A DNA stretch of 64,000 nucleotides from Frankia sp. AgB1.9. GTDB taxonomy: Bacteria > Actinomycetota > Actinomycetes > Frankiales > Frankiaceae. Below the pieces are notes generated by a model, which ran no database searches, was not told the DNA's origin, and saw only the letters and a list, made by a program, of their open reading frames with translations. Position numbers and translations under genes: made by a program. Location: NCBI RefSeq assembly GCF_016786355.1, contig NZ_JADWYX010000017.1:1-64000 (forward strand), read 5' to 3'. Positions 1-64,000 of the stretch are shown piece after piece; position 1 is the first letter of the stretch, and each line of letters starts with the position of its first letter.

Positions 1-370
1 GCCTGATAGCATACGCTCTTACACGTCTCTCCTGGCCCGGCAAGGCAGGTATTTGAGTAGGATCGGATACTCGTGCCACCAGAAGCATCCACGGTTCGTT
101 ACTCGCGACTAGTTGTTCAATCGGCCGTTCTTCACTCATGATCATTCTCGTTTATTTTCTTGTAGTCTGCCTCCGCCTCCATCTCGATCAAGATCCTCAA
201 ATAGTTCAACATGTTTTGCTTACCTTCTTCAGTCAGGGATATTCGTTCATCGGGCAGTAGCTTCCTCCGAACCAGTTTCCCTAGCTTCTTCTTACGTCCT
301 ATAGGCCCCTCCTATCGTTCTCTTATTGGTTTTATTCTGCGGGTCTCACCGAAGTCTCTGGGTGACCGGA
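1..370. other. Left edge, no gene recognised
   Basis: This stretch is clearly richer in A+T than the genes to its right. The short open frames on both strands show no recognisable motif, no convincing ribosome binding site and no GC-rich third codon positions. It lies downstream of the ImmA-like gene, which ends at 371. It may be non-coding DNA of the mobile element or the end of a gene outside the window. Confidence 0.5.
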
Positions 371-997
371 TCAGACCAAGATCCCCCGAGGATGCCGCGT
401 ACGCCGTGGCAGGAGCTCCAACTCCTCGAGGCGGCGGCGCATGGCGTCGAACGACACACCGAAGAACCAGGCGAGCAAGGCGACCTCGTGAATGTTGCGG
501 TCACGCCACAGTTGCTCTACCCAGGGTCGGGGCATGAGTACCGAGGCCGCGAAGGTATCGGCTGTGCCTTCCGCAGCCTTGTGGGCTTGGCGTGTAGGAG
601 CATCCGGGATCATGCGCAGACCCTCGGTCTCCACCTCGGGGTGGTCGAGGATGTGCTTTAGCTCGTGCATCATCGTCCAGCGTCGCCAAACCAGCGGCTC
701 CAGGCCGTTCAGCAGCATGAGCCAGGTGCCGTTAACGAAGGAGAGGTCAGCCGGGCGCGTCAGCGCGAGGGTTTCGTGGACAACAAGGCGCGGCAGGTTC
801 TCAATAATTGCTTCCGGGACGGGCGGTCTCGTGATGCCGCTTGCTTCGAGCAGAACGCGAGCTTGACGCTGCGCTGCCTCGCGCGCTTCTTCTGGGCTGC
901 GAGCAGGGCCGGTCGGTGCCAACTCGCGTAGTCGAACGATGATGTTCTTCATACCGATGGTCTCCCTCATTTTAGCTATCGTTATAGTTTGGCCCAC
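371..997 (-). CDS. ImmA/IrrE-family metallopeptidase
   Basis: This is a 208-residue zinc peptidase of the ImmA/IrrE (Peptidase_M78) family. The zinc motif HELKH is at residues 111-115, and a downstream EGTADTFAASVLMP segment (Glu about 143) supplies the usual third ligand and the family's LMP signature. In ICEBs1 and many phages such peptidases cleave a partner Xre repressor and so release transfer or lytic genes. Here the gene overlaps the preceding xre gene by 16 bp, which fits a translationally coupled repressor-protease pair. Met16 is a possible alternative start that would remove the overlap. Family assignment is firm; control of element excision or transfer is inferred from the pairing and the shared operator motif described below. 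Confidence 0.9.
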   Translation of the reverse strand: MGQTITIAKMRETIGMKNIIVRLRELAPTGPARSPEEAREAAQRQARVLLEASGITRPPVPEAIIENLPRLVVHETLALTRPADLSFVNGTWLMLLNGLEPLVWRRWTMMHELKHILDHPEVETEGLRMIPDAPTRQAHKAAEGTADTFAASVLMPRPWVEQLWRDRNIHEVALLAWFFGVSFDAMRRRLEELELLPRRTRHPRGILV

Positions 998-1329
998 CTC
1001 TCGGTCATGGCCTCGTAGATTTCCTCTAGCTGCCGGGCTTGCTCCTTGGTCAGCCCGTACTTATCGCACAGGTAGACCTCCAGCTCCGGCAGAGTTTCAG
1101 GCAGGAGGTAGCCCGCGAGCGCGAAATAGTCGCTGGCCGGCACATCGTAGGCTTTCGCCAAGCGAAGCAGGTAAATTGGATCAGGCCGGCCCACTTCGGC
1201 CTGCTCCAGGCGCGACAAGGTAACGACCGGTACGTCGCTGATCTTTTCCACCTGGCGAGTGGTCATGCCGCGTGCGGCACGATGACCGCGAAGCAGGCCC
1301 GCTAGCTTTTGTAGGTTCTTTTCTTGCAT
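982..1329 (-). CDS. Xre-family helix-turn-helix regulator
   Basis: This is a 115-residue protein with an N-terminal Cro/C1-type helix-turn-helix. Residues about 8-65 read LAGLLRGHRAARGMTTRQVE, then a recognition-helix region around VVTLSRLEQAEVGRPDP. The C-terminal half is helical and could mediate dimerisation or be the target of the peptidase. AGGAG lies about 10 nt before the ATG. The gene is first in a two-gene operon with the ImmA-like peptidase, whose start it overlaps. A 16-bp imperfect palindrome at 1367-1382 and two 11-bp direct repeats precede it, so autoregulation is likely. It probably represses the element's transfer genes, but that is inference. Confidence 0.88.
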   Translation of the reverse strand: MQEKNLQKLAGLLRGHRAARGMTTRQVEKISDVPVVTLSRLEQAEVGRPDPIYLLRLAKAYDVPASDYFALAGYLLPETLPELEVYLCDKYGLTKEQARQLEEIYEAMTERWAKL

Positions 1330-1366
1330 TCTCTGTGTACTCCTACTTTTTCACTATCTACCTCCT

Positions 1367-1382
1367 GTTCCACAATTGCAAT
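1367..1382. promoter_or_regulatory. Operator-like palindrome upstream of xre
   Basis: The sequence GTTCCACAATTGCAAT is an imperfect palindrome 38-53 nt before the xre start. It agrees at 13 of 16 positions with the perfect GTTCCAAAATTGGAAC at 7126-7141 in the transfer promoter region. Use as an Xre binding site is inferred. Confidence 0.5.
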
Positions 1383-1383
1383 T

Positions 1384-1407
1384 CAAAACTGAGATCCAAA
1401 ACTGAGA
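1384..1407. repeat. Two 11-bp direct repeats before xre
   Basis: CAAAACTGAGA occurs at 1384-1394 and again at 1397-1407, a spacing of 13 bp. It adjoins the operator-like palindrome in the xre upstream region. It may be an additional regulator site. Confidence 0.5.
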
Positions 1408-1428
1408 AAGAGTCTTCTAGGAAGCTGG

Positions 1429-1468
1429 GAGGCGGGATCGATACACGAGTCTGCATCGATCCCGCCTC
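1429..1468 (-). terminator. Hairpin after the DUF3846 gene
   Basis: This is a perfect 14-bp stem, GAGGCGGGATCGAT paired with ATCGATCCCGCCTC, with a 12-nt loop. It begins 27 nt after the stop of the leftward gene ending at 1495 and precedes the xre promoter region. There is no strong U tract, as is common for actinobacterial terminators. Confidence 0.65.
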
Positions 1469-1494
1469 AGGTGGATAAGATTGCCGTACGCCGC

Positions 1495-2103
1495 CTACGA
1501 CAGCGGCGCTGGCGGCGAGACCGGAGCCGGCTCCGGCACTCTGAACGGCACGACCCGCACGTCCTCGACGTCCGGCTCACGCTGCGCCAACCGCTTGGCG
1601 TAGACGTAGGCGATCAGGACGTCGTCGAACGTGCGTCGGCTGCCGTTCCAACGCTTGGCTCCGGCGCGCTTCTTCTGGACTCGGAAGGCCTTGGCCTCGG
1701 TCCACAGCTCGACGTATCGGGCCGGGATGGTGGTGTCCAGGCTCAGACCGTTGAGCGGTCCGACCACCATGGCGTCACCGGCCACGAAGTCTTGGCCGCG
1801 GAAGAAGCGGTTGTGGACTGAGGCGAGCACGGTGGCCCGAGGATTGGGCCGGAGCCCCTGGATCTTTCCCTCCTCGTTCAGGTACATCGTGCCGTTCGGC
1901 CGGTACAGCTCGACCGGCTCGATGTTGCCTCCCACCAGGTCCTGGAAGGACTGGAGGTTCTCGGCCGGCACCGCCACGAGCCGGAGCGGCGCATCGGAAT
2001 CCGCCGGAATGCACAGCGCGGTTATGATCGTCACCGCGTACACCACCTTCATGGACCATCGGCGCATTGCCTGAGACGGCGGTCCGGTTCCGTCCCAGGC
2101 CAC
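1495..2103 (-). CDS. DUF3846 domain protein
   Basis: This is a 202-residue protein whose middle (about residues 30-125) has the DUF3846 pattern: a short beta-rich start, LQDLVGG-like (here FQDLVGGNIEPVEL), then YLNEEGKIQGLRPNPRAT and a GDAMVVGP segment. DUF3846 proteins are common on phages and actinobacterial plasmids, and their biochemical role is unknown. The C terminus is proline-rich. Met18 (position 2052) is an alternative start that begins closer to the domain; neither start has a good ribosome binding site. The gene sits in the leftward group with the RHH-like gene and methyltransferase, and hairpins flank it on both sides, so it may be its own transcription unit. Confidence 0.75.
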   Translation of the reverse strand: MAWDGTGPPSQAMRRWSMKVVYAVTIITALCIPADSDAPLRLVAVPAENLQSFQDLVGGNIEPVELYRPNGTMYLNEEGKIQGLRPNPRATVLASVHNRFFRGQDFVAGDAMVVGPLNGLSLDTTIPARYVELWTEAKAFRVQKKRAGAKRWNGSRRTFDDVLIAYVYAKRLAQREPDVEDVRVVPFRVPEPAPVSPPAPLS

Positions 2104-2159
2104 CGGCCTGCGCGCACGGGGCGCGAGACGGTGGCCTGAGGCCGAAAGGTGAGGTGGTG

Positions 2160-2198
2160 GACCCGGTAGGAACGGACGTGTGCCGCCCCTACCGGGTC
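2160..2198 (-). terminator. Hairpin after the RHH-like gene
   Basis: Arms GACCCGGTAGG (2160-2170) and CCTACCGGGTC (2188-2198) form a perfect 11-bp stem with a 17-nt loop. It starts 22 nt after the stop of the leftward gene ending at 2220, as expected for a terminator. Confidence 0.6.
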
Positions 2199-2219
2199 GA
2201 TCGAACAGGTGCCGCCCGC

Positions 2220-2522
2220 CTACCGCGTCCGGGCCGGCTTGGCGCCCTCCGCCGGTGGCGGACCGGCCTCTGTGCCCAGAAGAGCCTGGATGGCCTGGCG
2301 ACGCTCGGCAGCGGCGCGCTCGGCGTCGGCCACCGCCCTGGCGGCCCGCTCGGCGAAGTCGGCTTCGCCGCGCTTGGCCTCGACGTACAGCTCCACGGCC
2401 CGGAGCAGTCCGGTGCCCATGGGTATGTCCTCAAGGCCGCAAATCAGCTCAAACTGGGCGTGAACACCCGGTGGCAACTTAACGGCCAATGTCTTGTGGC
2501 CGCCGTTCCTGGGTTCCGTCAT
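2220..2522 (-). CDS. Small RHH-like, alanine-rich helical protein
   Basis: This is a 100-residue protein. The first half contains a beta strand followed by helices (TLAVKLPPGVHAQFELICG, then LLRAVELYVEAKR), resembling the ribbon-helix-helix fold of CopG/Arc-type plasmid regulators. The second half is a charged alanine-rich helix, perhaps for oligomerisation. AGGAGG stands 8 nt before the ATG. It lies between the methyltransferase and the DUF3846 gene, with hairpins on both sides. A DNA-binding role in element maintenance or relaxosome formation is possible, but the fold is judged by eye and is not certain. Confidence 0.6.
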   Translation of the reverse strand: MTEPRNGGHKTLAVKLPPGVHAQFELICGLEDIPMGTGLLRAVELYVEAKRGEADFAERAARAVADAERAAAERRQAIQALLGTEAGPPPAEGAKPARTR

Positions 2523-2546
2523 GGCGGAGGTCCTCCTCGGTGCGGT

Positions 2547-2583
2547 GCGGCCGGCGATCCCCCGTTGGGATCACTGCGGCCGC
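2547..2583 (-). terminator. Interrupted hairpin after the methyltransferase gene
   Basis: GCGGCCG and GATCCC on the left pair with GGGATC and GCGGCCGC on the right, with a small internal mismatch and a 5-nt loop. It lies between the end of the leftward transfer-module operon (2616) and the next gene start (2522), so it probably terminates that operon. Confidence 0.55.
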
Positions 2584-2615
2584 ATGACATCGGCGAGGAC
2601 GCCGAACCCGAGGAG

Positions 2616-3671
2616 TTATGCGGCCTTGGTCCTTGAGGTGGCGGCAGGCTGCCGGCCTGCGCGGGCGCGACGGATGCGCGCCATGGCCATGGCGGCGTAC
2701 TCAGGGCTCAGCTCGATGCCGATCCAGTCACGGCCGTGGGCTTCCGCAGCCAGCGCGACCGTGCCTGCGCCCGCGAAGGGATCAAGGAGGATGCCGGGTC
2801 GCCACGCGGCCTTACAGGTGCAGGCGGGCTGTAGCTCGCGCGTGGCGGCGCTTGCCGTGGTGGCTGGACTCCCCGTCCGGCGCCAGGGCTGGCCGCAACT
2901 CACGCACACGCGCTCCGGACAGGTGGCAAGGAGCGGCCGCTCGGCGAGGGCGAGGGGGAAGGTCGCGAAGTGGGCTTCGCGAAAGTTGGCAGTCCCGAGG
3001 GTCCAGACGTCGCCCGGGTTCCGCCCCCAGGGATGTCCGACGCGGCCGGCTACCTTCAACCGCGCCAAGCCGTTGTTGAGGTTGGTACGGCGAAGCGTTC
3101 CGAGGTGGGCGGCTGCCGACGGCGGCGGGTACACCCGGCCCGCGGCCTGAGCCTGCTTCGGCTGCTGGCTTCGGTGGGGCATGCGGATGGAATGAAGATC
3201 AAAGTAATAGGTCGTGGAGCGGGTAAGGAAGTAGATCAGTTCGTAGGTGTTGCTCAGGCGGGTACGGGCGCTCGACGGCATGGGGTTGGACTTAGCCCAG
3301 ACGACCTTGTTGCGGATGATCCAGCCGTCGCCCTCAAGCGTGATCGCGAGTCGTTCCGGCCCGAGCAGGAGGCTGCCCTTGGCCGCGCCTTCGCGCTGGT
3401 GCCGGGCGTACCCGTCGGCGATGTTGAGCCACACCGAGCCGGTCGGGGTGAGGACACGGGCGACTTCGGCCATGACCGCCCGCAGGTCCGATACCCAGCC
3501 ATCGACGTTAGCCTCCAACCCGAGCTGGCCGCTCGCGCCGTAGTCACGCAGGCCCCAGTACGGCGGGCTCGTGATCACGCAGTCGACCGAGGCCGCCGGC
3601 AGCTCGGCCAGACGCGTCCGCGCGTCGCCAACAAGGATGGTGCGGGTCCAGGGCGCTGCCCTGCGCACCAT
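2616..3671 (-). CDS. DNA methyltransferase, N4/N6 amino class
   Basis: This is a 351-residue site-specific DNA methyltransferase of the N6_N4_Mtase family. The catalytic motif SPPY is at residues 35-38, and the AdoMet-binding motif DPFAGAG begins near residue 297, followed by DWIGIELSPEY. The order (catalytic motif first) is that of the beta class, and SPPY often goes with N4-cytosine methylation, although N6-adenine cannot be excluded. An inserted Cys-rich segment (CPERVCVSCG and CTCKAAW) could bind zinc. The ATG at 3671 is 2 nt after the preceding stop; the open frame upstream of it is only overlap with the Replic_Relax gene. No restriction enzyme gene is next to it, so it is probably an orphan that protects or marks the element. 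Confidence 0.9.
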   Translation of the reverse strand: MVRRAAPWTRTILVGDARTRLAELPAASVDCVITSPPYWGLRDYGASGQLGLEANVDGWVSDLRAVMAEVARVLTPTGSVWLNIADGYARHQREGAAKGSLLLGPERLAITLEGDGWIIRNKVVWAKSNPMPSSARTRLSNTYELIYFLTRSTTYYFDLHSIRMPHRSQQPKQAQAAGRVYPPPSAAAHLGTLRRTNLNNGLARLKVAGRVGHPWGRNPGDVWTLGTANFREAHFATFPLALAERPLLATCPERVCVSCGQPWRRTGSPATTASAATRELQPACTCKAAWRPGILLDPFAGAGTVALAAEAHGRDWIGIELSPEYAAMAMARIRRARAGRQPAATSRTKAA

Positions 3672-3673
3672 CT

Positions 3674-4603
3674 TCAAGCCGCGACTCCTTCGCTGGTCAA
3701 CGGACCCGGACCACCGCCGATGAGAAGCGTCACAGCCCCCTCGTACAGCCCAACACCGAACAGCCTCCGTCCCGCTCGGGGACCGGTCGCTATGGCCTGT
3801 ATGAGCCGGGCGGCATGCTGTGGGCTCTTGGCAAGGAAGATCACCTTCGGAAACACGCCACCGTGCTGGGTCTGCTCCCGCCCGGTCAAGTAGTAGGCGT
3901 AGTAGGCCTCGGCCTTGCGGCGGATGGTGGCGGCAGACTCGTTGTCGAAGTCTGCCTCGACGAAGAACACGTCGAAATAGTCGACCCCGTCCAGCCGGAT
4001 GAAGGCGTCGGCCCATAGGGTCACCGGCTGCCCGAAGGGGCCGGCGAAGCGGCGCTCGGCCTCTGGAATGAAAGCGCTCAAGGTGATGAGCCGGGCGCGA
4101 TGGACCTCGGAGAGGCCCACGTACAGCTCGGTCACCGCCAGAATGTGGTCCTGGAATCGAGTGGACACCGACCACGGCGACCGCGCCGGCGAGCCGGGGC
4201 GGGCCAGTCGCATACCTGCCGAGGTGAGTTGATAAAGGCTGCCGTCACTGCCCGCGCGCTTCCCGCCGATCTGGCGCTCCAGGCGGGCGATGAGCTGTAA
4301 GTCCTGGAGGCGAGCCAGCGTCCGGCGGGCGGAGCGCGGATCTACCGCCGGTAGGTGGAGCCGACGGAGTTGGCCTCCTCGGGCCAGCCGGAAGGTCGCC
4401 AGGGTCCGAAGGATGGCCCGGTCCCGCTCGTCGAGGCGGGCGGCGAGGCCCGCCAGGGCCGCAGCCGTCAGCCGAGGCGACGAAGCAACTACAGACGCCA
4501 AAGGGGTATGAGTCGCCGCCGCTGGGGCCAGATTTCCCGCCTCAGGCGCGCCCGTACTGGCCGTGCCACTCGACCCGATCGGACGACCGACCGGACGTCT
4601 CAT
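3674..4603 (-). CDS. Replic_Relax family protein, transfer module 1
   Basis: This is a 309-residue member of the replication-relaxation (Replic_Relax) family found on actinobacterial plasmids and conjugative elements, thought to act in DNA processing at the origin. After a low-complexity leader of about 45 residues comes a winged-helix region (LDERDRAILRTLATFRLARG, then DLQLIARLERQIG). A nuclease-like second half carries FFVEADFDNESAATIRRKAE, where acidic residues could bind metal. Its ATG overlaps the stop of the upstream ATPase gene by 4 nt (ATGA), so the two are co-translated, and the methyltransferase follows after 2 nt. A second family member is at 18694-19344. Relaxase activity is not shown by sequence. 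Confidence 0.85.
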   Translation of the reverse strand: MRRPVGRPIGSSGTASTGAPEAGNLAPAAATHTPLASVVASSPRLTAAALAGLAARLDERDRAILRTLATFRLARGGQLRRLHLPAVDPRSARRTLARLQDLQLIARLERQIGGKRAGSDGSLYQLTSAGMRLARPGSPARSPWSVSTRFQDHILAVTELYVGLSEVHRARLITLSAFIPEAERRFAGPFGQPVTLWADAFIRLDGVDYFDVFFVEADFDNESAATIRRKAEAYYAYYLTGREQTQHGGVFPKVIFLAKSPQHAARLIQAIATGPRAGRRLFGVGLYEGAVTLLIGGGPGPLTSEGVAA

Positions 4604-6987
4604 ATGGCCCTCCCGCGCCCTACGGGGCCATCCTCAGGGGGTTCCGGGACCGGGGCGAACCCCGCTTCGATCTCGGCCCGGTCCACGCCGTAGCGGCTCC
4701 GGGACAGGGCTGCGACCTCGGCAGCTCGGCCAGGGATCGGTTCAGGCAGCGGGCGGGTACGGATGGACACCGGGTCCGCGACACCGCCGCCGATAGACAA
4801 CCGCGCGATGGCCTCGAACGGCGGCAAGGACATCAGTGCCTCTGGCGTCACGAGCGGCCCGAACTCTGGAGCCAGGATCTTGGCGTCGCCTGCCGATGCT
4901 TGGAAGCTGATCTTCGACCGCGCAGAGTTCAGCACAACGCTGCGCAGGGCTGGCGGGAACTGGGTCGGGCTCTGCGCGGCGAGCGACAGGCCTACGCCGT
5001 ACTCCCGCGCAAGCACCAACATGTCGGCCAGGTCCACCGGCGAGTCCAGGAACCGTGGGGCCTCGTCGATGGTGACGAAGGCCGGCGGGCGGGCGCCTGG
5101 GTCCAGGCGGATGCGGCCCTGGATGGCGCCCCAAAGCCGGGCAACGAGAACACCCCCGAGCAGGTTGGTGACTTCGCTCCCGAGCGCGCCTTCCGCGAGG
5201 TTCACGAGCAGCACCTTGCGGCCGGAGAGCACCTCGCTCATCGAGAAGGTCGACCGAGGCGCGGCCAGCACCGTTCGGGCCATACGGCGGCTGATCAGGG
5301 GACGGAGCTTATTCGACGGAGCGGCCAACATCGCGGCACGTTCAGCCGCGCCTAGGGCCCCGAACCAGCTCCAGAAGGGTGCCAGGACGGGATCGTTCTG
5401 CACGCGGGCTACCGCCTGGAGGCGGAAGCGCTCGTCGGTCCACAGTCGGAAGAGATCCAGGATGGTCGTGTCCGGTACCCGCATGAGGGTGTGCAGGCTG
5501 GAGGTGAGTAGGTCTGTGCTGCGGGGGCCGAGATCGCCGTAACGGTGATGGAGGATGGCGACCAGGTTGTCGACTGTCAGCTCGGCATCGCCGCCGGGTT
5601 CGGTCGCGAGCAAGGGCAGGGGTACCGGACGCTCGTCCGTCGGGTCCACCACGATGCAGTCGGCAATGCGGTGGGCTGGGATGCGCTCCAGGAGGCGAGC
5701 CACCAAGCCGCCCTTGGGGTCGATGACGATCACTGATCGACCAGCTTCAAGATCGCTAAGGGCCAGCGACGCCAGGAGCGTCGATTTCCCCCCGCCGGTT
5801 GGGGCGACGCAAACCAGGTGCTCCATGGCCCCGCGTTCCGTGAGGGCCACGGGTCGCTGACTGCCGCTTGCCAGGCCGTCGCCAACGATGCGGCCACGGG
5901 AGCTCACCACGGCCGAGGCGGGCAGAAGCTGGCCGCCGCCGTAGCTGACACCCGGAAGCATCGGGCCGCCGATCTGGATACCGGCCATGGCGGCGGCCTC
6001 CGCCGCGTTGAGCAGCACTGGCACCTCGCCAGTCGGTGTCGCCGCTCGGTCGAGGCGCATCACGCCGCCGCGGCCCCGGTCCTGCGGGATGAGGCGGATA
6101 CCGGGAGCGCTGAGGCTGCCGGCCACACGGCCAAGGCGGGATAGCAGTGCCCGCGTCTTCGCGCGGGTGGCAGCATGCGCGCCTATCCTGACGGCGGCCG
6201 TCAGGAGCGGTTCTTCGGCCTTCGCCTTGGCCGCGCGTCTGGCCTCGGCGTCCGGCCGCGGCGGCTCCGATGCAAACAGCGGCAGGACGTACCGCCGCCA
6301 GCCGGTCAGGGCCGCGACGTCGGCCGCCTCGATGAGGCCATTGCCGCCGGCGGGCGCCAGCACGAGTTGCCACACCAGCATCTCGTCCGGAGCCAAGGGC
6401 CACAGAGCGGCGAGGATCGAGGCCGCTACCTGTTCAGGCTGGTCCAGCCGTAGTGGCCGGAAGGGGTGCGTCGCACGGAGTTCCCATACGCCGGATGCCT
6501 GGTACGCCGGAGCCGACGCGGGCTCCAGCCGGACCCCAGGAATCGCGGCCTGCATCTGGCGGATGTGGTCGTCCGCCGCCCGAGCCGGGAACCGGACCTG
6601 ATGGCTGATGCCGGAGCTGCGACCGATGACTTCCACGGCGACGCTGTCGTGGCCGCTCCAGCGGGAGCGGTGCAGGCCGGTGAGGCTCCGCATCCAGGCG
6701 ACCAGCTCCTCGGCGGTTACTTGCCGCCCGAAGGTCGCGGTGAAGCTGAGGCGCTGCTGGTCGTAGCGAAGCTGATCACGGCGGCGGTGCTCCAGCGTGG
6801 CACCGAGTCCTGTGCCCGCAGCCGCGAGCGTTCCGAGCGTGAGAAGGGCCGCGAGGCGGTCCAGCTCAGTCTCGAAGTCCAGCCTCCTCTTGGCTGTTTG
6901 TTCGCTTGAGCGCTCGCACGAGCCGCGCTGTGCGGCGCGGGCGGCGACCCTTGCGTTGCTGTTCCTGAGCGAGGTCCAGCAGCACAT
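4600..6987 (-). CDS. VirD4/TraD-like conjugative ATPase, module 1
   Basis: This is a large ATPase of the type IV coupling protein (TraD/VirD4, TraG-like) group that would pump DNA through the membrane. One N-terminal hydrophobic segment (LAALLTLGTLAAAGTGLGA) is followed by a beta-rich region, Walker A APTGGGKSTLL and, about 250 residues later, Walker B AFVTIDEAPRF. The C terminus resembles the substrate-recognition part of these proteins. The open frame runs to an ATG at 6987 (795 residues), but that would overlap the 98-codon gene by about 120 bp. AGGAGG near 6887 suggests a start just after it, where only CTG codons are available, so the true start is uncertain. The stop overlaps the Replic_Relax start. 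Confidence 0.85.
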   Translation of the reverse strand: MCCWTSLRNSNARVAARAAQRGSCERSSEQTAKRRLDFETELDRLAALLTLGTLAAAGTGLGATLEHRRRDQLRYDQQRLSFTATFGRQVTAEELVAWMRSLTGLHRSRWSGHDSVAVEVIGRSSGISHQVRFPARAADDHIRQMQAAIPGVRLEPASAPAYQASGVWELRATHPFRPLRLDQPEQVAASILAALWPLAPDEMLVWQLVLAPAGGNGLIEAADVAALTGWRRYVLPLFASEPPRPDAEARRAAKAKAEEPLLTAAVRIGAHAATRAKTRALLSRLGRVAGSLSAPGIRLIPQDRGRGGVMRLDRAATPTGEVPVLLNAAEAAAMAGIQIGGPMLPGVSYGGGQLLPASAVVSSRGRIVGDGLASGSQRPVALTERGAMEHLVCVAPTGGGKSTLLASLALSDLEAGRSVIVIDPKGGLVARLLERIPAHRIADCIVVDPTDERPVPLPLLATEPGGDAELTVDNLVAILHHRYGDLGPRSTDLLTSSLHTLMRVPDTTILDLFRLWTDERFRLQAVARVQNDPVLAPFWSWFGALGAAERAAMLAAPSNKLRPLISRRMARTVLAAPRSTFSMSEVLSGRKVLLVNLAEGALGSEVTNLLGGVLVARLWGAIQGRIRLDPGARPPAFVTIDEAPRFLDSPVDLADMLVLAREYGVGLSLAAQSPTQFPPALRSVVLNSARSKISFQASAGDAKILAPEFGPLVTPEALMSLPPFEAIARLSIGGGVADPVSIRTRPLPEPIPGRAAEVAALSRSRYGVDRAEIEAGFAPVPEPPEDGPVGRGRAI

Positions 6988-7162
6988 CGGCCAGCTGGCT
7001 CACATCGAGTTCCTTGCGGATAGCTTTGATTCGAAGATTTCCTATAACACCCTCCTTTCGCCGTTCCAAATTTGCAACAAAACACCCGAAGTCGGTAGCA
7101 TATTGTTTACACTTGGCTCGATTTTGTTCCAAAATTGGAACAAGGTCAAGGCTATTTTTCAC
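6866..7162 (-). CDS. Small charged helical protein before ATPase 1
   Basis: This 98-codon frame precedes and overlaps the 5' end of the module 1 ATPase frame. Its second half (KAIRKELDVSQLADVLLDLA, then a basic tail) looks like a genuine helical protein with typical codon use. The first 35 codons are much richer in A+T and contain two operator-like palindromes, so translation may really start later: AAAGGAGG at about 7050-7057 is followed in this frame by no ATG, GTG or TTG, only ATA. The gene is analogous in position to the small genes before the module 2 ATPase. Function unknown; a transfer accessory protein is likely. Confidence 0.5.
   Translation of the reverse strand: MKNSLDLVPILEQNRAKCKQYATDFGCFVANLERRKEGVIGNLRIKAIRKELDVSQLADVLLDLAQEQQRKGRRPRRTARLVRALKRTNSQEEAGLRD
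7063..7078. promoter_or_regulatory. Operator-like imperfect palindrome, transfer module 1
   Basis: GTTCCAAATTTGCAAC matches the perfect palindrome at 7126-7141 at 14 of 16 positions and lies 63 bp from it. A pair of sites at this spacing suits cooperative repression. The binding protein is inferred to be the Xre regulator. Confidence 0.5.
7126..7141. promoter_or_regulatory. Perfect operator-like palindrome, transfer module 1
   Basis: GTTCCAAAATTGGAAC is a perfect inverted repeat that extends to 20 nt (7124-7143). On the leftward strand a TTGACC hexamer directly precedes it, so the site would lie between -35 and -10 of a promoter for the transfer operon. Related sites occur at 7063-7078 and 1367-1382. 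Confidence 0.6.
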
Positions 7163-7184
7163 ACTCGCATGCCATTGGAGCGCG

Positions 7185-7224
7185 AGAAGGGTCAGGCGCC
7201 CCCCGTACAGCGCCTGACCCTTCT
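7185..7224. terminator. Strong hairpin between cargo and transfer genes
   Basis: A perfect 15-bp stem (AGAAGGGTCAGGCGC paired with GCGCCTGACCCTTCT) has a 10-nt loop. It lies downstream of the leftward small membrane gene ending at 7317 and just upstream of the transfer module, so it would stop read-through into the transfer genes. Confidence 0.7.
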
Positions 7225-7316
7225 GCTCAGACCGAGCGGTCTAATAACGCGACCGCTAAACCGTGATGTTCTCGTACCGCAGGAGTCGATCACCTCCCCC
7301 TCGACAACGAGCACGA

Positions 7317-7514
7317 TCAGAAACCAATATGAATTTGTGTAACCACAAGCAGGCAGTACAATAGCAGGACGAGAACGCCTACCTCGACCACACCGCGAAA
7401 ACTCAGATGCTTTCGCAACCCTCCCCTGTGCCTAAAAATCGCGAGGGCTAACCCTAGAATAAGGACCAGAAGTCCGACAGCTAGATAAGGGATAATGGTG
7501 GATGCAATGGGCAT
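7317..7514 (-). CDS. Small two-helix membrane protein
   Basis: This is a 65-residue predicted inner-membrane protein with hydrophobic segments at about 6-27 and 41-60, separated by a basic loop (RHRGGLRKH). It starts 33 nt after the SGNH hydrolase gene, on the same strand, and may be its operon partner. There is no clear ribosome binding site. Composition is low in GC compared with the chromosome. No family recognised. Confidence 0.45.
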   Translation of the reverse strand: MPIASTIIPYLAVGLLVLILGLALAIFRHRGGLRKHLSFRGVVEVGVLVLLLYCLLVVTQIHIGF

Positions 7515-7547
7515 TGGTATCCACTATGAGGGCAAATAGCCGTATCG

Positions 7548-9200
7548 TCAAACGGCGGCTCGAACCAGCCGCGCAAAAGCGGCCTGTCCGTCCCTGTTTG
7601 GGTGAAAGCTCTCTTGCGTCCGTCCACCCGGGACGTTAATAACGAGGCGGTTCATCCACATCTGATTTCCGCTACAGATTTCGTGACCACTGAAGGCACC
7701 AAACGTGTCAACGTAGCGGAAACCAGCCTTCGTGGCCGCCTGCGCTATGACACCGTCCAGCTTTGCTATCTCGCTATTGATCCAAATCATATCGGACCGC
7801 GCGAACTGAAAGGTCGCCGGGGCCGGGGAGGCGGGAAGGCCCGTCGTAGTCGAGCAAAGCTGAGGCGGATTAGCTGGAAAAAAGCGAGGGTAGCCTAGAA
7901 CGAGGACTTCGGCGGCTGGCGCCTTCTGCCGGATTGAGGCATAGAGATCGGGAAGATTGTCGGTTGCCCGACCGGTACCAATCGATAGATTGTTGATCTC
8001 ACTATCGACAGCACCCGCCCACACCGATTGGCAGGTCCTCTCCAGGACAAGACGTTTAACACAGTAGTCCATTACGTCGGCAAAGCTTGCATTGTTACCC
8101 CCAATGCTGAGAGTAACGAGCTTCGTGTCGGTCGTGAGCCAAGCGAGTTGCTCGATCTCGGCGCCATTCGCCGGTATCCCGCGGCTGGCTGGATGATTCG
8201 AGCCGAATGATCGGTAGAAATCCTGGACGAGGGCTCCGCTGCAGGCGTGGAATTGGAACCGAGTGACGGAAAGCGCCGTAGCGACGATGGGCCCGTAGGC
8301 AGCAGCCGACCGGTGACAGCGATTGTCGGTCTGGTCGGTGCCCGAGAGATACTGGGTACCACCCCCTACAATGGCAGGAGCACCCTCTCCGCTGGAAAAC
8401 GAATCGCCGAGGGCGACGTACTTCTGGTCAACTCCAACGGTACGACACCCCAGTTGAGGGTTCTCCGTGTTTCCCAGGTATCCGTCGTTGATGGCAAACA
8501 CGCAGACCGTATGAAAACCCGAGCCCGGATAGCTCACTGCGCCGTCGAAGCCGTGTCCCGCCCCGTACTCCGGATAGAGCTGGCCAATATCACTGCGAGA
8601 CTGGCCGGCGCTGAGACCGCCAATGAGTTTTCCATCTATGTACACGTGCACGGGTATTGCGCGAGCGGTATCAGGATCAAGGGCCCAACCCGCTACACGG
8701 ATGGTTGTGGGTCCTTGCTGTACCAGATCGAAGCTTCCGGTGGGCACGTGGCTAAAGTTGATCGTTTTACATCCCACGCTCGGGTTGCCCGAGCCGGCGC
8801 CTACATTAATGCCATAGACACAGACCGTTTGTGTTCCGCTCGTACCCCAGGGCAGTTGCCCATCGAAACCGTGATTCGGACCGTACTGGGGATACGCAGC
8901 ACCGATGTCCGGCCGGCTTCTTCCAGCATTCATGGCCCCCAGCAAGGTCCCGCCGATGTACGTGTGTACGTCGATCGCTCCGGTCCCGGCATTGGGATCG
9001 AGCGCCCAGCCGCCGACACGGATACCGCCCGGGACTTCGTGGACAAGATCCAGACTACCGATCGGGTCATCAGTATTGGCGGCCAGGCGAATGTCCGGAA
9101 GTACTGACGGCATCGACAGCATCAATGCGGTCACGCCTGCAGCGGCGACTCCCAAAGTCCAGGAGAACCTAGATCGTCTCGATCTGAATCGTGAAAGCAT
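7548..9200 (-). CDS. Secreted SGNH/GDSL hydrolase with two N-terminal repeats
   Basis: This is a 550-residue secreted esterase or lipase-like protein. A signal peptide (basic SRFRSRRSRF, then a hydrophobic stretch ending near residue 40) is followed by two copies of a roughly 100-residue beta-rich repeat (GGWALDPNAG and AGWALDPDTA, each ending with TVCVYGIN or TVCVFAIN and GC), a module common in actinobacterial cell-wall proteins. The hydrolase follows: block I ALGDSFSSGEGA near residue 265, block III SIGGNN, and block V FHPNRDGQ near 532 supply the Ser, Asn and His. The ATG at 9200 is preferred over 9224 because GAGGAAAGG precedes it. The substrate is unknown. Lower GC than the chromosome suggests cargo DNA. 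Confidence 0.88.
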   Translation of the reverse strand: MLSRFRSRRSRFSWTLGVAAAGVTALMLSMPSVLPDIRLAANTDDPIGSLDLVHEVPGGIRVGGWALDPNAGTGAIDVHTYIGGTLLGAMNAGRSRPDIGAAYPQYGPNHGFDGQLPWGTSGTQTVCVYGINVGAGSGNPSVGCKTINFSHVPTGSFDLVQQGPTTIRVAGWALDPDTARAIPVHVYIDGKLIGGLSAGQSRSDIGQLYPEYGAGHGFDGAVSYPGSGFHTVCVFAINDGYLGNTENPQLGCRTVGVDQKYVALGDSFSSGEGAPAIVGGGTQYLSGTDQTDNRCHRSAAAYGPIVATALSVTRFQFHACSGALVQDFYRSFGSNHPASRGIPANGAEIEQLAWLTTDTKLVTLSIGGNNASFADVMDYCVKRLVLERTCQSVWAGAVDSEINNLSIGTGRATDNLPDLYASIRQKAPAAEVLVLGYPRFFPANPPQLCSTTTGLPASPAPATFQFARSDMIWINSEIAKLDGVIAQAATKAGFRYVDTFGAFSGHEICSGNQMWMNRLVINVPGGRTQESFHPNRDGQAAFARLVRAAV

Positions 9201-9340
9201 GATGCCTTTCCTCGGAGGAGGCAAGCGGCAGACTTCTTGATCAACGCGACCCTACCGCGGTACTCCGAACCACCACACGTCACCAATCCAGCGCTCGCCC
9301 TGTCATGTGAACGCGTGACAAGGTAGCGAGCAGAAGCCGG

Positions 9341-9973
9341 CTACGGCTGGAGCCCATCCTCCGCGACCCGTCGCGCAAGCTCCAGCTTCGTCTGTGCCGG
9401 ACGTCCCACCGCGCGGTACTTCTCTTTGACCCGCCGCAAGTAGGTGCCGACGGTTGCTTCACTGACCGCCATCCGCCCGGCCACCTGGGCGAGCGTCATT
9501 CCGCTGGCGTAGTGGGACACTGCGCTGCGCTCCTGCTCGCTGAGCTTCGGTCGTGCCGGCAGCCGGTCAGTCACCCAAGCGAAGGCGAGATCTCTGGAGA
9601 ACGCCGTGCCGCCGGCTGCCACTTCGCGGACCGCTCGCTCAAGCTCATGCGGTTCGGCGTTCTTGGTCACGTACCCCTCGGCGCCGGCCGCGACAGTGGC
9701 CCGGATCTCGTCGTGGTCGACAACCCCCGACACTATGAGCACCCGGAAGCCTGCCTTGACCAGTGTCCGTACGTTATCAGACGGCTCCGATCCGTCAGCG
9801 AGCCGCAGGTCAAGGAGCACGACGTCGACCGGGCCGGTTCGCTCGAAGAATTCACGCACCGTCCGGGCAGTGCCTACGACGTGGAAGTCTTCGATGTCAT
9901 CCAGGCACCGAGCGAAGGACAGCGCCACGAGCCGCTGGTCATCCACCACCGCCAAGCGGATCATGCCGGCCAC
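9341..9973 (-). CDS. NarL/LuxR-type response regulator
   Basis: This is a 210-residue response regulator. The receiver domain (about 5-120) has the acidic pair VVDD, phospho-acceptor Asp in VVLLDLRL, and Lys in YVTKNAEP. The C-terminal GerE/LuxR helix-turn-helix (about 143-200) contains LSEQERSAVSHYASGMTLAQ and a recognition helix AVSEATVGTYLRRVKEKY. Its start overlaps the 3' end of the histidine kinase gene by 13 nt, so the pair is co-translated. Target genes are unknown; the nearby secreted hydrolase gene, which lies downstream on the same strand, is a candidate. Confidence 0.92.
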   Translation of the reverse strand: MAGMIRLAVVDDQRLVALSFARCLDDIEDFHVVGTARTVREFFERTGPVDVVLLDLRLADGSEPSDNVRTLVKAGFRVLIVSGVVDHDEIRATVAAGAEGYVTKNAEPHELERAVREVAAGGTAFSRDLAFAWVTDRLPARPKLSEQERSAVSHYASGMTLAQVAGRMAVSEATVGTYLRRVKEKYRAVGRPAQTKLELARRVAEDGLQP

Positions 9974-11193
9974 CGTAGCTCGACCATCGTGCCCTCGCCG
10001 GGCAAACTCGTGATCTCGGCGCTGCCCCCGACCCGAGCAAGACCATTCCGCAACGTTTGTGGCAGGCCAATGCCTGGCGCAACCGGCTCGGGCAACCCGG
10101 GACCGTGATCGACAATGGACACCGTGACCGCGTCACCCTCACCGAGAGCGGTGACCCACGCCGCCGAAGTCGTGTGCTTCGCGACGTTCGTGAGCGCTTC
10201 GCCGGTTGCCTTCATGATCGCGTCAACCACCTCGGGCGGGAGGTCGGCCGGCAGGCCGTGGTACTGATAGTCGATCGTCATGCCTTCGGCGCAGCGCTCG
10301 CGGATCAGCTCTGCGAGATCTGCACCGAGGCCGCCGCTCGGCCGGTCCGTGACGTTCCCCTGCATGAGATCCCGGAGGTACTGGGCGTTGCGGCCCGCGC
10401 GGGCTCGAACAGCTGGTTCGTTCAGCCGCAGGACCCCTCGGGCGACCAAGGTCAGGGTCGACAGCACATCGTCATGGATGCGACCGAACTGCTTGATCCG
10501 ATCCACGCTGGCCGCCTGTAGTCGTTCCGCTGCCAGCGCCCGGCTCGTCGCCTCGTCTTGCCGGCGGCCGGAGCTCCGGACCATCCGTGAGGTCACCGCC
10601 GCGAAGACGATGTAGAGAAGGTACGAGCCGCCGTTGCCGATCGTGTCCGCGCTCGGTCCGGGGCTGATCGCAAAGCCTCGCGAAGCACCGCCGACATGGG
10701 CGACAGCCAGGGCGACGGCGGAGGCTAGCGCCCAGTCCAGGCGCAGCGCGAACGTCGCCCCGATGACCGTGTTCAGGGCGAAGGGAAACATCCAGTTTGT
10801 CCAGGTTTCGCCAGTGCCTGGCGGGCAGGCGGCACCCACGATGACGAGTCCCGCGACCGTGACCGCGACGTCAAGTGTCGCCAACCCCGGATCGGCATAG
10901 CTTCGACGTCGCCAGCTCATGTACAGAAGCCAGCCCGACCAGCCAGTTTCGGCGACGAGCACCCCGACGACCACGCTGAACGGGCGATACGAACCGCTCT
11001 CCGTACCCGCGACGACCGCGCCTTGGATGATGAAAGCCGTCCGAAGCAGGGCAAAGATGACGAAAATATGCCACTCAGCCTGAGCCTTGCCGCCGATGGT
11101 ATCCGCCGGCCCTTCGAACCACCGAATCGCCGGATTCAGAAGGCGGCGGAGCCCGACCCAGCCACCGCCTTGGTCGCTCGCAAGAGTTGCCAT
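9961..11193 (-). CDS. Membrane sensor histidine kinase, NarX/DesK-like
   Basis: This is a 410-residue kinase. About 190 N-terminal residues hold five or six hydrophobic helices (for example HIFVIFALLRTAFIIQGAVV) without an obvious extracellular sensor domain. A HisKA_3 dimerisation segment follows with the phospho-acceptor His in FGRIHDDVLSTLTLV, then a HATPase domain with the N box in GEALTNVAKHTTSAAWV and the G1 box VDHGPGLP. It would phosphorylate the overlapping NarL-type regulator. The membrane-embedded sensing domain suggests a lipid or envelope signal, as in DesK or LiaS; that is inference. Confidence 0.9.
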   Translation of the reverse strand: MATLASDQGGGWVGLRRLLNPAIRWFEGPADTIGGKAQAEWHIFVIFALLRTAFIIQGAVVAGTESGSYRPFSVVVGVLVAETGWSGWLLYMSWRRRSYADPGLATLDVAVTVAGLVIVGAACPPGTGETWTNWMFPFALNTVIGATFALRLDWALASAVALAVAHVGGASRGFAISPGPSADTIGNGGSYLLYIVFAAVTSRMVRSSGRRQDEATSRALAAERLQAASVDRIKQFGRIHDDVLSTLTLVARGVLRLNEPAVRARAGRNAQYLRDLMQGNVTDRPSGGLGADLAELIRERCAEGMTIDYQYHGLPADLPPEVVDAIMKATGEALTNVAKHTTSAAWVTALGEGDAVTVSIVDHGPGLPEPVAPGIGLPQTLRNGLARVGGSAEITSLPGEGTMVELRWPA

Positions 11194-11361
11194 CCTCGTA
11201 GCCCCCGCTCACCGAAGTCTGGATGATCGTAGAGGCTCCTGGCGGGCAGTGGTCGTACGGTCGGCCCGAAGGAGCAGTCCCAGAAGTTGCTGGAGCGCAG
11301 AGACAATGTCGGGATCACAAACCCCCTCCGATAGACCTTGGGCACCCGTGGACTGGCGGAT

Positions 11362-11565
11362 CTATCGAGCGAGGTGTGATCGACGAGTGTCCAGCGGGTT
11401 CACCCGGGGCAGGCCCGCGAGCAGGCCGTTCAGGAACCGGCGCAGCCGGTGCCGAGACTCGACCCGGGCAAACTGGGCCTCGAGGTGCAGGGCGAATCCC
11501 TCGAACGCGTCGCGTAAGTAGTCAGGGTCTACGCTGTGGCCCATGGCCATCTTCGGTGGCCCCAC
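11362..11565 (-). pseudogene. IS701-type transposase N-terminal remnant
   Basis: A 67-codon frame reads YLRDAFEGFALHLEAQFARV, then SRHRLRRFLNGLLAGLPR. This matches the conserved N terminus of IS701-family DDE transposases, where a short helical region leads to FLxGLLxxLPRKN. The frame then loses similarity after LPRVN and stops, so the catalytic domain is absent. Family recognition is from memory of the pattern. The remnant marks earlier insertion and deletion within this accessory region; no inverted repeats were identified. Confidence 0.6.
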
Positions 11566-11675
11566 CGTGTCCGGACCAACCGCGTTAGATCAGGCCAGCC
11601 CGGCTACCCAAGGCCAACTCACCAGCCACAACTGATCAAACATCTCCGGCCGGAGCACTAACCGGCCCATTCTGG

Positions 11676-12317
11676 TTGGGGTCGACCCAGATCTCGCGGC
11701 AAACCACGGCGAATGACGACCAGGCTATCCATGCCGGCGTCTCAGGCGTTTCAGAATTTCGCCTCCGGGAACCCCACAAAAGTACGCTGGCCGGCGACCA
11801 TGTGGTCATCGGGCTGTGCGCGCGTGATCTGCGCGTGGACAGCTCAGGTCAACCTACAGCGCCTATTGGAGATCGTATGTGGAGACCTTCCTGGCCTCTA
11901 GCCGAGGCGGCTGACGGAATCAAGGACATCATTTTAGCCATGCCATCAAGGCGTTCCCTGTGGAAACAAGGAAGAAGGGAGGGATACTATCTGGCCGAGA
12001 CTGAGATGCCGCATATCGATCCCGACAACGACATTAAGGTCAGTATCGAGCCGAGCAGGCTGAGATCCCAAAAAATGCGGCTACTCGTGAAAGACCAACG
12101 TAGCGCCGACGCTCGTGCCCGCGGCTGGTTCGGGCGCAGGTCGCTGAACCGACAGGCGTGGGTGCCGCAAAACATCCGTGACCATGCGGCGAGCTGGAGC
12201 TACGTGTCCGGTGTCCTCGTCGTAGGGGCGCCTCTGCGTGAGCCGCGAAGCGAGGGCCCCATCCTGGTCGGTCGAGCCAAAGCCGCGGGCGCGGAGAACG
12301 GAGGTGCCGCACCCTAG
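11676..12317 (+). CDS. Doubtful hypothetical protein
   Basis: A 213-codon open frame lies between the transposase remnant and the large membrane protein. No domain is recognised. The middle (RREGYYLAETEMPHIDPDND) could be real protein, whereas both ends look like random translation and no convincing ribosome binding site is present. It may be degraded gene remains in a region already damaged by a transposon. If real, Met at about 11878 is an alternative start. Confidence 0.2.
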   Translation: MGSTQISRQTTANDDQAIHAGVSGVSEFRLREPHKSTLAGDHVVIGLCARDLRVDSSGQPTAPIGDRMWRPSWPLAEAADGIKDIILAMPSRRSLWKQGRREGYYLAETEMPHIDPDNDIKVSIEPSRLRSQKMRLLVKDQRSADARARGWFGRRSLNRQAWVPQNIRDHAASWSYVSGVLVVGAPLREPRSEGPILVGRAKAAGAENGGAAP

Positions 12318-12381
12318 GCATTACAAGCCCGCTCGATGGGGTAGGCCCTTTCTCAATCAGGTCTGAGGAGGAGAGACACCC

Positions 12382-15036
12382 ATGCGACGGAAAGGTTGCG
12401 CCGCCGGGTCGATGGAGGTGTCCCTACCACACCCGCGCCGACGATGGGCGGTATTCTGGCTGGCGTTCAGCCTCTGTGCCCTGGCGGGTTTCCTGGTGGG
12501 TGTGCCGGACGTAAGACACTTATGGTACGCGACCTCGAGCAAACAAGACTCGAAATGGTCGCACGTGCTGATGCTGTCGGGCGTGCTGGCCCTCGTTCTT
12601 TTCGTCCTCGCCCGCACCCGGGATCTGTGGCGGCGGATTGACGCTTATGCGGCGCGGTTCATCGACGTGCAGGAGCTGGTCGACGCGACCAGGCAGGCAT
12701 CCGTGGATCTGTCGCTCAAAGACCTGACCGCTCGTTTTCGCAAGCACCTGTCCGAATGCAGCGTCGAGCTACCAGCGACCCTGCCAGCAGTGCCGCCCGC
12801 CACCCAGTTCCTCGATCTTCTCGGTGACGTCGACCTCAGCCCCAAGGAGCTCGGGAAGAGCATTCCTCGCCTGCTCGGCAGGCTGCGGCAAAAGCTCTCA
12901 TACCGGATTAGCGGGGTCCTCCTCTACCGCGAGGAGCTCGCAGAACCATACGGCATCACGGTCACTATCACCAGCTTTGCCCCGTCAGGGACCCGCATGG
13001 CCACCCACTGGGGGCGAAGCTGGGACGAGGTGATACAGAGGGCAGGCTACTGGGTTGTCGGGGCACTGCTGCCGATAACTAAGCGAGGAAAACAGGCCCC
13101 CTGGCGCGACTGGCGTTACCGCGATTTCCCGCCCGAGCTGTTCGCCGCCTACCAGGAAGCGCAGAGCGCGTATCGCGAGCAGCAGTTCGAGCTGGCGCTC
13201 GGGCGGTACTACAAGGCGTTGTCTTATGACCCGAAGAACATTCACCTGCGTGCGCTGGTGGGCGCCGTGCGCGAGCGACTTAAGCAGAATCTGCACGCGC
13301 TCGATATCTACCAACGTACGCTGACTGTGCAGGCGGCGACAAAGAACTATGACGAGCGTCTGTGGTTCAGTCCTTGGTCGCACTGGTGCCGGCTGCGTGG
13401 CCGGCTGGCCTGCCTATTTCATCCCCGGGCGTATGCCGACCTGGTCGGCGTTCGTTACCGCAACGCCATCGTCCTCGCGACCTCGGAGATCACCGTCAAA
13501 CAGTGGTGCAAGCCGGATGACGATACCGCCCGGGGCCAAGACCGAGAGAAGATCCGCGAGAGCCTCCAGCCGATGCTCGTCTCCCGTTACTGGCCTGTAG
13601 CCGTCGATTTCGCGCTGGGCGGCCTCGATCAGAACGCACGCGACCGGGCGGAGCGCGATGGCGAGGTCGAGCAGCTCACGAAGGAGTGGTTCGAGACGAA
13701 GTTGGAGAGGCGTACGGAGCCGAGCCTGCTGCGGGTGCTTTTCCAAAGGGCTGGCCTTCAAGAAATGGAGCTGCTCAGGCGAGACAATGGCTTTGTCCCG
13801 CGCGTGGTACGGTGGATCTTCTGCGGTCCCTTGACGCTTAGCGGGGCCGTGGGAGCAGGGTCGGGCCTCACCAGACCAGCGATCCGCATCAACCAAGTGT
13901 GGGCTCCGCTCAGATGGGCCTGGGCGAAGAAGGCTTACGAGACGGCGGGCGGCAATCTGCCACCCCGGGGCGCTGGGCAGGAGCGCCGTACTCGCCCGAA
14001 GCACTTTTTCGAACGGATGGAAGAAAAGGTTCCGTTCGAGACCGCGCCCGAGAAGCTCGTGCAGAAGATGGCGAGATGGTGGGGCAGGCGGACAGGCCGG
14101 CAGTGTTCCGCGAGATGGGGATGGCAAGAGCACTACAACGCGGCCTGCGTGCTCGCCGTGGCGATGAATTACTATACCCTGCCGTTCGTAGACTCAGATG
14201 CCACAAAGAAGCTGGACAAGCTGGCGGGGCTTGCGATAGCCCATCTGGAGCGAGCCGTCCAGGGCGACGACCAGATCTCGACAGGCGTCGAGATGGCCTG
14301 GATGATTAGTGAGGACTCCGATCTGGACCGCCTTCGCGACAACGAACAATTCGCGCGGTTCGAGCGGAGGATATATCTCTACACCTGGAACCAGAATCCA
14401 TTCGACCGGCAGATGAAGTACTACGAAGAGCGCCTCCTCGGGGAGACGGCGGACCTGATGGCGCGCCACTGGCGTGAGCGTGGCGCGCGCGCCACTGTCG
14501 AAGCGGCCGAGGTGCACCGGTGGGTCCGGTCAGAGAAAGACGCGTGGGAACACCTTTACCATTTCGCGGCCGACGGAAAGCACTATGTCCCCGACCGGTT
14601 AAAGCTCATTCACAGTGGAACCGACGTTCTCTCCACCCGGGATTCTCGTTACCCGCCACGGCTTTTTGAGACCCGAGAATCGGAGGATCTCGCGGAGCTC
14701 ACCTCGGGCGACCTGGCGGCCAGGTATCGCAGGTGCGCCGACGGCGCGGACTGGATCGACGAGAATCTGCAGGTGGTGGCCAACTGCGTCGGGGAGGACT
14801 CCACCCGCTCTCCAATCCGGCGGACCCGGGACTGGGTGACGGCCCTGGAGAACGACCAGCGTGCGGGCCTCAGAACGCTGACGCCGGACAAGCACGCCGA
14901 GATACAGCGCCTGTGCTTCAGGCTCGCCGCGGCCTGGGGCGACCTCGCTGCCTGGCCAACCGTGAGCCGGGGTGAGCGGCGTTTCCGCAAGTCACTGCGC
15001 CTAGTCCCGAAGCCGTCGTCGCGGTGGCGTACGTGA
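12382..15036 (+). CDS. Large membrane-anchored TPR-like protein, unknown function
   Basis: This is an 884-residue protein with two N-terminal hydrophobic helices (about 22-40 and 60-77), placing the rest probably in the cytoplasm. Residues about 249-315 form helical pairs of tetratricopeptide type (AYQEAQSAYREQQFELALGR, then YYKALSYDP, LRALVGAVRERL). The remaining 570 residues are helical and charged, with no catalytic motif seen. AGGAGGAG lies 8 nt before the ATG, a strong start. It stands alone between the IS701 remnant and a PIN-like gene, so it is accessory cargo. A signalling or defence scaffold is conceivable, but nothing shows it directly. Confidence 0.7.
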   Translation: MRRKGCAAGSMEVSLPHPRRRWAVFWLAFSLCALAGFLVGVPDVRHLWYATSSKQDSKWSHVLMLSGVLALVLFVLARTRDLWRRIDAYAARFIDVQELVDATRQASVDLSLKDLTARFRKHLSECSVELPATLPAVPPATQFLDLLGDVDLSPKELGKSIPRLLGRLRQKLSYRISGVLLYREELAEPYGITVTITSFAPSGTRMATHWGRSWDEVIQRAGYWVVGALLPITKRGKQAPWRDWRYRDFPPELFAAYQEAQSAYREQQFELALGRYYKALSYDPKNIHLRALVGAVRERLKQNLHALDIYQRTLTVQAATKNYDERLWFSPWSHWCRLRGRLACLFHPRAYADLVGVRYRNAIVLATSEITVKQWCKPDDDTARGQDREKIRESLQPMLVSRYWPVAVDFALGGLDQNARDRAERDGEVEQLTKEWFETKLERRTEPSLLRVLFQRAGLQEMELLRRDNGFVPRVVRWIFCGPLTLSGAVGAGSGLTRPAIRINQVWAPLRWAWAKKAYETAGGNLPPRGAGQERRTRPKHFFERMEEKVPFETAPEKLVQKMARWWGRRTGRQCSARWGWQEHYNAACVLAVAMNYYTLPFVDSDATKKLDKLAGLAIAHLERAVQGDDQISTGVEMAWMISEDSDLDRLRDNEQFARFERRIYLYTWNQNPFDRQMKYYEERLLGETADLMARHWRERGARATVEAAEVHRWVRSEKDAWEHLYHFAADGKHYVPDRLKLIHSGTDVLSTRDSRYPPRLFETRESEDLAELTSGDLAARYRRCADGADWIDENLQVVANCVGEDSTRSPIRRTRDWVTALENDQRAGLRTLTPDKHAEIQRLCFRLAAAWGDLAAWPTVSRGERRFRKSLRLVPKPSSRWRT

Positions 15037-15084
15037 AGGCCGGGCTGAGTCCCGAGGAGCCGTCAGCGACGTTCGCATGCGCGT

Positions 15085-15363
15085 CTACCCTTTCAGGAAG
15101 ACAGGGGGTACCCGGCGTACGCCTCGCCCAAGGCGCCCAGCGTCGTCGAGTAGCTCCGGAAAATCGAGGAGAGTTGGCAAGTCGACGTCGGAGAAGTCCT
15201 GGACCGTGCCCCTAGATGTGTACATGGCGATGTAGGCGGCCGCCCGGCAGTCGCCGCCGGGCTCGACGACGTGCACCCCGACCGGCCCGCCGAAGCCCAC
15301 GCAATACAGTTTCACGCGGCACGCGGCGGCGGGGTGGCCTCGGCTCGGAGTTCCGGCGTTCAC
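15085..15363 (-). CDS. Doubtful small protein
   Basis: This 92-codon frame may start at a GTG at 15315 (about 76 residues: VKLYCVGFGGPVGVHVVEPG and then a segment ending LLDFPELLDDAGRLG). The alternation of hydrophobic and polar residues and the third-base GC look coding, but there is no clear ribosome binding site and no family is recognised. The rest of the 15037-15512 gap shows nothing else. It may be a fragment. Confidence 0.3.
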   Translation of the reverse strand: MNAGTPSRGHPAAACRVKLYCVGFGGPVGVHVVEPGGDCRAAAYIAMYTSRGTVQDFSDVDLPTLLDFPELLDDAGRLGRGVRRVPPVFLKG

Positions 15364-15512
15364 TAGTGGGACCAGAGCTGGCCGGACCCTCGGCGCTGTC
15401 GGCCCGGACGCGCACGATCCTCAGACTGCTTGATCAGCACCAGCTCCGGCCGTAGCCAGCTTCTGTTGGCTGTCTAACCTGATTCTTTCGGGCCTCTGGG
15501 ATGGCGGTGCGC

Positions 15513-16712
15513 TCAAGCAGCGGGCGGGCTGGGGGCACTGCCGAGCAGGTCGGACCAGTCGAGGCAATAGCCGTCCCAGGGCCCGGCCCAGTCCCAACCG
15601 GTGCGGTCGCCTGGAGCATTCCGGGCCTGCTCGGCCAAACCGCGTAGAGCGTCCGGTAGGTCCGTGAGGCCGGCGATGATCACCGTCCCGTGGCGTTCGG
15701 CGGTGTGGGAGCGAGCCAGGAGGCTGGCCATCTCCCGGTCCGGGACGACCACGTGGCAGTAGGGCACGGCCATGCTGAGCGCGTCGATGTCGTGGACCGC
15801 GTTCATACTCCACGGCTTGGCGGCGCCGCGGAACAGCTCGACCTTCAGGTCGACGGCGATCCGCAGGGACGGGATCGCGTCGAGGAAGGCAGCCAGGCGT
15901 TGACGCGACAGCTTCGGACGGTCGGGGTTGATTCCAAGGTCACGGGTAAGGCTGATCCTGTACTCGCTGGTCAAGTTCTGGAACAAATCAAGATGCTCGC
16001 GGAGCAGCTCGCGGGCTTGGAGGCGAACGCGTAGTTCCGTCTTGCTGGCCGGGTGGGCAGCGAGTACGTCGACGTAGCTCGTCTCCCAGCTCAGCCTGTT
16101 CGCCACGATCTCAGTGATCACCTCGGGTCGATAGCCGTAGTGTTCCCGCAGGTAGCCGGCCTCGGCGTCGCTCGGGCCTGCCAAGACCATCAGTTCCGTT
16201 AGCTGGTTGGCTTTGCGGAGCGACCCCGGCATCCCCCCGATGGTTCCTAGGTCCACCACACCATCCGGGCCACGCAGGACCAGACGGCCCGGCTCGCCGA
16301 CGAACGCCCAGCGGACGCCGGTGCCCAGGACGTCTGGAGCTTCGGGGCGGAACGCTGGCCGACCGACAGTCACGTGCATGGCGTGCAGCATCTGATGACG
16401 CAGCAAGATCTTCTGTTCCCGCAGGGTTCGGCAGTAGGAGATGGACGCCATGGTCCGAGCAAGGTCACGCCGCCACCGCAGTTTTGGGATCTTGCTCGTT
16501 TCGATGTGATGAGTCGCGGACAGGGGGAACGCCACGCCGTCTGCGGCGGCATCCTGAACCGCAGCCAGCACTTGAAGGTCGGAAGGCTCCTTCGGCTCGC
16601 CTTTGGAGGCCTTCGCCAGGCGGACCCACACCCACTGGTCCAGATACACGCACGGCCTCGCCGGATGCAGGTCCAGGAAGCTGGGGCCGACGGGTTCGCT
16701 CACGCCGACCAT
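15513..16712 (-). CDS. PIN-domain-like nuclease candidate
   Basis: This is a 399-residue protein with the spaced acidic residues of a PIN-like nuclease. Asp25 lies in VYLDQWVWVRLA, Glu71 in HHIETS, acidic residues in NAVHDIDALSMAVPYCHVV near 305-315, and Asp in VPDREMASLL near 324. The VYLDQ start and the HDIDALxxAVPYC...xDRE ending are typical of stand-alone PIN proteins found near defence genes; toxin PIN domains are much shorter, so a long helical insert separates the halves. The gene stands alone and no antitoxin-like gene is adjacent. RNA cleavage is inferred from the family only. Confidence 0.65.
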   Translation of the reverse strand: MVGVSEPVGPSFLDLHPARPCVYLDQWVWVRLAKASKGEPKEPSDLQVLAAVQDAAADGVAFPLSATHHIETSKIPKLRWRRDLARTMASISYCRTLREQKILLRHQMLHAMHVTVGRPAFRPEAPDVLGTGVRWAFVGEPGRLVLRGPDGVVDLGTIGGMPGSLRKANQLTELMVLAGPSDAEAGYLREHYGYRPEVITEIVANRLSWETSYVDVLAAHPASKTELRVRLQARELLREHLDLFQNLTSEYRISLTRDLGINPDRPKLSRQRLAAFLDAIPSLRIAVDLKVELFRGAAKPWSMNAVHDIDALSMAVPYCHVVVPDREMASLLARSHTAERHGTVIIAGLTDLPDALRGLAEQARNAPGDRTGWDWAGPWDGYCLDWSDLLGSAPSPPAA

Positions 16713-17245
16713 CGTTCCAGTAAGTCAGGTCTCCCGGCAAATATTTATCCTGACCTGTGCTGGGCCTTCATCGCCGTGGCTCGGGACGTCACCCAGGCGA
16801 AGGTTCGGGGATCTCCATTCTCCCTCGACCCGCAGCAGGACGACGGCGCACGACCGGACACCCGCAATGCTCGGCCATGAGCACTGGCTGAGGGCTGGGA
16901 GTTAGCTACCAAGAATTTGTCTCGGCCGACATGACGGAGGCTTGGCGAAAGGCGGTAGCTCTGTCGTGGATTAGTCCCTGCGGCCGCGTTCTCTGTATAT
17001 ACATTTTCATAAAACTGTTCGAGAAATTTATCGTTCATAACTGTCACTAATGGACTGAGCGGGTGGATGAGACTTGCACTCATCATGCTGGTGTCCTGAG
17101 GCTCAGTAAACTGATTACCCTCAGGCTTTCATCTGCGGTTTTTTGATTATCCGCAGGACGGCGATCTAACGCCGTTTCACCCAGATATATAATAACAAAT
17201 CGGTAGGATGGCGGAGCATACGCCCCGCCATCCCCTCAAGCTGAG
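16713..17245. other. A+T-rich gap with a series of hairpins
   Basis: No convincing gene is present; a leftward 113-codon frame at 16745-17086 lacks a recognisable domain and a ribosome binding site. The right part holds successive small stem-loops: 17095-17125 (CCTGAGG/CCTCAGG), 17133-17156 (CTGCGG/CCGCAG) and 17158-17175 (ACGGCG/CGCCGT), followed by the stronger hairpin listed at 17206-17233. Confidence 0.5.
17206..17233 (-). terminator. Hairpin after the coiled-coil gene
   Basis: GGATGGCGG pairs perfectly with CCGCCATCC around a 10-nt loop. It is 13 nt after the stop of the leftward gene ending at 17246, and a T-rich stretch follows on that strand, which fits an intrinsic terminator. Confidence 0.65.
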
Positions 17246-18325
17246 TTACCGCGCATGCGGTGGCGGATCGTGCCGACTATCACGTCCCTTGCTGACGTTC
17301 TGGTCGGTCCAGTGCTCGTTTACCCGGTTTCCTTCTTCGTCCAGGTCCCAGGATACACGAGTGCCATCTGCGTAGTATTGCGTAGCGTGGCCCTCTCGAT
17401 CGCGAATACTATAGATGCCGCGCGCACCTCTGGGGCCTTCGCTACTGACAGAGCGATCGTACAGAACACCGCGCTGGCGATCCTCATAATCCGTAAAGTT
17501 CTGCGAACCATGCGGGTCGTATGGATCGCGTCTGTAGGTCACGTTTCCGGAAGACTCCATGGCATAGTGACCATGACCGGGGCCAGCGGGCTCGCCCACT
17601 CCACCGAAGTAGACGTTATAAGTTCCGTCGTGTGCGGTTGAAACCCATACATTGTCGAGGTACTGATTCGGCACGCCTGCCCGTTCAGCAATAGAGCGCT
17701 TGTCGTCCTTGCGACGCTGGCGTTCACCACGAACCGCTTCGAGTCGCCGCTTGAACGCATCCTTGGCCCGCTCGAAGTCGGACTTCGCACGCTTGAATTC
17801 GGCTTGCTTTTCTTCGTGCCTTGCCTTGGCGCGGTTATGCTCGATCCTTGCATGATCGAAAGTTGCCTTTGCCTGCTGGAAGGCGGGCTTTGTGGCCTCA
17901 TGACGGTCCCTGGCGTCGCGAATTTCTTGGACGAGCTGTCGCCGTTCGGCCACACATTCCTGCGCTTCGGCCTTATATCCACGACCTTCCTCGGCATATG
18001 CGCTCGCAGATGCACCATCACGCGAATCATACGCAGACGAGGCGTTGTCGAAGGCGTCCTTCATGTTCTGAAACGCGGTCTCTTGCTGCGTGTTCAGGCT
18101 GTCGATACGAGGCCCGTTATTGTCGCGCACTCGCTGAAGGGCTTGCCACGCATCGTTCTGCACTTCATACGCCGCCTGCTTCGCGTCGTACGCGCGGTCC
18201 ATCGCTTCACGCGCTGCTGAACGTCGTTCCCAAGCTTCGGTTTGCGTCTGGTACGTGCTCTGCTTGCGCTGAAATGCCTGGTCCTGCTCGATTTTAAGGC
18301 GATCGAGTTCAGTGTCTCGGGCCAT
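17246..18325 (-). CDS. Coiled-coil protein with conserved-looking C-terminal domain
   Basis: This is a 359-residue protein. Residues about 1-215 are almost wholly charged heptad-like helix (for example EEKQAEFKRAKSDFERAKDA), predicting a long coiled coil with no signal peptide or membrane segment. Residues about 216-345 form a separate Gly/Tyr-rich beta region with VWVSTAHDGTYNVYFGGVGE and YRRDPYDPHGSQNFTDYE, which looks like a folded ligand- or wall-binding domain. Composition is far lower in GC than the chromosome, a sign of recent transfer. It is flanked by a terminator downstream and an inverted repeat 40 nt upstream, so it is a single-gene unit. No family is named with confidence. Confidence 0.75.
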   Translation of the reverse strand: MARDTELDRLKIEQDQAFQRKQSTYQTQTEAWERRSAAREAMDRAYDAKQAAYEVQNDAWQALQRVRDNNGPRIDSLNTQQETAFQNMKDAFDNASSAYDSRDGASASAYAEEGRGYKAEAQECVAERRQLVQEIRDARDRHEATKPAFQQAKATFDHARIEHNRAKARHEEKQAEFKRAKSDFERAKDAFKRRLEAVRGERQRRKDDKRSIAERAGVPNQYLDNVWVSTAHDGTYNVYFGGVGEPAGPGHGHYAMESSGNVTYRRDPYDPHGSQNFTDYEDRQRGVLYDRSVSSEGPRGARGIYSIRDREGHATQYYADGTRVSWDLDEEGNRVNEHWTDQNVSKGRDSRHDPPPHAR

Positions 18326-18693
18326 GCAGTGTCACCTACTCGTGTGAAGGGGCGAGTTATTTTCATCGGGGTTCCCCCGATTGGTGATATATTAGAACGA
18401 ATAGTTTAAAATGCAAGCATGAGCATTTAGTTGCCGTTTGTTGGCTATGACGGAAGCGCCTGTTCGATGGCGACCAATCCTCGGCTGGTGGTCTAAAATT
18501 CGAGGTCGCCTGAGGTATATGAATGGCTCTTGAATTTAAGAAATCTCGTAGACGCCAAGCAGGATTAGGTGCGACGCCAAAGAAGAGCTCGCCGGTTCGC
18601 GCGCACGCTCTTCGGCGGCAGCCTCCTTGTCTGCGACCACAATCCCAGACTTCTTTTCGGCTCCGCAGAGCGTAGCTCGGTTGTGCCGTATAT
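18326..18693. other. Intergenic A+T-rich stretch
   Basis: No gene seen. It separates the end of transfer module 2 (18694) from the coiled-coil gene and must hold the latter's promoter. The one notable item is the inverted repeat listed at 18365-18381. Confidence 0.5.
18365..18381. promoter_or_regulatory. Perfect inverted repeat before the coiled-coil gene
   Basis: ATCGGGG TTC CCCCGAT is a perfect 7-bp inverted repeat with a 3-nt centre, 40 nt upstream of the leftward start at 18325. It could be an operator for that gene or a terminator for the transfer module upstream. Confidence 0.45.
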
Positions 18694-19344
18694 TCATCGG
18701 TTATCCAATAGGTATCTAGCTGCCTCATCGAATAGCACGACTACAAATAGCCCTCGCTCACCACTCTTACGGGCGTAACTTTCGAGTTCCCGCCGACGCT
18801 CCCGATCGGGAACTGTCCACACCACGAGTGGCATGATCGGGCCATCGGTTTCCACGTCCCAGCTGTGATACACCTGCACGTACCGCCGAAATTTTCCTTT
18901 GATCTTCTCGTCGTGTTCGGTGGCGCGGTCGACCTCAATGAAGAAGTGGCCGCCACCCACGATGGCGTAGGCGTCGGGCGTGAACGGGGTGACGCAGATG
19001 CGGCGCGGCTTCTCCACCCAGTACGCCTCCGGGACCTGGACAGTCGCGAGTCTCACGTACAGCTCGGTGATGTCCAGGCGGTGCGGATCAGCCCGGCCCC
19101 GGTCCTTCGGCGGGGTGAAGACACCCTGGGCGGGATGGTCGAGCGGGTAGATTCCCCAAATGCGCCGCACGAGGCCCAAGCTCACGAGGCGCCGCTGATG
19201 TCGGTTGGCGCGTGTGCGCGCGCTCTCGGCGGTCCCCTGGTAGTGGAGGCGCTGGAGCTGGCTGCTCGTGATCTGGCCGAAGCGGGCCACGGACGAGAGC
19301 ACGGACAGCTGCGTCACAGACAGGCGGGCGGCAGGGGTACTCAT
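18694..19344 (-). CDS. Replic_Relax family protein, transfer module 2
   Basis: This is a 216-residue second Replic_Relax protein, shorter than the one at 3674-4603. The winged-helix part is at about 8-75 (LSVTQLSVLSSVARFGQITS, then LVSLGLVRRIWGI). The nuclease-like core contains ITELYVRLA, GGGHFFIEVDRATEHDEKIK and LVVWTVPDRERRRELE, mirroring FFVEADFD in the module 1 protein. The ATG at 19344 is chosen because the frame upstream only overlaps the ATPase gene. It follows the module 2 ATPase gene after 115 nt. Role in origin processing is inferred from the family. Confidence 0.82.
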   Translation of the reverse strand: MSTPAARLSVTQLSVLSSVARFGQITSSQLQRLHYQGTAESARTRANRHQRRLVSLGLVRRIWGIYPLDHPAQGVFTPPKDRGRADPHRLDITELYVRLATVQVPEAYWVEKPRRICVTPFTPDAYAIVGGGHFFIEVDRATEHDEKIKGKFRRYVQVYHSWDVETDGPIMPLVVWTVPDRERRRELESYARKSGERGLFVVVLFDEAARYLLDNR

Positions 19345-19459
19345 GGAGTACCTGTCCCGACCTGGGCGCGCCCGCTGAGCTGGCCAAATAGCCCGGTGAA
19401 CCGTTCCATCCAGGGAATGGCTGACGGAAGGGCGCACGGAACAGGTAGACCGCCGGCCA

Positions 19460-21598
19460 TCACGCTCGTCCCATCCTCGGCCGCGGCCCGTCTCCCGTGC
19501 CTGAGCGGTACCGCTCGCGGAACTCTGCTTCGACCTCTTCAACCGGGCGTCCGTACCGCGCCCTCGATGCCTCGACGATGGCTTCACCGCTACGGGTGGC
19601 TTCCGGCGGCGGCAGGGTAAGGCCGGTGGCCGTGGGCGCGTTGCCCGATTCAGTCATGAGGGACAACGCCACCTCGAACCTGCCAAGTGAGTCGAGGTCA
19701 GTGCCTTTTAGCGGCTTGAACGCCCGCTCCAGCTTGGCGCCGTCTTCGGGGTCGATCCGGAACGCAACCTTGGTGCGGGCATTGGCCCGAAAAGCCTTGG
19801 CCGTCTTCTCTGGGAGCTGCCCGAGGTGCTGGTGGGCCCCCACGAGGCCAAGCTGGTAGCTCCTGGCCTCGGCAAGCATGTCGTCCAGCGAGGTGGCCAG
19901 GCTCAGATAGTGCTGCATTTCATCGAGGATGAGCGCCACCGGATAGCGCTGAGCATGTGGCCGGAGTCGAATCTCACGCCAGATTTTATCGACCAGAAGG
20001 GAGCCCAGCATGGAGCCGTTTGCCTCACCCAGCTCATGCTCCGGCAGCGGTACGAGGATGATTTTGCGCTCGCGAACGGCCCGGCCGATGTCCAGCCCGT
20101 CGCGCTGGCCCACCATGTTCCGGATGGCCCGCGACCCGAGGAAGCCGTCCAGCTTGTTGATCACGGAGTCGAACGCGAAGTCACCGATGTCCTCCATCCG
20201 CCGCCAGAACTGGCGGATGTCGAGGTCTGTGGTCGCGTCCACCACCCGCGACCGGTAGGCCGGGTTCGTGAGCAGCTGCTTGGTGTCGTAGAGGGTGAGG
20301 CCGTTGACCGCCGAGGTGAGCACGGCGTAGCGGAGGATCTGCGCGAGCCTGGCACCCCAGGAGTCCGCGTACAGCGCCTTGAACAGGGAGACGACATGCG
20401 CCGCCGTCTGCTCCGGGTTTGGGCCAGCCAGCACGTTGAAGCCGATGGGGTAGGCCGTGTCGGTGGGGTCGAACCACACGACGTCTGCGGCCCGATGCTC
20501 CGGGACGCTGCGGAGCACGTCCCGGGCAAGATCTGCTTTGGGCTCGATGAGGATGACGCCGTGCCCCTCCTTCATCATGTGTATCGCCAAGTTGTGGAGG
20601 AAGGCGCTCTTGCCGACTCCTGTCCCGCCGATCACATGGCAATGGGTCATGAGCGCCTGCGGCGGCATTGCGATCAGCCGGTCTTCCATGCCCGGGTAGT
20701 TCGAACGCGCCAGCACGAGGCCAGCCCGCGGGATGCTCACGGCCGGCGCCAGACGTCGGGCGCGCCCACTGGGTAGGCCCGGCACATCAGGGCTGCCGAA
20801 GGGAAAGGCCAGGAGCACGGCAAGCTCCGGTGCGCTGTAGCCACTCCACCCAGCCACGACTCCGGACCGCTGCGCCAGGCGGCGACGGACGGCCGAGGCC
20901 GAGGCCGCTTGCTGGCGGAAGGAGACCCCGTAGCGCTCCATCGCCTTCAACCCGGATCGCAAGCGGTGCATGAGACGGTCCGCGTTTGGCCCTCGGCTGG
21001 CTAGGCGGCTGACGGCCCGGAAGTTGGGCTCGGCCAGCTTCTCTTTGGACTCAGGCTGATCCGACGCCCGATGACGGCCCGGGTACAGCACCCATTGGAG
21101 GATGAGTGCGTCCTGACTGGCCAGCGATGACAACTGGCTGAGGATGGTTCGGGCCGCAGCCTCGGGAGGGGCGAGGCGAAGCGCAGCAACCTCGTTGGTG
21201 AGCCCGACCTCGACAGCCCGGTCCCAGCGGCCTGCGGCCGGGTCGTCGCCGAGCTTCACGAGCGTGCCGCCGAGGTGGGTCCGGAACAGGCCTTCGACGT
21301 CTGCCTGCACATGGTCCGGGAAACTCACCAGGTGCTTGATGCCTCGGGCGTCGGCGTACACCTCGAACACCACGGCGTGCGGGCGCCCCAGCACCCCTGG
21401 CCTGGGCATCCCGTGCAGCGATCGAATGAACGCGAGGACTCGGTCGTGGGTGAGATCAGCCGGGAACGAAGCCTCGTAGACTCTCCGGCTTCGGTGGTAG
21501 TGGTTGCGCTGGTTGCTTCGCATCGCGGGCACGGCAGCGAGGAACACGAGCCCGCAGCCGACGAGGACCAGCGCCGATTGCATGTAATAGCGGCTCAT
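19460..21598 (-). CDS. VirD4/TraD-like conjugative ATPase, module 2
   Basis: This is a 712-residue coupling-type ATPase. An N-terminal membrane helix (ALVLVGCGLVFLAAVPAM) is followed by a soluble region, Walker A VIGGTGVGKSAFLHNLA near residue 320, and Walker B VALILDEMQHYL near 555. LVGAHQHLGQLPEKT and the C-terminal part match the TraD/TraG recognition domain that chooses substrates. It is more like classic VirD4/TraD proteins than the ATPase of module 1, so the two modules are not simple recent duplicates. Three tiny genes precede it with 4-nt overlaps or very short gaps, and Replic_Relax follows. Confidence 0.88.
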   Translation of the reverse strand: MSRYYMQSALVLVGCGLVFLAAVPAMRSNQRNHYHRSRRVYEASFPADLTHDRVLAFIRSLHGMPRPGVLGRPHAVVFEVYADARGIKHLVSFPDHVQADVEGLFRTHLGGTLVKLGDDPAAGRWDRAVEVGLTNEVAALRLAPPEAAARTILSQLSSLASQDALILQWVLYPGRHRASDQPESKEKLAEPNFRAVSRLASRGPNADRLMHRLRSGLKAMERYGVSFRQQAASASAVRRRLAQRSGVVAGWSGYSAPELAVLLAFPFGSPDVPGLPSGRARRLAPAVSIPRAGLVLARSNYPGMEDRLIAMPPQALMTHCHVIGGTGVGKSAFLHNLAIHMMKEGHGVILIEPKADLARDVLRSVPEHRAADVVWFDPTDTAYPIGFNVLAGPNPEQTAAHVVSLFKALYADSWGARLAQILRYAVLTSAVNGLTLYDTKQLLTNPAYRSRVVDATTDLDIRQFWRRMEDIGDFAFDSVINKLDGFLGSRAIRNMVGQRDGLDIGRAVRERKIILVPLPEHELGEANGSMLGSLLVDKIWREIRLRPHAQRYPVALILDEMQHYLSLATSLDDMLAEARSYQLGLVGAHQHLGQLPEKTAKAFRANARTKVAFRIDPEDGAKLERAFKPLKGTDLDSLGRFEVALSLMTESGNAPTATGLTLPPPEATRSGEAIVEASRARYGRPVEEVEAEFRERYRSGTGDGPRPRMGRA

Positions 21599-21604
21599 GG
21601 CGGG

Positions 21605-21790
21605 TTAGAGGCCGCTGCGCCGGCGCACGAAGTAATAGATCACGGCTGCTGCCACCGCTCCTCCGACGGCAAATGGCAACAGCGGCATGAGTTCCTGGAT
21701 AACGCTTTGTGCCACCATGAGCCCGAAGATCAAAGCGATGCATGTCTGGAATATGTTCTTGGCCCGACGATCGCCGCCACCGCCACTCAT
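21605..21790 (-). CDS. Small membrane protein, transfer module 2
   Basis: This is a 61-residue protein starting MSGGGGDRRAKN, with two hydrophobic helices (FQTCIALIFGLMVAQSVI and FAVGGAVAAAVIYYFV). The ATG at 21790 overlaps the preceding stop by 4 nt, which fixes the start; a longer frame to 21856 is less likely. It ends 6 nt before the ATPase start. It probably assists the coupling protein in the membrane. Confidence 0.7.
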   Translation of the reverse strand: MSGGGGDRRAKNIFQTCIALIFGLMVAQSVIQELMPLLPFAVGGAVAAAVIYYFVRRRSGL

Positions 21791-21975
21791 TTGCCCTCCC
21801 GTGGGATTCGTTTCAGATCCAGCCTTAGCCGGCTGGCGATAAGCTTGATGAGCCACGCGTGCAGGCGGTAGCTAATTTCTTCGCTGACCCAGACCACGAA
21901 GCGCGGAACCAGATCGCGTGAGACGCAAAATCCACACACAAAGCAGATGGCCGCCAACACGAGGGCGACAGTCAT
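21787..21975 (-). CDS. Small membrane protein, transfer module 2
   Basis: This is a 62-residue protein with one strong N-terminal helix (VALVLAAICFVCGFCVS) and an amphipathic basic C-terminal helix (LIKLIASRLRLDLKRIP). It overlaps its neighbours on both sides by 4 nt (ATGA), so it is translated as part of a tightly coupled transfer operon. No family recognised. Confidence 0.7.
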   Translation of the reverse strand: MTVALVLAAICFVCGFCVSRDLVPRFVVWVSEEISYRLHAWLIKLIASRLRLDLKRIPREGK

Positions 21976-22310
21976 CGCCTGGTGCCGTAGTTGACCATGA
22001 TCTCAACCATGATGTCCAGCGTTATCTTTCGGATTGCGGCTGAGGTCATCGCCTGCGAGATGTCATCGGCCGCGCCAAGGGAAGCCTGTGCCTGAGCTAT
22101 CCGGACCTTCTGCTCTACCAGGCCACGCAGCTTGTCGACGTTGATGATCCGCTGCTCGGCCGTCATCAGCTCTATCTGCTCTTCAAGCTCTGCCTTGCGG
22201 CCACGCACGATGGCGTTGGCCTCTACCTCGCGGACGCGCCGCAGGAGCTGGCGACCCTGAGACGTTAGCCGGTCTACGCCAGGCGGCCGGTAAGGCTCTA
22301 TCTCTCCCAT
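21972..22310 (-). CDS. First gene of transfer module 2, helical protein
   Basis: This is a 112-residue helical, mostly charged protein (VREVEANAIVRGRKAELEEQ in the middle, ending MVEIMVNYGTRR) without a membrane segment. It opens a five-gene operon that continues through two small membrane proteins, the ATPase and the Replic_Relax protein. By position it could be a relaxosome accessory or coiled-coil adaptor; no domain is recognised. The divergent gene at 22576 shares its promoter region. Confidence 0.65.
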   Translation of the reverse strand: MGEIEPYRPPGVDRLTSQGRQLLRRVREVEANAIVRGRKAELEEQIELMTAEQRIINVDKLRGLVEQKVRIAQAQASLGAADDISQAMTSAAIRKITLDIMVEIMVNYGTRR

Positions 22311-22472
22311 GGCGACTACTCTCCATGGATAGAGCGGTCACTGCGGGTGGCGCTTAGGAGGTTTGGCAGCGTTCTGTCATCCGTCTGACATGAGACTTGC
22401 CAAGAGGACCACATGTTGGCTAAACAGTTAGGCAGTCCCTTCGGGGACCATCTCCGTACCAGCTAGTAACTC

Positions 22473-22557
22473 CAGACCGGGCCGTAAAAAGTCACGCCTT
22501 TGTGCGGGGCATCAACCAGGTCACACAGCTCCACGGCAGACCGGGCGTTCCGGTCTG
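22473..22557. promoter_or_regulatory. Repeated CCAGACC boxes in a divergent promoter region
   Basis: The word CAGACCGGGC occurs at about 22474-22483 and 22537-22546, and the second copy forms a hairpin CAGACCGG (22537-22544) with CCGGTCTG (22550-22557). The boxes lie just before the ribosome binding site of the gene at 22576 and upstream of the leftward transfer operon. They could bind a local regulator. Confidence 0.4.
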
Positions 22558-22575
22558 GAGAGGGCTGGAGGAGAT

Positions 22576-23037
22576 ATGACTACTCAGTTTTCCGACGACG
22601 ACTCGGTTGGCTCGATAGCTGACCAGTTGAAGGGGATGGTTGCGTATGGAGCCACCCTAAGCAAGATCTCCTCCATGCCGGGGCTTCTGAGGCTCACGGG
22701 CATGCCTGAGTCGTGCAGTCCGCAGGCAAAGGCGGTGGAGGCCCTCGGACTTATCCGAGCTGCCCTCGGCCGCCTGGAAGGTACTTACGGCATCCATAGA
22801 CGCCCTGAGTCCTTCACTGCGGACCAGGTACGCCAGGCCCTCGTGTGGCTTCTGGTGCTCAACCGGCGGGCCGGTGGCCTCTCGGCTGGCAACCGTAGAC
22901 ACAAGGCCCTTGAGGCCCTGGGGACGCGGGGGCTGACCGTAGACACGTTCAGGCGGCCAGGGATGTATGAGTACTCCCTGATGCTGATCTTGGCACGTGA
23001 GCTGCTGGAAGGCCGGGCGGTGGCCATGGCGGCGTGA
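22576..23037 (+). CDS. Hypothetical element protein near the right junction
   Basis: This is a 153-residue helical protein with a strong start (GGAGGAG just before the ATG). It contains TADQVRQALVWLLVLNRRAG and a final helix RPGMYEYSLMLILARELLEG. No domain or catalytic motif is recognised. It is the outermost gene of the accessory region, divergent from transfer module 2, and ends 6 nt before a perfect hairpin. A regulator or transfer control role is possible from position only. Confidence 0.65.
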   Translation: MTTQFSDDDSVGSIADQLKGMVAYGATLSKISSMPGLLRLTGMPESCSPQAKAVEALGLIRAALGRLEGTYGIHRRPESFTADQVRQALVWLLVLNRRAGGLSAGNRRHKALEALGTRGLTVDTFRRPGMYEYSLMLILARELLEGRAVAMAA

Positions 23038-23043
23038 CAGAGT

Positions 23044-23078
23044 GTACGGGGCAGTGACTTATAGTCACTGCCCCGTAC
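23044..23078 (+). terminator. Perfect hairpin at the element's right end
   Basis: The 15-bp arms 23044-23058 (GTACGGGGCAGTGAC) and 23064-23078 pair perfectly around a 5-nt loop TTATA, whose outer bases can also pair. It begins 6 nt after the stop of the gene at 22576, so it is a good terminator. It also ends 12 bp before homology to the dehydrogenase begins, so it may mark an attachment or junction site. Confidence 0.75.
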
Positions 23079-23090
23079 CCATGTTGATGT

Positions 23091-23639
23091 ATCTTCTGCG
23101 ACCCGCGGTTCCGGGCGATGCTCGGCGCCGACCCGGCCGAGGCGGCGCAGGCGGCGGTACTGCAGTGGGCCACGACCTTCGGGCACGCCGTCACCTGGGA
23201 TGACCTGGCCTGGCTGCGCTCGCTCACCGACCTGCCGCTGATCCTCAAGGGCATCCAGCATCCGGACGACGCCCGCCGGGCCCGCGACGCCGGCGCCGAC
23301 GGGATCTACTGCTCGAACCACGGCGGGCGGCAGGCCAACGGCGGATTGCCCGCCCTCCAGTGCCTGCCGGGCGCGGTCGAGGCGGCGGGTGATCTGCCCG
23401 TGCTGTTCGACTCGGGCGTGCGGTCCGGTGCCGACGTCGTGAAGGCGCTCGCCCTCGGCGCGTCGGCGGTTGGGATCGGCCGTCCCTACGCCTACGGCCT
23501 GGCGCTCGGCGGTGTCGACGGCATCATCCACGTCCTGCGCACGCTGCTGGCCGAGGCCGACCTGATCATGGCGGTGGACGGCTACCCCACCCTCGCCGAC
23601 CTGACCCCCGACGCACTGCGCCGCGTCGCCCTTCCGTAG
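23091..23639 (+). pseudogene. 5'-truncated FMN-dependent alpha-hydroxy-acid dehydrogenase
   Basis: The frame from about 23091 encodes the C-terminal half of a lactate oxidase/lactate 2-monooxygenase-like enzyme. [14 protein letters not shown] leads into a TIM-barrel end with the FMN-contacting Lys in LILKGI and the motif SNHGGRQ. The phosphate-binding part [12 protein letters not shown] and GIGRPYAYG follows. Family members are about 360-400 residues; here only some 180 remain, and a stop codon lies directly upstream in frame. The N-terminal half with the substrate Tyr residues is missing, so it cannot be active as it stands. The Met at 23118 is inside the domain and is not the original start. 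Truncation falls exactly at the edge of the mobile region. Confidence 0.85.
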
Positions 23640-23660
23640 CCGGGCCACGAGCCCCAAACA

Positions 23661-23735
23661 TGATCGCTATTTTGGCCCTCAAGTGGTTACGAGAAGACCC
23701 GATTCACGACCGCGTGAGGGCGAAAACGGCGATCA
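23661..23735. repeat. 75-bp intergenic palindrome, copy A
   Basis: Both ends read inward as TGATCGC: the left arm begins TGATCGCTATTTTGGCCCTC and the reverse of the right arm begins TGATCGCCGTTTTCGCCCTC. It lies between the dehydrogenase remnant and the convergent membrane gene. It is the same size and consensus as copies B, C and D. Confidence 0.8.
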
Positions 23736-23770
23736 CTCCGCCGGCCGATCTTCGCGGGCGCGGCGCCAGG

Positions 23771-24760
23771 TCAGAAGTAGGGCCCGGACATCGGCCGCAT
23801 CAGATGGTTCATCGCCTGTCGACGAAACTGTCGGTCGAACTCCGCCTCGTCCTCGGCCGCCGACGGCCAGAAGTAACCAAACCTGTCGACGCAGATTTTG
23901 GCGTGCGGGCGCCGGGCGCCGGCCAGGAAGAACGGCCAGGTCACCGCCCACATCACGGCAGAGGCCAGCAACGACCCGAGAAAGAAGGAGCCGAAGCCGC
24001 GGACGGACAGAGTCAGCAGCAGCGCCGTGCTGAACCACGAGGTGAACCACAGCATCAGTGCGTTCGCGACGACGGCGTAGGCCGCGGCCGGCGGAATCGT
24101 CACCCCCAACGGGACTCCGTAGAACGAGTACATGATGTTGATCTTCGCGAACAGCCAGCCCAACAGCGCGAACGTCAGGATCTCCCGCCACCAGGCGCCG
24201 GGCGCCAGTTCCGCCCCGCCGACGGCCAGAGTGACGAGCCACAGGGCGCCGGCGCAGCAGAGCACCACGCCGGCATGGCGCAACGAGGAAGAGGCCTGTC
24301 GCGGTCTGAAGAGCGTCCAGGCGACCGGCCGGAGCGTGGTCACGGTCGCGTAGGTCACGATCGCCACCACGACGAGCGTCCAGAAGTCCACGATGCGCAG
24401 CGGCAACCCGGCCTTTCGGCAAAGCCGTTCCGCCACCCACAGTTGCGGCAGGTACAACATGGCCGCCGCCGAGACGAGACCGAGCGGCGTCAGGACCAGC
24501 ACCCAGGCGCCCCCACCCCGGCCCTGACGGGAGAGCGTGGTGGCACGCCGGCTGACAAGCCACTCCAGACTGGCTGGCACCCTGATCGCGAGCCAGCAGA
24601 CGGCGCCGGCTAACAGCAGGGCGAGCGCCTGGCGACCTGCGGGGCCGTCCAGCCGAACACCGTCCACCAGCCTGGCGGATACCAGCACTCCGGCTCCGGC
24701 CAGGGCCAGCTGGACGGCGTCGTCAACTGCGTGCAGGAGCACACGCCGAATAGGGAACAT
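23771..24760 (-). CDS. Multi-pass membrane protein, unknown
   Basis: This is a 329-residue integral membrane protein with about eight hydrophobic helices, such as LALAGAGVLVSARLV, LALLLAGAVCWLAIRV, WTLVVVAIVTYATVTTL and ALLGWLFAKINIMYSF. The cytoplasmic C terminus is charged (EDEAEFDRQFRRQ). No transporter motif, binding site or enzyme signature is recognised. It is monocistronic, convergent with the dehydrogenase remnant and separated from it by palindrome copy A. Confidence 0.75.
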   Translation of the reverse strand: MFPIRRVLLHAVDDAVQLALAGAGVLVSARLVDGVRLDGPAGRQALALLLAGAVCWLAIRVPASLEWLVSRRATTLSRQGRGGGAWVLVLTPLGLVSAAAMLYLPQLWVAERLCRKAGLPLRIVDFWTLVVVAIVTYATVTTLRPVAWTLFRPRQASSSLRHAGVVLCCAGALWLVTLAVGGAELAPGAWWREILTFALLGWLFAKINIMYSFYGVPLGVTIPPAAAYAVVANALMLWFTSWFSTALLLTLSVRGFGSFFLGSLLASAVMWAVTWPFFLAGARRPHAKICVDRFGYFWPSAAEDEAEFDRQFRRQAMNHLMRPMSGPYF

Positions 24761-24852
24761 GCCGCGACATATATCACCATCTTATGGCGCAGAAGAACGT
24801 TTTGGGGCTTTATTTAACGTTCGTGTGCATTCTCCAGATCGGGCGGGGCGGG

Positions 24853-26328
24853 CTAGGGAACGAGCGTTTCGCCATGGACGGTCACGGCGCGACCAACCCA
24901 TTCCTCGGTGGTCATCGCGGTTACCACGTCCGACGCGGTGCTGGAGGCCACGGAGCGGGTCCCGCCGGCAAGGGTGACGACGGCGCACGCCCGTACCGGC
25001 CGCCCCTTCTCGCAGACCACGGTGAAGCCGGCCACCCGACCGGTGCCCGCACGGACGTCCTCGACGAGCGCGAGCGGCGTCTGGGCGGCTCGGACCTCGG
25101 CGGAGACGTCCTCGGCGCGGAAGCCGCCCGGCGGCGGGGCGGTGCTCCACAGCAGGCCGCCCTGCTTGGTGACCATGCCCGAGACACAGGTGACCAGCCC
25201 GTGGGCGCCCGGCTCGGCGGCCCGCAGCAGTTCGGCCATCTTCACCGTCGACTGGAAGGCGTAGTTGTTCAGCGGCCCGCCGGCGAAGGTCATGCCACCG
25301 GTGACGGTGAGGTCGGCCCGGCCGGCGAGGCCGAGCTCGCGCAGCTGCAGGCGGACCGCGGCCGGGAAACAGCTGTAGAGGTCGACGAGGTCGGCGTCGG
25401 CCGGCGCGACCCCGGTGACCTCCGTGAGCCGGCGGCCGACGGCGGCGAACCCGGGCGAGCGGGCCAGGTCGGGCCGCGCCGAGACCGGCGTCATGACGTT
25501 GGACTCGGCGGCCGCCACCGGGAAGACCCACCGGTCACGCGGCACCCCGAGCCGCAGGGCGGTCCGCGCCGAGCACAGCAGCAACGCCGCTCCCTGGTCG
25601 ACCCCGGCCCGGGAGCAGTGCGAACGGGTGTAGGGCCAGGACATCATCGGGTTGCGTTCCGAAGCGGCGAGATCCGCCGGGGTGACCGGATTGCGCGCCC
25701 AGGCGTCCTCGTTGCCGGCGGCGACCCGGGAGAAGCCGGCCCACAGCTCGGCGACCTCGGCGGCGTGCGCGGCGAGGCCGAGGCCGCCCGCCGCCCGCAG
25801 CGCTGACTCCAGCACCGCGTACTGCCAGACCGGCAGGTACAGGCCGCGCCGCACCTCCAGCCGGTGCAGGATGTCGTCGCTCGGGACCAGGACCTCGTCT
25901 GGGCCGGCGTTGTCAGGACCAGGGTCGCCCCCCTCACCCCGACCCTCGACACCGAGCCGGCCCGCGGTCAGCCGGACCCCGCCGGCGCTGTGCGCCGCCT
26001 CGGCCCCGAGCACCAGCACGACCTCGGCCCGGCCGGCCGCGACATCCAGACAGCCCCGCGTCACGAGGGTCTGCTGCAGCACGCCGAGCTCGGCGACGAC
26101 GGAATGGACCTTCGCCGCGCCGAACCGCGTGGCGATCTGACGGCCCGGGTTCGGGTCGTTCCAGGAGCCACGGGCGACGTACACCCGGTCGACGTGACCG
26201 AGCAGGCCCGGCACGCCCGCGTCGAGTGCCGCGGCCTCCGCGGCGGCCGCCATCAGTTCGATCGCGTCGGGCAGCCGGGCCGCGGCGGCGGCACCGACGA
26301 GAACGGGCGTGTCCGGCGGGACGCTCAC
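24853..26328 (-). CDS. Thiolase-like acetyl-CoA acetyltransferase
   Basis: This is a 491-residue thiolase-fold protein of the type found in actinobacterial acyl-CoA and sterol side-chain clusters. It shows the N-terminal thiolase region (VLGAEAAHSAGGVRLT), VDLYSCFPAAVRLQL, and TVTGGMTFAGGPLNNYAFQS near the active-site loop. It lacks the standard Cys-His-Cys arrangement of classical thiolases, as is common in this subgroup, so it may cleave branched or unusual substrates, or work with a DUF35 partner. Its start overlaps the stop of the acyl-CoA ligase gene (ATGA), so it is last in the leftward acyl-CoA operon. Confidence 0.82.
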   Translation of the reverse strand: MSVPPDTPVLVGAAAAARLPDAIELMAAAAEAAALDAGVPGLLGHVDRVYVARGSWNDPNPGRQIATRFGAAKVHSVVAELGVLQQTLVTRGCLDVAAGRAEVVLVLGAEAAHSAGGVRLTAGRLGVEGRGEGGDPGPDNAGPDEVLVPSDDILHRLEVRRGLYLPVWQYAVLESALRAAGGLGLAAHAAEVAELWAGFSRVAAGNEDAWARNPVTPADLAASERNPMMSWPYTRSHCSRAGVDQGAALLLCSARTALRLGVPRDRWVFPVAAAESNVMTPVSARPDLARSPGFAAVGRRLTEVTGVAPADADLVDLYSCFPAAVRLQLRELGLAGRADLTVTGGMTFAGGPLNNYAFQSTVKMAELLRAAEPGAHGLVTCVSGMVTKQGGLLWSTAPPPGGFRAEDVSAEVRAAQTPLALVEDVRAGTGRVAGFTVVCEKGRPVRACAVVTLAGGTRSVASSTASDVVTAMTTEEWVGRAVTVHGETLVP

Positions 26329-27944
26329 GCGACCGGAGGCGCCGAAGCGGCGGTCTGTTTGGCCCAGGCGAGGTCGGCCTTCCCGGACGGCGTGCGCCGG
26401 ACGGCGTCGACCAGCCGCAGGACCCGCGGCACCTTGTAACCGGCGACGTGGGCGCGGCAGTGGGTCTGCAGCTCGGCGAGCGTGGGCGTCCTGCCCGGCC
26501 GCGGCGCGACGACCGCGGCCACGGTCTCACCCCAGCGCTCGTGCGGCACACCGACGACAATCACGTCGTACACGTCCGGATGGCTCTTGAGCGCACTCTC
26601 GACCTCCTCGGGGAAAATCTTCTCCCCACCAGAGTTGATTGTGGCCGAGCCCCGGCCGAGCAACGTGATGCCGCCGTCGGCCTCCAGGCGGGCGAAGTCG
26701 CCGGGAACCGAGTAGCGCCGCCCGTCCGGGCCGACGCGGAACACCTGGGCGGACCGCACCGGGTCGCCCAGGTAGCCGATCGGGATGTTGCCCCGGCGGG
26801 CCAGCCGACCGATCTCGCCGACCGGCAGCGGCCGGAGGTTCTCGTCGACGACCAGCGCGTCGTCGATCGCCTTCACCCGGACGCCCTTCTCGGCGGCCAC
26901 CTGGCCCTTCGCCGCGATGCTCACCCCGTGCGAGCCGGCCTCCGAGGCGCCGACCCCGTCCGTGATGATCACCCCGAGGCGTTCCATGAACGCCTCCTTG
27001 AGCACCGGCGAGAACAGCGCGGCACTCGACGACAGCGCGTACAGCGACGACAGGTCCAGCCCGGCGCGCTGGACGTCGTCCAGGGTGTCCAGCAGCGGCC
27101 GGGCCATCGCGTCCCCGGTGATCATGACCATGTTGACGCGCTCCGCCTCGACCAGCCGCCAGACCTCCACCGGGTCGAACGCGTCGACGAGGACCGTGCG
27201 CTGGCCCTTGCTCAGCCCGGTGTTCAGGCACCACTGGGTCGCTCCGTGCATGAGCGGCGCGATCGGCAGCGAGGTCAGGACCCCGGAGGCGCCCTTCTCG
27301 GTCAGCTCCCCCGGCTCGCGCGCCCGCTCCCCCGTCATCAGGTCGATACCGCCGCCGAGCGCGAAGATGACGTCCTCCTGCCGCCACAGCACGCCCTTGG
27401 GCAGCCCGGTCGTCCCGCCGGTGTAGAGCAGGTAGTGGTCGTCGCCGGAGCGGGGCTCGAAGTCCCGGTCGGGCCGGGACGCCGCGAGGGCGTCCTCGTA
27501 GCGGACCGCGCCGAGCGCCTCGGCGTCGGCCGCGGCGGGGTCGGTGCCGTCCTCCACGACGACGAGGTGGCGCAGGCTGGCGACCTTCGGCGCGACCTCG
27601 GCGACCCGGTCGGTGAACTGGCGCTGGAAGACCAGGGCGACAGGCGAGGCGTTGTCGAGCAGGTAGGCGAGCTCCTCGGCGACGTACCGGAAGTTCACGT
27701 TCACGCAGACCGCGCGGATCTTGTAGATCGCGACCATCGCCTCGACCCACTCGGCGACGTTGTAGGCGTAGATGGCGACATGCGCGCCGGGCGTCACCCC
27801 GGCGCCGCGTAAGTGGTGCGCCATCCGGTTCGCGCGTTCCTCCAGCTGGGGAAACGTGCGCCGGGCCGGGCCGGCGACGAGGGCGTCCCGGTCGGGAAAA
27901 CGGTCGGCCGCGTGCTCGAAGAGGTCGGCGAGGTTGAATTCCAT
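26325..27944 (-). CDS. Acyl-CoA synthetase (ANL superfamily)
   Basis: This is a 539-residue AMP-forming acyl-CoA ligase. The P-loop-like motif YTGGTTGLPKG is near residue 175. Downstream are SSSAALFSPVLKEAF, the PGDFARLEADGGITLLGRGS hinge region and the C-terminal catalytic Lys in RTPSGKADLAWAK. It activates a fatty or steroid-derived acid with ATP and CoA, feeding the neighbouring dehydrogenase, hydratase and thiolase. The ATG at 27944 gives the conserved MEFNLADLFEHAADRFPDRD start; the frame continues upstream only as overlap. It is co-transcribed with the thiolase (4-nt overlap) and lies 23 nt after the hydratase gene. Confidence 0.92.
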   Translation of the reverse strand: MEFNLADLFEHAADRFPDRDALVAGPARRTFPQLEERANRMAHHLRGAGVTPGAHVAIYAYNVAEWVEAMVAIYKIRAVCVNVNFRYVAEELAYLLDNASPVALVFQRQFTDRVAEVAPKVASLRHLVVVEDGTDPAAADAEALGAVRYEDALAASRPDRDFEPRSGDDHYLLYTGGTTGLPKGVLWRQEDVIFALGGGIDLMTGERAREPGELTEKGASGVLTSLPIAPLMHGATQWCLNTGLSKGQRTVLVDAFDPVEVWRLVEAERVNMVMITGDAMARPLLDTLDDVQRAGLDLSSLYALSSSAALFSPVLKEAFMERLGVIITDGVGASEAGSHGVSIAAKGQVAAEKGVRVKAIDDALVVDENLRPLPVGEIGRLARRGNIPIGYLGDPVRSAQVFRVGPDGRRYSVPGDFARLEADGGITLLGRGSATINSGGEKIFPEEVESALKSHPDVYDVIVVGVPHERWGETVAAVVAPRPGRTPTLAELQTHCRAHVAGYKVPRVLRLVDAVRRTPSGKADLAWAKQTAASAPPVA

Positions 27945-27967
27945 GGCTGCGCCTTCTCCGTCGTCGG

Positions 27968-28780
27968 TCAGCGTCCGGTGAAGCGGGGTATCTGCTTTTC
28001 GGCGAAGGCGCGCGGGCCGATCTTCGCGTCGTCCGAGAGGTAGACCCGCATGCCGATCTCGGACTCGATCCGGAAGGCCTCGTCCTCCGGCAGCGACTCG
28101 GTCTCGCGCAGGGTCCGCAGCACGGCCTGCACCGCGACCGGGCCGTTCGAGGCGATCACGTCGGCGATTTCCCGCGCCCTTGCGAGGGCGGTGCCGTCGG
28201 GGACCACGTAGTTGACCAGGCCGATCTCCTTGGCCTCGGCGGCGCCGAGGTGCCGGCCCGTCAGCAGCAGGTCGGCGGCGACCGCGTAGGGAACCTGGCG
28301 CCGCAGCTTCACCGCGGACCCGCCCAGCGGGAACAGCCCCCAGCGCACCTCGGAGACGCCGAACCGGGCCGACTCCCCCGCCACCCGGATATCGGTTCCC
28401 TGCAGAATCTCGGTGCCGCCCGCGATCGCCGGCCCCTCGACCGCCGCGATCAGCGGTTTGGTCAGCGTGAAGCCCTTCAGGACCCATTTCATGACGGACA
28501 TGTCCATCGCGAGCCTGGTCCCGTCACCGCCGCCGGTAAATGCCTCACCGGGCGGCCGTCGCGACATCTGTTTCAGGTCGGCGCCGGCGCAGAAGGCGCC
28601 CCCGGCTCCCGTCAGGATCGCCACCCGGATCTCCGGGTCGGCGTTGACCTCGTCCCACGCCTTCTCCAGAATGCCGATCATCTCGGGAGTGACGGCATTG
28701 CGGACGTGCGGCCGGTTGAGCGTGACGGTCAGGACGTGCCCGTCCCGCTCGACGAGGGCAGGCGGCTGGGACTCGGTCAC
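27968..28780 (-). CDS. Enoyl-CoA hydratase/isomerase (crotonase)
   Basis: This is a 270-residue crotonase-fold protein starting at GTG 28780 ([20 protein letters not shown]). The oxyanion-hole motifs are present: [17 protein letters not shown] and [20 protein letters not shown]. An acidic residue in the second active-site loop ([17 protein letters not shown]) is in the position of the catalytic Glu. It would hydrate a 2-enoyl-CoA in the same pathway as the adjacent ligase and dehydrogenase. Between it and the upstream acyl-CoA dehydrogenase gene is a 68-nt gap holding a short tandem run coding for repeated Ser-Gly in another frame, with no separate gene. Confidence 0.9.
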
Positions 28781-28848
28781 GAGCACTCCTGTCGACGAGT
28801 CGTCGGAACCCGAGCCGGAACCCGAGCCGGAACCCGAGGGCGGGGCCG

Positions 28849-30060
28849 TCACCGCGGCGGCCGGGGCAGGCCGAGTCCAAGCATCGCGATCATGTCGCGC
28901 TGGATCTCGTTCGTGCCGCCACCGAAGGTGAGCATCAGGATCTGCCGGTAGGCCCGCTCCAGCCGGCCGGCGAGCACCGCGCCCGGCGAGTCCCGGCCTT
29001 CGCCGGGGCCGGGTCGGGTCAGGTAGGCGTCGTCGTCCAGGCACTCCATCAGCAGCCGGTAGGCCTCGACGGCGAACTCGGTGCCGAAGATCTTCGTCGC
29101 GCTGGCCTGGGCCGGGCCGAGCCGCGCGCCGTGGTCGACGCCCCAGGCGATCTTCCAGTTGATCAGCTTGAGGAACTCGACCTTGGCGTGCACGGTCCCG
29201 AGGTTGGCCCGCACCAGCGGCCGATCGATGATCCGGCCGCCCTCCGGGGCCGGCGTCTCCTGCGCCCACCGGCGGGTCCACAGCAGCAGCTGCTGGATGC
29301 CGGCCGCCGAGCACAGCGCGACCCGCTCGTGGTTGAGCTGGCCAGTGATCAGCTTCCAGCCGCCGTTGACCTCGCCGACCAGCGCCTCGGCCGGGACGTG
29401 GACGTCGGTGTAGAAGGTCTGGCTGGTGATCCCGCCGGAGATCGTCGGGACCGGCGTCCAGGAGAAGCCCGGCGCGTCGGTCGGCACGCAGAACACCGAC
29501 AGCCCGCGGTGGCGGGCCTGAGACTGGTCGGTGCGGACAGCGAGCCAGACGTAGTCGGCGACCTGGATGACCGAGGTCCACATCTTCTGACCGTTGATCA
29601 CCCAGCCGTCGCCGTCCCGGTCGGCCCTGGTCCGCAGGCTCGCCAGGTCGGTCCCGGCGCCGGGCTCGGAGTAGCCGATCGAGAAGTGCAGCTCGCCGGC
29701 GAGGATCTTCGGCAGGAAGAAGTCCTTCTGGTCCTGGGTGCCGTACTCCATGATCGTCGGCCCGACGCTGTTCATCGTCAGCAACGGGATCGGAACGCCC
29801 GCGAGCGTCGCCTCGTCGCCGAAGACCAGCTGTTCGAGCATGGTCCGGCTCTGGCCGCCGTACTCGGCCGGCCAGCCGATCCCCAGCCAGCCGTCCTTGC
29901 CCATCTGGCGGATCACCCGGCAGTAGGCGCCGTCCTTGCCCAGCAGCGTCGACTCGCCGGTGGCGAGCTCGGCGCCGAGCTCCGGCGTGACCAGCTGGGC
30001 GAAGTAGTCCCGCAGCTCCTGGCGCAGCTGCTCCTGCTCCTGGCTGTAGGCGACGCGCAT
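28849..30060 (-). CDS. Acyl-CoA dehydrogenase, large subunit type
   Basis: This is a 403-residue FAD-dependent acyl-CoA dehydrogenase. The N-terminal helical domain ([20 protein letters not shown]) precedes the signature [18 protein letters not shown], the FAD-binding [17 protein letters not shown] and the C-terminal [20 protein letters not shown]. It removes hydrogen from an acyl-CoA to form the 2-enoyl-CoA. A divergent second acyl-CoA dehydrogenase lies 169 bp away; in steroid side-chain pathways such pairs form heterotetramers (as ChsE-type enzymes), which is a plausible arrangement here. Start 30060 is chosen because upstream sequence is the divergent promoter with the palindromes at 30164-30191. 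Confidence 0.93.
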
Positions 30061-30163
30061 GGGCTCTCCCGTCGGCCGGCCCGGTCCCGTCGGCGGGTGG
30101 CGCCGCGACGCGGTCGACGCGGCGGAAACCACCTGATGGGCCGTCAGATTGTGCTGCCCGATG

Positions 30164-30191
30164 CTAGCGCGTGCGCTAGAACAAGTTCTAG
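30164..30191. promoter_or_regulatory. Two overlapping palindromes, one of KstR type
   Basis: CTAGCGCGTGCGCTAG (30164-30179) and CTAGAACAAGTTCTAG (30176-30191) are each perfect apart from a 2-nt centre and share the CTAG between them. The inner TAGAACAAGTTCTA fits the published KstR consensus TnnAACnnGTTnnA. The pair sits in the divergent promoter between two acyl-CoA dehydrogenase genes, so a TetR-type regulator responding to acyl-CoA probably controls both operons. Confidence 0.75.
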
Positions 30192-30229
30192 CTTTGCAGT
30201 GCACCGCTGTCGACCGAGGAGCGTCCGCC

Positions 30230-31402
30230 ATGGATTTCGCATACACCGAGGAACAGCGGGAACTGGCCGCCCTGGCGGGCCAGATCCTCGACCGGATGGT
30301 CACCCCCGAGCGGCTCACCGCGATCGAGGCCGACGTGCTCGCCGGCCACGGAGACGGCTTCGACCGGGAGCTGTGGGCCGAGCTCGCGAAGGCGAACCTG
30401 CTCGGCGTGGGCGTGCCGGAGGAGTTCGGCGGCCTCGGCTACGGCGTGTTCGAGGAGTGCCTCGTGCTGGAGGCGGCGGGCCGGGTGCTCGCGCCGGTGC
30501 CGCTGTGGGCGTCGGCGACGGCCGCCGCCGGCGCGATCGCCGCCCACGGCACGCCCGCGCAGCGCCAGACCTGGCTGCCGGCCATCGTCAGCGGCGAGAA
30601 GACCGTCACCGTCGCGCTCGCCGAACCGCGCGGCTCCGACGCGGCCACCCCCGCCACGACGGCCACCGGGACGCCCACGGGCTGGCGGCTGGACGGCGTG
30701 AAGACCGCGGTGCCGTTCGCGACCGTCGCCGACGCGTTCCTCGTCCCGGCCCGGACCGAGCACGGTGTCGCGGTTTTCCTGGTCGACCCGGCCGCCGCAG
30801 GGGTGAGCGTCGAGCGTCAGCTCACCACGGCGCGCGAGGTCGTCGGGCTGCTCACGCTCGACGGCGTTCTCGTCGACGAGGGCGCGCTGCTCGGCGGGCC
30901 CGGCGGCGCCACCGGCTCGGAGGTCGCCGCCGGCTCGGAGGTCGCCGTCGCGCTGCGCGACCGGGCGACGATCGGGCTGTGCGCGCTCCAGCTCGGCGTC
31001 ACGGACCGGGCGATGCGCGCGGCCGCCGACTACACCACCAACCGGGTCCAGTTCGGCCGCCCGATCGGATCGTTCCAGGCCGTCGGCCACCGGCTGGCCG
31101 ACTGCTTCATCGACGTCGAGGCGATCCGGCTGACCCTGTGGCAGGCGGCCTGGCGGTTCGCCGAAGGGCAGGACGCGACGGAGGCCGTCGCCACCGCCAA
31201 GTTCTGGGCCGCCGACGGAGGCCACCGGGTCGCCAGCGCCGTCGTCCACGTCCACGGCGGCATGGGCATCGCCGAGGAGTACTTCGTCCACCGCTACTTC
31301 CTGCACGCCAAGCGGCTCGAGTTCACCCTCGGCAACGCCGCCGAACAGGCCCGCCGCCTCGGCACCCTCCTCGCCGACACCCTGGCCCCGGCCCACGCCT
31401 GA
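30230..31402 (+). CDS. Acyl-CoA dehydrogenase, partner type
   Basis: This is a 390-residue acyl-CoA dehydrogenase family protein, divergent from the one at 28849-30060. The N-terminal helices are typical (MDFAYTEEQRELAALAGQIL) and the C-terminal four-helix domain contains RVQFGRPIGSFQAVGHRLAD and VHVHGGMGIAEEYFVHRYFL. The middle is less conserved: where the partner has SEPGAGTD it has LAEPRGSDAATPATTA. That pattern is seen in the second subunit of heteromeric steroid acyl-CoA dehydrogenases, where only half of the FAD sites are complete. GAGGAG precedes the ATG. The longer frame from 30149 runs through the operators and is not used. Confidence 0.9.
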   Translation: MDFAYTEEQRELAALAGQILDRMVTPERLTAIEADVLAGHGDGFDRELWAELAKANLLGVGVPEEFGGLGYGVFEECLVLEAAGRVLAPVPLWASATAAAGAIAAHGTPAQRQTWLPAIVSGEKTVTVALAEPRGSDAATPATTATGTPTGWRLDGVKTAVPFATVADAFLVPARTEHGVAVFLVDPAAAGVSVERQLTTAREVVGLLTLDGVLVDEGALLGGPGGATGSEVAAGSEVAVALRDRATIGLCALQLGVTDRAMRAAADYTTNRVQFGRPIGSFQAVGHRLADCFIDVEAIRLTLWQAAWRFAEGQDATEAVATAKFWAADGGHRVASAVVHVHGGMGIAEEYFVHRYFLHAKRLEFTLGNAAEQARRLGTLLADTLAPAHA

Positions 31403-31608
31403 ACGGAACCCACGCCGCCCGCCGGCTGCCCTGGCAGGCCGTCCATTCCCGGTTTTCGTGCTCCCGGTGAACAAAACGTGACCCGGAGCGGGAAGGCACG
31501 GATGACAATGGGCCAGACGGCCGTTCGTTCTCGCCAGAGAGGCGGAAGACGTGCGCGACTGTACGGGGGCGAGCAGAAGAAAGCCGACGTCTCGCGAGTG
31601 CGGCCCAA

Positions 31609-33897
31609 ATGTTCGTGGCCGCGGCGTCTTCACCCGGCCGGCCCCGGAGCCGGCCGGGAGGTCGGGCATTCGCGACCTCGACCACCGGCTCGGCGCATGA
31701 CGTGGGGCACCTGCTGCTGCACAGTGCCGAGGTCCTGCCACTGGTCGGCCTCAGCGTCGCGGGTCTGCTGAACGGCGTCTTCCAGGCCCTCCTGTGGTTA
31801 CGCAGACGGGCCGTCACCAGGGGGGACCGGAGTCGGCTGGGCGAACGTGAGTACGCGCTGTGGCGGCGCCTCGCCCAGCAGTCCGGGCATCCCATCGGGA
31901 AGGAAAGCCTGACCGCGGCGATCCGACGGACGAGGCAGGATCTCGCGGCCGCCATGGTCGAGGGGCTGTCGAAGGAGATCCAGGCGAGGCTCGACCGGCC
32001 CGCGTCGGGTGCCGTCGGCTTCGCCTGCCGTGAACTGCTGGAGTCGCCGGATCTCCTGCTGGAGACGGCGTTCGTCAGCCAGGACGCCGGCATCACGGTG
32101 CCGGCTCAAGGCCCCCTGCCGCCGACGGAGCCGTCCGGCCGCAAGGGCTTCCTGGTCGTCGGGCGGCCCGGAACGGGCAAGTCCGTGCTGTGCCGTGGCC
32201 TCGAGTCCGCCTGGCTCGCCGACGCCGACCCGACCAGGTGGCTGGTGACACTGGACGCGGTCGACTTCATCGCTGGCGCGTACCCATCGCCGTCGAGAGT
32301 AGGAGGGCGCGAGTGGCTGGTCGACATCCTGCAAAGAAGGGTCCTGGGCTCCTCGCTCTCGGTTTTCGAGCGACGCGTGCTGGATGATGCCCTCGACTCC
32401 ACCCTGACGCTGGTCATCGACGGCCTCGACGAGATCGTCGGCCTGCTGGGCGCCGCGGACACCGACCGTTTCCTCGCCTCCTGGACCTTCTCCAAGGCCG
32501 AGGTCGTGACGGTTCGCAGCTCCTACTACGAGTCGGTTCTGCGGGGCAGCACCAGCGTGGACCGGCGACTCCACACCGTTTTCTCCCGGGCTCCCGACGA
32601 GTCCTGGATTCTGCGGTACATAGACGTCCTGTCCAACCGGCTGCTCGGCCCGGCCGACGCCGCGGCCCACGCCCAGACCGTCAAGGAGCTCTGGACCCGC
32701 GAGCCTGCGATCCGAGCCCTCGCCAGCAACCCGTTGCTGCTCACCATGCTGGTCTGGACCCACGGCTACGAAGGCGCCGACGGGGCCATCGACAGGTCCA
32801 GCGTGTACCGCCAGTTCGTCCGGCAGAGCCTGGAGCGGGAGGTCAGGGCCGGGCGCAACGCGGTGCCGTCGGAAATCCTGATCTCCGTCCTGTGCGAGCT
32901 GGCGTGGCTGAGGTTCCGAGGCTCGGCCGGCCTGGCGGGCAGGGGCACGCTCCAGCTGGCCGCGGCCCTCGCCGGGGTGCCGGAGGCCGGGCGGCGCGAG
33001 GTGGTCGACGCGCTGGAGACCTGCCCCCTGCTGACCTTGCGGGCGCGGCCGGCGGCGCTGGACGGGGAATACGACGCGGGCTTTTACCACAAGTCGTTCG
33101 AAGAATATTTCGTCGCCCGCTGGGTCGAGGACTGGATCCAGGGGACGACCGAGCGCGGCAGCGACTTCTTCGAGCAGATCGACGGCCCCGAGGTCGCCTT
33201 CTTCGTCAAGGAGTCGGTCTACCGTCTGGCGCACAATCCACCGCTGCGGCGCTTCGCCGCCCAACGACTGAAGGGGCTGCTGGAGAAGGCGCTCGCCGAC
33301 CGCGGCCAGTCGACGGACGAGCGGTCTGCCCGGATCAGCAGCTTCGCCGCTGGGCGGATCGCCTACTACCTGGGCGCGATCGGGGATGAACCCAGCCGTG
33401 CCTGGCTCGAACGGCTGGTCTCCGAGCAGACCGACTTCTGGGTCCGTCGGTCCGGCGCGATCGGGCTGGCCTTCGGCGGCGCCCCGGCCTGCGTCAACGC
33501 GTTCATCGACGAGATGCGCGTCGGGATGGAGTCGGGGAACCTCGCGATGGCGCGCAAGAACATCGCGGTAGAGCTCGGTTTCTACGGCGACCAGGAGTTG
33601 GACCCGCTGGATCCCTCGGCCGACCGGGGCGGCGAGAGCTGCCGTCGCCTGGTGAGCCGGACGATCGCGGAACTGGGCATGGACGTCGAGGCCGCGAACT
33701 GGCGGATGATCCTGTTCGACCTCAACTACCTCGCCCGGCACCGAGAGGCCTCCGCCTCGTCGTTCGTGGCCGAGATCCGGCCGCATCGCGACGAACTCAT
33801 GCGAGCGCTGCGGACGCTACGGGCCGATCCGCGCAAGGCCTGCCATCCCGAGATCTCGGAGCTCGAAGAAAGCCTTCTCGCCATCGGAGTCGGCTAG
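31609..33897 (+). CDS. NACHT-type STAND NTPase with N-terminal membrane helix
   Basis: This is a 762-residue signal-transducing NTPase. A hydrophobic segment at about 44-62 (VLPLVGLSVAGLLNGVFQAL) precedes a short helical region. The NACHT domain has Walker A VVGRPGTGKSVLCRG near 183, the Walker B with paired acids LTLVIDGLDEIVG near 266, a sensor region TVRSSYYESVL, and the winged-helix ending FYHKSFEEYFVARW near 492. The final 260 residues are helical repeats of HEAT type (RRSGAIGLAFGG, then ARKNIAVELGFYG). NACHT proteins oligomerise on sensing a ligand, and several bacterial ones defend against phage. Here no effector domain other than the membrane helix is visible. It stands alone; the exact start is uncertain. 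Confidence 0.82.
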   Translation: MFVAAASSPGRPRSRPGGRAFATSTTGSAHDVGHLLLHSAEVLPLVGLSVAGLLNGVFQALLWLRRRAVTRGDRSRLGEREYALWRRLAQQSGHPIGKESLTAAIRRTRQDLAAAMVEGLSKEIQARLDRPASGAVGFACRELLESPDLLLETAFVSQDAGITVPAQGPLPPTEPSGRKGFLVVGRPGTGKSVLCRGLESAWLADADPTRWLVTLDAVDFIAGAYPSPSRVGGREWLVDILQRRVLGSSLSVFERRVLDDALDSTLTLVIDGLDEIVGLLGAADTDRFLASWTFSKAEVVTVRSSYYESVLRGSTSVDRRLHTVFSRAPDESWILRYIDVLSNRLLGPADAAAHAQTVKELWTREPAIRALASNPLLLTMLVWTHGYEGADGAIDRSSVYRQFVRQSLEREVRAGRNAVPSEILISVLCELAWLRFRGSAGLAGRGTLQLAAALAGVPEAGRREVVDALETCPLLTLRARPAALDGEYDAGFYHKSFEEYFVARWVEDWIQGTTERGSDFFEQIDGPEVAFFVKESVYRLAHNPPLRRFAAQRLKGLLEKALADRGQSTDERSARISSFAAGRIAYYLGAIGDEPSRAWLERLVSEQTDFWVRRSGAIGLAFGGAPACVNAFIDEMRVGMESGNLAMARKNIAVELGFYGDQELDPLDPSADRGGESCRRLVSRTIAELGMDVEAANWRMILFDLNYLARHREASASSFVAEIRPHRDELMRALRTLRADPRKACHPEISELEESLLAIGVG

Positions 33898-33972
33898 GGG
33901 CGTAGTCACGGCGTACGGCGATCGCCCCGGTGACGGACGTGTTTCGGTTACTTCGAGACGGGTCGGTGCCGG

Positions 33973-35028
33973 GTGGAACGCGGTTACGCTGGTCGAGTGA
34001 CCTTGGCGGCGACGACCACAGCCGGCCCGGCCGCGCAGAACGACGCGGCCACGCGGCCGCGCCCGGACGGCGGGATTCCCGTCATCGACCTCGGGCCGTT
34101 CCTGGCCGGAGCGGACCCGGCGCCGGTGGTCGAGCGGATCGCCCGGGTCTGCACGTCGGTGAGCTTTCTGCAGGTCGTCGGGCATGGCATCGCGCCCGAG
34201 GCGTTCGACGCGGTCTACCGGGCGAACGACGCGCTGCTCGCGCTGCCCGACGTCGAGAAGGCCCGGCTCGGCTCCCCCGACGGTCACCCATGGCGCGGCC
34301 TGTCCACGATGCGTTCGCCGGACGGGGCACCGCTCGTGCACCGATTCCAGGTGTGCAACTACGAGGACGCGGCGACGGCGCTCGCCGCCGGGGTTCCGGC
34401 CCGGTATGGCGACTATTTCGCGCGGAACGTCTGGCCGGAGCAGGTCGAGGGCCTGCGGGCGTCCGTCCTGCGCTGCCTCGCCGAGATGAAGCGGGTCGGC
34501 GACGCGCTGATGGAGCTGTTCGCCAAGGCACTCGGGCTGCCGTCGGGGCATTTCGCGCCGATGCTCACCCATCCGGTGTCGGACCTGGCCGTGAACACCT
34601 ACCCGGCGCAGCCCGCGCGTGACTCGACGGAGCCGTCGCTGACGTTCCGGGAGCACACCGACTCCGGCATGCTGACCGTGCTGCACCAGCGCGGCGACTA
34701 CGCCGGCCTGCAGGTCCAGGACCTGGACGGCGCCTGGGTCACCGTACCCATCGACCCGGCCGCGCTGGTCATCAACATCGGCGACCTGATGTCCCGGTGG
34801 ACCAACGACCGCTGGCCGTCGACCCGCCACCGCGTCGTCGCCGCCGCCGACACCACCTCGACCCGCGCCTCGATCGCCACCTTCCACCTGCCGAACGTCG
34901 ACACGGTGATCGCCCCGCTGGAACCGTTCGTCGGCCCGGACGGCCCGCACTACGAGCCCGTCACCCCATACGTCTGGGAAGCGATGTTCCTCGCCAAATA
35001 CCGCCCCCCGGACCCGAGCAGCCCCTGA
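33973..35028 (+). CDS. 2OG-Fe(II) oxygenase, isopenicillin-N-synthase-like
   Basis: This is a 351-residue non-haem iron enzyme. The N-terminal DIOX_N region contains IPVIDLGPFLAG and LQVVGHGI. The 2-oxoglutarate/iron core has the HxD pair in REHTDSGMLTVL near 228-230, the distal His in PSTRHRVVAA near 286, and the Arg-x-Ser anchor in STRASIATFHLP. The variant family includes hydroxylases and desaturases of small molecules, so the substrate is not predictable. It starts at GTG 33973 or the GTG at 33997, which begins the alanine-rich leader. It is monocistronic and convergent with the thioesterase-like gene, separated by palindrome copy B. Confidence 0.9.
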   Translation: MERGYAGRVTLAATTTAGPAAQNDAATRPRPDGGIPVIDLGPFLAGADPAPVVERIARVCTSVSFLQVVGHGIAPEAFDAVYRANDALLALPDVEKARLGSPDGHPWRGLSTMRSPDGAPLVHRFQVCNYEDAATALAAGVPARYGDYFARNVWPEQVEGLRASVLRCLAEMKRVGDALMELFAKALGLPSGHFAPMLTHPVSDLAVNTYPAQPARDSTEPSLTFREHTDSGMLTVLHQRGDYAGLQVQDLDGAWVTVPIDPAALVINIGDLMSRWTNDRWPSTRHRVVAAADTTSTRASIATFHLPNVDTVIAPLEPFVGPDGPHYEPVTPYVWEAMFLAKYRPPDPSSP

Positions 35029-35125
35029 CCGCCTCCGGTCCACCTCGGAGCACACCGCCGAACCTTCACCCATGATCACGACTTCCCCCCGGGTTGGTCG
35101 TAGCGGAGCCCTGATCGCGTTACCT

Positions 35126-35199
35126 TGATCGCCGTCTTGGCCCTGTGGTGGTCGTGATGAGGACGTTCCGACGACCATCTCAGGGCCAAGGCGCGATCA
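35126..35199. repeat. 74-bp intergenic palindrome, copy B
   Basis: The left arm begins TGATCGCCGTCTTGGCCCTG and the right arm read in reverse begins TGATCGCGCCTTGGCCCTGA. It lies between the convergent oxygenase and thioesterase-like genes and belongs to the same family as copies A, C and D. Confidence 0.8.
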
Positions 35200-35224
35200 T
35201 GACCAGCGCGATGCCCGCCGCTGG

Positions 35225-36259
35225 TCAGGGGATGGAGACCGTGCGCTCGCCGGGCTCTGTGGTGGGCTGGGGGGTCCGGGGCGGCGGTCCGGCAGGCGGC
35301 AGGCCGTAAAGCGGTAGGCCAGCGAGCGATGGACTCGCGAGCGGTGGGCTCGCGAGCGGTGGGCTCGCGAGCGGTGGGCTCGAGAGCCGTGGGCTGGAGG
35401 GCGTCGGGCCCGGCGGCGGTGGCGGGGTCGGGGTGGCCAGGTGGCGGTGGACGAGGTTGGCCAGGTCCCAGTGGTGCGGGTCGGCGAAGAAGGAGCCGCG
35501 GTCGGTGGGGGTGACGGCCAGGTGCAGCTCGGCCACCGGGGCGCGTTCCCAGCCCAGGCAACGGGAGTCGTACAGGGCCAGCTGGGACGGCAGGCCCCAG
35601 TTGCTCGTCCGGTCAGCGGGGCGGGCCAGCACGACGGGCAGGTCCGACGGTCCGGGGCGGTAGGCGGCGTAGGCGCGCAACGCTGCGGTGTAGGTACTGA
35701 TCGAGGCGAGCAGGTAGTCCTCGTAGCGAGCCGGGTCGCGGGCGCCGAGCGCTCGGGCGATGCGGGCGCCCTGCTCGGACAGCGGCACCCCGTGGTCGAT
35801 GCCGCAACGGCAGGTGCCCTGCCAGAGGCACGGCAGGTGACGCATCCGGGCCAGCTCCCGGATCGCCAGCTGGGGGTTCGGCCGCGGCGGCGGCTGGCCC
35901 GGCCGCGGCAGGGCGGTGTCGAACAGGATCACGGGCGCGACCGGCTGGCCGATCCCGCGCAGCAGCCGGCCCAGCTCGTAGGCCAGGATGCCGCCGAAGC
36001 CGTAGCCGGCGAGCTGGAACGGCCCGCCCCACGGCTGGACGAGCAGCACGCCGGGCAGGAAGTAGGACGCCATCGCCCGGACGTCGTCCAGCGGTGGGCG
36101 GGCCCCGTCACGGCCCGGGAGATCCAGCCCGCGACACGGCATGGTGTCGATCAGCGCGCCGGCCAGGGGCTGTCCCGGATGCGGCGGGCCTTCCAGCCCG
36201 CCGACGAAGAACAGCGGCGGACGGCGGTCTCCCCGCCCGCCCAGGTGGGCCCGGCTCAT
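35225..36259 (-). CDS. Thioesterase-like alpha/beta hydrolase lacking the nucleophile
   Basis: This 344-residue protein resembles type II or NRPS/PKS-terminal thioesterases. PLFFVGGLEGPP forms the first strand and LDLPGRDGARPPL follows. The nucleophile elbow reads AGYGFGGILAYEL at residues 84-96, where family members have GxSxG, so Gly87 replaces the Ser. An Asp in VILFDTALP and His in ADPHHWDL remain. It is probably catalytically inactive or uses another mechanism. After about residue 275 comes a Pro-rich tail encoded by five 15-bp repeats. No synthetase gene is nearby; it follows the conservon operon through a coupled 17-codon frame whose stop overlaps its ATG. Confidence 0.78.
   Translation of the reverse strand: MSRAHLGGRGDRRPPLFFVGGLEGPPHPGQPLAGALIDTMPCRGLDLPGRDGARPPLDDVRAMASYFLPGVLLVQPWGGPFQLAGYGFGGILAYELGRLLRGIGQPVAPVILFDTALPRPGQPPPRPNPQLAIRELARMRHLPCLWQGTCRCGIDHGVPLSEQGARIARALGARDPARYEDYLLASISTYTAALRAYAAYRPGPSDLPVVLARPADRTSNWGLPSQLALYDSRCLGWERAPVAELHLAVTPTDRGSFFADPHHWDLANLVHRHLATPTPPPPPGPTPSSPRLSSPPLASPPLASPPLASPSLAGLPLYGLPPAGPPPRTPQPTTEPGERTVSIP
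35322..35396 (-). repeat. Five 15-bp tandem repeats in the thioesterase-like tail
   Basis: Units of 15 bp (GCGAGCGGTGGGCTC, three exact and two with changes) run head to tail from 35322 to 35396. On the coding strand they give SPPLA-type pentapeptide repeats. Slippage could vary the length of this linker between strains. Confidence 0.8.
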
Positions 36260-36309
36260 CCGTCCGGCAGCACGTCGTGGGTCGGGGTGTGCCGGACGCC
36301 GAAGCTCAT
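36256..36309 (-). CDS. Coupled 17-residue peptide frame
   Basis: This short frame encodes MSFGVRHTPTHDVLPDG. It has a good ribosome binding site (GGAGGG, 7 nt before the ATG), lies 41 nt after the conservon GTPase gene, and its TGA overlaps the ATG of the thioesterase-like gene. The arrangement implies translation and coupling. Whether the peptide is functional in its own right, or only a leader that sets the level of the downstream protein, cannot be told from sequence. Confidence 0.5.
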   Translation of the reverse strand: MSFGVRHTPTHDVLPDG

Positions 36310-36350
36310 CGGGTCAGCCCTCCGGGGCCGGGCAGGGGATGCGGCGCATG

Positions 36351-36992
36351 TCAGGTCCTTGTCTGCAGGGGTGCCCGAGCGGCGCGCGCCTCCTCGGCGA
36401 GGGTGGCGTCGAGGGCGTGGCGGACAAGAGCGATCAGGGCGGACCGGGAGGTGGACCGGCTGCGGGCATCCAGGGTGAGCACGGGATGGTCGATGTCCAG
36501 CGCCCCCCGGACGTCCTCGACGGGGTGCACGATCGCGCCCTCGAACTGGTTGACGGCGACGACGAACGGCACCCGCCGGTCCTCGAAGTAGTCGATCGCG
36601 GCGAAGCTGTCCGACAGCCGCCGGGTGTCGGCGAGCACGATCGCGCCGACGGCACCGAGCGTCAGCTCGTCCCACATGAACCAGAAACGGTCCTGGCCGG
36701 GGGTGCCGAACAGGTAGAGCACGACGTCCTGGTCGGGCAGCGTGATCCGGCCGAAGTCCATCGCCACGGTCGTCGTCGTCTTTCCCGACACCTGGGAGGC
36801 GTCGTCGACGCCGAGGGCGGCCGCCGTCATGTGGGCCTCGGTGGTCAGCGGGGGAATCTCGCTGACCGCGCCGACGAAGGTGGTCTTCCCCACCCCGAAG
36901 CCCCCGGCGACAATGATCTTCAGAGGGGTGGTCGTGGGCTCCTGGACGCTTTCGGAGCCGAAAGGCGCGGGGCTAGAGCCGCTGAAGTCCAT
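36351..36992 (-). CDS. Conservon Ras-like GTPase (CvnD type)
   Basis: This is a 213-residue small GTPase/ATP-GTP-binding protein. The P-loop AGGFGVGKTTFVGAVSEI is near residue 30, the switch region has TTTTVAMDFGRI, the DxxG-type motif is LFGTPGQDRFWFM and the base-recognition motif is AVNQFEGA (NQ instead of the usual NKxD). It is the fourth gene of a conservon, in which membrane kinase, Roadblock and DUF742 proteins form a signalling complex resembling eukaryotic G-protein systems. The ATG at 36992 lies inside the 3' end of the DUF742 gene (20-bp overlap), so the longer frame upstream is overlap. Confidence 0.92.
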   Translation of the reverse strand: MDFSGSSPAPFGSESVQEPTTTPLKIIVAGGFGVGKTTFVGAVSEIPPLTTEAHMTAAALGVDDASQVSGKTTTTVAMDFGRITLPDQDVVLYLFGTPGQDRFWFMWDELTLGAVGAIVLADTRRLSDSFAAIDYFEDRRVPFVVAVNQFEGAIVHPVEDVRGALDIDHPVLTLDARSRSTSRSALIALVRHALDATLAEEARAARAPLQTRT

Positions 36993-37353
36993 CGAGGACC
37001 TTTCGCAACAGGGTGGAGTCGGGGCGCCAGTCGGGGCGCTCGGGCCGGTGGACCGCGACGAGACCGTCGGCGGCCATGTCGGCGACCAGCACCTGCGCGA
37101 CGCCCAGGGGCAGGTCCAGGTGCGCCGAGATCTCCGCGACCGATTGCAGGTGGCGGCACAGGAAGGCGATGTCACGCTGCTCGGGGGGCATGCCGGGCGG
37201 CGGGTTACGCGCGGTGCTGACGCCGCGGCTGGTGGTCGCCACCAGCGCGACCAGCTCCAGCGGCGCGGTGGGCCGGGTCCGCCCGCCGGTGACGGCGTAC
37301 GGGCGGACGACCGGGCCCGCCTCGTCGTCGGGCAGTTCCTCGTCCCGGGTCAC
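36973..37353 (-). CDS. DUF742 protein (CvnC type)
   Basis: This is a 126-residue DUF742 protein with a winged-helix-like core: VVRPYAVTGGRTRP, then CRHLQSVAEISAHLDLPLGV and a final VADMAADGLVAVHRPE. In conservons DUF742 proteins bind the Roadblock protein and GTPase; the helix-turn-helix resemblance suggests possible nucleic-acid or protein contact. It starts 8 nt after the Roadblock stop and overlaps the GTPase gene by 20 bp. Confidence 0.92.
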   Translation of the reverse strand: MTRDEELPDDEAGPVVRPYAVTGGRTRPTAPLELVALVATTSRGVSTARNPPPGMPPEQRDIAFLCRHLQSVAEISAHLDLPLGVAQVLVADMAADGLVAVHRPERPDWRPDSTLLRKVLDGLQRL

Positions 37354-37361
37354 GGTGGCCT

Positions 37362-37754
37362 CTACGCGTGTGCGCGCATCGGCGGGGAGAGGACCTGCCC
37401 GGCACGGGTCACGAGCCGGGCCATCTCGAACGCGATGACCCCCGGATCCGCCGCCGGGCTCGCGGCGACCGCGAGGCAGGAGCCGTCGCCGATCGCGGAG
37501 ACGAACAGGTAGCCGCTGTCCATCTCGACGATCGTCTGGCGGACGTCACCGCCGTCCATGTACCGCGACGCGCCGAGCGCGAGGGAGCGGAAGCCGGAGG
37601 CGACGGCGGCGATGTGGTCGCCGCCCTCCCGGGTCAGCGCGGCCGAGCGGGCCAGCTGCAGCCCGTCGGCGGACAGCGCGACGGCCCAGTGGATGTCGAC
37701 GATGCGCCGCTCCAGGTCGTTGAGCAGGAAGTCGAGGTTACCGGTGGGTGGCAT
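37362..37754 (-). CDS. Roadblock/LC7 protein (CvnB type)
   Basis: This is a 130-residue Roadblock/LC7 domain protein. LDFLLNDLERRIVDIHWAVA and LSADGLQLARS form the first helix and hairpin, followed by HIAAVASGFRSLALGASRYM and the strand GYLFVSAIGDGSCLAVAASP. Such proteins act as GTPase regulators in conservons and MglB-like systems. The ATG at 37754 is chosen because it overlaps the 3' end of the kinase gene by 17 bp and gives the family's start; the longer frame is overlap. Confidence 0.93.
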   Translation of the reverse strand: MPPTGNLDFLLNDLERRIVDIHWAVALSADGLQLARSAALTREGGDHIAAVASGFRSLALGASRYMDGGDVRQTIVEMDSGYLFVSAIGDGSCLAVAASPAADPGVIAFEMARLVTRAGQVLSPPMRAHA

Positions 37755-40476
37755 CGCCGTTCCTTTCGTCGTCGCGGGGCGACCCGGCGGGGAGCCCTTG
37801 TTGGAAGCCAGCGCGGAAGGCCGTGACGAGTCGGCGGGCCTTCTCCGGGTCGGAGCCGCCGGCCCTGGGCCGGCTTCCGGCGACACCAACGGGGGCATAC
37901 CGGCCGCCGCGCAGCTCGGCGTTCAGGCTCTCGCCCCGGCTCCGTCGCGGTAGGTGCCCGACCCGCGGCTCGTCCTCCGGCCAGTCGTCCGGCACCGGCT
38001 CCTGCATCGACTCCGGCATCGGGGCGGCGGACCAGGCCACCGGCCGTTCGGGTCGCGGCGGCGCGACAGCGCGGGCCGGCAGCCCGGTCCGGCCCAGCTG
38101 CCAGGAGTGGGTGTCCGGGGCAGGGCCGCCGGCACGGGCGTCGTCTCGGTCCGGGTGGCGGACGGGTGGGGGCAGGAAGAAGCTGTCCCGGACCGCGGCC
38201 GGGACCAGCGGCCCGGTAGCCCGACGGCGGCCGAGGCCGTCGCCACCGCCGTCGTGGCCGTAGCCGCCGTCGTGGCCGTAGCCGCCGTCGTCGCCGTAGC
38301 CGCCGTCGTCGCCGGGGCTGGCAACGTGGCCGTAGTCGTAGCCGGCGTCGTGGCCGTAGTCGCTGTCGTGGGTGTACCGGGCATCGTGGCCGTACCCGGC
38401 GAAGTCGACCTCGCTGTCGGGATCAACGTGACCGCCGAGGTCAGCGCGAGGGTCACCGGGCGGCCCAGCGGCGACCGAGACGGCGACCGGCGGCTCGTCG
38501 TAGCCGGAGCCGACGACGTCGAGCCGGTCGAACGCATCCATCCGGGCAAGCGCTGCCCGCAGCGGTTCGTCGTCGGGTGGCCCAGCCGGGACGGGGGCGT
38601 CGGCCGCGGCGAGCACGCTCGCCGGCAGCGTCGCGACCGCGCAGACCCCGCCGTAGGCGCTGCGGGCCAGGGAGACGTCGATCCCGTGCCGGCGGGCGAG
38701 GTTCGCGACCACCCAGAGACCGAGCTTGTCCGCCTCCGACTCGGGGTGGAACGGCGGCGGGTCGGCCAGCCGCTCGTTGAGGCCGGCCATCGTGGCCGGC
38801 TCTATGCCGATGCCGCGGTCGGAGATCTCGACGACGATGCCCGCGCCGACCGAGCTGCCGGTCACGACGACCGGGGTCAGCTCGGGGGACATCTGGCAGG
38901 CGTTCTCGATGAGCTCGGCGAGCAGGTGGATGACGTCGCCGACCACCGGGCCGGCGATCCTGGTGTCGACGGTCGCGCTGGCCTCCACTCGGGTGTAGGC
39001 CTCGACCTCCGCCACGGCGGCCCGCATCGCGTCGATCAGCCTGACCGGCTGGCGGAACACCCGGCTGGGCTGTCCGCCGGACAGCGCGATCTGGCCCTCG
39101 ACCTCCCGGCGCATCCGGGTGGCCAGGTGGTCGAGGCGGAACAGCCGCTCGAGCATCTCGGGGTCCTGCTGGTCCCGTTCCAGGACGGTGATCAGCCTGA
39201 GCTGGCGGTGGATCAGGTTCTGGCTGCGACGAGCCAGGTTGTGCATCGACGAGGACAGCGAGTTCTGCGCGGCCACCTCGGTCGCCGCCAGCACCGCGGC
39301 GGCGTAGACGGAGCGCAGCGCCCGGGAGACCTCCCCGATCTCGTCCTCGGTGATCAGGTCGTCCCGTCCGCCCACGTCGTCGGCGTCCACCGGTCGCCGG
39401 GCCCGCAGCGCCGCCGTGACCGAGGGCAGCCGCTGCTCGGCGACGGTGACCGCGTCCGCGCGCAGGACCCGCAGCTGCCGCACGAGCCGCCGTGTGATCA
39501 CCATGGACACGGCGATCGCGAGCACCATGATCGCGGCCGCGCCGCCGCCGACGATCCCGGCGCGCAGCCGGGCGGCCGAGACCAGCGAGCTGCTCTGGTC
39601 GGCCAGGCTCACGTTGAGCTGCCCCTCGACGGCCCGCAGCTGGTCGATCTTCGAGTTGACGTTGCCGAGCCAGACGGCGGGCACGACGTCGATGGGTCTG
39701 CCGGCCGCGGCCTCGGCCAGGACCTGGTCGCGCAGGGCGGCGACCGGGCCGACGGTCGGACCGACGCGCTGGTCGTAGAGGCGGCGCTGGTCGTCGCTGG
39801 CGGCCGCCTCGAACTCGCCCAGCCAGGCCGCCTCGGCGCCGGTCGCGGTCCGGATGCGGCCGACGTTGTCGGGAATCTGGTCGTGCAGGAACAGGGTGAG
39901 CGAGACGTAGCCACGCTGTTGCGCGGTCTGCTCGGCCACGGCGCTGATCGCGGCCAGCGCGGTCGCCGTGCGCACGAGTGGCGAGGTCGCGGTGCCGAGG
40001 CCGATCTGGGCCGAGGTCACCCCCAGCCACGCGCCGACGATGTCGTTGTAGGCGTCCGAGATGGGGCCGATGGTGGCGGTCCGGGCGTCGACCTGGCCGC
40101 GCAGTGTGGGTAGCTGGCCCATCTGGCCCGCGGCGGCGGTCAGGGCGGTCCGCAGCCGCTGGTCGTCGGGTGCGCCGAGCGCGGCGGCCGTGACTTCGCG
40201 GTAGGCCACGTCGACCGGGCCACGCGCGGCCGCGGTGTCGCTCTGCATCGCTATGTAGCCGGAGGCGACGAACGACGACGTGGCGTAACGCTCCTGGGCG
40301 AGCGCGCGGACCAGCGAGTTCACCTTGACCGTCAGCTGGGCCGCGGTGCGGGTGCGCCCGGCCTCGTGCGCCGCGTGCACCTGGCCGACCACCAGGGCCA
40401 CGCTCAGCCCGGCCACCGCCAGCAACGGCACGACCAGGGCGGCAGCGAGCCGATATCGGACCGGCCAGCGCTCCAT
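37738..40476 (-). CDS. NIT-domain sensor kinase (CvnA type)
   Basis: This is a 912-residue membrane sensor. A transmembrane helix at 9-30 is followed by an extracellular NIT (nitrate/sulfonate sensing) helical domain to about 300, a second helix (AIMVLAIAVSMVITRRLV), a HAMP-like region and a dimerisation segment SLSSSMHNLARRSQNLIHRQ. The HATPase domain has LAELIENACQMSPELTPVVV, SDRGIGIE and DKLGLWVVANLA. The usual His phospho-acceptor position in the dimer helix is occupied by asparagine or arginine, as in other conservon kinases. The C-terminal 220 residues are disordered, with a YGHDGG-type repeat at about 38255-38320. It heads the conservon operon and shares a promoter region with the LuxR-type gene. 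Confidence 0.9.
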   Translation of the reverse strand: MERWPVRYRLAAALVVPLLAVAGLSVALVVGQVHAAHEAGRTRTAAQLTVKVNSLVRALAQERYATSSFVASGYIAMQSDTAAARGPVDVAYREVTAAALGAPDDQRLRTALTAAAGQMGQLPTLRGQVDARTATIGPISDAYNDIVGAWLGVTSAQIGLGTATSPLVRTATALAAISAVAEQTAQQRGYVSLTLFLHDQIPDNVGRIRTATGAEAAWLGEFEAAASDDQRRLYDQRVGPTVGPVAALRDQVLAEAAAGRPIDVVPAVWLGNVNSKIDQLRAVEGQLNVSLADQSSSLVSAARLRAGIVGGGAAAIMVLAIAVSMVITRRLVRQLRVLRADAVTVAEQRLPSVTAALRARRPVDADDVGGRDDLITEDEIGEVSRALRSVYAAAVLAATEVAAQNSLSSSMHNLARRSQNLIHRQLRLITVLERDQQDPEMLERLFRLDHLATRMRREVEGQIALSGGQPSRVFRQPVRLIDAMRAAVAEVEAYTRVEASATVDTRIAGPVVGDVIHLLAELIENACQMSPELTPVVVTGSSVGAGIVVEISDRGIGIEPATMAGLNERLADPPPFHPESEADKLGLWVVANLARRHGIDVSLARSAYGGVCAVATLPASVLAAADAPVPAGPPDDEPLRAALARMDAFDRLDVVGSGYDEPPVAVSVAAGPPGDPRADLGGHVDPDSEVDFAGYGHDARYTHDSDYGHDAGYDYGHVASPGDDGGYGDDGGYGHDGGYGHDGGGDGLGRRRATGPLVPAAVRDSFFLPPPVRHPDRDDARAGGPAPDTHSWQLGRTGLPARAVAPPRPERPVAWSAAPMPESMQEPVPDDWPEDEPRVGHLPRRSRGESLNAELRGGRYAPVGVAGSRPRAGGSDPEKARRLVTAFRAGFQQGLPAGSPRDDERNGDATHR

Positions 40477-40975
40477 CTTCCAACTCCCGTCCAGCGATCC
40501 GCCGTCTTTACGACAAAAGCCGCAAAAAGGACAGAGGCGCGCCGGGTCAGACCAGGGGCACGAGGGGTGGCCCCTTCCGTCAGGGTCAGTCGGGGGGTCG
40601 CGGCGGCCGGCACCATCCGCGGGGTTTTCTACGGACGGTGCCGGGTCCGTCCCGGCGCGTCGCAGAAAAGTAGCCCGATCTTGCCCTTCAGGGGAAGGTT
40701 TTGGGCGTGGCCAGCTTTAGCCACCTGTCCACATGTGGCCAACCCTCCGAAACCTTGCCGTAACAAAGGCCCGGACGCTGCAGACTCAGGCGGAGGACGT
40801 CGCACTCAATGGGCCTATTGGTGGTATTGATCACCCCGGACGGGACCAGATCGGGACAACTCACTCTTCCCTGCGTCACCACGCACGGGGCACGATTCCG
40901 CCACCCCTGTGCTACGCCGCCACGTAGCTGACGGACGACGGAAGCCGACGAACGACGCGAAGCACGGACGCCACG
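40477..40975. other. Divergent promoter region, no gene
   Basis: This 499-bp stretch separates the leftward conservon from the rightward LuxR-type gene. Short frames on both strands have no motif or ribosome binding site. A small inverted repeat (CCACATGTGG at 40732-40741) is the only palindrome noticed. It must carry the promoters of both units. Confidence 0.45.
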
Positions 40976-41989
40976 TTGACCAACCTCGATTTCCTGGGCC
41001 TCACCCCGTTCGGCCAGCAGGTCTACGAACAGGTGGCCTTACACCCGTATGCCGACACAGAGGGCATAGCCGGCTTTCTCGGCGCGGACGTCGCCGCGGT
41101 GGCCGCCGAACTGCGCGACCAGGCCAACCGTGGCCAGATCCGCTCCGTCGGTGGCGCCTGGCTGGCCGAGGACCTGACCCAGTGGCTCGACACCGAACAC
41201 GCCCGTCAACAGGCCGAACAGGCGACGGCCGCGGCCGAACGGGCCCGGCAGCGGTCCCGTCTGCTGCGCAGCCGCCTTCCGGCCGCGCATCGCCAGGGCA
41301 CCCGCAAGCTGGTCGCCAACGACGGCACCGAGCTCGTCACCCACGGGGAGGTGAGCATCCGGATCGCGGAGCTCGCCGAGCAGGCCACCGACACCCTGCG
41401 GTTCATGCTCGCCGGCAACGAGGGATTCGGGCCGAACCCTCATGTCATCCGGGCGTTCGTCGGCGCGGCCAAGCGCGGCGTGCGGCTGACCAGCGTCTGG
41501 ACACCCGAATGCATCGCCGCCGCGCGCGGAGCGCCGAACGGCCGGCTACCACCGCTGGGCCAGGTGCACGCCAGCCGCGACGTCCCCTACCGCGCGGTCG
41601 TCGCCGACGGTCGGGCTGTCCTGGTCCAGCGCGAGCCCGATGATCCGAGCCTGGGTGCCCTCGTCATCACGCACCATCCGACGGTGGCGCTGTACGCCCA
41701 CCTCATCGACGCGCTGTTCCGGGCTGGACAGCCACTGTCGCCGAACGTGCCCCCGCCGGCGGCCGACACGCTCGACCCGCAGCGTGAGTCCCAGATCCTG
41801 CACCTGATCGCGACCGGCGCGACGAACGACCTCATCGGCAAGAACCTCGGCGTCTCGACCCGCACCGTCCAGCGCGAGGTGAGCCGGCTGATGGAGCGCT
41901 ACCAGGCGCGCAACCGGATCGAGCTGATCACCCTCACGACGGACCTGCCGGCCGAACAGGTCGGCGACGCCGTCGGCCACGAGAGCTGA
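40976..41989 (+). CDS. TrmB/LuxR-type transcription regulator
   Basis: This is a 337-residue regulator beginning at TTG 40976. The N-terminal part (FGQQVYEQVALHP, then IAGFLGADVAAVAAELRDQA) is a TrmB-like winged helix. The middle, from about 120 to 255, resembles a phospholipase-D-like sensor fold (GFGPNPHVIRAFVGAAKRGV). The C-terminal LuxR helix-turn-helix has HLIATGATNDLIGKNLGVST and RTVQREVSRLMERY. It could regulate itself or the divergent conservon. The effector is unknown. Confidence 0.85.
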   Translation: MTNLDFLGLTPFGQQVYEQVALHPYADTEGIAGFLGADVAAVAAELRDQANRGQIRSVGGAWLAEDLTQWLDTEHARQQAEQATAAAERARQRSRLLRSRLPAAHRQGTRKLVANDGTELVTHGEVSIRIAELAEQATDTLRFMLAGNEGFGPNPHVIRAFVGAAKRGVRLTSVWTPECIAAARGAPNGRLPPLGQVHASRDVPYRAVVADGRAVLVQREPDDPSLGALVITHHPTVALYAHLIDALFRAGQPLSPNVPPPAADTLDPQRESQILHLIATGATNDLIGKNLGVSTRTVQREVSRLMERYQARNRIELITLTTDLPAEQVGDAVGHES

Positions 41990-42027
41990 CGCCCTGTCGG
42001 CCGCGAGTCCCTTACGGCCGCGGGTCC

Positions 42028-42846
42028 CTATCGGCCGCGGGTCAGCGAGCGGGTCCGCTGGGCGCGGGCGACGAAGCGGCCGTCCAGGCGGGCGACCCGG
42101 ATCGGGTGAGCGAAGCAGGCTGAGACGAGGTCCGTGGTCAGGACCTCGTCGATCGGGCCGGCCGCGACGGTCGCGCCCTCGCGCAGCAGGAGGGCATGGG
42201 TGGAGCTGGCCGGGATCTCCTCCAGGTGATGGGTGACCAGCACGCTCGCCAGGCCCGGATGCTCGGCGCGCAGGTCGTCGAGGCCGCTGAGCAGCTGTTC
42301 ACGCGCGGCGACGTCGAGGCCGGTGGTCGGCTCGTCGAGCAGCAGCAGCCGCGGCCGGGGCATCAGCGCGCGGGCGATGAGGGCCCGGCCACGCTCGCCC
42401 TGCGAGAGCTCCGGCCAGTGGGCCGAGCGGATCGCGTCGATCCCGAGAAGGTCCAGCAGCTCGTCGGCGTCACGTTCCTGCTCTGCCGTCGGGGTCCAGC
42501 GGGGAACCAGTTCGATCGTGCTGGTCGCCCCGGTCAGGACCACCTGGCGGATCGTCAGCGGGGCGAGCAGCGGATGACGCGGGTTGACGTGGCCGATGGA
42601 GGCCCGCAACGCGCGGACGTCGACCTTCCCGAGCTGGTGGTCGAGGACACGCACGGTGCCGGACGTCGGGTGGCTGACCGCGCCGAGCAGCCCGAGCAGG
42701 GTGCTCTTGCCGGCACCGTTGGGGCCGAGCAGCGTCCAGTGCTCACCCGCGCGCACTGTCAGGTCGACACCGCGCAGCAGGTGACGCCCGCCGCGCACGA
42801 GGTCGACCCGGTCCGCTCGCAGCACCTCGGCGGCCGACTCCGGCAT
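42028..42846 (-). CDS. ABC transporter ATP-binding protein
   Basis: This is a 272-residue ABC ATPase. Walker A LLGPNGAGKSTLLGLLG is near residue 45, the signature is SQGERGRALIARAL (SQGER in place of SGGQ), Walker B is PRLLLLDEPTTGLD, and the H-loop is VLVTHHLEEIP. No permease gene adjoins it, so it may serve a separate permease or be a soluble ABC protein. The ATG at 42846 is used because upstream sequence is the divergent promoter. Confidence 0.92.
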   Translation of the reverse strand: MPESAAEVLRADRVDLVRGGRHLLRGVDLTVRAGEHWTLLGPNGAGKSTLLGLLGAVSHPTSGTVRVLDHQLGKVDVRALRASIGHVNPRHPLLAPLTIRQVVLTGATSTIELVPRWTPTAEQERDADELLDLLGIDAIRSAHWPELSQGERGRALIARALMPRPRLLLLDEPTTGLDVAAREQLLSGLDDLRAEHPGLASVLVTHHLEEIPASSTHALLLREGATVAAGPIDEVLTTDLVSACFAHPIRVARLDGRFVARAQRTRSLTRGR

Positions 42847-42978
42847 CTGCTCGCCCCTCCCGCTCCATGGTTCCCGCCGGCCGACCCTACCCAGCGGGCT
42901 GGCGGCCCTCTGGCCGTCAACGCGGCCTCTTAGCGGCTTGTGGTCAGGATCGCGGCGAGCGGTTCGTACTCTGGCCGC

Positions 42979-43584
42979 ATGTATGTGCCCAGGGTGAACA
43001 AGGTCGAGGACGAAGCCCTGGTCCGGGGTTTCGTCGCCGAGTGCGGAGCCGCGACGCTCGTGACGGTCGGCCCGGACGGGAGTCCGGACGCGACGCTGCT
43101 GCCGGTCCTCTGGAAGTCCGACCAGGTCGTCGGCCACCTGGCCCGCGCCAACGACCACTGGCGCCGGATGCGGGACGACACCCCCGGGCTGGTCGTGGTG
43201 ACCGGGCCGCAGGCCTACGTGTCGCCGTCCTGGTACCCGAGCAAGGCGCAGGACGGTCGGGTCGTGCCGACCTGGAACTACTCGGCGGCTCAGCTGCGCG
43301 GCACGATCACCGTGCACGACGACCCGGACTGGCTGCGCGGCCTCGTCACCCGGCTGACCGAGCGGCACGAGTCCGGACGGGCCGATCCGTGGGCGGTGGG
43401 GGATGCGCCCGAGCGGTTCATCGACGGCAACCTCCGGGCCATCGTCGGAGTCTGCCTGCACGTCACGTCCGTCGAGGCGAAGGCCAAATGGAGCCAGAAC
43501 CGGTCCGACGCCGACCGGGCCGGCGTTCTCGCGGGCCTTACCGACCCGGCCGCCCAGGCCCGGATGAGGTCCGCCTCGCTGTGA
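42979..43584 (+). CDS. PaiB-like FMN-binding protein
   Basis: This is a 201-residue FMN-binding split-barrel protein of the PaiB group. MYVPRVNKVEDEALVRGFV, GPQAYVSPSWYPSK and VVPTWNYSAAQLRG are the family motifs that bind FMN. In Bacillus PaiB is a negative regulator of sporulation and protease genes; many homologues are flavin- or haem-linked enzymes, so the regulatory role is not assured. The ATG at 42979 gives the conserved MYVPR start; an upstream Met at 42940 is unlikely. Confidence 0.9.
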   Translation: MYVPRVNKVEDEALVRGFVAECGAATLVTVGPDGSPDATLLPVLWKSDQVVGHLARANDHWRRMRDDTPGLVVVTGPQAYVSPSWYPSKAQDGRVVPTWNYSAAQLRGTITVHDDPDWLRGLVTRLTERHESGRADPWAVGDAPERFIDGNLRAIVGVCLHVTSVEAKAKWSQNRSDADRAGVLAGLTDPAAQARMRSASL

Positions 43585-43640
43585 GGACCGGTCCAGCGAA
43601 TCCGCAGGCCGGCGCCGACCCTCGCCGACGCCGATTTCCC

Positions 43641-43703
43641 TACCAAGTTGGCGATCATCGGCGGCTGTACCCGGCCCACACCACGATGATCGTGGACTGG
43701 GTA
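43641..43703. repeat. 63-bp intergenic palindrome, copy 1
   Basis: The element begins TACCAAGTTGGCGATCATCG and ends so that its reverse begins TACCCAGTCCACGATCATCG. Length is 63 bp, equal to copy 2 downstream. The word TGATCGCC near the arm ends is shared with the 75-bp family. Confidence 0.75.
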
Positions 43704-43744
43704 TGGAAACTGTCGGTCTGCGCCTGATTCGCGCCTTTTATCCA

Positions 43745-43807
43745 TACCAGGTTCGCGATCATGGCCGGTCACGCGGCCTGGATCAGCCGAAGATCGCCGT
43801 CTTGGTA
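43745..43807. repeat. 63-bp intergenic palindrome, copy 2
   Basis: The left arm begins TACCAGGTTCGCGATCATGG and the reverse of the right arm begins TACCAAGACGGCGATCTTCG. It lies 41 bp after copy 1, in the gap between the PaiB-like gene and the SnoaL-like gene. Confidence 0.75.
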
Positions 43808-44051
43808 TCGGATTGGGTCCGGCCACCCCGAAGAGATCATGGAGGGCCCGTTCACTCCCGGACGGGCCGCGCGGCCGCCGACCAGAGGGCGGGCGCAGGC
43901 GCCCTCTGCTCCGAGAGCAAGTGCTTACTAAGTTCTTGTCACGGCCTCGGGGCGGACCTAGTGTGTCCCGTGCCTCATCCGCCGCGGCCGCAGGCTGGCT
44001 GGCCGGCGGGCTGGGGCGGCGGGGCCGCCGAGCGACGTGAGGGGACACATC

Positions 44052-44459
44052 ATGATCGAGGACAAGGTCGTCACCGCGTTGCAGCGGCACTGGGAGGACG
44101 GGTTCAACCAGTACGACCTCGACCTGGTGATGGAGCCCGTCGACCGCGACGTGGTGTTCAGCTCGCCGTTCGTCCCGCGGCTGACAGGCGACCCGGAGAA
44201 GGTGACCATCGAGGGCTACGACGCCTTCCGGTCCTACATCGACGACTCGATGCGCCGCGTCCCCGACATCCGCTACTCGATCGACGCGTCCTTCGTGAGC
44301 ACCCAGACGGTTGTCTTCGTCTACACCTGCCGGTTCACCGACGGACAGGTGAAGACCGGCGCCGACTCCATCCGCCTCAACAGGGACGGGAAGATCGTCG
44401 AGTGGCGCTGCCACTACTCGTTCGACCCGGAAGCCCTGGACAGCCTCATCCAGGACTGA
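44052..44459 (+). CDS. SnoaL-like/NTF2-fold protein
   Basis: This is a 135-residue protein of the SnoaL-like nuclear-transport-factor-2 fold. An N-terminal helix pair (VVTALQRHWEDGFNQYDLDL) is followed by strands and VRFTDGQVK-like segments; VFSSPFVPRL and EGYDAFRSYIDDSMRRVPDI are typical. Members bind or isomerise small polyketide or steroid-like ligands. The start at 44052 is favoured by GAGGGG upstream and by the domain boundary. The truncated haemoglobin follows after 24 nt. Confidence 0.82.
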   Translation: MIEDKVVTALQRHWEDGFNQYDLDLVMEPVDRDVVFSSPFVPRLTGDPEKVTIEGYDAFRSYIDDSMRRVPDIRYSIDASFVSTQTVVFVYTCRFTDGQVKTGADSIRLNRDGKIVEWRCHYSFDPEALDSLIQD

Positions 44460-44483
44460 CCACGGGGCTGGCATTCTTGGCCC

Positions 44484-44927
44484 ATGCGCAGCGTGTACGA
44501 GGAAGCGGGCGGCGACGAGGGGCTGCGGCGCCTGGCGGATGCCTGGCATCGCCGGGTCATGGCCGATGAGGTCGTGAGCCACGCCTTCAGCCATGGATTC
44601 CGCCCTGACCACCTCGAACGGCTCGCCAGCTACTGGGCCGAGGCGCTCGGCGGGCCTACCTCGTACTCCGACCGGTACGGGGACGAGACCCTCGTTGTGC
44701 GGCTCCACAGCGGCAACGGCCCGCATGACGAGATGGACCGCCGAGCAATCGACTGCTTCGACGAGGCCCTGGCGGATGCCGGTCTGACCGCCGAGCCGCT
44801 CCGCCAGGTTCTGCGCGACTACTTCGCCTGGGCCACCACGACGACGATGAGCCGCTACCACGACTCCGGCGACGACGTCCCCGCCGGCCTGACGATCCCG
44901 CGCTGGTCGTGGGCCGGCCTCGTCTAG
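44484..44927 (+). CDS. Group II truncated haemoglobin
   Basis: This is a 147-residue truncated-globin-like protein. HRRVMADEVVSHAFSHGFRP and HLERLASYWAEALGG form the first helices, and LHSGNGPHDEMDRRAIDCFD carries the probable proximal His, then a long C-terminal tail to WSWAGLV. The group handles oxygen, nitric oxide or redox chemistry. It follows the SnoaL-like gene closely, so the two probably form an operon. It is convergent with the polymerase gene across palindrome copy C. Confidence 0.87.
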   Translation: MRSVYEEAGGDEGLRRLADAWHRRVMADEVVSHAFSHGFRPDHLERLASYWAEALGGPTSYSDRYGDETLVVRLHSGNGPHDEMDRRAIDCFDEALADAGLTAEPLRQVLRDYFAWATTTTMSRYHDSGDDVPAGLTIPRWSWAGLV

Positions 44928-44948
44928 GACCCGGTACCGCGACCGCCT

Positions 44949-45023
44949 TGATCGCGGTTTGGGCCCTGGGATGGTCGTGCCGGGCGCGGTTCTACGACCA
45001 CCCCAGGGCTCAAATGGCGATCA
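44949..45023. repeat. 75-bp intergenic palindrome, copy C
   Basis: The left arm begins TGATCGCGGTTTGGGCCCTG and the right arm in reverse begins TGATCGCCATTTGAGCCCTG. It lies between the convergent globin and DNA polymerase-like genes. Confidence 0.8.
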
Positions 45024-45077
45024 TGGAGACCCGGAACCGGGCGAACGTCGCCGGAGACGGCACTGGCCGGCCCGTCG

Positions 45078-47022
45078 TCAGGGCTTCGCGTCGGACCAGC
45101 GGCTGATGACGGCGATGTCGGCGACGAACCGGACCGCGCTGCCGGCTGCCCAGTAGGCGGCGGTCGCGTCGAGAGCCCGGTGGGTGGCGGCGACGGCGGC
45201 CTCGGCGGTCGGGACCGGGACCTGGAGCAGCAGCTCGTCGTGCAGGCACAGGACGATCGTGCCGCCCAGCGGGATCAGCGCCTGGCGGACCGTCACGGCC
45301 CAGGCCTTGAACAGCTCGGCGGCCGCGCCCTGGACGACGGCGTTGCGGGCGAACCGGCCGTAGGCCGCCGCCGCGCGGCCGATGTCCCCGTCCGCGTCGG
45401 CCGGTAGCGCCCGCAGCGGGATCCGCCGGCCGCCGAACGTCCGCAGCGGCGCGGCGGGTGCGGCGCCGAGCGCGGCCGAGCGCCCGGCGGCGTCCGCCGC
45501 GTCGAGGTACGCGAGCGCGACGCCATAGGTCTCACGCATCTGGCGCAACGCCTGGCCGGCCGCGCCGGTGGTCTGGCCGTACATCGCGGCGAGGACCGCG
45601 ACCTTGGCGGTCGGCCGGTCGACCCCGAGCCGGGCGGCGACCGGGGCGTACAGGTCGTCCTGCCGGGTCGCCCTGGTCAGCTCCGGGTCGCCGGAGACGA
45701 CGGCGAGCACCCTCGGCTCGATCTGGCCCAGGTCGGCGCGCACGAACCGGTGGCCGGGCTCGGCCACGACGGGCGACCCGCATCTCGGCGGGCAGGTTGT
45801 GCAGCCCGGCGTCGGCCGTCATGCGGCCGGCCGCGCCGTCGCTGCCGTGCCACCGGCCGCGCAGCCGGCCGTCGGCCCCGACGTGGGTGGCGAGCCACCG
45901 ATGCCCGTAGGTTGTCGCGATCCGCTCCGCCTTGCGCCAGGCGAGCAGCTCGTCGATGACCGGATGAGCGGCGCTGAGGGCACGCAGCCGGCCGGATCGC
46001 GTGTCGGGCACGTCGATCCCGACCGCCGCGAGCGCGGCCCGGACCGACGCCGGGTTACGCAGGTCGACCGATGAGCTCAGCTGGCGCAGGACCGGGGCGT
46101 CCCGGGCTCGCCTGGCCGCCGCCTCCCCCGCGTCGCCGACCGGCGGCGGGCCGATGATCTCGGTGATGGTCGCCGTCGCCGTCGGCCGGTCGACCGGCAG
46201 GCCGTCGCGTTCCAGCTCACGGGCCAGCACCTCGGCCGCGGACTCGGCGCGTGCCGTCAGCAGCGCCAGCGGCAGCCGCGCGGGCCTCCCCCGTGGGTCC
46301 GGCAGCGCGCTCAACGCCTGCTCCTGCGCCGCCATCGTGACCAGCGCGAGCCGCGCGAAGCGGGCCGCCCGCGCCAGCCGGACGTCTGGCCCACCGCCGG
46401 CGTCGGCGCCGGCGCCCAACGTCTCGTCGACCCAGCCGAGCCGAAGCTGCCCGTCTGGCCCGACCGGGTCGTCGACGTCGCCCGCGTCGTCCGGCTGCTC
46501 GACCATCGCCAGCAGGTCGAGCTGGCCGTCGCCGCGGGCCCGTTGGGGCGGCGGCGGAACCGGCAGGCCGCGGGTGGCCGCCCAGACAGCGCCCGGGTCG
46601 TCACGGTGCCCGCCCCGCAGGATCCGGTGCACGGCGGCGAGGTCCCAGCTCAGTGCCGGGCCACGTTGGTCGGACTCGCGCCACCCGCCAGCCAGCGGCG
46701 ACCCGGCGCCGCGCGCCGACCACCACACCCAGCGCGGGCCGATCGCCCCCTCCACGTCGGTCAGCACCTCCGCCGGATCGCCGTATCCGGCCCAGCCACC
46801 CTCTCCGAACGCGAGCGCCACCCCGACACCTGGAACAGCGACCACCGCGACGGCCGTGCCCGGTCCTACGCCCTCCGCCCGCAGCGCGCTCGCAGGGCCA
46901 CCCGGCAGACCTGGCCGGGCTGGCGAAGCTGCCCTGGCCGGACTGTCTGGCCGGGCTGGCCTGGCCGGCCGGGCCGGATCGTCAGCCGTCCAGGACGAGA
47001 CCACACGGTCATGGTGCCCCAC
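45078..47022 (-). pseudogene. DNA polymerase I-like gene broken by a frameshift
   Basis: Together two frames make one actinobacterial bifunctional exonuclease/polymerase-like protein. The first frame runs from 47022 through an exonuclease-like region and ends its homology at LHNLPAEMR. One base later, in another frame, it continues from 45767 with the polymerase core: motif A FVRADLGQIEPRVLAVV, motif B AKVAVLAAMYGQTTG, and motif C VLCLHDELLLQVP with the catalytic Asp-Glu. The shift falls at about 45768-45774, equivalent to one inserted C. Motifs on both sides are intact, so this is a recent mutation or a sequencing error; there is no slippery heptamer there. The start at 47022 is uncertain. 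Confidence 0.8.
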
Positions 47023-47116
47023 GCCACCGACATTTCAGGGCCGGCGACCAGCCAGAACGCTCCGGTCGTCCGGGCGCGGCCGTTTCGCGCGCCCCACCGA
47101 CAGGTTCGGCCTCATT

Positions 47117-47132
47117 GACAAATAATTTTGTC
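47117..47132. promoter_or_regulatory. Palindromic operator before the ArsR-type gene
   Basis: GACAAATAATTTTGTC has perfect 6-bp arms GACAAA and TTTGTC and ends 17 bp before the ATG at 47150. TTGACA overlaps its left arm and could be the -35 box, so binding of the ArsR protein would block its own promoter. Confidence 0.6.
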
Positions 47133-47149
47133 GGGTCAACCATGGACGC

Positions 47150-47797
47150 ATGCTCGACGTAGCGGTCATCGACAGTCCTGGCGCGGCGGAGGCCTCGCTG
47201 GACCCAATGCGGGCGCGGCTTCTGGCCGCGCTCGCGGAGCCGGGGTCGGCGACGAGCCTGGCCGCCAGGACCGGCCTCACCAGGCAGAAGGTGAACTACC
47301 ACCTGCACGCGCTGGAGCAGCACGGGCTGGTGGAACTGGTCGAGGAGCGCCGCAAGGGGAACTGCACCGAACGGATACTCCAGGCGACCGCGAGTTCGTA
47401 TGTCATCTCTCCCGCCGCGCTGGCGGACGTCGCCCCGGATCCAGACCGGGCGCGGGATGAGGGCTCGGCCCGCTGGATGCTGGCCCTTGCCGCCCGGCTG
47501 ATCCACGAGGTGGGGCAGTTGCTCGCCGGCGCCACGGCCGCCCGTAAGCGGCTGGCCACCTTCGCGATCGACAGCGAGATCCGGTTCGCCACCGCGGCGG
47601 ACCGGGCGGCGTTCGCGGGCGAGCTATCCGACGCGGTCACGGCGCTGGTGGCGAGGTACCACGACGAGACGGCCACCGGCGGCAGGCCGCATCGGCTCGT
47701 GATCGCTCTACATCCCAGCCTCAAACCCCCGGACGTCGACACCGCTCCGCCGCGCCATCCAAGCCCGCCCGAGCCCGGTCTCACCGAGGAGAGCTGA
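47150..47797 (+). CDS. ArsR-family transcription regulator
   Basis: This is a 215-residue winged-helix protein. The domain at about 18-85 has RARLLAALAEPGSATSLAAR, the recognition helix TRQKVNYHLHALEQHGLVEL and the wing VEERRKGNCTERILQA. No metal-binding Cys pair is seen, so it probably senses something other than metal. ArsR and SRPBCC genes form a common actinobacterial operon; here the SRPBCC start is 1 nt after the stop. A palindromic operator precedes it, which suggests autoregulation. Confidence 0.9.
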   Translation: MLDVAVIDSPGAAEASLDPMRARLLAALAEPGSATSLAARTGLTRQKVNYHLHALEQHGLVELVEERRKGNCTERILQATASSYVISPAALADVAPDPDRARDEGSARWMLALAARLIHEVGQLLAGATAARKRLATFAIDSEIRFATAADRAAFAGELSDAVTALVARYHDETATGGRPHRLVIALHPSLKPPDVDTAPPRHPSPPEPGLTEES

Positions 47798-47798
47798 C

Positions 47799-48551
47799 AT
47801 GCCGAACGAGCCGACGAGCAACTTGCCCACCCCGGGCGGGCGCGAGTTCGCGATCGAACGCGAAACAGAGCTGCGGACCACGCCCGAGGACTACTGGGAG
47901 GCGGTGACCAACGGCAACGCGGCCTGGCTCTGGCCGATGGAGGCCCCTGAGCCGCGAGTCGGCGGGGCCGCCGCGTTCGGCGGCACCGTGCTGGCCTGGG
48001 AGCCGCCACATCACCTGATCATGCGCAGCGAGGGCCCGGAAGGCTGGTTCAACCAGCTTGAGCATCTGATCGAGGCTCGGGACGGTGGCACGACCTGGGT
48101 CCGGTACGTGCACAGCGGAGTCTTCGTCGACGACTGGGACAACCAGTACGACGGGGCGGGCAAGCACACCGACTTCTATCTGCACACGCTTGGCCAGTAC
48201 CTGCGGTGCTACAACGGTCGGCCGGCCAAGTACGTCAGCATCGACGCTCCGGCCTCGTCGGTCACGCCGGACGGCTTCGACGCGCTGCGCCGCGCCGCCG
48301 GCCTCGCGGACGCGAAGGTCGGTGACCGGGTTCAGCTGACGATTCCCGGGCTTCCCGCGCTGGACGCGGCCGTCGACTACCTCACTCCACATTTCCTCGG
48401 GCTCCATACCGAGGACGCGATGTACCGGGTCTTCGGCCGCAACGCCTTCGGCGCCCCGGTGGCGGTCGCCGTCCATCTCTTCAGCCCGGGCGCGGACGAG
48501 CCAACCGTCGACAAGGCCCTGCACGCCTGGCTCGACGGCGTCTACGCCTGA
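47799..48551 (+). CDS. SRPBCC/AHA1-like ligand-binding protein
   Basis: This is a 250-residue protein of the SRPBCC (AHSA1, activator-of-Hsp90-like) fold. The helix-grip start FAIERETELRTTPEDYWEAV, VGGAAAFGGTVLAWEPPHHL and the strand TTWVRYVHSGVF are typical, and the C-terminal half repeats a similar shape. Such proteins bind hydrophobic small molecules. It is co-transcribed with the ArsR gene and is probably its regulated target; the ligand is unknown. Confidence 0.85.
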   Translation: MPNEPTSNLPTPGGREFAIERETELRTTPEDYWEAVTNGNAAWLWPMEAPEPRVGGAAAFGGTVLAWEPPHHLIMRSEGPEGWFNQLEHLIEARDGGTTWVRYVHSGVFVDDWDNQYDGAGKHTDFYLHTLGQYLRCYNGRPAKYVSIDAPASSVTPDGFDALRRAAGLADAKVGDRVQLTIPGLPALDAAVDYLTPHFLGLHTEDAMYRVFGRNAFGAPVAVAVHLFSPGADEPTVDKALHAWLDGVYA

Positions 48552-49054
48552 CGCTCGCCCCAACCTGACGCCCGTCGGCGTTTTCGGCGGCCGGCTCGCC
48601 GGACGGCGGGAGCGGCGCTTCGCGGGCCGGCCAGCCGCGGCCTCGCGACCGGCCCCCGGATGCGGACCTGTCCATCGGGGTGACAGGTCCGCCCGCGGCC
48701 CTCGTCGGCCCGTCCCCATGGGCTCGGCCACGGTCACGCGGTCGGCCGAGGTGGCCTGTCTACCAGCGGTTTCGCGACACCGGGCCGGGGTGACCGGACC
48801 TCGGAGCGAGCGTTGCCGAGACCTCCGCCTTGGCATTTTCCGGCCAGACCAGGTGGCTGCGGGCACCGACGAAGGGGTCCGGCCCACGCTATTCTCAGAC
48901 CAGACGTGAATCTGCCGACTTGTTTGCGGCACGGCAGCGCGTCAACCGGCACTGCATCGCATCAACCGGCACAGCATCGCGTCAACCGGTGCCGGGTTTC
49001 GAGTCACTACGGGGGTGCGCGGTTGTCTGTCAAGTGCGCGGAGGCTGGTCCGTG
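48552..49054. other. Intergenic stretch before the type VII locus
   Basis: No gene is supported in these 503 bp. It contains the tandem repeats listed at 48939-48995 and presumably the promoter of the secretion-toxin cluster. Confidence 0.45.
48939..48995. repeat. Three tandem 20-bp repeats
   Basis: GCGTCAACCGGCACTGCATC (48939-48958) is followed by a copy with two changes (48959-48978) and a shorter third (48979-48995). Each contains GTCAACCGG or ATCAACCGG. They lie 60 bp before the type VII cluster and could be iterated regulator sites. Confidence 0.65.
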
Positions 49055-49423
49055 ATGGCCGGCGTATTCGGGCTCAACAGCGCTGCGGCCGTCGCGTTGT
49101 CGGGCGAGCTTGCCGCCATTCGAGCGTCATTGGCGTCGCTCGGGTCGGATATCGACGAGGCGCGCGGCATCACGGGCTCGACCGATGTCGAGGACGCACT
49201 GGAAAGATTCGTGCGCGACTCGTCGGACAGCCGGGGAAATCTCGACCAACTGCTGGCCAGGGCAATCGGGCTCGTGAACGGGCTGGTCGACGGCACTGCT
49301 GCCGTCGATACGAGTCTCGCGCAGGCGCTCGGCCCGGCCGGCGGACCCGCGTCCTCGACACCGGACGTCGCCGGTGGGCTGGGCAGTGCTCTCGGCCTGG
49401 CCGCGGCGGCGGGCGCGGCGTGA
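49055..49423 (+). CDS. Small helical type VII cluster protein
   Basis: This is a 122-residue protein of long helices (VALSGELAAIRASLASLGSD, then NLDQLLARAIGLVNGLVDG) ending in a Gly/Ala-rich tail. Length and helical content resemble WXG100-like or Esp-type secreted partners, but no WxG motif is present. The ATG at 49055 is preferred over the upstream frame. Its stop overlaps the next start (GTGA), so it is the first gene of the type VII/RHS operon. Confidence 0.6.
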   Translation: MAGVFGLNSAAAVALSGELAAIRASLASLGSDIDEARGITGSTDVEDALERFVRDSSDSRGNLDQLLARAIGLVNGLVDGTAAVDTSLAQALGPAGGPASSTPDVAGGLGSALGLAAAAGAA

Positions 49424-50061
49424 ACGCGCTGGTGACGGGGCAGCGCGGGTTCAGCCTGCGGGTCCCGGACTCCTGGTTCGCGTTCGACGTGCGGCGCGCG
49501 ACGCGGACCGGGGATCTGGCCCGGCTGGTCGACGCGCGCACGGCGGCCCAGCCGCGTCTGCGGCCGTACCGTTCCGCGCTGCTCAAGATGCTGCGCGAGG
49601 TGGCTGACCGGGCCGAACGGCGGGGCGCCGTGTACTGCGCGGCCGCGCCGGCGGACGACCCGGGCGGCGGCACGGTCGCCACGCTGCTGGTGTTCCAGAC
49701 CGCCGGCGCCGACGATCCGACGGACAGCACCGTCGCCGCGATCGCCGGGGCGCTGACGGCCCGAGCGCCGACCCAGCCGGGTGGGCCGTGGCGCACCGTC
49801 GAGATCGTCAGCATCCCGGCCGGCGACGCGGTCCGGATCCGTGCCGTCGAGCCAGCCGCGCTCGACGGCGGCACGGCAGTCGACACCGTCACGATGCAGA
49901 CCCTCATTCCGGTGCCCACCACAGATCACGAGGAATGGCAAGTCGGCGTGCTGAACATCGTCCTCACCAGCCCTCACGTTGGTCTCGCCGACCCGTTGCT
50001 CGACCTTTTCGAGGCCATCAGCGACACGCTTCAGTGGTCGGCTGGCGACCCCCCTGGCTAG
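49420..50061 (+). CDS. Type VII cluster protein, unknown
   Basis: This is a 213-residue mixed alpha/beta protein starting at GTG 49420 (VNALVTGQRGFSLRVPDSWF), overlapping the previous stop. It contains RPYRSALLKMLREVADRAER and GEVVSIPAGDAVRIRAVEP-like strands (here VEIVSIPAGDAVRIRA) typical of proteins of type VII export clusters that help secreted substrates fold. No catalytic site is seen. The WXG100-like gene follows after 142 bp. Confidence 0.6.
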   Translation: MNALVTGQRGFSLRVPDSWFAFDVRRATRTGDLARLVDARTAAQPRLRPYRSALLKMLREVADRAERRGAVYCAAAPADDPGGGTVATLLVFQTAGADDPTDSTVAAIAGALTARAPTQPGGPWRTVEIVSIPAGDAVRIRAVEPAALDGGTAVDTVTMQTLIPVPTTDHEEWQVGVLNIVLTSPHVGLADPLLDLFEAISDTLQWSAGDPPG

Positions 50062-50203
50062 TTCCACCGACCCCGACGCGATTTCCCTTCGACTGACCAC
50101 GCCACAGACATCGTCCGTCTACCCGACGCCTCGGCCTTTACGACCTTTGACGGGCCGCCCCTGCCCTCTTCCGCCCTTTCTCGCGCCGATGGGAGATCCC
50201 TCG

Positions 50204-50500
50204 ATGGCGAACATCCAGGTCGACTATGAGGCCATCCGTTCAACGGCGACCGCGCTGTCCCGCGCGCACACCGACATGGAAGGCCAGCTGACGACGCTCA
50301 AAGGCCTGATCGACAACCTGGTGACCAGCGGCTTCATCACCGATCAGGCCTCCGGCCGGTTCCATGAGGCGTATGTCAGCTGGGACACCGGAACCCGCCA
50401 GGCCATGAGCGGTCTGACCGGCATGAGCCGGTTCCTCACCGACGCCATCTCCCAGCACGAGCAGCTCGACGTGACCCTCGGTCAGGCCGCGGGCGGGTAG
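50204..50500 (+). CDS. WXG100-like type VII substrate
   Basis: This is a 98-residue helical-hairpin protein (VDYEAIRSTATALSRAHTDM, then a turn and SGRFHEAYVSWDTGTRQAMS). The turn reads SGFITDQ instead of the usual WxG, so Trp is replaced by Phe, while the spacing matches WXG100 proteins. Such proteins are secreted as dimers, and their partners often dock larger toxins on the EccC ATPase. It lies 30 bp before the RHS toxin gene and is probably its export chaperone. Confidence 0.8.
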   Translation: MANIQVDYEAIRSTATALSRAHTDMEGQLTTLKGLIDNLVTSGFITDQASGRFHEAYVSWDTGTRQAMSGLTGMSRFLTDAISQHEQLDVTLGQAAGG

Positions 50501-50530
50501 CCGACCGCCCGCGGGAGTGGGGAGCACCGG

Positions 50531-53500
50531 ATGAGCAGCGACTGGCAGGTGCTGGGCCTCGACGCCGATCCGACACCGGGAGACCCTGAGGCCGTCCATG
50601 CGCTTGCCACCCGGTTGGGGCGCAACGCGACGACGGCCGACGACGGAACCCGACGGCTGCGCACGGTCGCGGCCGGGGGCGGCGACCTGGCGATGCGGGG
50701 CGACTACGCGGCCAGCTACACCGGCGCGTTCGACGATCTCCCGGGCCAGCTGGCCAAGCTTGCCCGTGCCTACCGCGACTGCGGCACGGCGCTGTCCGCC
50801 TACGCCACCACGCTCGGGCGCGCGAAGTCCCAGGCCGGCGCCGCGCTACGACAGGGCCTCGACGCCCATACCCGCTACCAGGGCGCGATCGCCCGGGTCC
50901 AGACGATGCTGCCGGCCGAGCGGGCGCTGCTGCTGTGGCCGAACGACGAGCTCAGCCCGGGCTCGATCGCGGCCGCGACCGCCGACCTGACGGTGCCGAA
51001 CGTGGCCGACCAGGTGCGGGTGGTCGCCCGGCAGGGCGAGGACGCCCGCCACGACCGTGACCTCGCGGCCCGGTTGGCCCGGGACGCCGCCAGCCTGCGC
51101 GGCGGCGCGGCCAGGACCTGCGCCGACGGGATCGACACCGCGCTGCGGGACAGCGGGATCAAGAACCGGCCTTGGTACCTCAAGGCGTGGGACAGCACCC
51201 GCCACGTCGTCACCGAGCCGTTCACGTCCTGGCACAACTTCGTCGGGTTCTGCGCTGACGTCGCACTCGTCGTGGGCGTCGCGGCGATGGTGATCTCCGG
51301 TCCGGCCGGCTGGATCCTCGGTGCCGTCGTGTTGGGCGCGGGCGCCGTCGTGCTCACGGACGCGCTGCGCCGATATGGCCGCGGCCAGGCATCGCTCGGC
51401 GAGGTGCTGATAGACGCGGTCGGCGTCATCCCCGGTGGCCGAGGCGCGGCCGAGGGCGCGCGCGGGCTCGGTGAGGCCGCACGGGCCGTCCGCGCGGGCC
51501 GCGGCGGTTCGCGGATCGTGACCGCGGCCCTGCGCGCGGGACGGGCGCGGCCGCTGGCGACCCTTGGCCGCCGGCTCGGGACCGCCACGCCACGCGGCCT
51601 GGAGGAGGCCGGCCGGATCCGCGGTCCGCTGCGGCGCGCGGAGGTGTACGCGAAGGGGGCCTGGTGCCGGGTCACCGGCCGCGACCCGATCGACCTGGCC
51701 AGCGGCCAGATGATCCTCGACCAGGACGACGTCGAGCTACCCGGCGTCCTGTCGTGGACGCTGCGGCGCACCTATCAGTCGGGCTACACCGCCGGCCGCT
51801 GGTTCGGCGCCGGCTGGAGCTCCACGGTGGACCTGCGGTTGGAGGTCGACGCCGTCGGCGTCTGCTTCGCGGCGGCGGACGGGGTCACGCTCGCTTTCCC
51901 GCATCCGACGCCGGGCGGACCCCCCGTGCTGCCCGAGGCGGGGCCACGGCTGGAGCTGGCGCTCGACGAGGCCGGCCATTACACGATCCTGGACGCGGCC
52001 GCCGGCCACAGCTACCGGTTCGCGGTTCCCGCCGACGGCCAGCGCGAGGTGGCGTTGCCGCTGGCCGCGGTCGTCGACCGCAACGGCAACCGGATCGAGC
52101 TCGGCTACGACGCCGACGGCGACCTCGCCCAGCTCAGCCATTCCGGCGGCTACCAGCTCACCGTGCGGACCGACGGCCACCGGATCGTGGCCGTCGGCGC
52201 CGCAACGGCCGAGGGCGAGCAGACTCTGGTCCGCTACGGCTACGACGCGACCGGCCAGCTCACCCAGGTGATCAACTCGTCGGGCCGGGCGCTGCGGTTC
52301 GACTACGACCCCGACGGTCGGATCGTCCGCTGGCTCGATCGCAACGGCACCGAGTACCGCTACACCTACGACGCCACCGGCCGGGTCGTGCGTACCGCCG
52401 GCTCGGACGACTACCTCGCCGGAACACTCGCCTACGACGACGAACGCCACGTCACGACGGAGACGAACTCCCTGGGGCAGGTCACCGCGCACCACTTCAC
52501 CGATCGGCTGCGCCCCGCGCGCCAGGTCGACCCGCTCGGCAGGGTGACCACCTTCGGCTGGGACCGCTTCGACAACCGGACGACTGTCACCGATCCCCTC
52601 GGCCGCACGGTGCGCTGCCGCTACGACGACGTCGGCAACCTCGTCGCGGTCGAGCGGCCGGATGGCACCCGAACCACGACGACCTGGAACGCGCAGCGCC
52701 GGCCGCTGGCATCCGTGGACGCCGACGGCGCCCGCTGGGAGCGCGAGTACGACATCCGCGGCAACCTGATCGCCGTCGTCGACCCGACCGGTGCCCGCAC
52801 CGAACTCGTCCACGACGACCGTGGCCGGCTGATCGCGGTCACCGACGCCCTCGGCCAGCTGACCCAGGTCGAGACCGACGCCGCCGGCCTGCCGATCGCC
52901 GTGATCGACCCGGCCGGCGCGGTCACCACCTGGGACCGTGACGCCCTCGGCCGCGTGGTCGCGACGACCGACCCGCTCGGCGGCGTCACCCGCCTCTCCT
53001 GGACACCCGAGGGCAAGCTGGCCAGCCGCAGTTTCCCCGACGGGACCGCCGACGCCTACCGGTACGACCCGGAGGGAAACCTCGTCGAACAGGTCGATCC
53101 GGCCGGCTTCACCACCCGCACCGAGTACACCCATTTCGATCTTCCGACGGTGTGCACGAGCCCCAACGGCAGCCGGATGGCCTACGGCTACGACACCGAA
53201 CTCCGGCTGACCAGCGTCACCAACCCGCAGGGACTGCGCTGGAGCTACGAGTACGACGCCGCCGGCCAGCTCGTCGCCGAGACCGACTTCAACGGCCGAA
53301 CGATCCGCTACGGCTACGACGCCGCCAGCCAGCTGATCGAGCGGACAAACGGCGCTGGCGAGACCGTCACCTTCGCCCGGGACTCGTGTGGGGACATCGT
53401 CGCTAGATCCGGTCCGGGCGGCGTCACCACGTTCGCCTACGACGCCGGCGGCCGAGTCGTACGTGCCACCAGCCCGGACGCCGAGGTCGTCTTCGAGCGC

Positions 53501-55246
53501 GACGTCCTCGGCCGTGTCACCGCGGAGAGCTGCGACGGGCGCCGCCTGACGTCGCGATACGACCCGTTGGGCCACCGAACCCGGCGCACCACCCCGTCGG
53601 GCGCCGTCAGCGCCTGGGAACACGACGCCGCCGGCCGCCCGCTGACGCTGCGCACGGCCGGCCAGCTCCTGACGTTCACCCATGACGCGGCCGGGCACGA
53701 GCTCGAACGCCACCTCGCCCGCGACGCCCCCGGCGGCGCCGAGGTCCTGCTCGCCCAGCGGTGGGACGCGAGGGATCAGCTCCGCTCCCAGGCGCTGGTC
53801 GCCGGTCCGGCTGGCTTTGCCGGCCCGGGCCTCGCGGAGCCTGGGCAGCCGCCCGGCACCTCCAGGCTTCTGCAACGCCGCGACTTCACCTACACCTCGG
53901 ACGGCTACCTCGCCGAGACCGACGATCTCCTGGCCGGCGTGCGCCACTTCGAGCTCGACGCGATGCGCCGCGTCACCGCCGTCCGGGGCGCCGCCTGGGC
54001 GGAGCGCTACGCCTACGACCCGGCCGGCAACCTCACGGGCGCCGCGTGGCCGGCGTCTGTCGACCCCGACACCGCCGACGAACAGGGCGAGCGCCGTTAT
54101 GACGGCACGCTGATCCGTCAGGCTGGCACGACCCGCTACGAGCACGACGCGCAAGGCCGGGTAACCCTGCGCCAGCAGCTCCACGCCCCCGGGGAAACCG
54201 ACGAGTGGCGGTACACCTGGGACGCCGACGATCGCCTGACCGCCGTCACCACCCCCGACGGCACCGTCTGGCAATACCGCTACGACGGCTTCGGCCGCCG
54301 CATTGCCAAACAACGTCTCAGCAGCGCCGGCGACATCATCGAACAGATCACCTTCGTCTGGGATGGCCTCGTACTCGCCGAACAGCACCACACGGTCCAT
54401 ACCGCGCAGGGCGAAACCGGCGGCCCGGCTACCGCGACAACGGTCACCACCTGGGACTGGGAACCCAACACGTTCCGACCTCTCACCCAGTCCGAACGCC
54501 ACCCCACCGGCGGCCAAGCCCCTTCTGCGAGCTCTCGGCCAGACGACCCCGATCAGGCCTGGTACGACGCCCGGTTCCACGCCATCATCACCGACCTGAT
54601 CGGCACCCCAACCGAGCTGGTCGACCCCGACGGGCGCCTAGCCTGGCACTCCCACTCGACGCTCTGGGGCGTCTCCCCACCATCCACCCCGACCACGACC
54701 GACTGCCCGCTACGCTTCCCCGGCCAGTACCACGACCCCGAAACCGGCCTCAACTACAACTTCCACCGCTATTACGACCCAGCGACAGCGCGTTACGGGA
54801 CGTCCGACGCATTGGGACTCTCCCCTTCATCCAATCCTTGGACCTACGTAACGAACCCGCAAATTTGGCTGGACCCCTTCGGACTTGCTCCATGCAAGGA
54901 TTTCCTCCACGCATTCGGCAACGCACAAGGACCTCGAGCCCCTCGTCTCGGGAAAGATTTCGACGTCAGCCCCGACGGCATGATAATTCCACAGGAACCC
55001 CCCGAGGTGAAAGGGGCCTCAACATTCGCAGACGTCACGAATGTGCCGGTGCGTGGAATATATCATTCCATACCCGCCGACACCCCGATGCCAGATGGGA
55101 TCGGACTCATTCGAGATGGCAGAGATGCCGGCGGCATACACTTTCCGACCCACGCAAGCATATATCCAACAAAACCGATGAAACCAGAAGATTTTGTAGA
55201 TAAATTCCTCGGGCTACCCTGGAAACGCGCCGGAAGAAAGAACTAG
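50531..55246 (+). CDS. Giant RHS polymorphic toxin, type VII linked
   Basis: This is a 1571-residue toxin. Residues 1-230 are helical, like a type VII targeting domain. Two hydrophobic segments follow at about 238-285 (VALVVGVAAMVISGPAGWIL and further). A DUF6531 region starts near 386 (DPIDLASGQM, RRTYQSGY), and many YD repeats fill about 520-1390 (YGYDATGQL, YDERHVTTET, YAYDPAGNL). The RHS core ends NYNFHRYYDPATARYG and DPFGLAPC near 1455, where the shell is expected to release the tip. The last 115 residues are A+T-richer and unlike the rest. They form the toxin domain, with GIYHSIPADTPMPDG and GGIHFPTHASIYP as notable parts; no known toxin family was recognised. Confidence 0.9.
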   Translation: MSSDWQVLGLDADPTPGDPEAVHALATRLGRNATTADDGTRRLRTVAAGGGDLAMRGDYAASYTGAFDDLPGQLAKLARAYRDCGTALSAYATTLGRAKSQAGAALRQGLDAHTRYQGAIARVQTMLPAERALLLWPNDELSPGSIAAATADLTVPNVADQVRVVARQGEDARHDRDLAARLARDAASLRGGAARTCADGIDTALRDSGIKNRPWYLKAWDSTRHVVTEPFTSWHNFVGFCADVALVVGVAAMVISGPAGWILGAVVLGAGAVVLTDALRRYGRGQASLGEVLIDAVGVIPGGRGAAEGARGLGEAARAVRAGRGGSRIVTAALRAGRARPLATLGRRLGTATPRGLEEAGRIRGPLRRAEVYAKGAWCRVTGRDPIDLASGQMILDQDDVELPGVLSWTLRRTYQSGYTAGRWFGAGWSSTVDLRLEVDAVGVCFAAADGVTLAFPHPTPGGPPVLPEAGPRLELALDEAGHYTILDAAAGHSYRFAVPADGQREVALPLAAVVDRNGNRIELGYDADGDLAQLSHSGGYQLTVRTDGHRIVAVGAATAEGEQTLVRYGYDATGQLTQVINSSGRALRFDYDPDGRIVRWLDRNGTEYRYTYDATGRVVRTAGSDDYLAGTLAYDDERHVTTETNSLGQVTAHHFTDRLRPARQVDPLGRVTTFGWDRFDNRTTVTDPLGRTVRCRYDDVGNLVAVERPDGTRTTTTWNAQRRPLASVDADGARWEREYDIRGNLIAVVDPTGARTELVHDDRGRLIAVTDALGQLTQVETDAAGLPIAVIDPAGAVTTWDRDALGRVVATTDPLGGVTRLSWTPEGKLASRSFPDGTADAYRYDPEGNLVEQVDPAGFTTRTEYTHFDLPTVCTSPNGSRMAYGYDTELRLTSVTNPQGLRWSYEYDAAGQLVAETDFNGRTIRYGYDAASQLIERTNGAGETVTFARDSCGDIVARSGPGGVTTFAYDAGGRVVRATSPDAEVVFERDVLGRVTAESCDGRRLTSRYDPLGHRTRRTTPSGAVSAWEHDAAGRPLTLRTAGQLLTFTHDAAGHELERHLARDAPGGAEVLLAQRWDARDQLRSQALVAGPAGFAGPGLAEPGQPPGTSRLLQRRDFTYTSDGYLAETDDLLAGVRHFELDAMRRVTAVRGAAWAERYAYDPAGNLTGAAWPASVDPDTADEQGERRYDGTLIRQAGTTRYEHDAQGRVTLRQQLHAPGETDEWRYTWDADDRLTAVTTPDGTVWQYRYDGFGRRIAKQRLSSAGDIIEQITFVWDGLVLAEQHHTVHTAQGETGGPATATTVTTWDWEPNTFRPLTQSERHPTGGQAPSASSRPDDPDQAWYDARFHAIITDLIGTPTELVDPDGRLAWHSHSTLWGVSPPSTPTTTDCPLRFPGQYHDPETGLNYNFHRYYDPATARYGTSDALGLSPSSNPWTYVTNPQIWLDPFGLAPCKDFLHAFGNAQGPRAPRLGKDFDVSPDGMIIPQEPPEVKGASTFADVTNVPVRGIYHSIPADTPMPDGIGLIRDGRDAGGIHFPTHASIYPTKPMKPEDFVDKFLGLPWKRAGRKN

Positions 55247-55247
55247 A

Positions 55248-55736
55248 ATGGAACCCTGGGAAGACCTGGTGGAAGCCGAGAACGCGTTCATTGCTGCGAG
55301 GATGCGACTATTCAAGGTCGACATCAAATCCCAGCTTCGGCAGGCGCTCGGAACTCGGCGAGGGCGGGCTACCGCATTGCGGGTACTACACGAAGGTCCA
55401 GAATCACTAACGATGGACCTTATCGACGATGTCTTTGATGCGGCGATCGGCGCCACCGATGACATCCTATTTGCGCGGGACGCTCTTCGTCGCGTCGACC
55501 CGGGGTGGCTGGCTATCGCATTGCGCCCCCTCATCGCGAGACATTTCATGGAGCCGACAGAGCCAATCGATTGGCTCGACTACAGATGCGTGGCCGACCT
55601 CCTAGATGATCTCAAGCAGATCAACCTTCTCAACATCTTCATCAAGTGGGCATCAGAGGTCGATGACCCCGAGGTACAGGACGTTGTGGACGACTATCGC
55701 GACCTACCCGGCCAGGAGAACTCGGAGAGCCTGTAG
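55248..55736 (+). CDS. Probable immunity protein for the RHS toxin
   Basis: This is a 162-residue acidic, helical protein (ENAFIAARMRLFKVDIKSQL, LDYRCVADLLDDLKQINLLN, IKWASEVDDPEVQDVVDDYR) with no signal peptide. Its ATG is 1 nt after the toxin stop, and its lower GC matches the toxin tip. Toxin tip and immunity gene are normally exchanged as one cassette, so identity is inferred from position, size and composition. No immunity family recognised. Confidence 0.75.
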   Translation: MEPWEDLVEAENAFIAARMRLFKVDIKSQLRQALGTRRGRATALRVLHEGPESLTMDLIDDVFDAAIGATDDILFARDALRRVDPGWLAIALRPLIARHFMEPTEPIDWLDYRCVADLLDDLKQINLLNIFIKWASEVDDPEVQDVVDDYRDLPGQENSESL

Positions 55737-55851
55737 CAACACACAGGCCAAGCCTCGACGAGTTCGCTGCGGTAGTGAACGTAGTCGAAGAATCGCTTCG
55801 ACTGGTCGACATGATCTTGTGTCGCTGCCGGTGCGTCGAGACGTGCCGGGT

Positions 55852-56787
55852 TTAGGGGACAGCGCAGGTGGAACGGGAGCAGCGGCGTGGAGAGGATGAC
55901 CAACCGGCGCGTTGGAGGAGGATCGCGACCTCTGCGGCGACATCGCAGGGGGTTTCGAAGATCGCGGCCGAGCCGTAGCGCAGTGGCTGGTCGCCGACCA
56001 GTATCGCCTCGTTGTCGGCGCGACGGTCACGCGTCTGCGCATGAGCTGGATGGGCTATCGCGCCGTCGAGTTCCACTCGAAGGCGGTACTCGCGGTAGAA
56101 CACGTCGTCCCGCCGGTGGCCTCCTCTACGAGGTCGAGCAGCCTGGCGTTCGGCGGAAGGCAGAGCGTGGGCTCGCTCGACGTCACGCAGGTACCTGACT
56201 TCCAGCAACGAATGGCAGCCCAACTCGACGTCTTGCGCTGCGGCCGCCAGTGGGGCCCGCCAGCGCATCTTCGGCCGTACGTCCATCGTGCCTTTAAGAC
56301 GCTCGGCGGTCGTGAGCCGGGCACCGACAGCTCGCGCCAACCAGCTGATCGCCTCGTCGAGATTCCGGGAACATTGGGTCAGGTCGACGACAGCCTCTTC
56401 GAATCGGCTCTGCGGCGGACTTTTCACCGGATGCCGGGCCAAAGTGCTTCGATGGCTCCGATGCATCCGAACTCCGGCGACCGGGCGAGGGCTACGCGGA
56501 TGCGGCACAGTGACATGGATAATTGGACTTGGTCGGTCTACTAGCCCCGTCAATTCTGCCACCGTGTAGTGGCTGAGCATCGCTCCCTCGCCAGCCTGCA
56601 GCACGGCCGCCCAGAGCTGGGCTTCGCGGGGTAGCGGGCCACTAAACGTGGCATAAATCCCTGGGAAAACACACGACCAGCGACCCCCGGAAATATTGGC
56701 CCTAATATGACCCCGAGTGACCCCACTCCCGAGCGCCTGTTCCAGACTGATGATTCCGCATTGCAACCCGACCAGCTCCTCGACCAT
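55852..56787 (-). CDS. AbiEi-like antitoxin/DUF559 nuclease-fold protein
   Basis: This is a 311-residue protein of a type common in actinobacteria. The N-terminal winged helix (VEELVGLQCGIISLEQALGS, then LSHYTVAELTGLVDR) resembles the AbiEi antitoxin domain. The C-terminal part resembles the DUF559/very-short-patch-repair endonuclease fold: RLRVELDGAIAHPA, RDRRADNEAILVGDQPLRYG and CDVAAEVAILLQRAGW. No AbiEii nucleotidyltransferase toxin gene is adjacent. The ATG at 56787 fits the domain; the longer frame to 57138 runs through a large hairpin and is rejected. Confidence 0.78.
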   Translation of the reverse strand: MVEELVGLQCGIISLEQALGSGVTRGHIRANISGGRWSCVFPGIYATFSGPLPREAQLWAAVLQAGEGAMLSHYTVAELTGLVDRPSPIIHVTVPHPRSPRPVAGVRMHRSHRSTLARHPVKSPPQSRFEEAVVDLTQCSRNLDEAISWLARAVGARLTTAERLKGTMDVRPKMRWRAPLAAAAQDVELGCHSLLEVRYLRDVERAHALPSAERQAARPRRGGHRRDDVFYREYRLRVELDGAIAHPAHAQTRDRRADNEAILVGDQPLRYGSAAIFETPCDVAAEVAILLQRAGWSSSPRRCSRSTCAVP

Positions 56788-56870
56788 CCACCCAGAATGC
56801 TTGTCTTCCACCGCCGATACAACCAAGCAGGCCAATCTGTGGAAACCGCGCCCCCTGTGGACAGGCCGGC

Positions 56871-56928
56871 TTCGTGATCGGGTGGATTCGGGGTCGCCAG
56901 GGCTACCCCGAATCCACCCGATCACGAA
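56871..56928. repeat. Perfect 24-bp stem-loop
   Basis: The arms 56871-56894 and 56905-56928 are perfectly complementary over 24 bp (starting TTCGTGATCGGGTGGATTCG), with a 10-nt loop. It lies 84 bp upstream of the AbiEi/DUF559-like gene start. The conservation of both arms implies selection or a recent insertion. Confidence 0.8.
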
Positions 56929-57170
56929 AATGCCAGCCGGCGTTGCTCTGCGGTCGGTGGCCAGGTCGGTCACGCAGCCCATCCAATCGGTCGGCCAACA
57001 ACCAGTCGCTCGGCCTAACCCGGCCGCTCGACCCAGAACCGGCCGTTCGGCCCAATTCGGCCGCCCGGCGCGTTCGATCGATCGGCCCACTGCGCCGGAG
57101 CCCGAGGTTCGTGTGGAGCGAGACCTCGAGTGCCGCATCTGACGAGGTCGGCCTCGTCCCTAGACCGGCA

Positions 57171-57245
57171 AGATCGCTGTTTTCGCCCTCGCGTGGCTGT
57201 AACTAGGACGGTTTTGTGACCACGTGAGAGCCAAAACGGCGATCA
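57171..57245. repeat. 75-bp intergenic palindrome, copy D
   Basis: The left arm reads AGATCGCTGTTTTCGCCCTC and the reverse of the right arm begins TGATCGCCGTTTTGGCTCTC. Unlike copies A-C it lies between two leftward genes, just after the EccC-like gene's 3' end and beyond the AbiEi-like gene's upstream hairpin. Confidence 0.75.
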
Positions 57246-57363
57246 AGCCAGCGGCTGGCCTGGCCGGACCCGGCACTGGGAATTTTCCGCGCATTTCGGC
57301 CATGCGGGCGACGCCGCCCGTATTGACCAAGATCCAGATTGAGCTCAGTCCAGCGCTACTGGG

Positions 57364-60300
57364 TCAGGTTGCGAGCTGGATCAAGGTTGCGGTTCCGCGG
57401 ATGGTGAGGTAGGCCCGGCCTGGCGGGGTGGGGAAGAGTTGGTCGGGTTCGAGGCGGAGGTTGTGTTCGCGGGCGGTGTGCGGGGAGGTCGGGGTTAGCA
57501 GGAGGAGGCCGCCGGACGTCCTGATCTCGTTGGTTACCTTGAGCAGGGACCGGCGCTGGCCGTTGAGGATGGGTGTGGCGTCGCCGCACAGGATGAGGGC
57601 TTTGTGGCCGGCTGCGGCTGGGCTAGCGGCTTCTTCGAGCAGGGTGCGGGCATCGGCGAAGTTGACGACCGTCGGCTCGATGGTGAGGTGGTCGCAGTCG
57701 TCCACGATCACGGCGAAACGGCTGTCGCCGAAGGTCTCGGCGGCTTCGCGGAGTTGAGTGTCCTTGACGTCGCCGGCGCGGACGAGGCGGATACCCGGGT
57801 CATCGTTGCCGAGAAGGGCAGGGAGCGGCGATCTTGGCGGCGCGACGACCAGAGCGCCGACGCCGAGACGGCGAAGGCCCTGGACGATGGTCGCGGCCGC
57901 GGTCGTGCGGCCCGAGCCGGGCGGGCCGGAGACGAGCAGGGCGTGCGGTCCCGGACCGAACAGGTCGAGACCGACGGTCGCCACGTCCTTTCCCCCGATG
58001 CCGAGCGGGAGCCAGGTCGGGGAGGGTGCGGGATGTAGCGCCGGAAGCTCGTCGGATCGCACTCGGGTCGGCATCGACGGAAATTGGCGCGGCAGTCCGA
58101 ATGCCAACGGAGCGACCGCGGTCGGCGGCACGAATGCCCGCCGGTGGGTCGCCGACGCGAAGTCGGCCGGTGGACGGACGCCATCCGCGTTGACGGCCGG
58201 GCTGCTCTCGGAACCGCTGGCCATCCCGAGTTGTCGAGCGAAGCCGGCCCGGTCAGGCTCCGGCCTGCGGTCCGGGCCGCGGGCGTCGTCAACGGCAGGC
58301 CCGAGCCTGAGCTGGGTGACGTACTCGGTCAGGCGGGCCGCCGAGAGGTGGGAACGGGCCAGTTGGAGGTGGGTACCGGTCGCGGCGTCGACGGCCCGGC
58401 CGGGGAGGTCGGGCGGGCTCGCGGTGCCGGTCGGGTAGTGCAGTCGGCGCAGTTCCTCTTTGCCAAACGGCAGCAGAAGCCGGCGGGTGAACAAGGCCGC
58501 CGTTCGGCCGCCGGCGAGATCCTGGCCGCCGAGCAGGATGACGTGAACTCCGACCGGTGGTCCGGCCGCGATCACCTCGCGTAGTTCCTGCAACGGGGTC
58601 GTCTCTACGAAATTCGGGTCGGCCCGGTTCTCGAAGTACTCCCAGCCGTCGACGATCAGCACGATCCACGGCCGCCGCCCGCCCCCGCCTGGCCCAGCGG
58701 CCGTGGGCCCGCCCCCGGTGCCGCCATGGCCGGCCGGCCCCGCGCGGGTGGACAGCCGAGTGGTGACCTCTTCGAGCAGCCAGGCGGCCAGTCGGCGGAT
58801 GCGGTCAGGTTCCGCGGTGGAGACGACGGCGCCGCAGTGTGGCAGCGCCCCGTAGGCGTCGAGGCCAGCCGGTTGTCGTTCGATGACGTAGACATGCGCC
58901 TCGTCGGGCCGAAACCGTGCGGCCATACCGGTGATGAGCGCGGCGGCGAGCGTGGTGCGGCCGCTTTGCGGTCCGCCCGCGGCCAGGAGCCGGTCGGTGC
59001 CGGCAAGGTCGAAGACCAGCGGCGGTTGTGCCTGAACGGCCGGCTCGTCGGCCAGGCCGACGGGGATCTCCGTAGCGCCGGCCGGTGTCGTCGCGGCGGC
59101 GGCCAGGTCGGCGATGGTCAGGTCAGCGGGCAACGGTGGCAGCAGCGGCCGGAACGGTGCCGGTAGGTCCGCCCGGGCCGCCGCCTCCTCGATGGCGCGG
59201 ATAGTCAGCGTCTGGTCGGTGGCGGCGCCCCCGTGGTCGACCTTCTCCTCTGGCCGCGGCAGGCCGAGCGCGCCCCAGTCGACCACGCGGACCCGGGCAG
59301 GGGGCGCGCCGTCGGCGGGGGGCGGGTCGCCGAGGTAGCCAGACTGGAACGGCCGCGGCGCGCGGGTCTCGTCCTTGGTGAAGAGGATCATGCCGCGTCC
59401 GCGCAGGCGGCCCGGGATGGCCGCCGCATCGGGAACACCGAGGACCTCGACGCTGTCAGCCGGCTCGTTCTGCCGCAGGGTGATCCGCAGGTCGATGTTG
59501 TTCTTCAGCTCGGCGGAGAGCTTTCCCTGCAGCGACTGGGTCGCCAGTACCAGGTGCATGCCCAGCGATCGCCCCTTGCCAGCGACGTTGACCAACTCAC
59601 GCAGAAAGTCTGGCGAGGTCTCCAGCACCCGGGCGAACTCGTCGAACACCAGCACAAGCCGCGGCAACGGCGCCGTCGGGCGGCCACTACGTCGGGCACG
59701 CCAGTACTCGTCGATCTCGCCGCCGTGCCGCGCGAGGAGCCGTTCCCGCCGGTGGACCTCGGCTCGGACCGAGGCGAGCACGCGCCGGGCGGCCGCCTGG
59801 TCGAACACGTCGGCCGGCGTCTCCCCGGTCGAGCGCAGCAGCGCGACCACATGGGGGCAGTTCTCGAAGGGCAGGAACGCGCTGCCGCCCTTGAAGTCGA
59901 TGAGCACCAGGTTCAGCTCGTCCGGCGTGTTCGCCAGCAGCAGGGACGTCACCAGCGTCTGCAGCAGGATGCTCTTGCCCGCGCCGGTCGCGCCGCCGAG
60001 CATGGTGTGCGGTCCCTGGCCGGCAAGGTCGATGGTGACGGGCCCGTCGGCGTCGGCGCCGAGAACGACGCGGGTGGTCGGTCCCGGCGCGGCGGCCCAC
60101 AGCTCGGCGACGGCGCCGGCGCTCGGCCGTTGGATGCCGACCAGGTCGAGGAGCCGGACCTGCCTGGGAATGCTTGCCGTTGTGCCGCCGAGGCTCAGCC
60201 GGTCCCGCATCGGCGCGATCGCGCGGGCGAGCTCCTCGGCCAGCTCGGTGTCGAGCCCCTCGGCGACACCGTGTAACGGCGGCTCGCCCCGCCCGCGTGT

Positions 60301-61899
60301 GAGCTCCAGGGCAAGGTGGTCGTCTACGACGCAGGTGCCGCGGCATTCGTTCGGCGCGGTCCGGTCGACCGCGAGAACGTAGACGCCCGCCTCGGGACCG
60401 TCGCGAAGGACCGCCTTCATCCCGGGCAGGTTGCGCAGGGCGAGCGCGCCGTCCAGCAGGACGACCACGTCCACCTCGTGGCGGACATTGGTGTTCCCGC
60501 GCCGTTCGGCCAGCCGGATCGAGATCAGCTCGCGCAGCTCGCGGACGCGGTCGGCCCGCGTGGACGCCGTGTTCCCGACCCAACAGGGGAGATCGCCGGC
60601 TTCGCTGTCGTAGGTGTGCGGCAGCCAGGTCGCCCAGGAAAGGTCGGCGTCGTCGGTCGAGGTGATGAGCACGAGGCGCAGGTCGTCGGGGCTGCGCAGC
60701 GTACCGAGCTGGATCAGCAGCCAGCGGGCCAGCGATCCCGCGGTGGCCGCCGACCCGACGATGCCGAGGACTCCGACGGCGCGCAGGTCGACCGTCAGCG
60801 GAATCCCGCGTAGCTCAGGCTCCTGGAAGCCGGCCCACCGCTCGCCGCGGATCACGAACGATGGCGCGGCGGTGCCGACGCCGAGCCGCAGGGACAGTCC
60901 ATCTGGTGAGTCCGCGTTACGGGGCCACAGGTGCCGGCTGGCGCCGGTCGCCGCCAGTGTCACCTCGACGAGGTCTGGTGCCCGCGCCCGACGGGTCCGC
61001 TCCTCGTCGGCGATCCTTGCGCCGAGATCGCGGGCCACGCCGGCTGTGGCTTCTTCATAACGCCCGCGGTCCAGCCGGCGTTGGCGACGGTCGCTCACCT
61101 GGGTACCGATCACGCCCAGCGGGCCTAGCAGGCACATGAGCAGGACAAGCGTGCGGTGCGTGACCACGGCGAGCACCAGGCCCATCGCCACCGGAAGCAG
61201 CGCTGAGAGCCAGGTTCCCAGCCGGGAGGTGGGTGGCCGGGTCGGCGGAGCCGGCAGCACGATCTCGGCTGGGTGGACGGCCGGTGGGGAGATGAACGTC
61301 CGGTCGAAGTCGAGCCGGCCGTCACCACCCGGCTTCGTGGTCAGGCCGGCGGCCGGCAGCGGAACCCATTCGAGCCGGTCGGAACCGACCTGGAGCAGCG
61401 AGCCGGCCGACAGCGCGGCCGGTTCGGTCAGCCGTTCGCCATCGAGGAAGGTGCCGTTGAAGGAGCCGACGTCGACGGCCTCCGCTCGGCCCAGAACATC
61501 GATCTCGATCTCGACGTGCTCGCGGGAGGCCTGCTCGCAGTGCAGCACGAGGTCGGCGTCGCCGGTGCGGGCCGCCGTCCGCCGACCAGGCGGGAGCCAG
61601 GCGACGAGTCCCGTGTCGGGCCCGTCGAGGACCCGCAGCGCGCCGACAGCCCCCGGCTCCAGCGCGCGCTGGAGCGGGCCGGGCGCGCCGATGCTGACGG
61701 TCGCGCCCTGGAGCAGCGGGCTCTCCCCCACGGTGGCCGTCGGGTCGAGAAGCTGCTCGCCGACATAGCAGGGACGGCCGGCGGCGGGCAGCGGCAGCGC
61801 GGCCAGAACGGACGCGAGGGTGGTGGCGGGCTCCGCGGTGATCTCGACGTCACGGCTCGCGCCCGTGGACGCGTGTCGCACCGTCACCCTGATGATCAC
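57364..61899 (-). CDS. EccC/EssC-like type VII secretion ATPase with FHA domain
   Basis: This is a 1511-residue FtsK/SpoIIIE-type motor of type VII secretion. After a beta-rich start (about 1-80) lies an FHA domain (about 86-178: CEQASREHVEIEI, SFNGTFLDGERL), which binds phosphothreonine. Hydrophobic helices follow at about 229-266. The first ATPase has the complete Walker A LGGATGAGKSILLQTLV near 635 and LVLIDFKGGSAF. The second (AAGGPQSGRTTLAAAL near 975) and third (VSGPPGSGRTTAAATIV near 1325) carry Arg in place of Lys, as is usual for regulatory ATPase domains. GTG 61899 starts VIIRVTVRHAST. It would export the WXG100-like protein and the RHS toxin encoded across from it. Other Ecc genes are not in the window. 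Confidence 0.9.
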   Translation of the reverse strand: MIIRVTVRHASTGASRDVEITAEPATTLASVLAALPLPAAGRPCYVGEQLLDPTATVGESPLLQGATVSIGAPGPLQRALEPGAVGALRVLDGPDTGLVAWLPPGRRTAARTGDADLVLHCEQASREHVEIEIDVLGRAEAVDVGSFNGTFLDGERLTEPAALSAGSLLQVGSDRLEWVPLPAAGLTTKPGGDGRLDFDRTFISPPAVHPAEIVLPAPPTRPPTSRLGTWLSALLPVAMGLVLAVVTHRTLVLLMCLLGPLGVIGTQVSDRRQRRLDRGRYEEATAGVARDLGARIADEERTRRARAPDLVEVTLAATGASRHLWPRNADSPDGLSLRLGVGTAAPSFVIRGERWAGFQEPELRGIPLTVDLRAVGVLGIVGSAATAGSLARWLLIQLGTLRSPDDLRLVLITSTDDADLSWATWLPHTYDSEAGDLPCWVGNTASTRADRVRELRELISIRLAERRGNTNVRHEVDVVVLLDGALALRNLPGMKAVLRDGPEAGVYVLAVDRTAPNECRGTCVVDDHLALELTRGRGEPPLHGVAEGLDTELAEELARAIAPMRDRLSLGGTTASIPRQVRLLDLVGIQRPSAGAVAELWAAAPGPTTRVVLGADADGPVTIDLAGQGPHTMLGGATGAGKSILLQTLVTSLLLANTPDELNLVLIDFKGGSAFLPFENCPHVVALLRSTGETPADVFDQAAARRVLASVRAEVHRRERLLARHGGEIDEYWRARRSGRPTAPLPRLVLVFDEFARVLETSPDFLRELVNVAGKGRSLGMHLVLATQSLQGKLSAELKNNIDLRITLRQNEPADSVEVLGVPDAAAIPGRLRGRGMILFTKDETRAPRPFQSGYLGDPPPADGAPPARVRVVDWGALGLPRPEEKVDHGGAATDQTLTIRAIEEAAARADLPAPFRPLLPPLPADLTIADLAAAATTPAGATEIPVGLADEPAVQAQPPLVFDLAGTDRLLAAGGPQSGRTTLAAALITGMAARFRPDEAHVYVIERQPAGLDAYGALPHCGAVVSTAEPDRIRRLAAWLLEEVTTRLSTRAGPAGHGGTGGGPTAAGPGGGGRRPWIVLIVDGWEYFENRADPNFVETTPLQELREVIAAGPPVGVHVILLGGQDLAGGRTAALFTRRLLLPFGKEELRRLHYPTGTASPPDLPGRAVDAATGTHLQLARSHLSAARLTEYVTQLRLGPAVDDARGPDRRPEPDRAGFARQLGMASGSESSPAVNADGVRPPADFASATHRRAFVPPTAVAPLAFGLPRQFPSMPTRVRSDELPALHPAPSPTWLPLGIGGKDVATVGLDLFGPGPHALLVSGPPGSGRTTAAATIVQGLRRLGVGALVVAPPRSPLPALLGNDDPGIRLVRAGDVKDTQLREAAETFGDSRFAVIVDDCDHLTIEPTVVNFADARTLLEEAASPAAAGHKALILCGDATPILNGQRRSLLKVTNEIRTSGGLLLLTPTSPHTAREHNLRLEPDQLFPTPPGRAYLTIRGTATLIQLAT

Positions 61900-62346
61900 A
61901 CCAGGCTCGCCTCCGAGACCCGTGCCGCACCATGACCTGCCGCCGCGGTGACCCGCCGGCGTCGCGACCCCATGTCGCCGTGACCCGCTGCCGTGACCAG
62001 TGATGTGACCCAGTGATGCGACCCAAAACCAGACCCGCGCACGACGCCGAACTGGTGATCTTCTGTGCGCTGTCAGACTAGCCGGAAATCGTCCCGCTCC
62101 GGGCGGGGTTGAACCGCTCCGCATGCGGCCGGCCGCCGGCCCGAGGCGGGTCGACGGCCGAGCCGAGAGCTTCCGTTCTCTTTATGCCCCAGCGGTTATG
62201 AGTCGTCGGCAGAGGCGGTCGGCCAGCTCGGTGCCGGGGGTGTCGATGCGGCCGAGGGGTCGGGCCCGCCCTGGTCGAGCCGGAAGGGCGGGCAGACGTC
62301 GGTCATCAGGGCCGCGTAGGCGATGACCCGGGCGCGGTCCCCACCG
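61900..62346. other. Gap between EccC-like and channel genes
   Basis: No gene is supported in these 447 bp; short frames lack motifs and ribosome binding sites. It should carry the promoter of the leftward EccC-like gene. Confidence 0.45.
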
Positions 62347-64000
62347 TCAGCCGTCGCGTTCTTCCGGCTCGGCCGCGCCATTGGCGCCCGCGGGCGAGAG
62401 CGACTCCGAACGGCGCGCGTCGGCCGGGCGCTGGTTACGACGGATCATGTCGACGATCTCGGTCACCGGGCCGACCGCGAGCAGCTCGTCGCCGGCCCGC
62501 AACCGGGTGTGGCGGCTGGGCCGCAGGTTGGGACGGACCGGTCCCGCGCCGTTCACCGCCGGAACGGGAGTCTTCCCGTTGGACCCGGCCCTGTGCGGCT
62601 CCGCCGCGGCCGGCGAGGCGGCCGCGGAGGCCGCCGCGGTGACGGCCAGGATGCGGGCCCCGGTGGCCAGCTCGGCGAGGGTCGGGCCGACCAGGGCGGC
62701 ACCGGGCCGCACGACCATGCGAGCGACCAGGAACGGGGTGCGTTCGACGTAGAAGGTGCTGATGACGTCGTAACCGAGCGCCGCGCCGACGAAGTAGGGC
62801 GACGCGAGCGCCGCGGCACTGCGCACGGTGTGGATGTCGAAGCGACGCTCCACCTCCGAGGTCATCGACGAGTCGGCGACGCGCAGCACCACCCGCAACG
62901 CGGGCTCGTCGGGCCCGGCATCCGGGGTCGGGCCGGCCGCGACGCGGGCATGCCGCTGGTAGGACCGGCCGCCCGCCTTGCTGGCGGCGTGGCGGGCCGC
63001 AATCCGCTCGTCGCGCGCCTGGGCTAGCTCCTCATAGGCATCGCGCGCGGACAGCACGGTCTCCAGGTTGGCGACGCCGTCGCTGGTCAGAGCCGCGATC
63101 GCGGTCGCACGGCCGAGACCGGCCTGCAGCAGGGTGGTCCGCACCGTCGCGTCACCGATCACCACCGGCACGCCACGCTCACGCGCGACCGGCAGGAACC
63201 GGTTGTGCTCATCCCGCTCGATCACCACCACGGCCCGGCCGGCACGCAGTAGCCCTTCCATCGTCGCCGTGCCGATCTTGCCAAGCCCGCACAGCACCAC
63301 ATGGCCGCGCACGGTGCCGGCCCGGCCGCGACCGAGCGCCTTCTCCAGCTTCCGACTGATGATGACGTTGGTGATGAACGCGTAGATGACGGCGACCGAG
63401 AGGGCGCCGAACAGCATCAGAAGGATGCCGAAGGCCTGTAGCCAATGGCTCGCGTCGCCAAAGTTGAAGTCGCCGTAGCCGACCGTCGTCATCGTCTCGA
63501 CCGTCAGATAAAGCGCGTCGAAGGCGTCGAAGTCGGCCGGGGCGTCCGGGTCGTTGGCGGCGTAGGTCAGTCTCAGCACGACGGTGCTCAGGACGACGAG
63601 CGTGAGCACGGCGCCGAGCGCCCAGCGGAACGGGCCGTCGAACTCGCCGCGGATGGTCGCGAGTAGCGCCCGGGCCCGGCCGAGGGGTCCCTGGCCCGCC
63701 TCACTCCGCAGGATGGGGTTGGACCCGGACCGTTCCTGCCGTTTACGCGCGACGGCGGCGATCTCGGCGAAGGTGCGGGCATCGTGCATGCCCGCGACCG
63801 TCAGTCCGCGGGCGTCGAACTCGGCGAGACGGCCCAGCATCGTCAGCTGGTCCCCCGGTGCCAGCGGGATGTCTCGCGGTGGGCAGAGGACCGGGTCCCG
63901 GTCGGCCGGCCGGCGCAACGCGATCGGGGTGAGGTCGCCGTAGCGGGCCCGGAACGCGTCCGCTTCGTCGACGACCGCGTCGACGACCGCGAAGACCTCC
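62347..64000 (-). CDS. Potassium channel/RCK (TrkA-N) protein, 5' end outside window
   Basis: This gene runs off the right edge; about 551 codons are visible and the frame continues beyond 64000. Near the visible start is a soluble region (VVDEADAFRARYGDLTPIAL, PLAPGDQLTMLG) resembling an RCK C-terminal domain. Two membrane helices (ALGAVLTLVVLSTVVL and LQAFGILLMLFGALSVAVIY) flank the selectivity filter TVETMTTVGYGDF. A TrkA-N/RCK domain follows with the nucleotide-binding GHVVLCGLGKIGTATMEGLL and the acid VVVIERDEHN, then a second RCK-like half and a Ser/Ala-rich linker. It conducts K+ under NAD or nucleotide control. The Met at 63918 is an internal TTG, not the start. Confidence 0.88.
   Translation of the reverse strand, partial: EVFAVVDAVVDEADAFRARYGDLTPIALRRPADRDPVLCPPRDIPLAPGDQLTMLGRLAEFDARGLTVAGMHDARTFAEIAAVARKRQERSGSNPILRSEAGQGPLGRARALLATIRGEFDGPFRWALGAVLTLVVLSTVVLRLTYAANDPDAPADFDAFDALYLTVETMTTVGYGDFNFGDASHWLQAFGILLMLFGALSVAVIYAFITNVIISRKLEKALGRGRAGTVRGHVVLCGLGKIGTATMEGLLRAGRAVVVIERDEHNRFLPVARERGVPVVIGDATVRTTLLQAGLGRATAIAALTSDGVANLETVLSARDAYEELAQARDERIAARHAASKAGGRSYQRHARVAAGPTPDAGPDEPALRVVLRVADSSMTSEVERRFDIHTVRSAAALASPYFVGAALGYDVISTFYVERTPFLVARMVVRPGAALVGPTLAELATGARILAVTAAASAAASPAAAEPHRAGSNGKTPVPAVNGAGPVRPNLRPSRHTRLRAGDELLAVGPVTEIVDMIRRNQRPADARRSESLSPAGANGAAEPEERDG

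Follow-up and report, generated by a model that had tools for sequence, protein, structure and literature searches.

REPINs depend on a RAYT transposase to persist, and the IS5 family of DDE insertion sequences uses 4-bp CTAG or YTAR targets. In the sections of Bertels and Rainey (2011; PMC3116915) that describe them, REPINs are doublets of REP sequences that form hairpins, with 71 or 110 bp between the 16-mers, a spacer of variable sequence and seemingly critical length, hundreds of extragenic copies and a general tie to a RAYT transposase; compensatory changes are called common there. The GTAG-15 and CGTC-1 families are presented in the main text of PMC3733652 as REP dimers inserted in palindromes, and REPs are tallied there by convergent, divergent or unidirectional flanking genes, with neither 'frankia' nor 'actinobacter' occurring in that text. 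The family of 75-bp palindromic elements considered here, which has four copies in a window of 64,000 nucleotides (the whole stretch of DNA analysed) from Frankia sp. AgB1.9, resembles REPINs, but the transposase copy that normally accompanies REPINs was undetected in the genome. A search of a collection of open-access literature gave no description of the family, and Rfam gave no match above the gathering score in the window.

The original prediction of four palindromes, made from this window alone, was correct in position and length (75, 74, 75 and 75 bp; Table 1), in placing three of them (copies 1 to 3) in convergent gaps and in reporting an extra partial TGATCGCGTTACC ahead of copy 2. Two small corrections apply: copy 4 opens with AGATC instead of TGATC, and one base has apparently been lost from the right arm of copy 2. 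Its names for the genes next to copies 1 to 3 largely hold, except that the membrane gene beside copy 1 has only a sub-threshold match to a 4-TMS holin. Copy 4 follows the stop codon of an FtsK/SpoIIIE protein by 118 bp; the gene call on its far side is doubtful, and it was tallied as convergent by the gene caller, yet its left neighbour is 1.9 kb off.

Table 1 Copies of the 75-bp element in the window and parts of the larger unit around them (G001, sister species)
Feature	Position	Strand	Context
Copy 1, 75-bp palindromic element	23661..23735	.	Convergent gap, FMN-dehydrogenase fragment / probable membrane protein
Copy 2, 74 bp	35126..35199	.	Convergent gap, 2OG-oxygenase / thioesterase; G001 without copy
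Copy 3, 75 bp	44949..45023	.	Convergent gap, globin / DNA polymerase A; half core in G001
Right outer arm of larger unit (about 153 bp) around copy 3	45024..45066	.	Ends ...GGCACTGG
CTAG including TAG stop codon of globin gene	44924..44927	+	Candidate left end or target of larger unit, left arm shortened
Copy 4, 75 bp	57171..57245	.	Common to G001
Full 153-bp outer unit with copy 4 as core	57127..57279	.	CGAGTGCCGCAT ... ACCCGGCACTGG

The family extends far beyond these four copies. With at most three mismatches, the 19-nt arm gave 341 + 334 matches in the genome against 1 + 1 for the reversed pattern, so that chance is not a sufficient explanation, and half of the arm count corresponds to about 340 copies. 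In a contiguous sample of 864 kb, 40 copies were found, 39 of which are exactly 75 bp long. The sample is not random, as it includes the window in which the finding was made and nine other contigs chosen among those bearing arm matches, and because of this choice its density (about 450 copies when extrapolated) may be high. Arms scoring 14 or more in this sample were located in called elements in 79 of 80 cases, the single unpaired arm belonging to a truncated copy, and the reversed control gave none. The copies fall into subfamilies that share roughly 35–43 bp of flank on each side. Their density is uneven, with 10 copies in 80 kb of sequence C165 and 5 in 400 kb of the G001 sequence G001c. 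A rule of one copy per gap was considered, since no gap carried two copies where length-weighted placement in both genomes predicts 8.5, but it is weakened by copies lying 163–392 bp apart at loci L009, L195 and L205, and some of the long gaps may contain genes that the caller missed.

The element consists of two inverted ends of about 19 nt (TGATCGCCGTTTTGGCCCT) at a near-invariant total length of 75 bp, and its centre varies freely in sequence and hardly in length, as judged from column frequencies and from substitutions by zone. Among distinct copies in the genus, 145 of 153 measure 75 bp and the remainder 74–77 bp, with a caller that accepted 60–95 bp and loci that were partly chosen by search; as a length control, viral contigs gave 11 matches to the same loose pattern, none of them at 75 bp. 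When 11 orthologous cores were compared with G001, none had changed in length, although the 45-bp flanks of these cores had 57 gap events, a comparison that includes one swapped pair and in which the fixed-size flank windows inflate the gap count. Substitutions per site in these cores rise from 0.09 in the outer 19 positions to 0.18 in the middle and 0.31 in the centre. One orthologous site holds a core from another subfamily. No target duplication was found around the 75-bp core in 72 copies at any length from 2 to 10 (3.0 expected at length 2). In 66 of 145 copies, positions -1/+1 are A/A or T/T, but this pattern goes with flank asymmetry and is not claimed as a 1-bp duplication. Palindromic flanks as insertion targets were likewise discarded for the genus, where copies without outer arms scored 0.30 against 0.33 in the control (positions 3–12); in a metagenome-assembled genome (MAG) of the Sporichthyaceae a weak hint was obtained (0.42 against 0.37), with one copy matching at 12 of 12 positions.

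The distribution of the family is patchy. In a survey of the class Actinomycetes, 7 of 393 genomes matched, namely six Frankia genomes and the Sporichthyaceae MAG. None of 15 genomes from other genera of the Frankiaceae matched the model. The Sporichthyaceae elements have the same outer 12–13 nt and the same length (75 bp in 28 of 29 copies), with a different inner block. An exact two-arm scan of a genome contig collection gave no match, and a looser one gave nine stretches of one Sporichthyaceae MAG; two lone matches of other length (Andreprevotia and an Oscillospiraceae MAG) were taken as chance. A plasmid search gave no match.

Part of the family is nested in a larger unit of about 153 bp with imperfect inverted ends of about 30 bp and CTAG-like 4-mers at its edges. 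CTAG occurs 30–44 nt outside the core 22 times in 128 flanks, where about 0.7 is expected from the whole-sequence frequency and about 1.7 from more distant flank bins, and the left and right 4-mers differ from each other in all 16 complete outer units. Neither outer arm exceeded the 99th percentile of background in 22 of 64 cores, and in 20 of 64 only one did. A search with the outer ends gave 47 matches, of which 30 were read as loci representing 27 distinct units; 22 of these have an intact core. The core is thus not inviolable, as it is broken or missing in the other five, and the notion that cores never decay was abandoned on this ground, together with the one unpaired arm among 80 and the half core in G001 at the site of copy 3.

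Occupancy was compared with G001, which is about 92–96% identical to the AgB1.9 genome. Of 23 sites tried 21 were comparable, 11 sharing a copy and 10 lacking an intact one in G001. At site C211:68508 the whole unit is absent from G001, which has a single CCAG where AgB1.9 has CGAG and CTAC at the edges. The indels often span most of the intergenic stretch instead of the element exactly, so that insertion and deletion are not always separable. The view of a mobile or selected REP/MITE-like unit is well supported by the hundreds of copies, the subfamilies, the presence or absence at orthologous sites and the near-constant length.

A partner that could move such a unit was sought at several levels. 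The RAYT-like transposase that had been proposed was not encountered: the Y1 transposase model PF01797 gave no matches in the whole AgB1.9 genome at E 0.001; in the control, 5 of 14 genomes gave a positive result. At the five units without an intact core, 10 of the 18 called genes were scanned and gave no matches to transposase families; no insertion sequence with the ends of the unit was seen in any of the 30 outer-end matches, of 47, that were read as loci, the transposase scan covering the five units without an intact core. In AgB1.9, 15 genes lie between close copies; each has an ordinary Pfam match and none is a transposase, with six such G001 genes outside the scan.

No copy of the 40 lies inside a called gene, and two gene calls overlap a copy by 3 bp; gene contexts were obtained with a simple codon-usage gene caller written for the analysis. 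Occupancy in AgB1.9 is 24 of 110 for convergent gaps, 14 of 386 for tandem gaps and 2 of 111 for divergent gaps (Fisher p 9e-10), and the corresponding figures in G001 are 9 of 106, 12 of 318 and 3 of 106 (p 0.04). This agrees with the expected location mainly between convergent genes (24 of 40 copies), more weakly in G001 (9 of 24). In tandem gaps of AgB1.9, counted from distances, the core is closer to the upstream stop than to the next start in 13 of 14 cases. Such placing would suit a host-selected bidirectional terminator or mRNA 3'-end stabiliser, a hairpin that ends both converging transcripts, and the same may be said of the RNA folds of six copies (5.8–10.7 sd below shuffles) and of the covariation at middle positions 20, 21, 22 and 24 (z 3.5–6.7). 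However, a terminator could do without a conserved 19-nt sequence and without a constant length of 75 bp, and the outer variable positions 8–14, where a selected hairpin should covary, do not, while positions 27–30 have the opposite sign; pairing in 72 aligned copies is no better than in shuffled sets (83.6% against 83.2%; 98/500). No U-tract terminator was called at copies 2 and 3 in a scan of 34900–45200. Convergent gaps of 30–400 bp have equally strong hairpins with or without a copy (median -33.8 kcal/mol in 20 and -33.9 kcal/mol in 42), so that the element is not needed there. Moreover, divergent gaps harbour Sporichthyaceae copies no less readily than convergent gaps do: of 14 copies, 6 are in divergent, 4 in tandem and 2 in convergent gaps and 2 at contig edges, and the gaps called in these loci comprise 16 divergent, 53 tandem and 6 convergent. 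Of the bidirectional terminator in the original prediction, position and hairpin strength are compatible with a possible role in termination, whereas the U-tract, covariation and divergent-gap results speak against it, and selection by the host as terminator or stabiliser is an unlikely origin of the family.

The strict length with a free centre may also be read as that of a binding site on double-stranded DNA, where a protein that organises the chromosome or has a regulatory role would grip both arms at a constant helical phase, 75 bp being about seven helical turns; the site would have spread by early duplication and been kept for its function. The two outer arms are conserved independently, the same length and outer 12–13 nt recur in a second family whose inner block is different, and cores stay where the larger unit loses its outer arms. 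We nevertheless regard this as rather improbable, in view of the loss or gain of about half of the comparable sites between such similar species, the uneven density and the lack of matches in the 15 genomes of other Frankiaceae genera; we know of no protein that binds the 75-bp element. It is quite improbable that the copies are inert remains of a CTAG-targeting MITE that spread in a burst long ago, being neither active nor functional today. Outer arms lost by degrees, the five defective units, the half core in G001 and the missing autonomous partner, both in the genome-wide PF01797 search and in the scans of loci, would fit such decay, but the 11 orthologous core pairs kept their length despite flank changes, and outside called elements the truncated copy provided the only arm scoring 14 or more in the contiguous sample.

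The elements are probably a REPIN-like, non-autonomous mobile family, of which the pair of ends is recognised by a protein and which is tolerated at the 3' ends of genes. One trans-acting protein would recognise both ends together, its geometry setting the spacing, and would copy or move the element without being a Y1/RAYT protein detectable in AgB1.9. Part of the family may have spread, now or formerly, inside the inverted-repeat unit of about 153 bp with CTAG-like ends. Copies would last mainly past stop codons and in convergent gaps because insertions elsewhere would break genes or promoters, and this bias may be strengthened by a preference for CTAG, a target that often includes a TAG stop. 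A more specific version, in which the family is a RAYT-independent counterpart of REPINs, is tentative: an enzyme reading both 19-nt ends would move the 75-bp element and police its length. Such elements would be present in two or more actinobacterial families, alike in outer ends and length, with inner blocks exchanged and the core replaceable in situ.

The MITEs of DDE insertion sequences, such as those of the IS5 family, resemble the larger unit in its inverted ends of about 30 bp and CTAG-like edges, but differ in that no insertion sequence with matching ends was present in the loci read, the edge 4-mers never agree (0/16), and many cores have one outer arm or none. The REP dimers in palindromes, as the main text of PMC3733652 presents them, share the nesting of a paired-palindrome core in a larger inverted-repeat unit, with other tags, sequences and hosts. 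To the REPINs, as far as described in PMC3116915, the 75-bp family is similar in its pair of inverted, conserved ends with fixed spacing, its length-constant spacer, its hundreds of extragenic copies and its ability to form hairpins. It differs from them in that no Y1/RAYT gene was found in the AgB1.9 genome, the ends in the 72-copy consensus are not GTAG- or CGTC-tagged small palindromes (a weak GCC-N5-GGC is present within the genus arm and absent from the Sporichthyaceae MAG arms), two copies never share a gap in the sample from both genomes, although close neighbours are present at the three loci mentioned, and there is no general excess of compensatory changes. If the build and abundance of REPINs are indeed combined with the absence of a detectable RAYT and with a length conserved across families, another enzyme class would have made, or would maintain, the same solution.

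All four palindromes of the original prediction were confirmed in the window (see table), and they proved to belong to a larger family: when up to 3 mismatches were allowed, the 19-nt arm matched 341 + 334 times in the whole genome of Frankia sp. AgB1.9 (G000; 9.79 Mb), as compared to 1 + 1 for the reversed pattern. An 864-kb sample, composed of the window and forty contiguous stretches of 20 kb, contained 40 copies; 39 measure 75 bp, the other one 74 bp. Extrapolation gives about 450 copies per genome, which may be high since nine contigs were chosen among those with a known arm match; half of the arm count gives about 340. The distinct copies found in the genus, partly from loci selected by search, measure 75 bp in 145 cases, 74 bp in five, 76 bp in two and 77 bp in one, within a caller range of 60–95 bp that requires both arms to be free of indels and thus misses broken-arm copies. 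Of the 80 arms that a position-weight scan detected in the 864-kb sample, 79 belonged to called elements and the remaining one to a truncated copy; the reversed control yielded no arms.

Features of the window that belong to the repeat family or lie close to copy 4
Feature	Position	Description
Copy 1	23661-23735	75 bp
Copy 2	35126-35199	74 bp
Copy 3	44949-45023	75 bp
Copy 4	57171-57245	75 bp
Outer unit	57127-57279	complete, 153 bp, around copy 4
Perfect palindrome	56871-56928	24-bp arms (TTCGTGATCGGGTGGATTCGGGGT...), 243 bp from copy 4
Stretch without called gene	55247-57363	about 2.1 kb
Open frame within that stretch	55852-57138	428 aa, no Pfam match
Protein	57364-62124	1586 aa; FHA, FtsK/SpoIIIE and further AAA-type ATPase matches

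Apart from one half match with 5 mismatches, the TTCGTGATCGGGTGGATTCGGGGT palindrome was not encountered elsewhere in the sampled sequence and is therefore a separate single hairpin.

With a covariance model the family was detected in all eight searched genomes of the genus (5 to at least 127 matches each), in none of 15 genomes from other genera of the family Frankiaceae and, elsewhere in the class, in one of 14 genomes. Among 393 genomes of the class, which represent 137 genera, a gap-tolerant pattern that admits a total of 65–85 bp was positive in seven, namely six of the eight of the genus and the same outlier; its 11 matches in viral contigs included none of the family's length. The outlier (G041), identified by identical match positions as the Sporichthyaceae MAG PMV_1_maxbin.008, carries 29 copies, 28 with a length of 75 bp and the other with 74 bp. 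Its outer ends, TGATCGC(C/T)GTTT...AAAC(G/A)GCGATCA, again span 75 bp, and its inner block, CATGATC...GATCATG, is unlike that of the genus elements; contamination from Frankia was ruled out because the consensus differs. Fourteen copies could be placed: six divergent, four tandem, two convergent and two at edges. The centres of these elements repeatedly bear CGCAGGTCG / ACCTGCAGGT, and in most copies arm position 13 switches jointly on both sides (TTTT/AAAA or TTTC/GAAA), unlike in the other genus, which would reflect either subfamily descent or pairing. At one copy (L229:122-196) the left and right flanks are complementary over all of their 12 nearest bases and have a sequence unlike that of other copies, which hints at insertion into a pre-existing palindrome.

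The Frankia consensus reads C-W-TGATCGCCGTTTTGGCCCTCnGGTGGTCGTGA-(variable centre)-TCACGACCACCnGAGGGCCAAAACGGCGATCA-W-G, with positions 2–7, 9–12, 15–19 and 24–26 of the arm conserved and positions 8, 13–14, 20–23 and the centre variable. Centres differ among copies as well as among orthologues; between orthologous cores, substitutions per site amount to 0.31 in the centre versus 0.09 in the outer 19 positions. None of 11 orthologous pairs, one of them swapped, differed in core length, and 57 gap events, a number inflated by the fixed windows, occurred in their 45-bp flanks. Arm pairing over 72 aligned copies was no better than in shuffles (83.6% versus 83.2%), and permutation of whole right arms (145 copies) gave 1406 matching letters observed versus 1385 expected (P 0.17). 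In those 145 copies the arms did not covary at positions 8–14; covariation was positive at 20, 21, 22 and 24 (z 6.7, 3.7, 5.0 and 3.5) and negative at 27–30 (z −3.0, −5.2, −2.4 and −2.9), and either sign could arise from subfamily descent. Because of the mixed outcome of the pairing tests and the constant core length, each outer end seems to be kept independently as a sequence, the distance between the ends being what appears conserved. In columns 29–32 of the copy alignment (core positions 27–30) the arms are unlike each other more often than by chance; the element therefore has an orientation.

Some cores are part of a larger unit. When 111 copies were clustered by flank, 40 fell into a group that shares an outer unit, and the 16 units in which both outer arms are clear measure 150–156 bp and have imperfect inverted ends that start CTAG-like. 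When an outer arm was scored as present above the 99th percentile of background, 64 cores of G000 and its sister species G001 had both arms in 22 cases, one in 20 and none in 22. The outer ends matched 47 times across G000 (control 0); 30 of these matches were returned as loci and represent 27 distinct units, three being matched at both ends, of which 22 have an intact core and five a broken or missing one. On 128 flanks, CTAG was counted 22 times in the zone 30–44 nt beyond the core; its overall frequency predicts 0.7 occurrences there, the flank bins farther out about 1.7. Seven of the 25 stop codons located 24–45 nt from a core read CTAG, as does the globin stop 21 nt from copy 3.

Comparison with G001 (background identity about 92–96%) was attempted for 23 G000 copies, 21 of which had syntenic flanks; 11 were shared and 10 sites lacked an intact copy, with length differences of 142–196 bp in eight and of 49 and 546 bp in the others, often spanning most of the intergenic region. 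The cleanest case is C211:68508, with just one CCAG in G001 versus CGAG-unit-CTAC in G000 (the alignment of G002, another relative, is poor here). At the site of copy 3, G001 retains the right half of the core only. At C165:65506 (L045:5506-5580) and G001:4795619 similar flanks enclose cores of different subfamilies (45/75 identical), which suggests that the core was replaced, by gene conversion or re-insertion. Elements on contig C211 adjoin two other repeats. One of these, the strong inverted repeat GGGGTGGTCCGTTCCC...GGGAACGGACCACCCC (L059, around 7335-7375), lies directly beyond an element, is present in G001 and G002 where that element is absent, and is an ordinary terminator-like hairpin next to the copy. 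A short tandem repeat, CCTTGGCCCTGGCCCGG (L062, around 18500-18600), immediately upstream of another element, is largely absent in the G001 and G002 alignments.

According to our own gene calling, none of the 40 sampled copies lies within a gene, in agreement with what had been noted for the four copies of the window, and the predicted preference for convergent genes holds in G000 (24/110 convergent, 14/386 tandem and 2/111 divergent gaps occupied; Fisher p 9e-10) and is weaker in G001 (9/106, 12/318 and 3/106; p 0.04). Among gaps of 40–150 bp net length in both genomes, 21/89 convergent, 1/204 tandem and 0/26 divergent gaps were occupied, and in 13 of the 14 occupied tandem gaps of G000 the core is closer to the upstream stop. 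Avoidance of genes and promoters together with the CTAG preference could account for much of this bias; so could a terminator role. Hairpins in copy-free convergent gaps are as strong as those in copy-bearing ones, and we consider a host terminator function improbable. That the element is an architectural binding site appears less likely still, and least likely of all is an inert relic of the MITE type, given the constant core length.

The RAYT-like transposase that the original prediction suggested looking for was not found: Y1_Tnp (PF01797) had no match in G000; as a control, the search was positive in 5 of 14 genomes. No transposase lies between neighbouring G000 copies, all 15 genes there matching ordinary families, and the outer-end loci that were read showed no insertion sequence with such ends. 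In the open-access literature searched, as far as its text was accessible, there was no description of this family and no match to four arm stretches of 17–20 nt, and the accessible main text of the 2009 Frankia insertion-sequence paper contains neither 'MITE' nor 'palindrom'. Since the build of a REPIN (a REP doublet hairpin) is present but the Y1 partner and an insertion sequence were not found, we propose, with some confidence, a REPIN-like element of which both ends would be recognised as a pair by a putative protein. It differs from REPINs in that their defining partner, the Y1/RAYT transposase, was not found in G000. The likeness lies in the build: REPINs have inverted conserved ends at a fixed distance with a length-constrained spacer (PMC3116915), as has the 75-bp element, and REP dimers nested within larger palindromes are known as well (PMC3733652).
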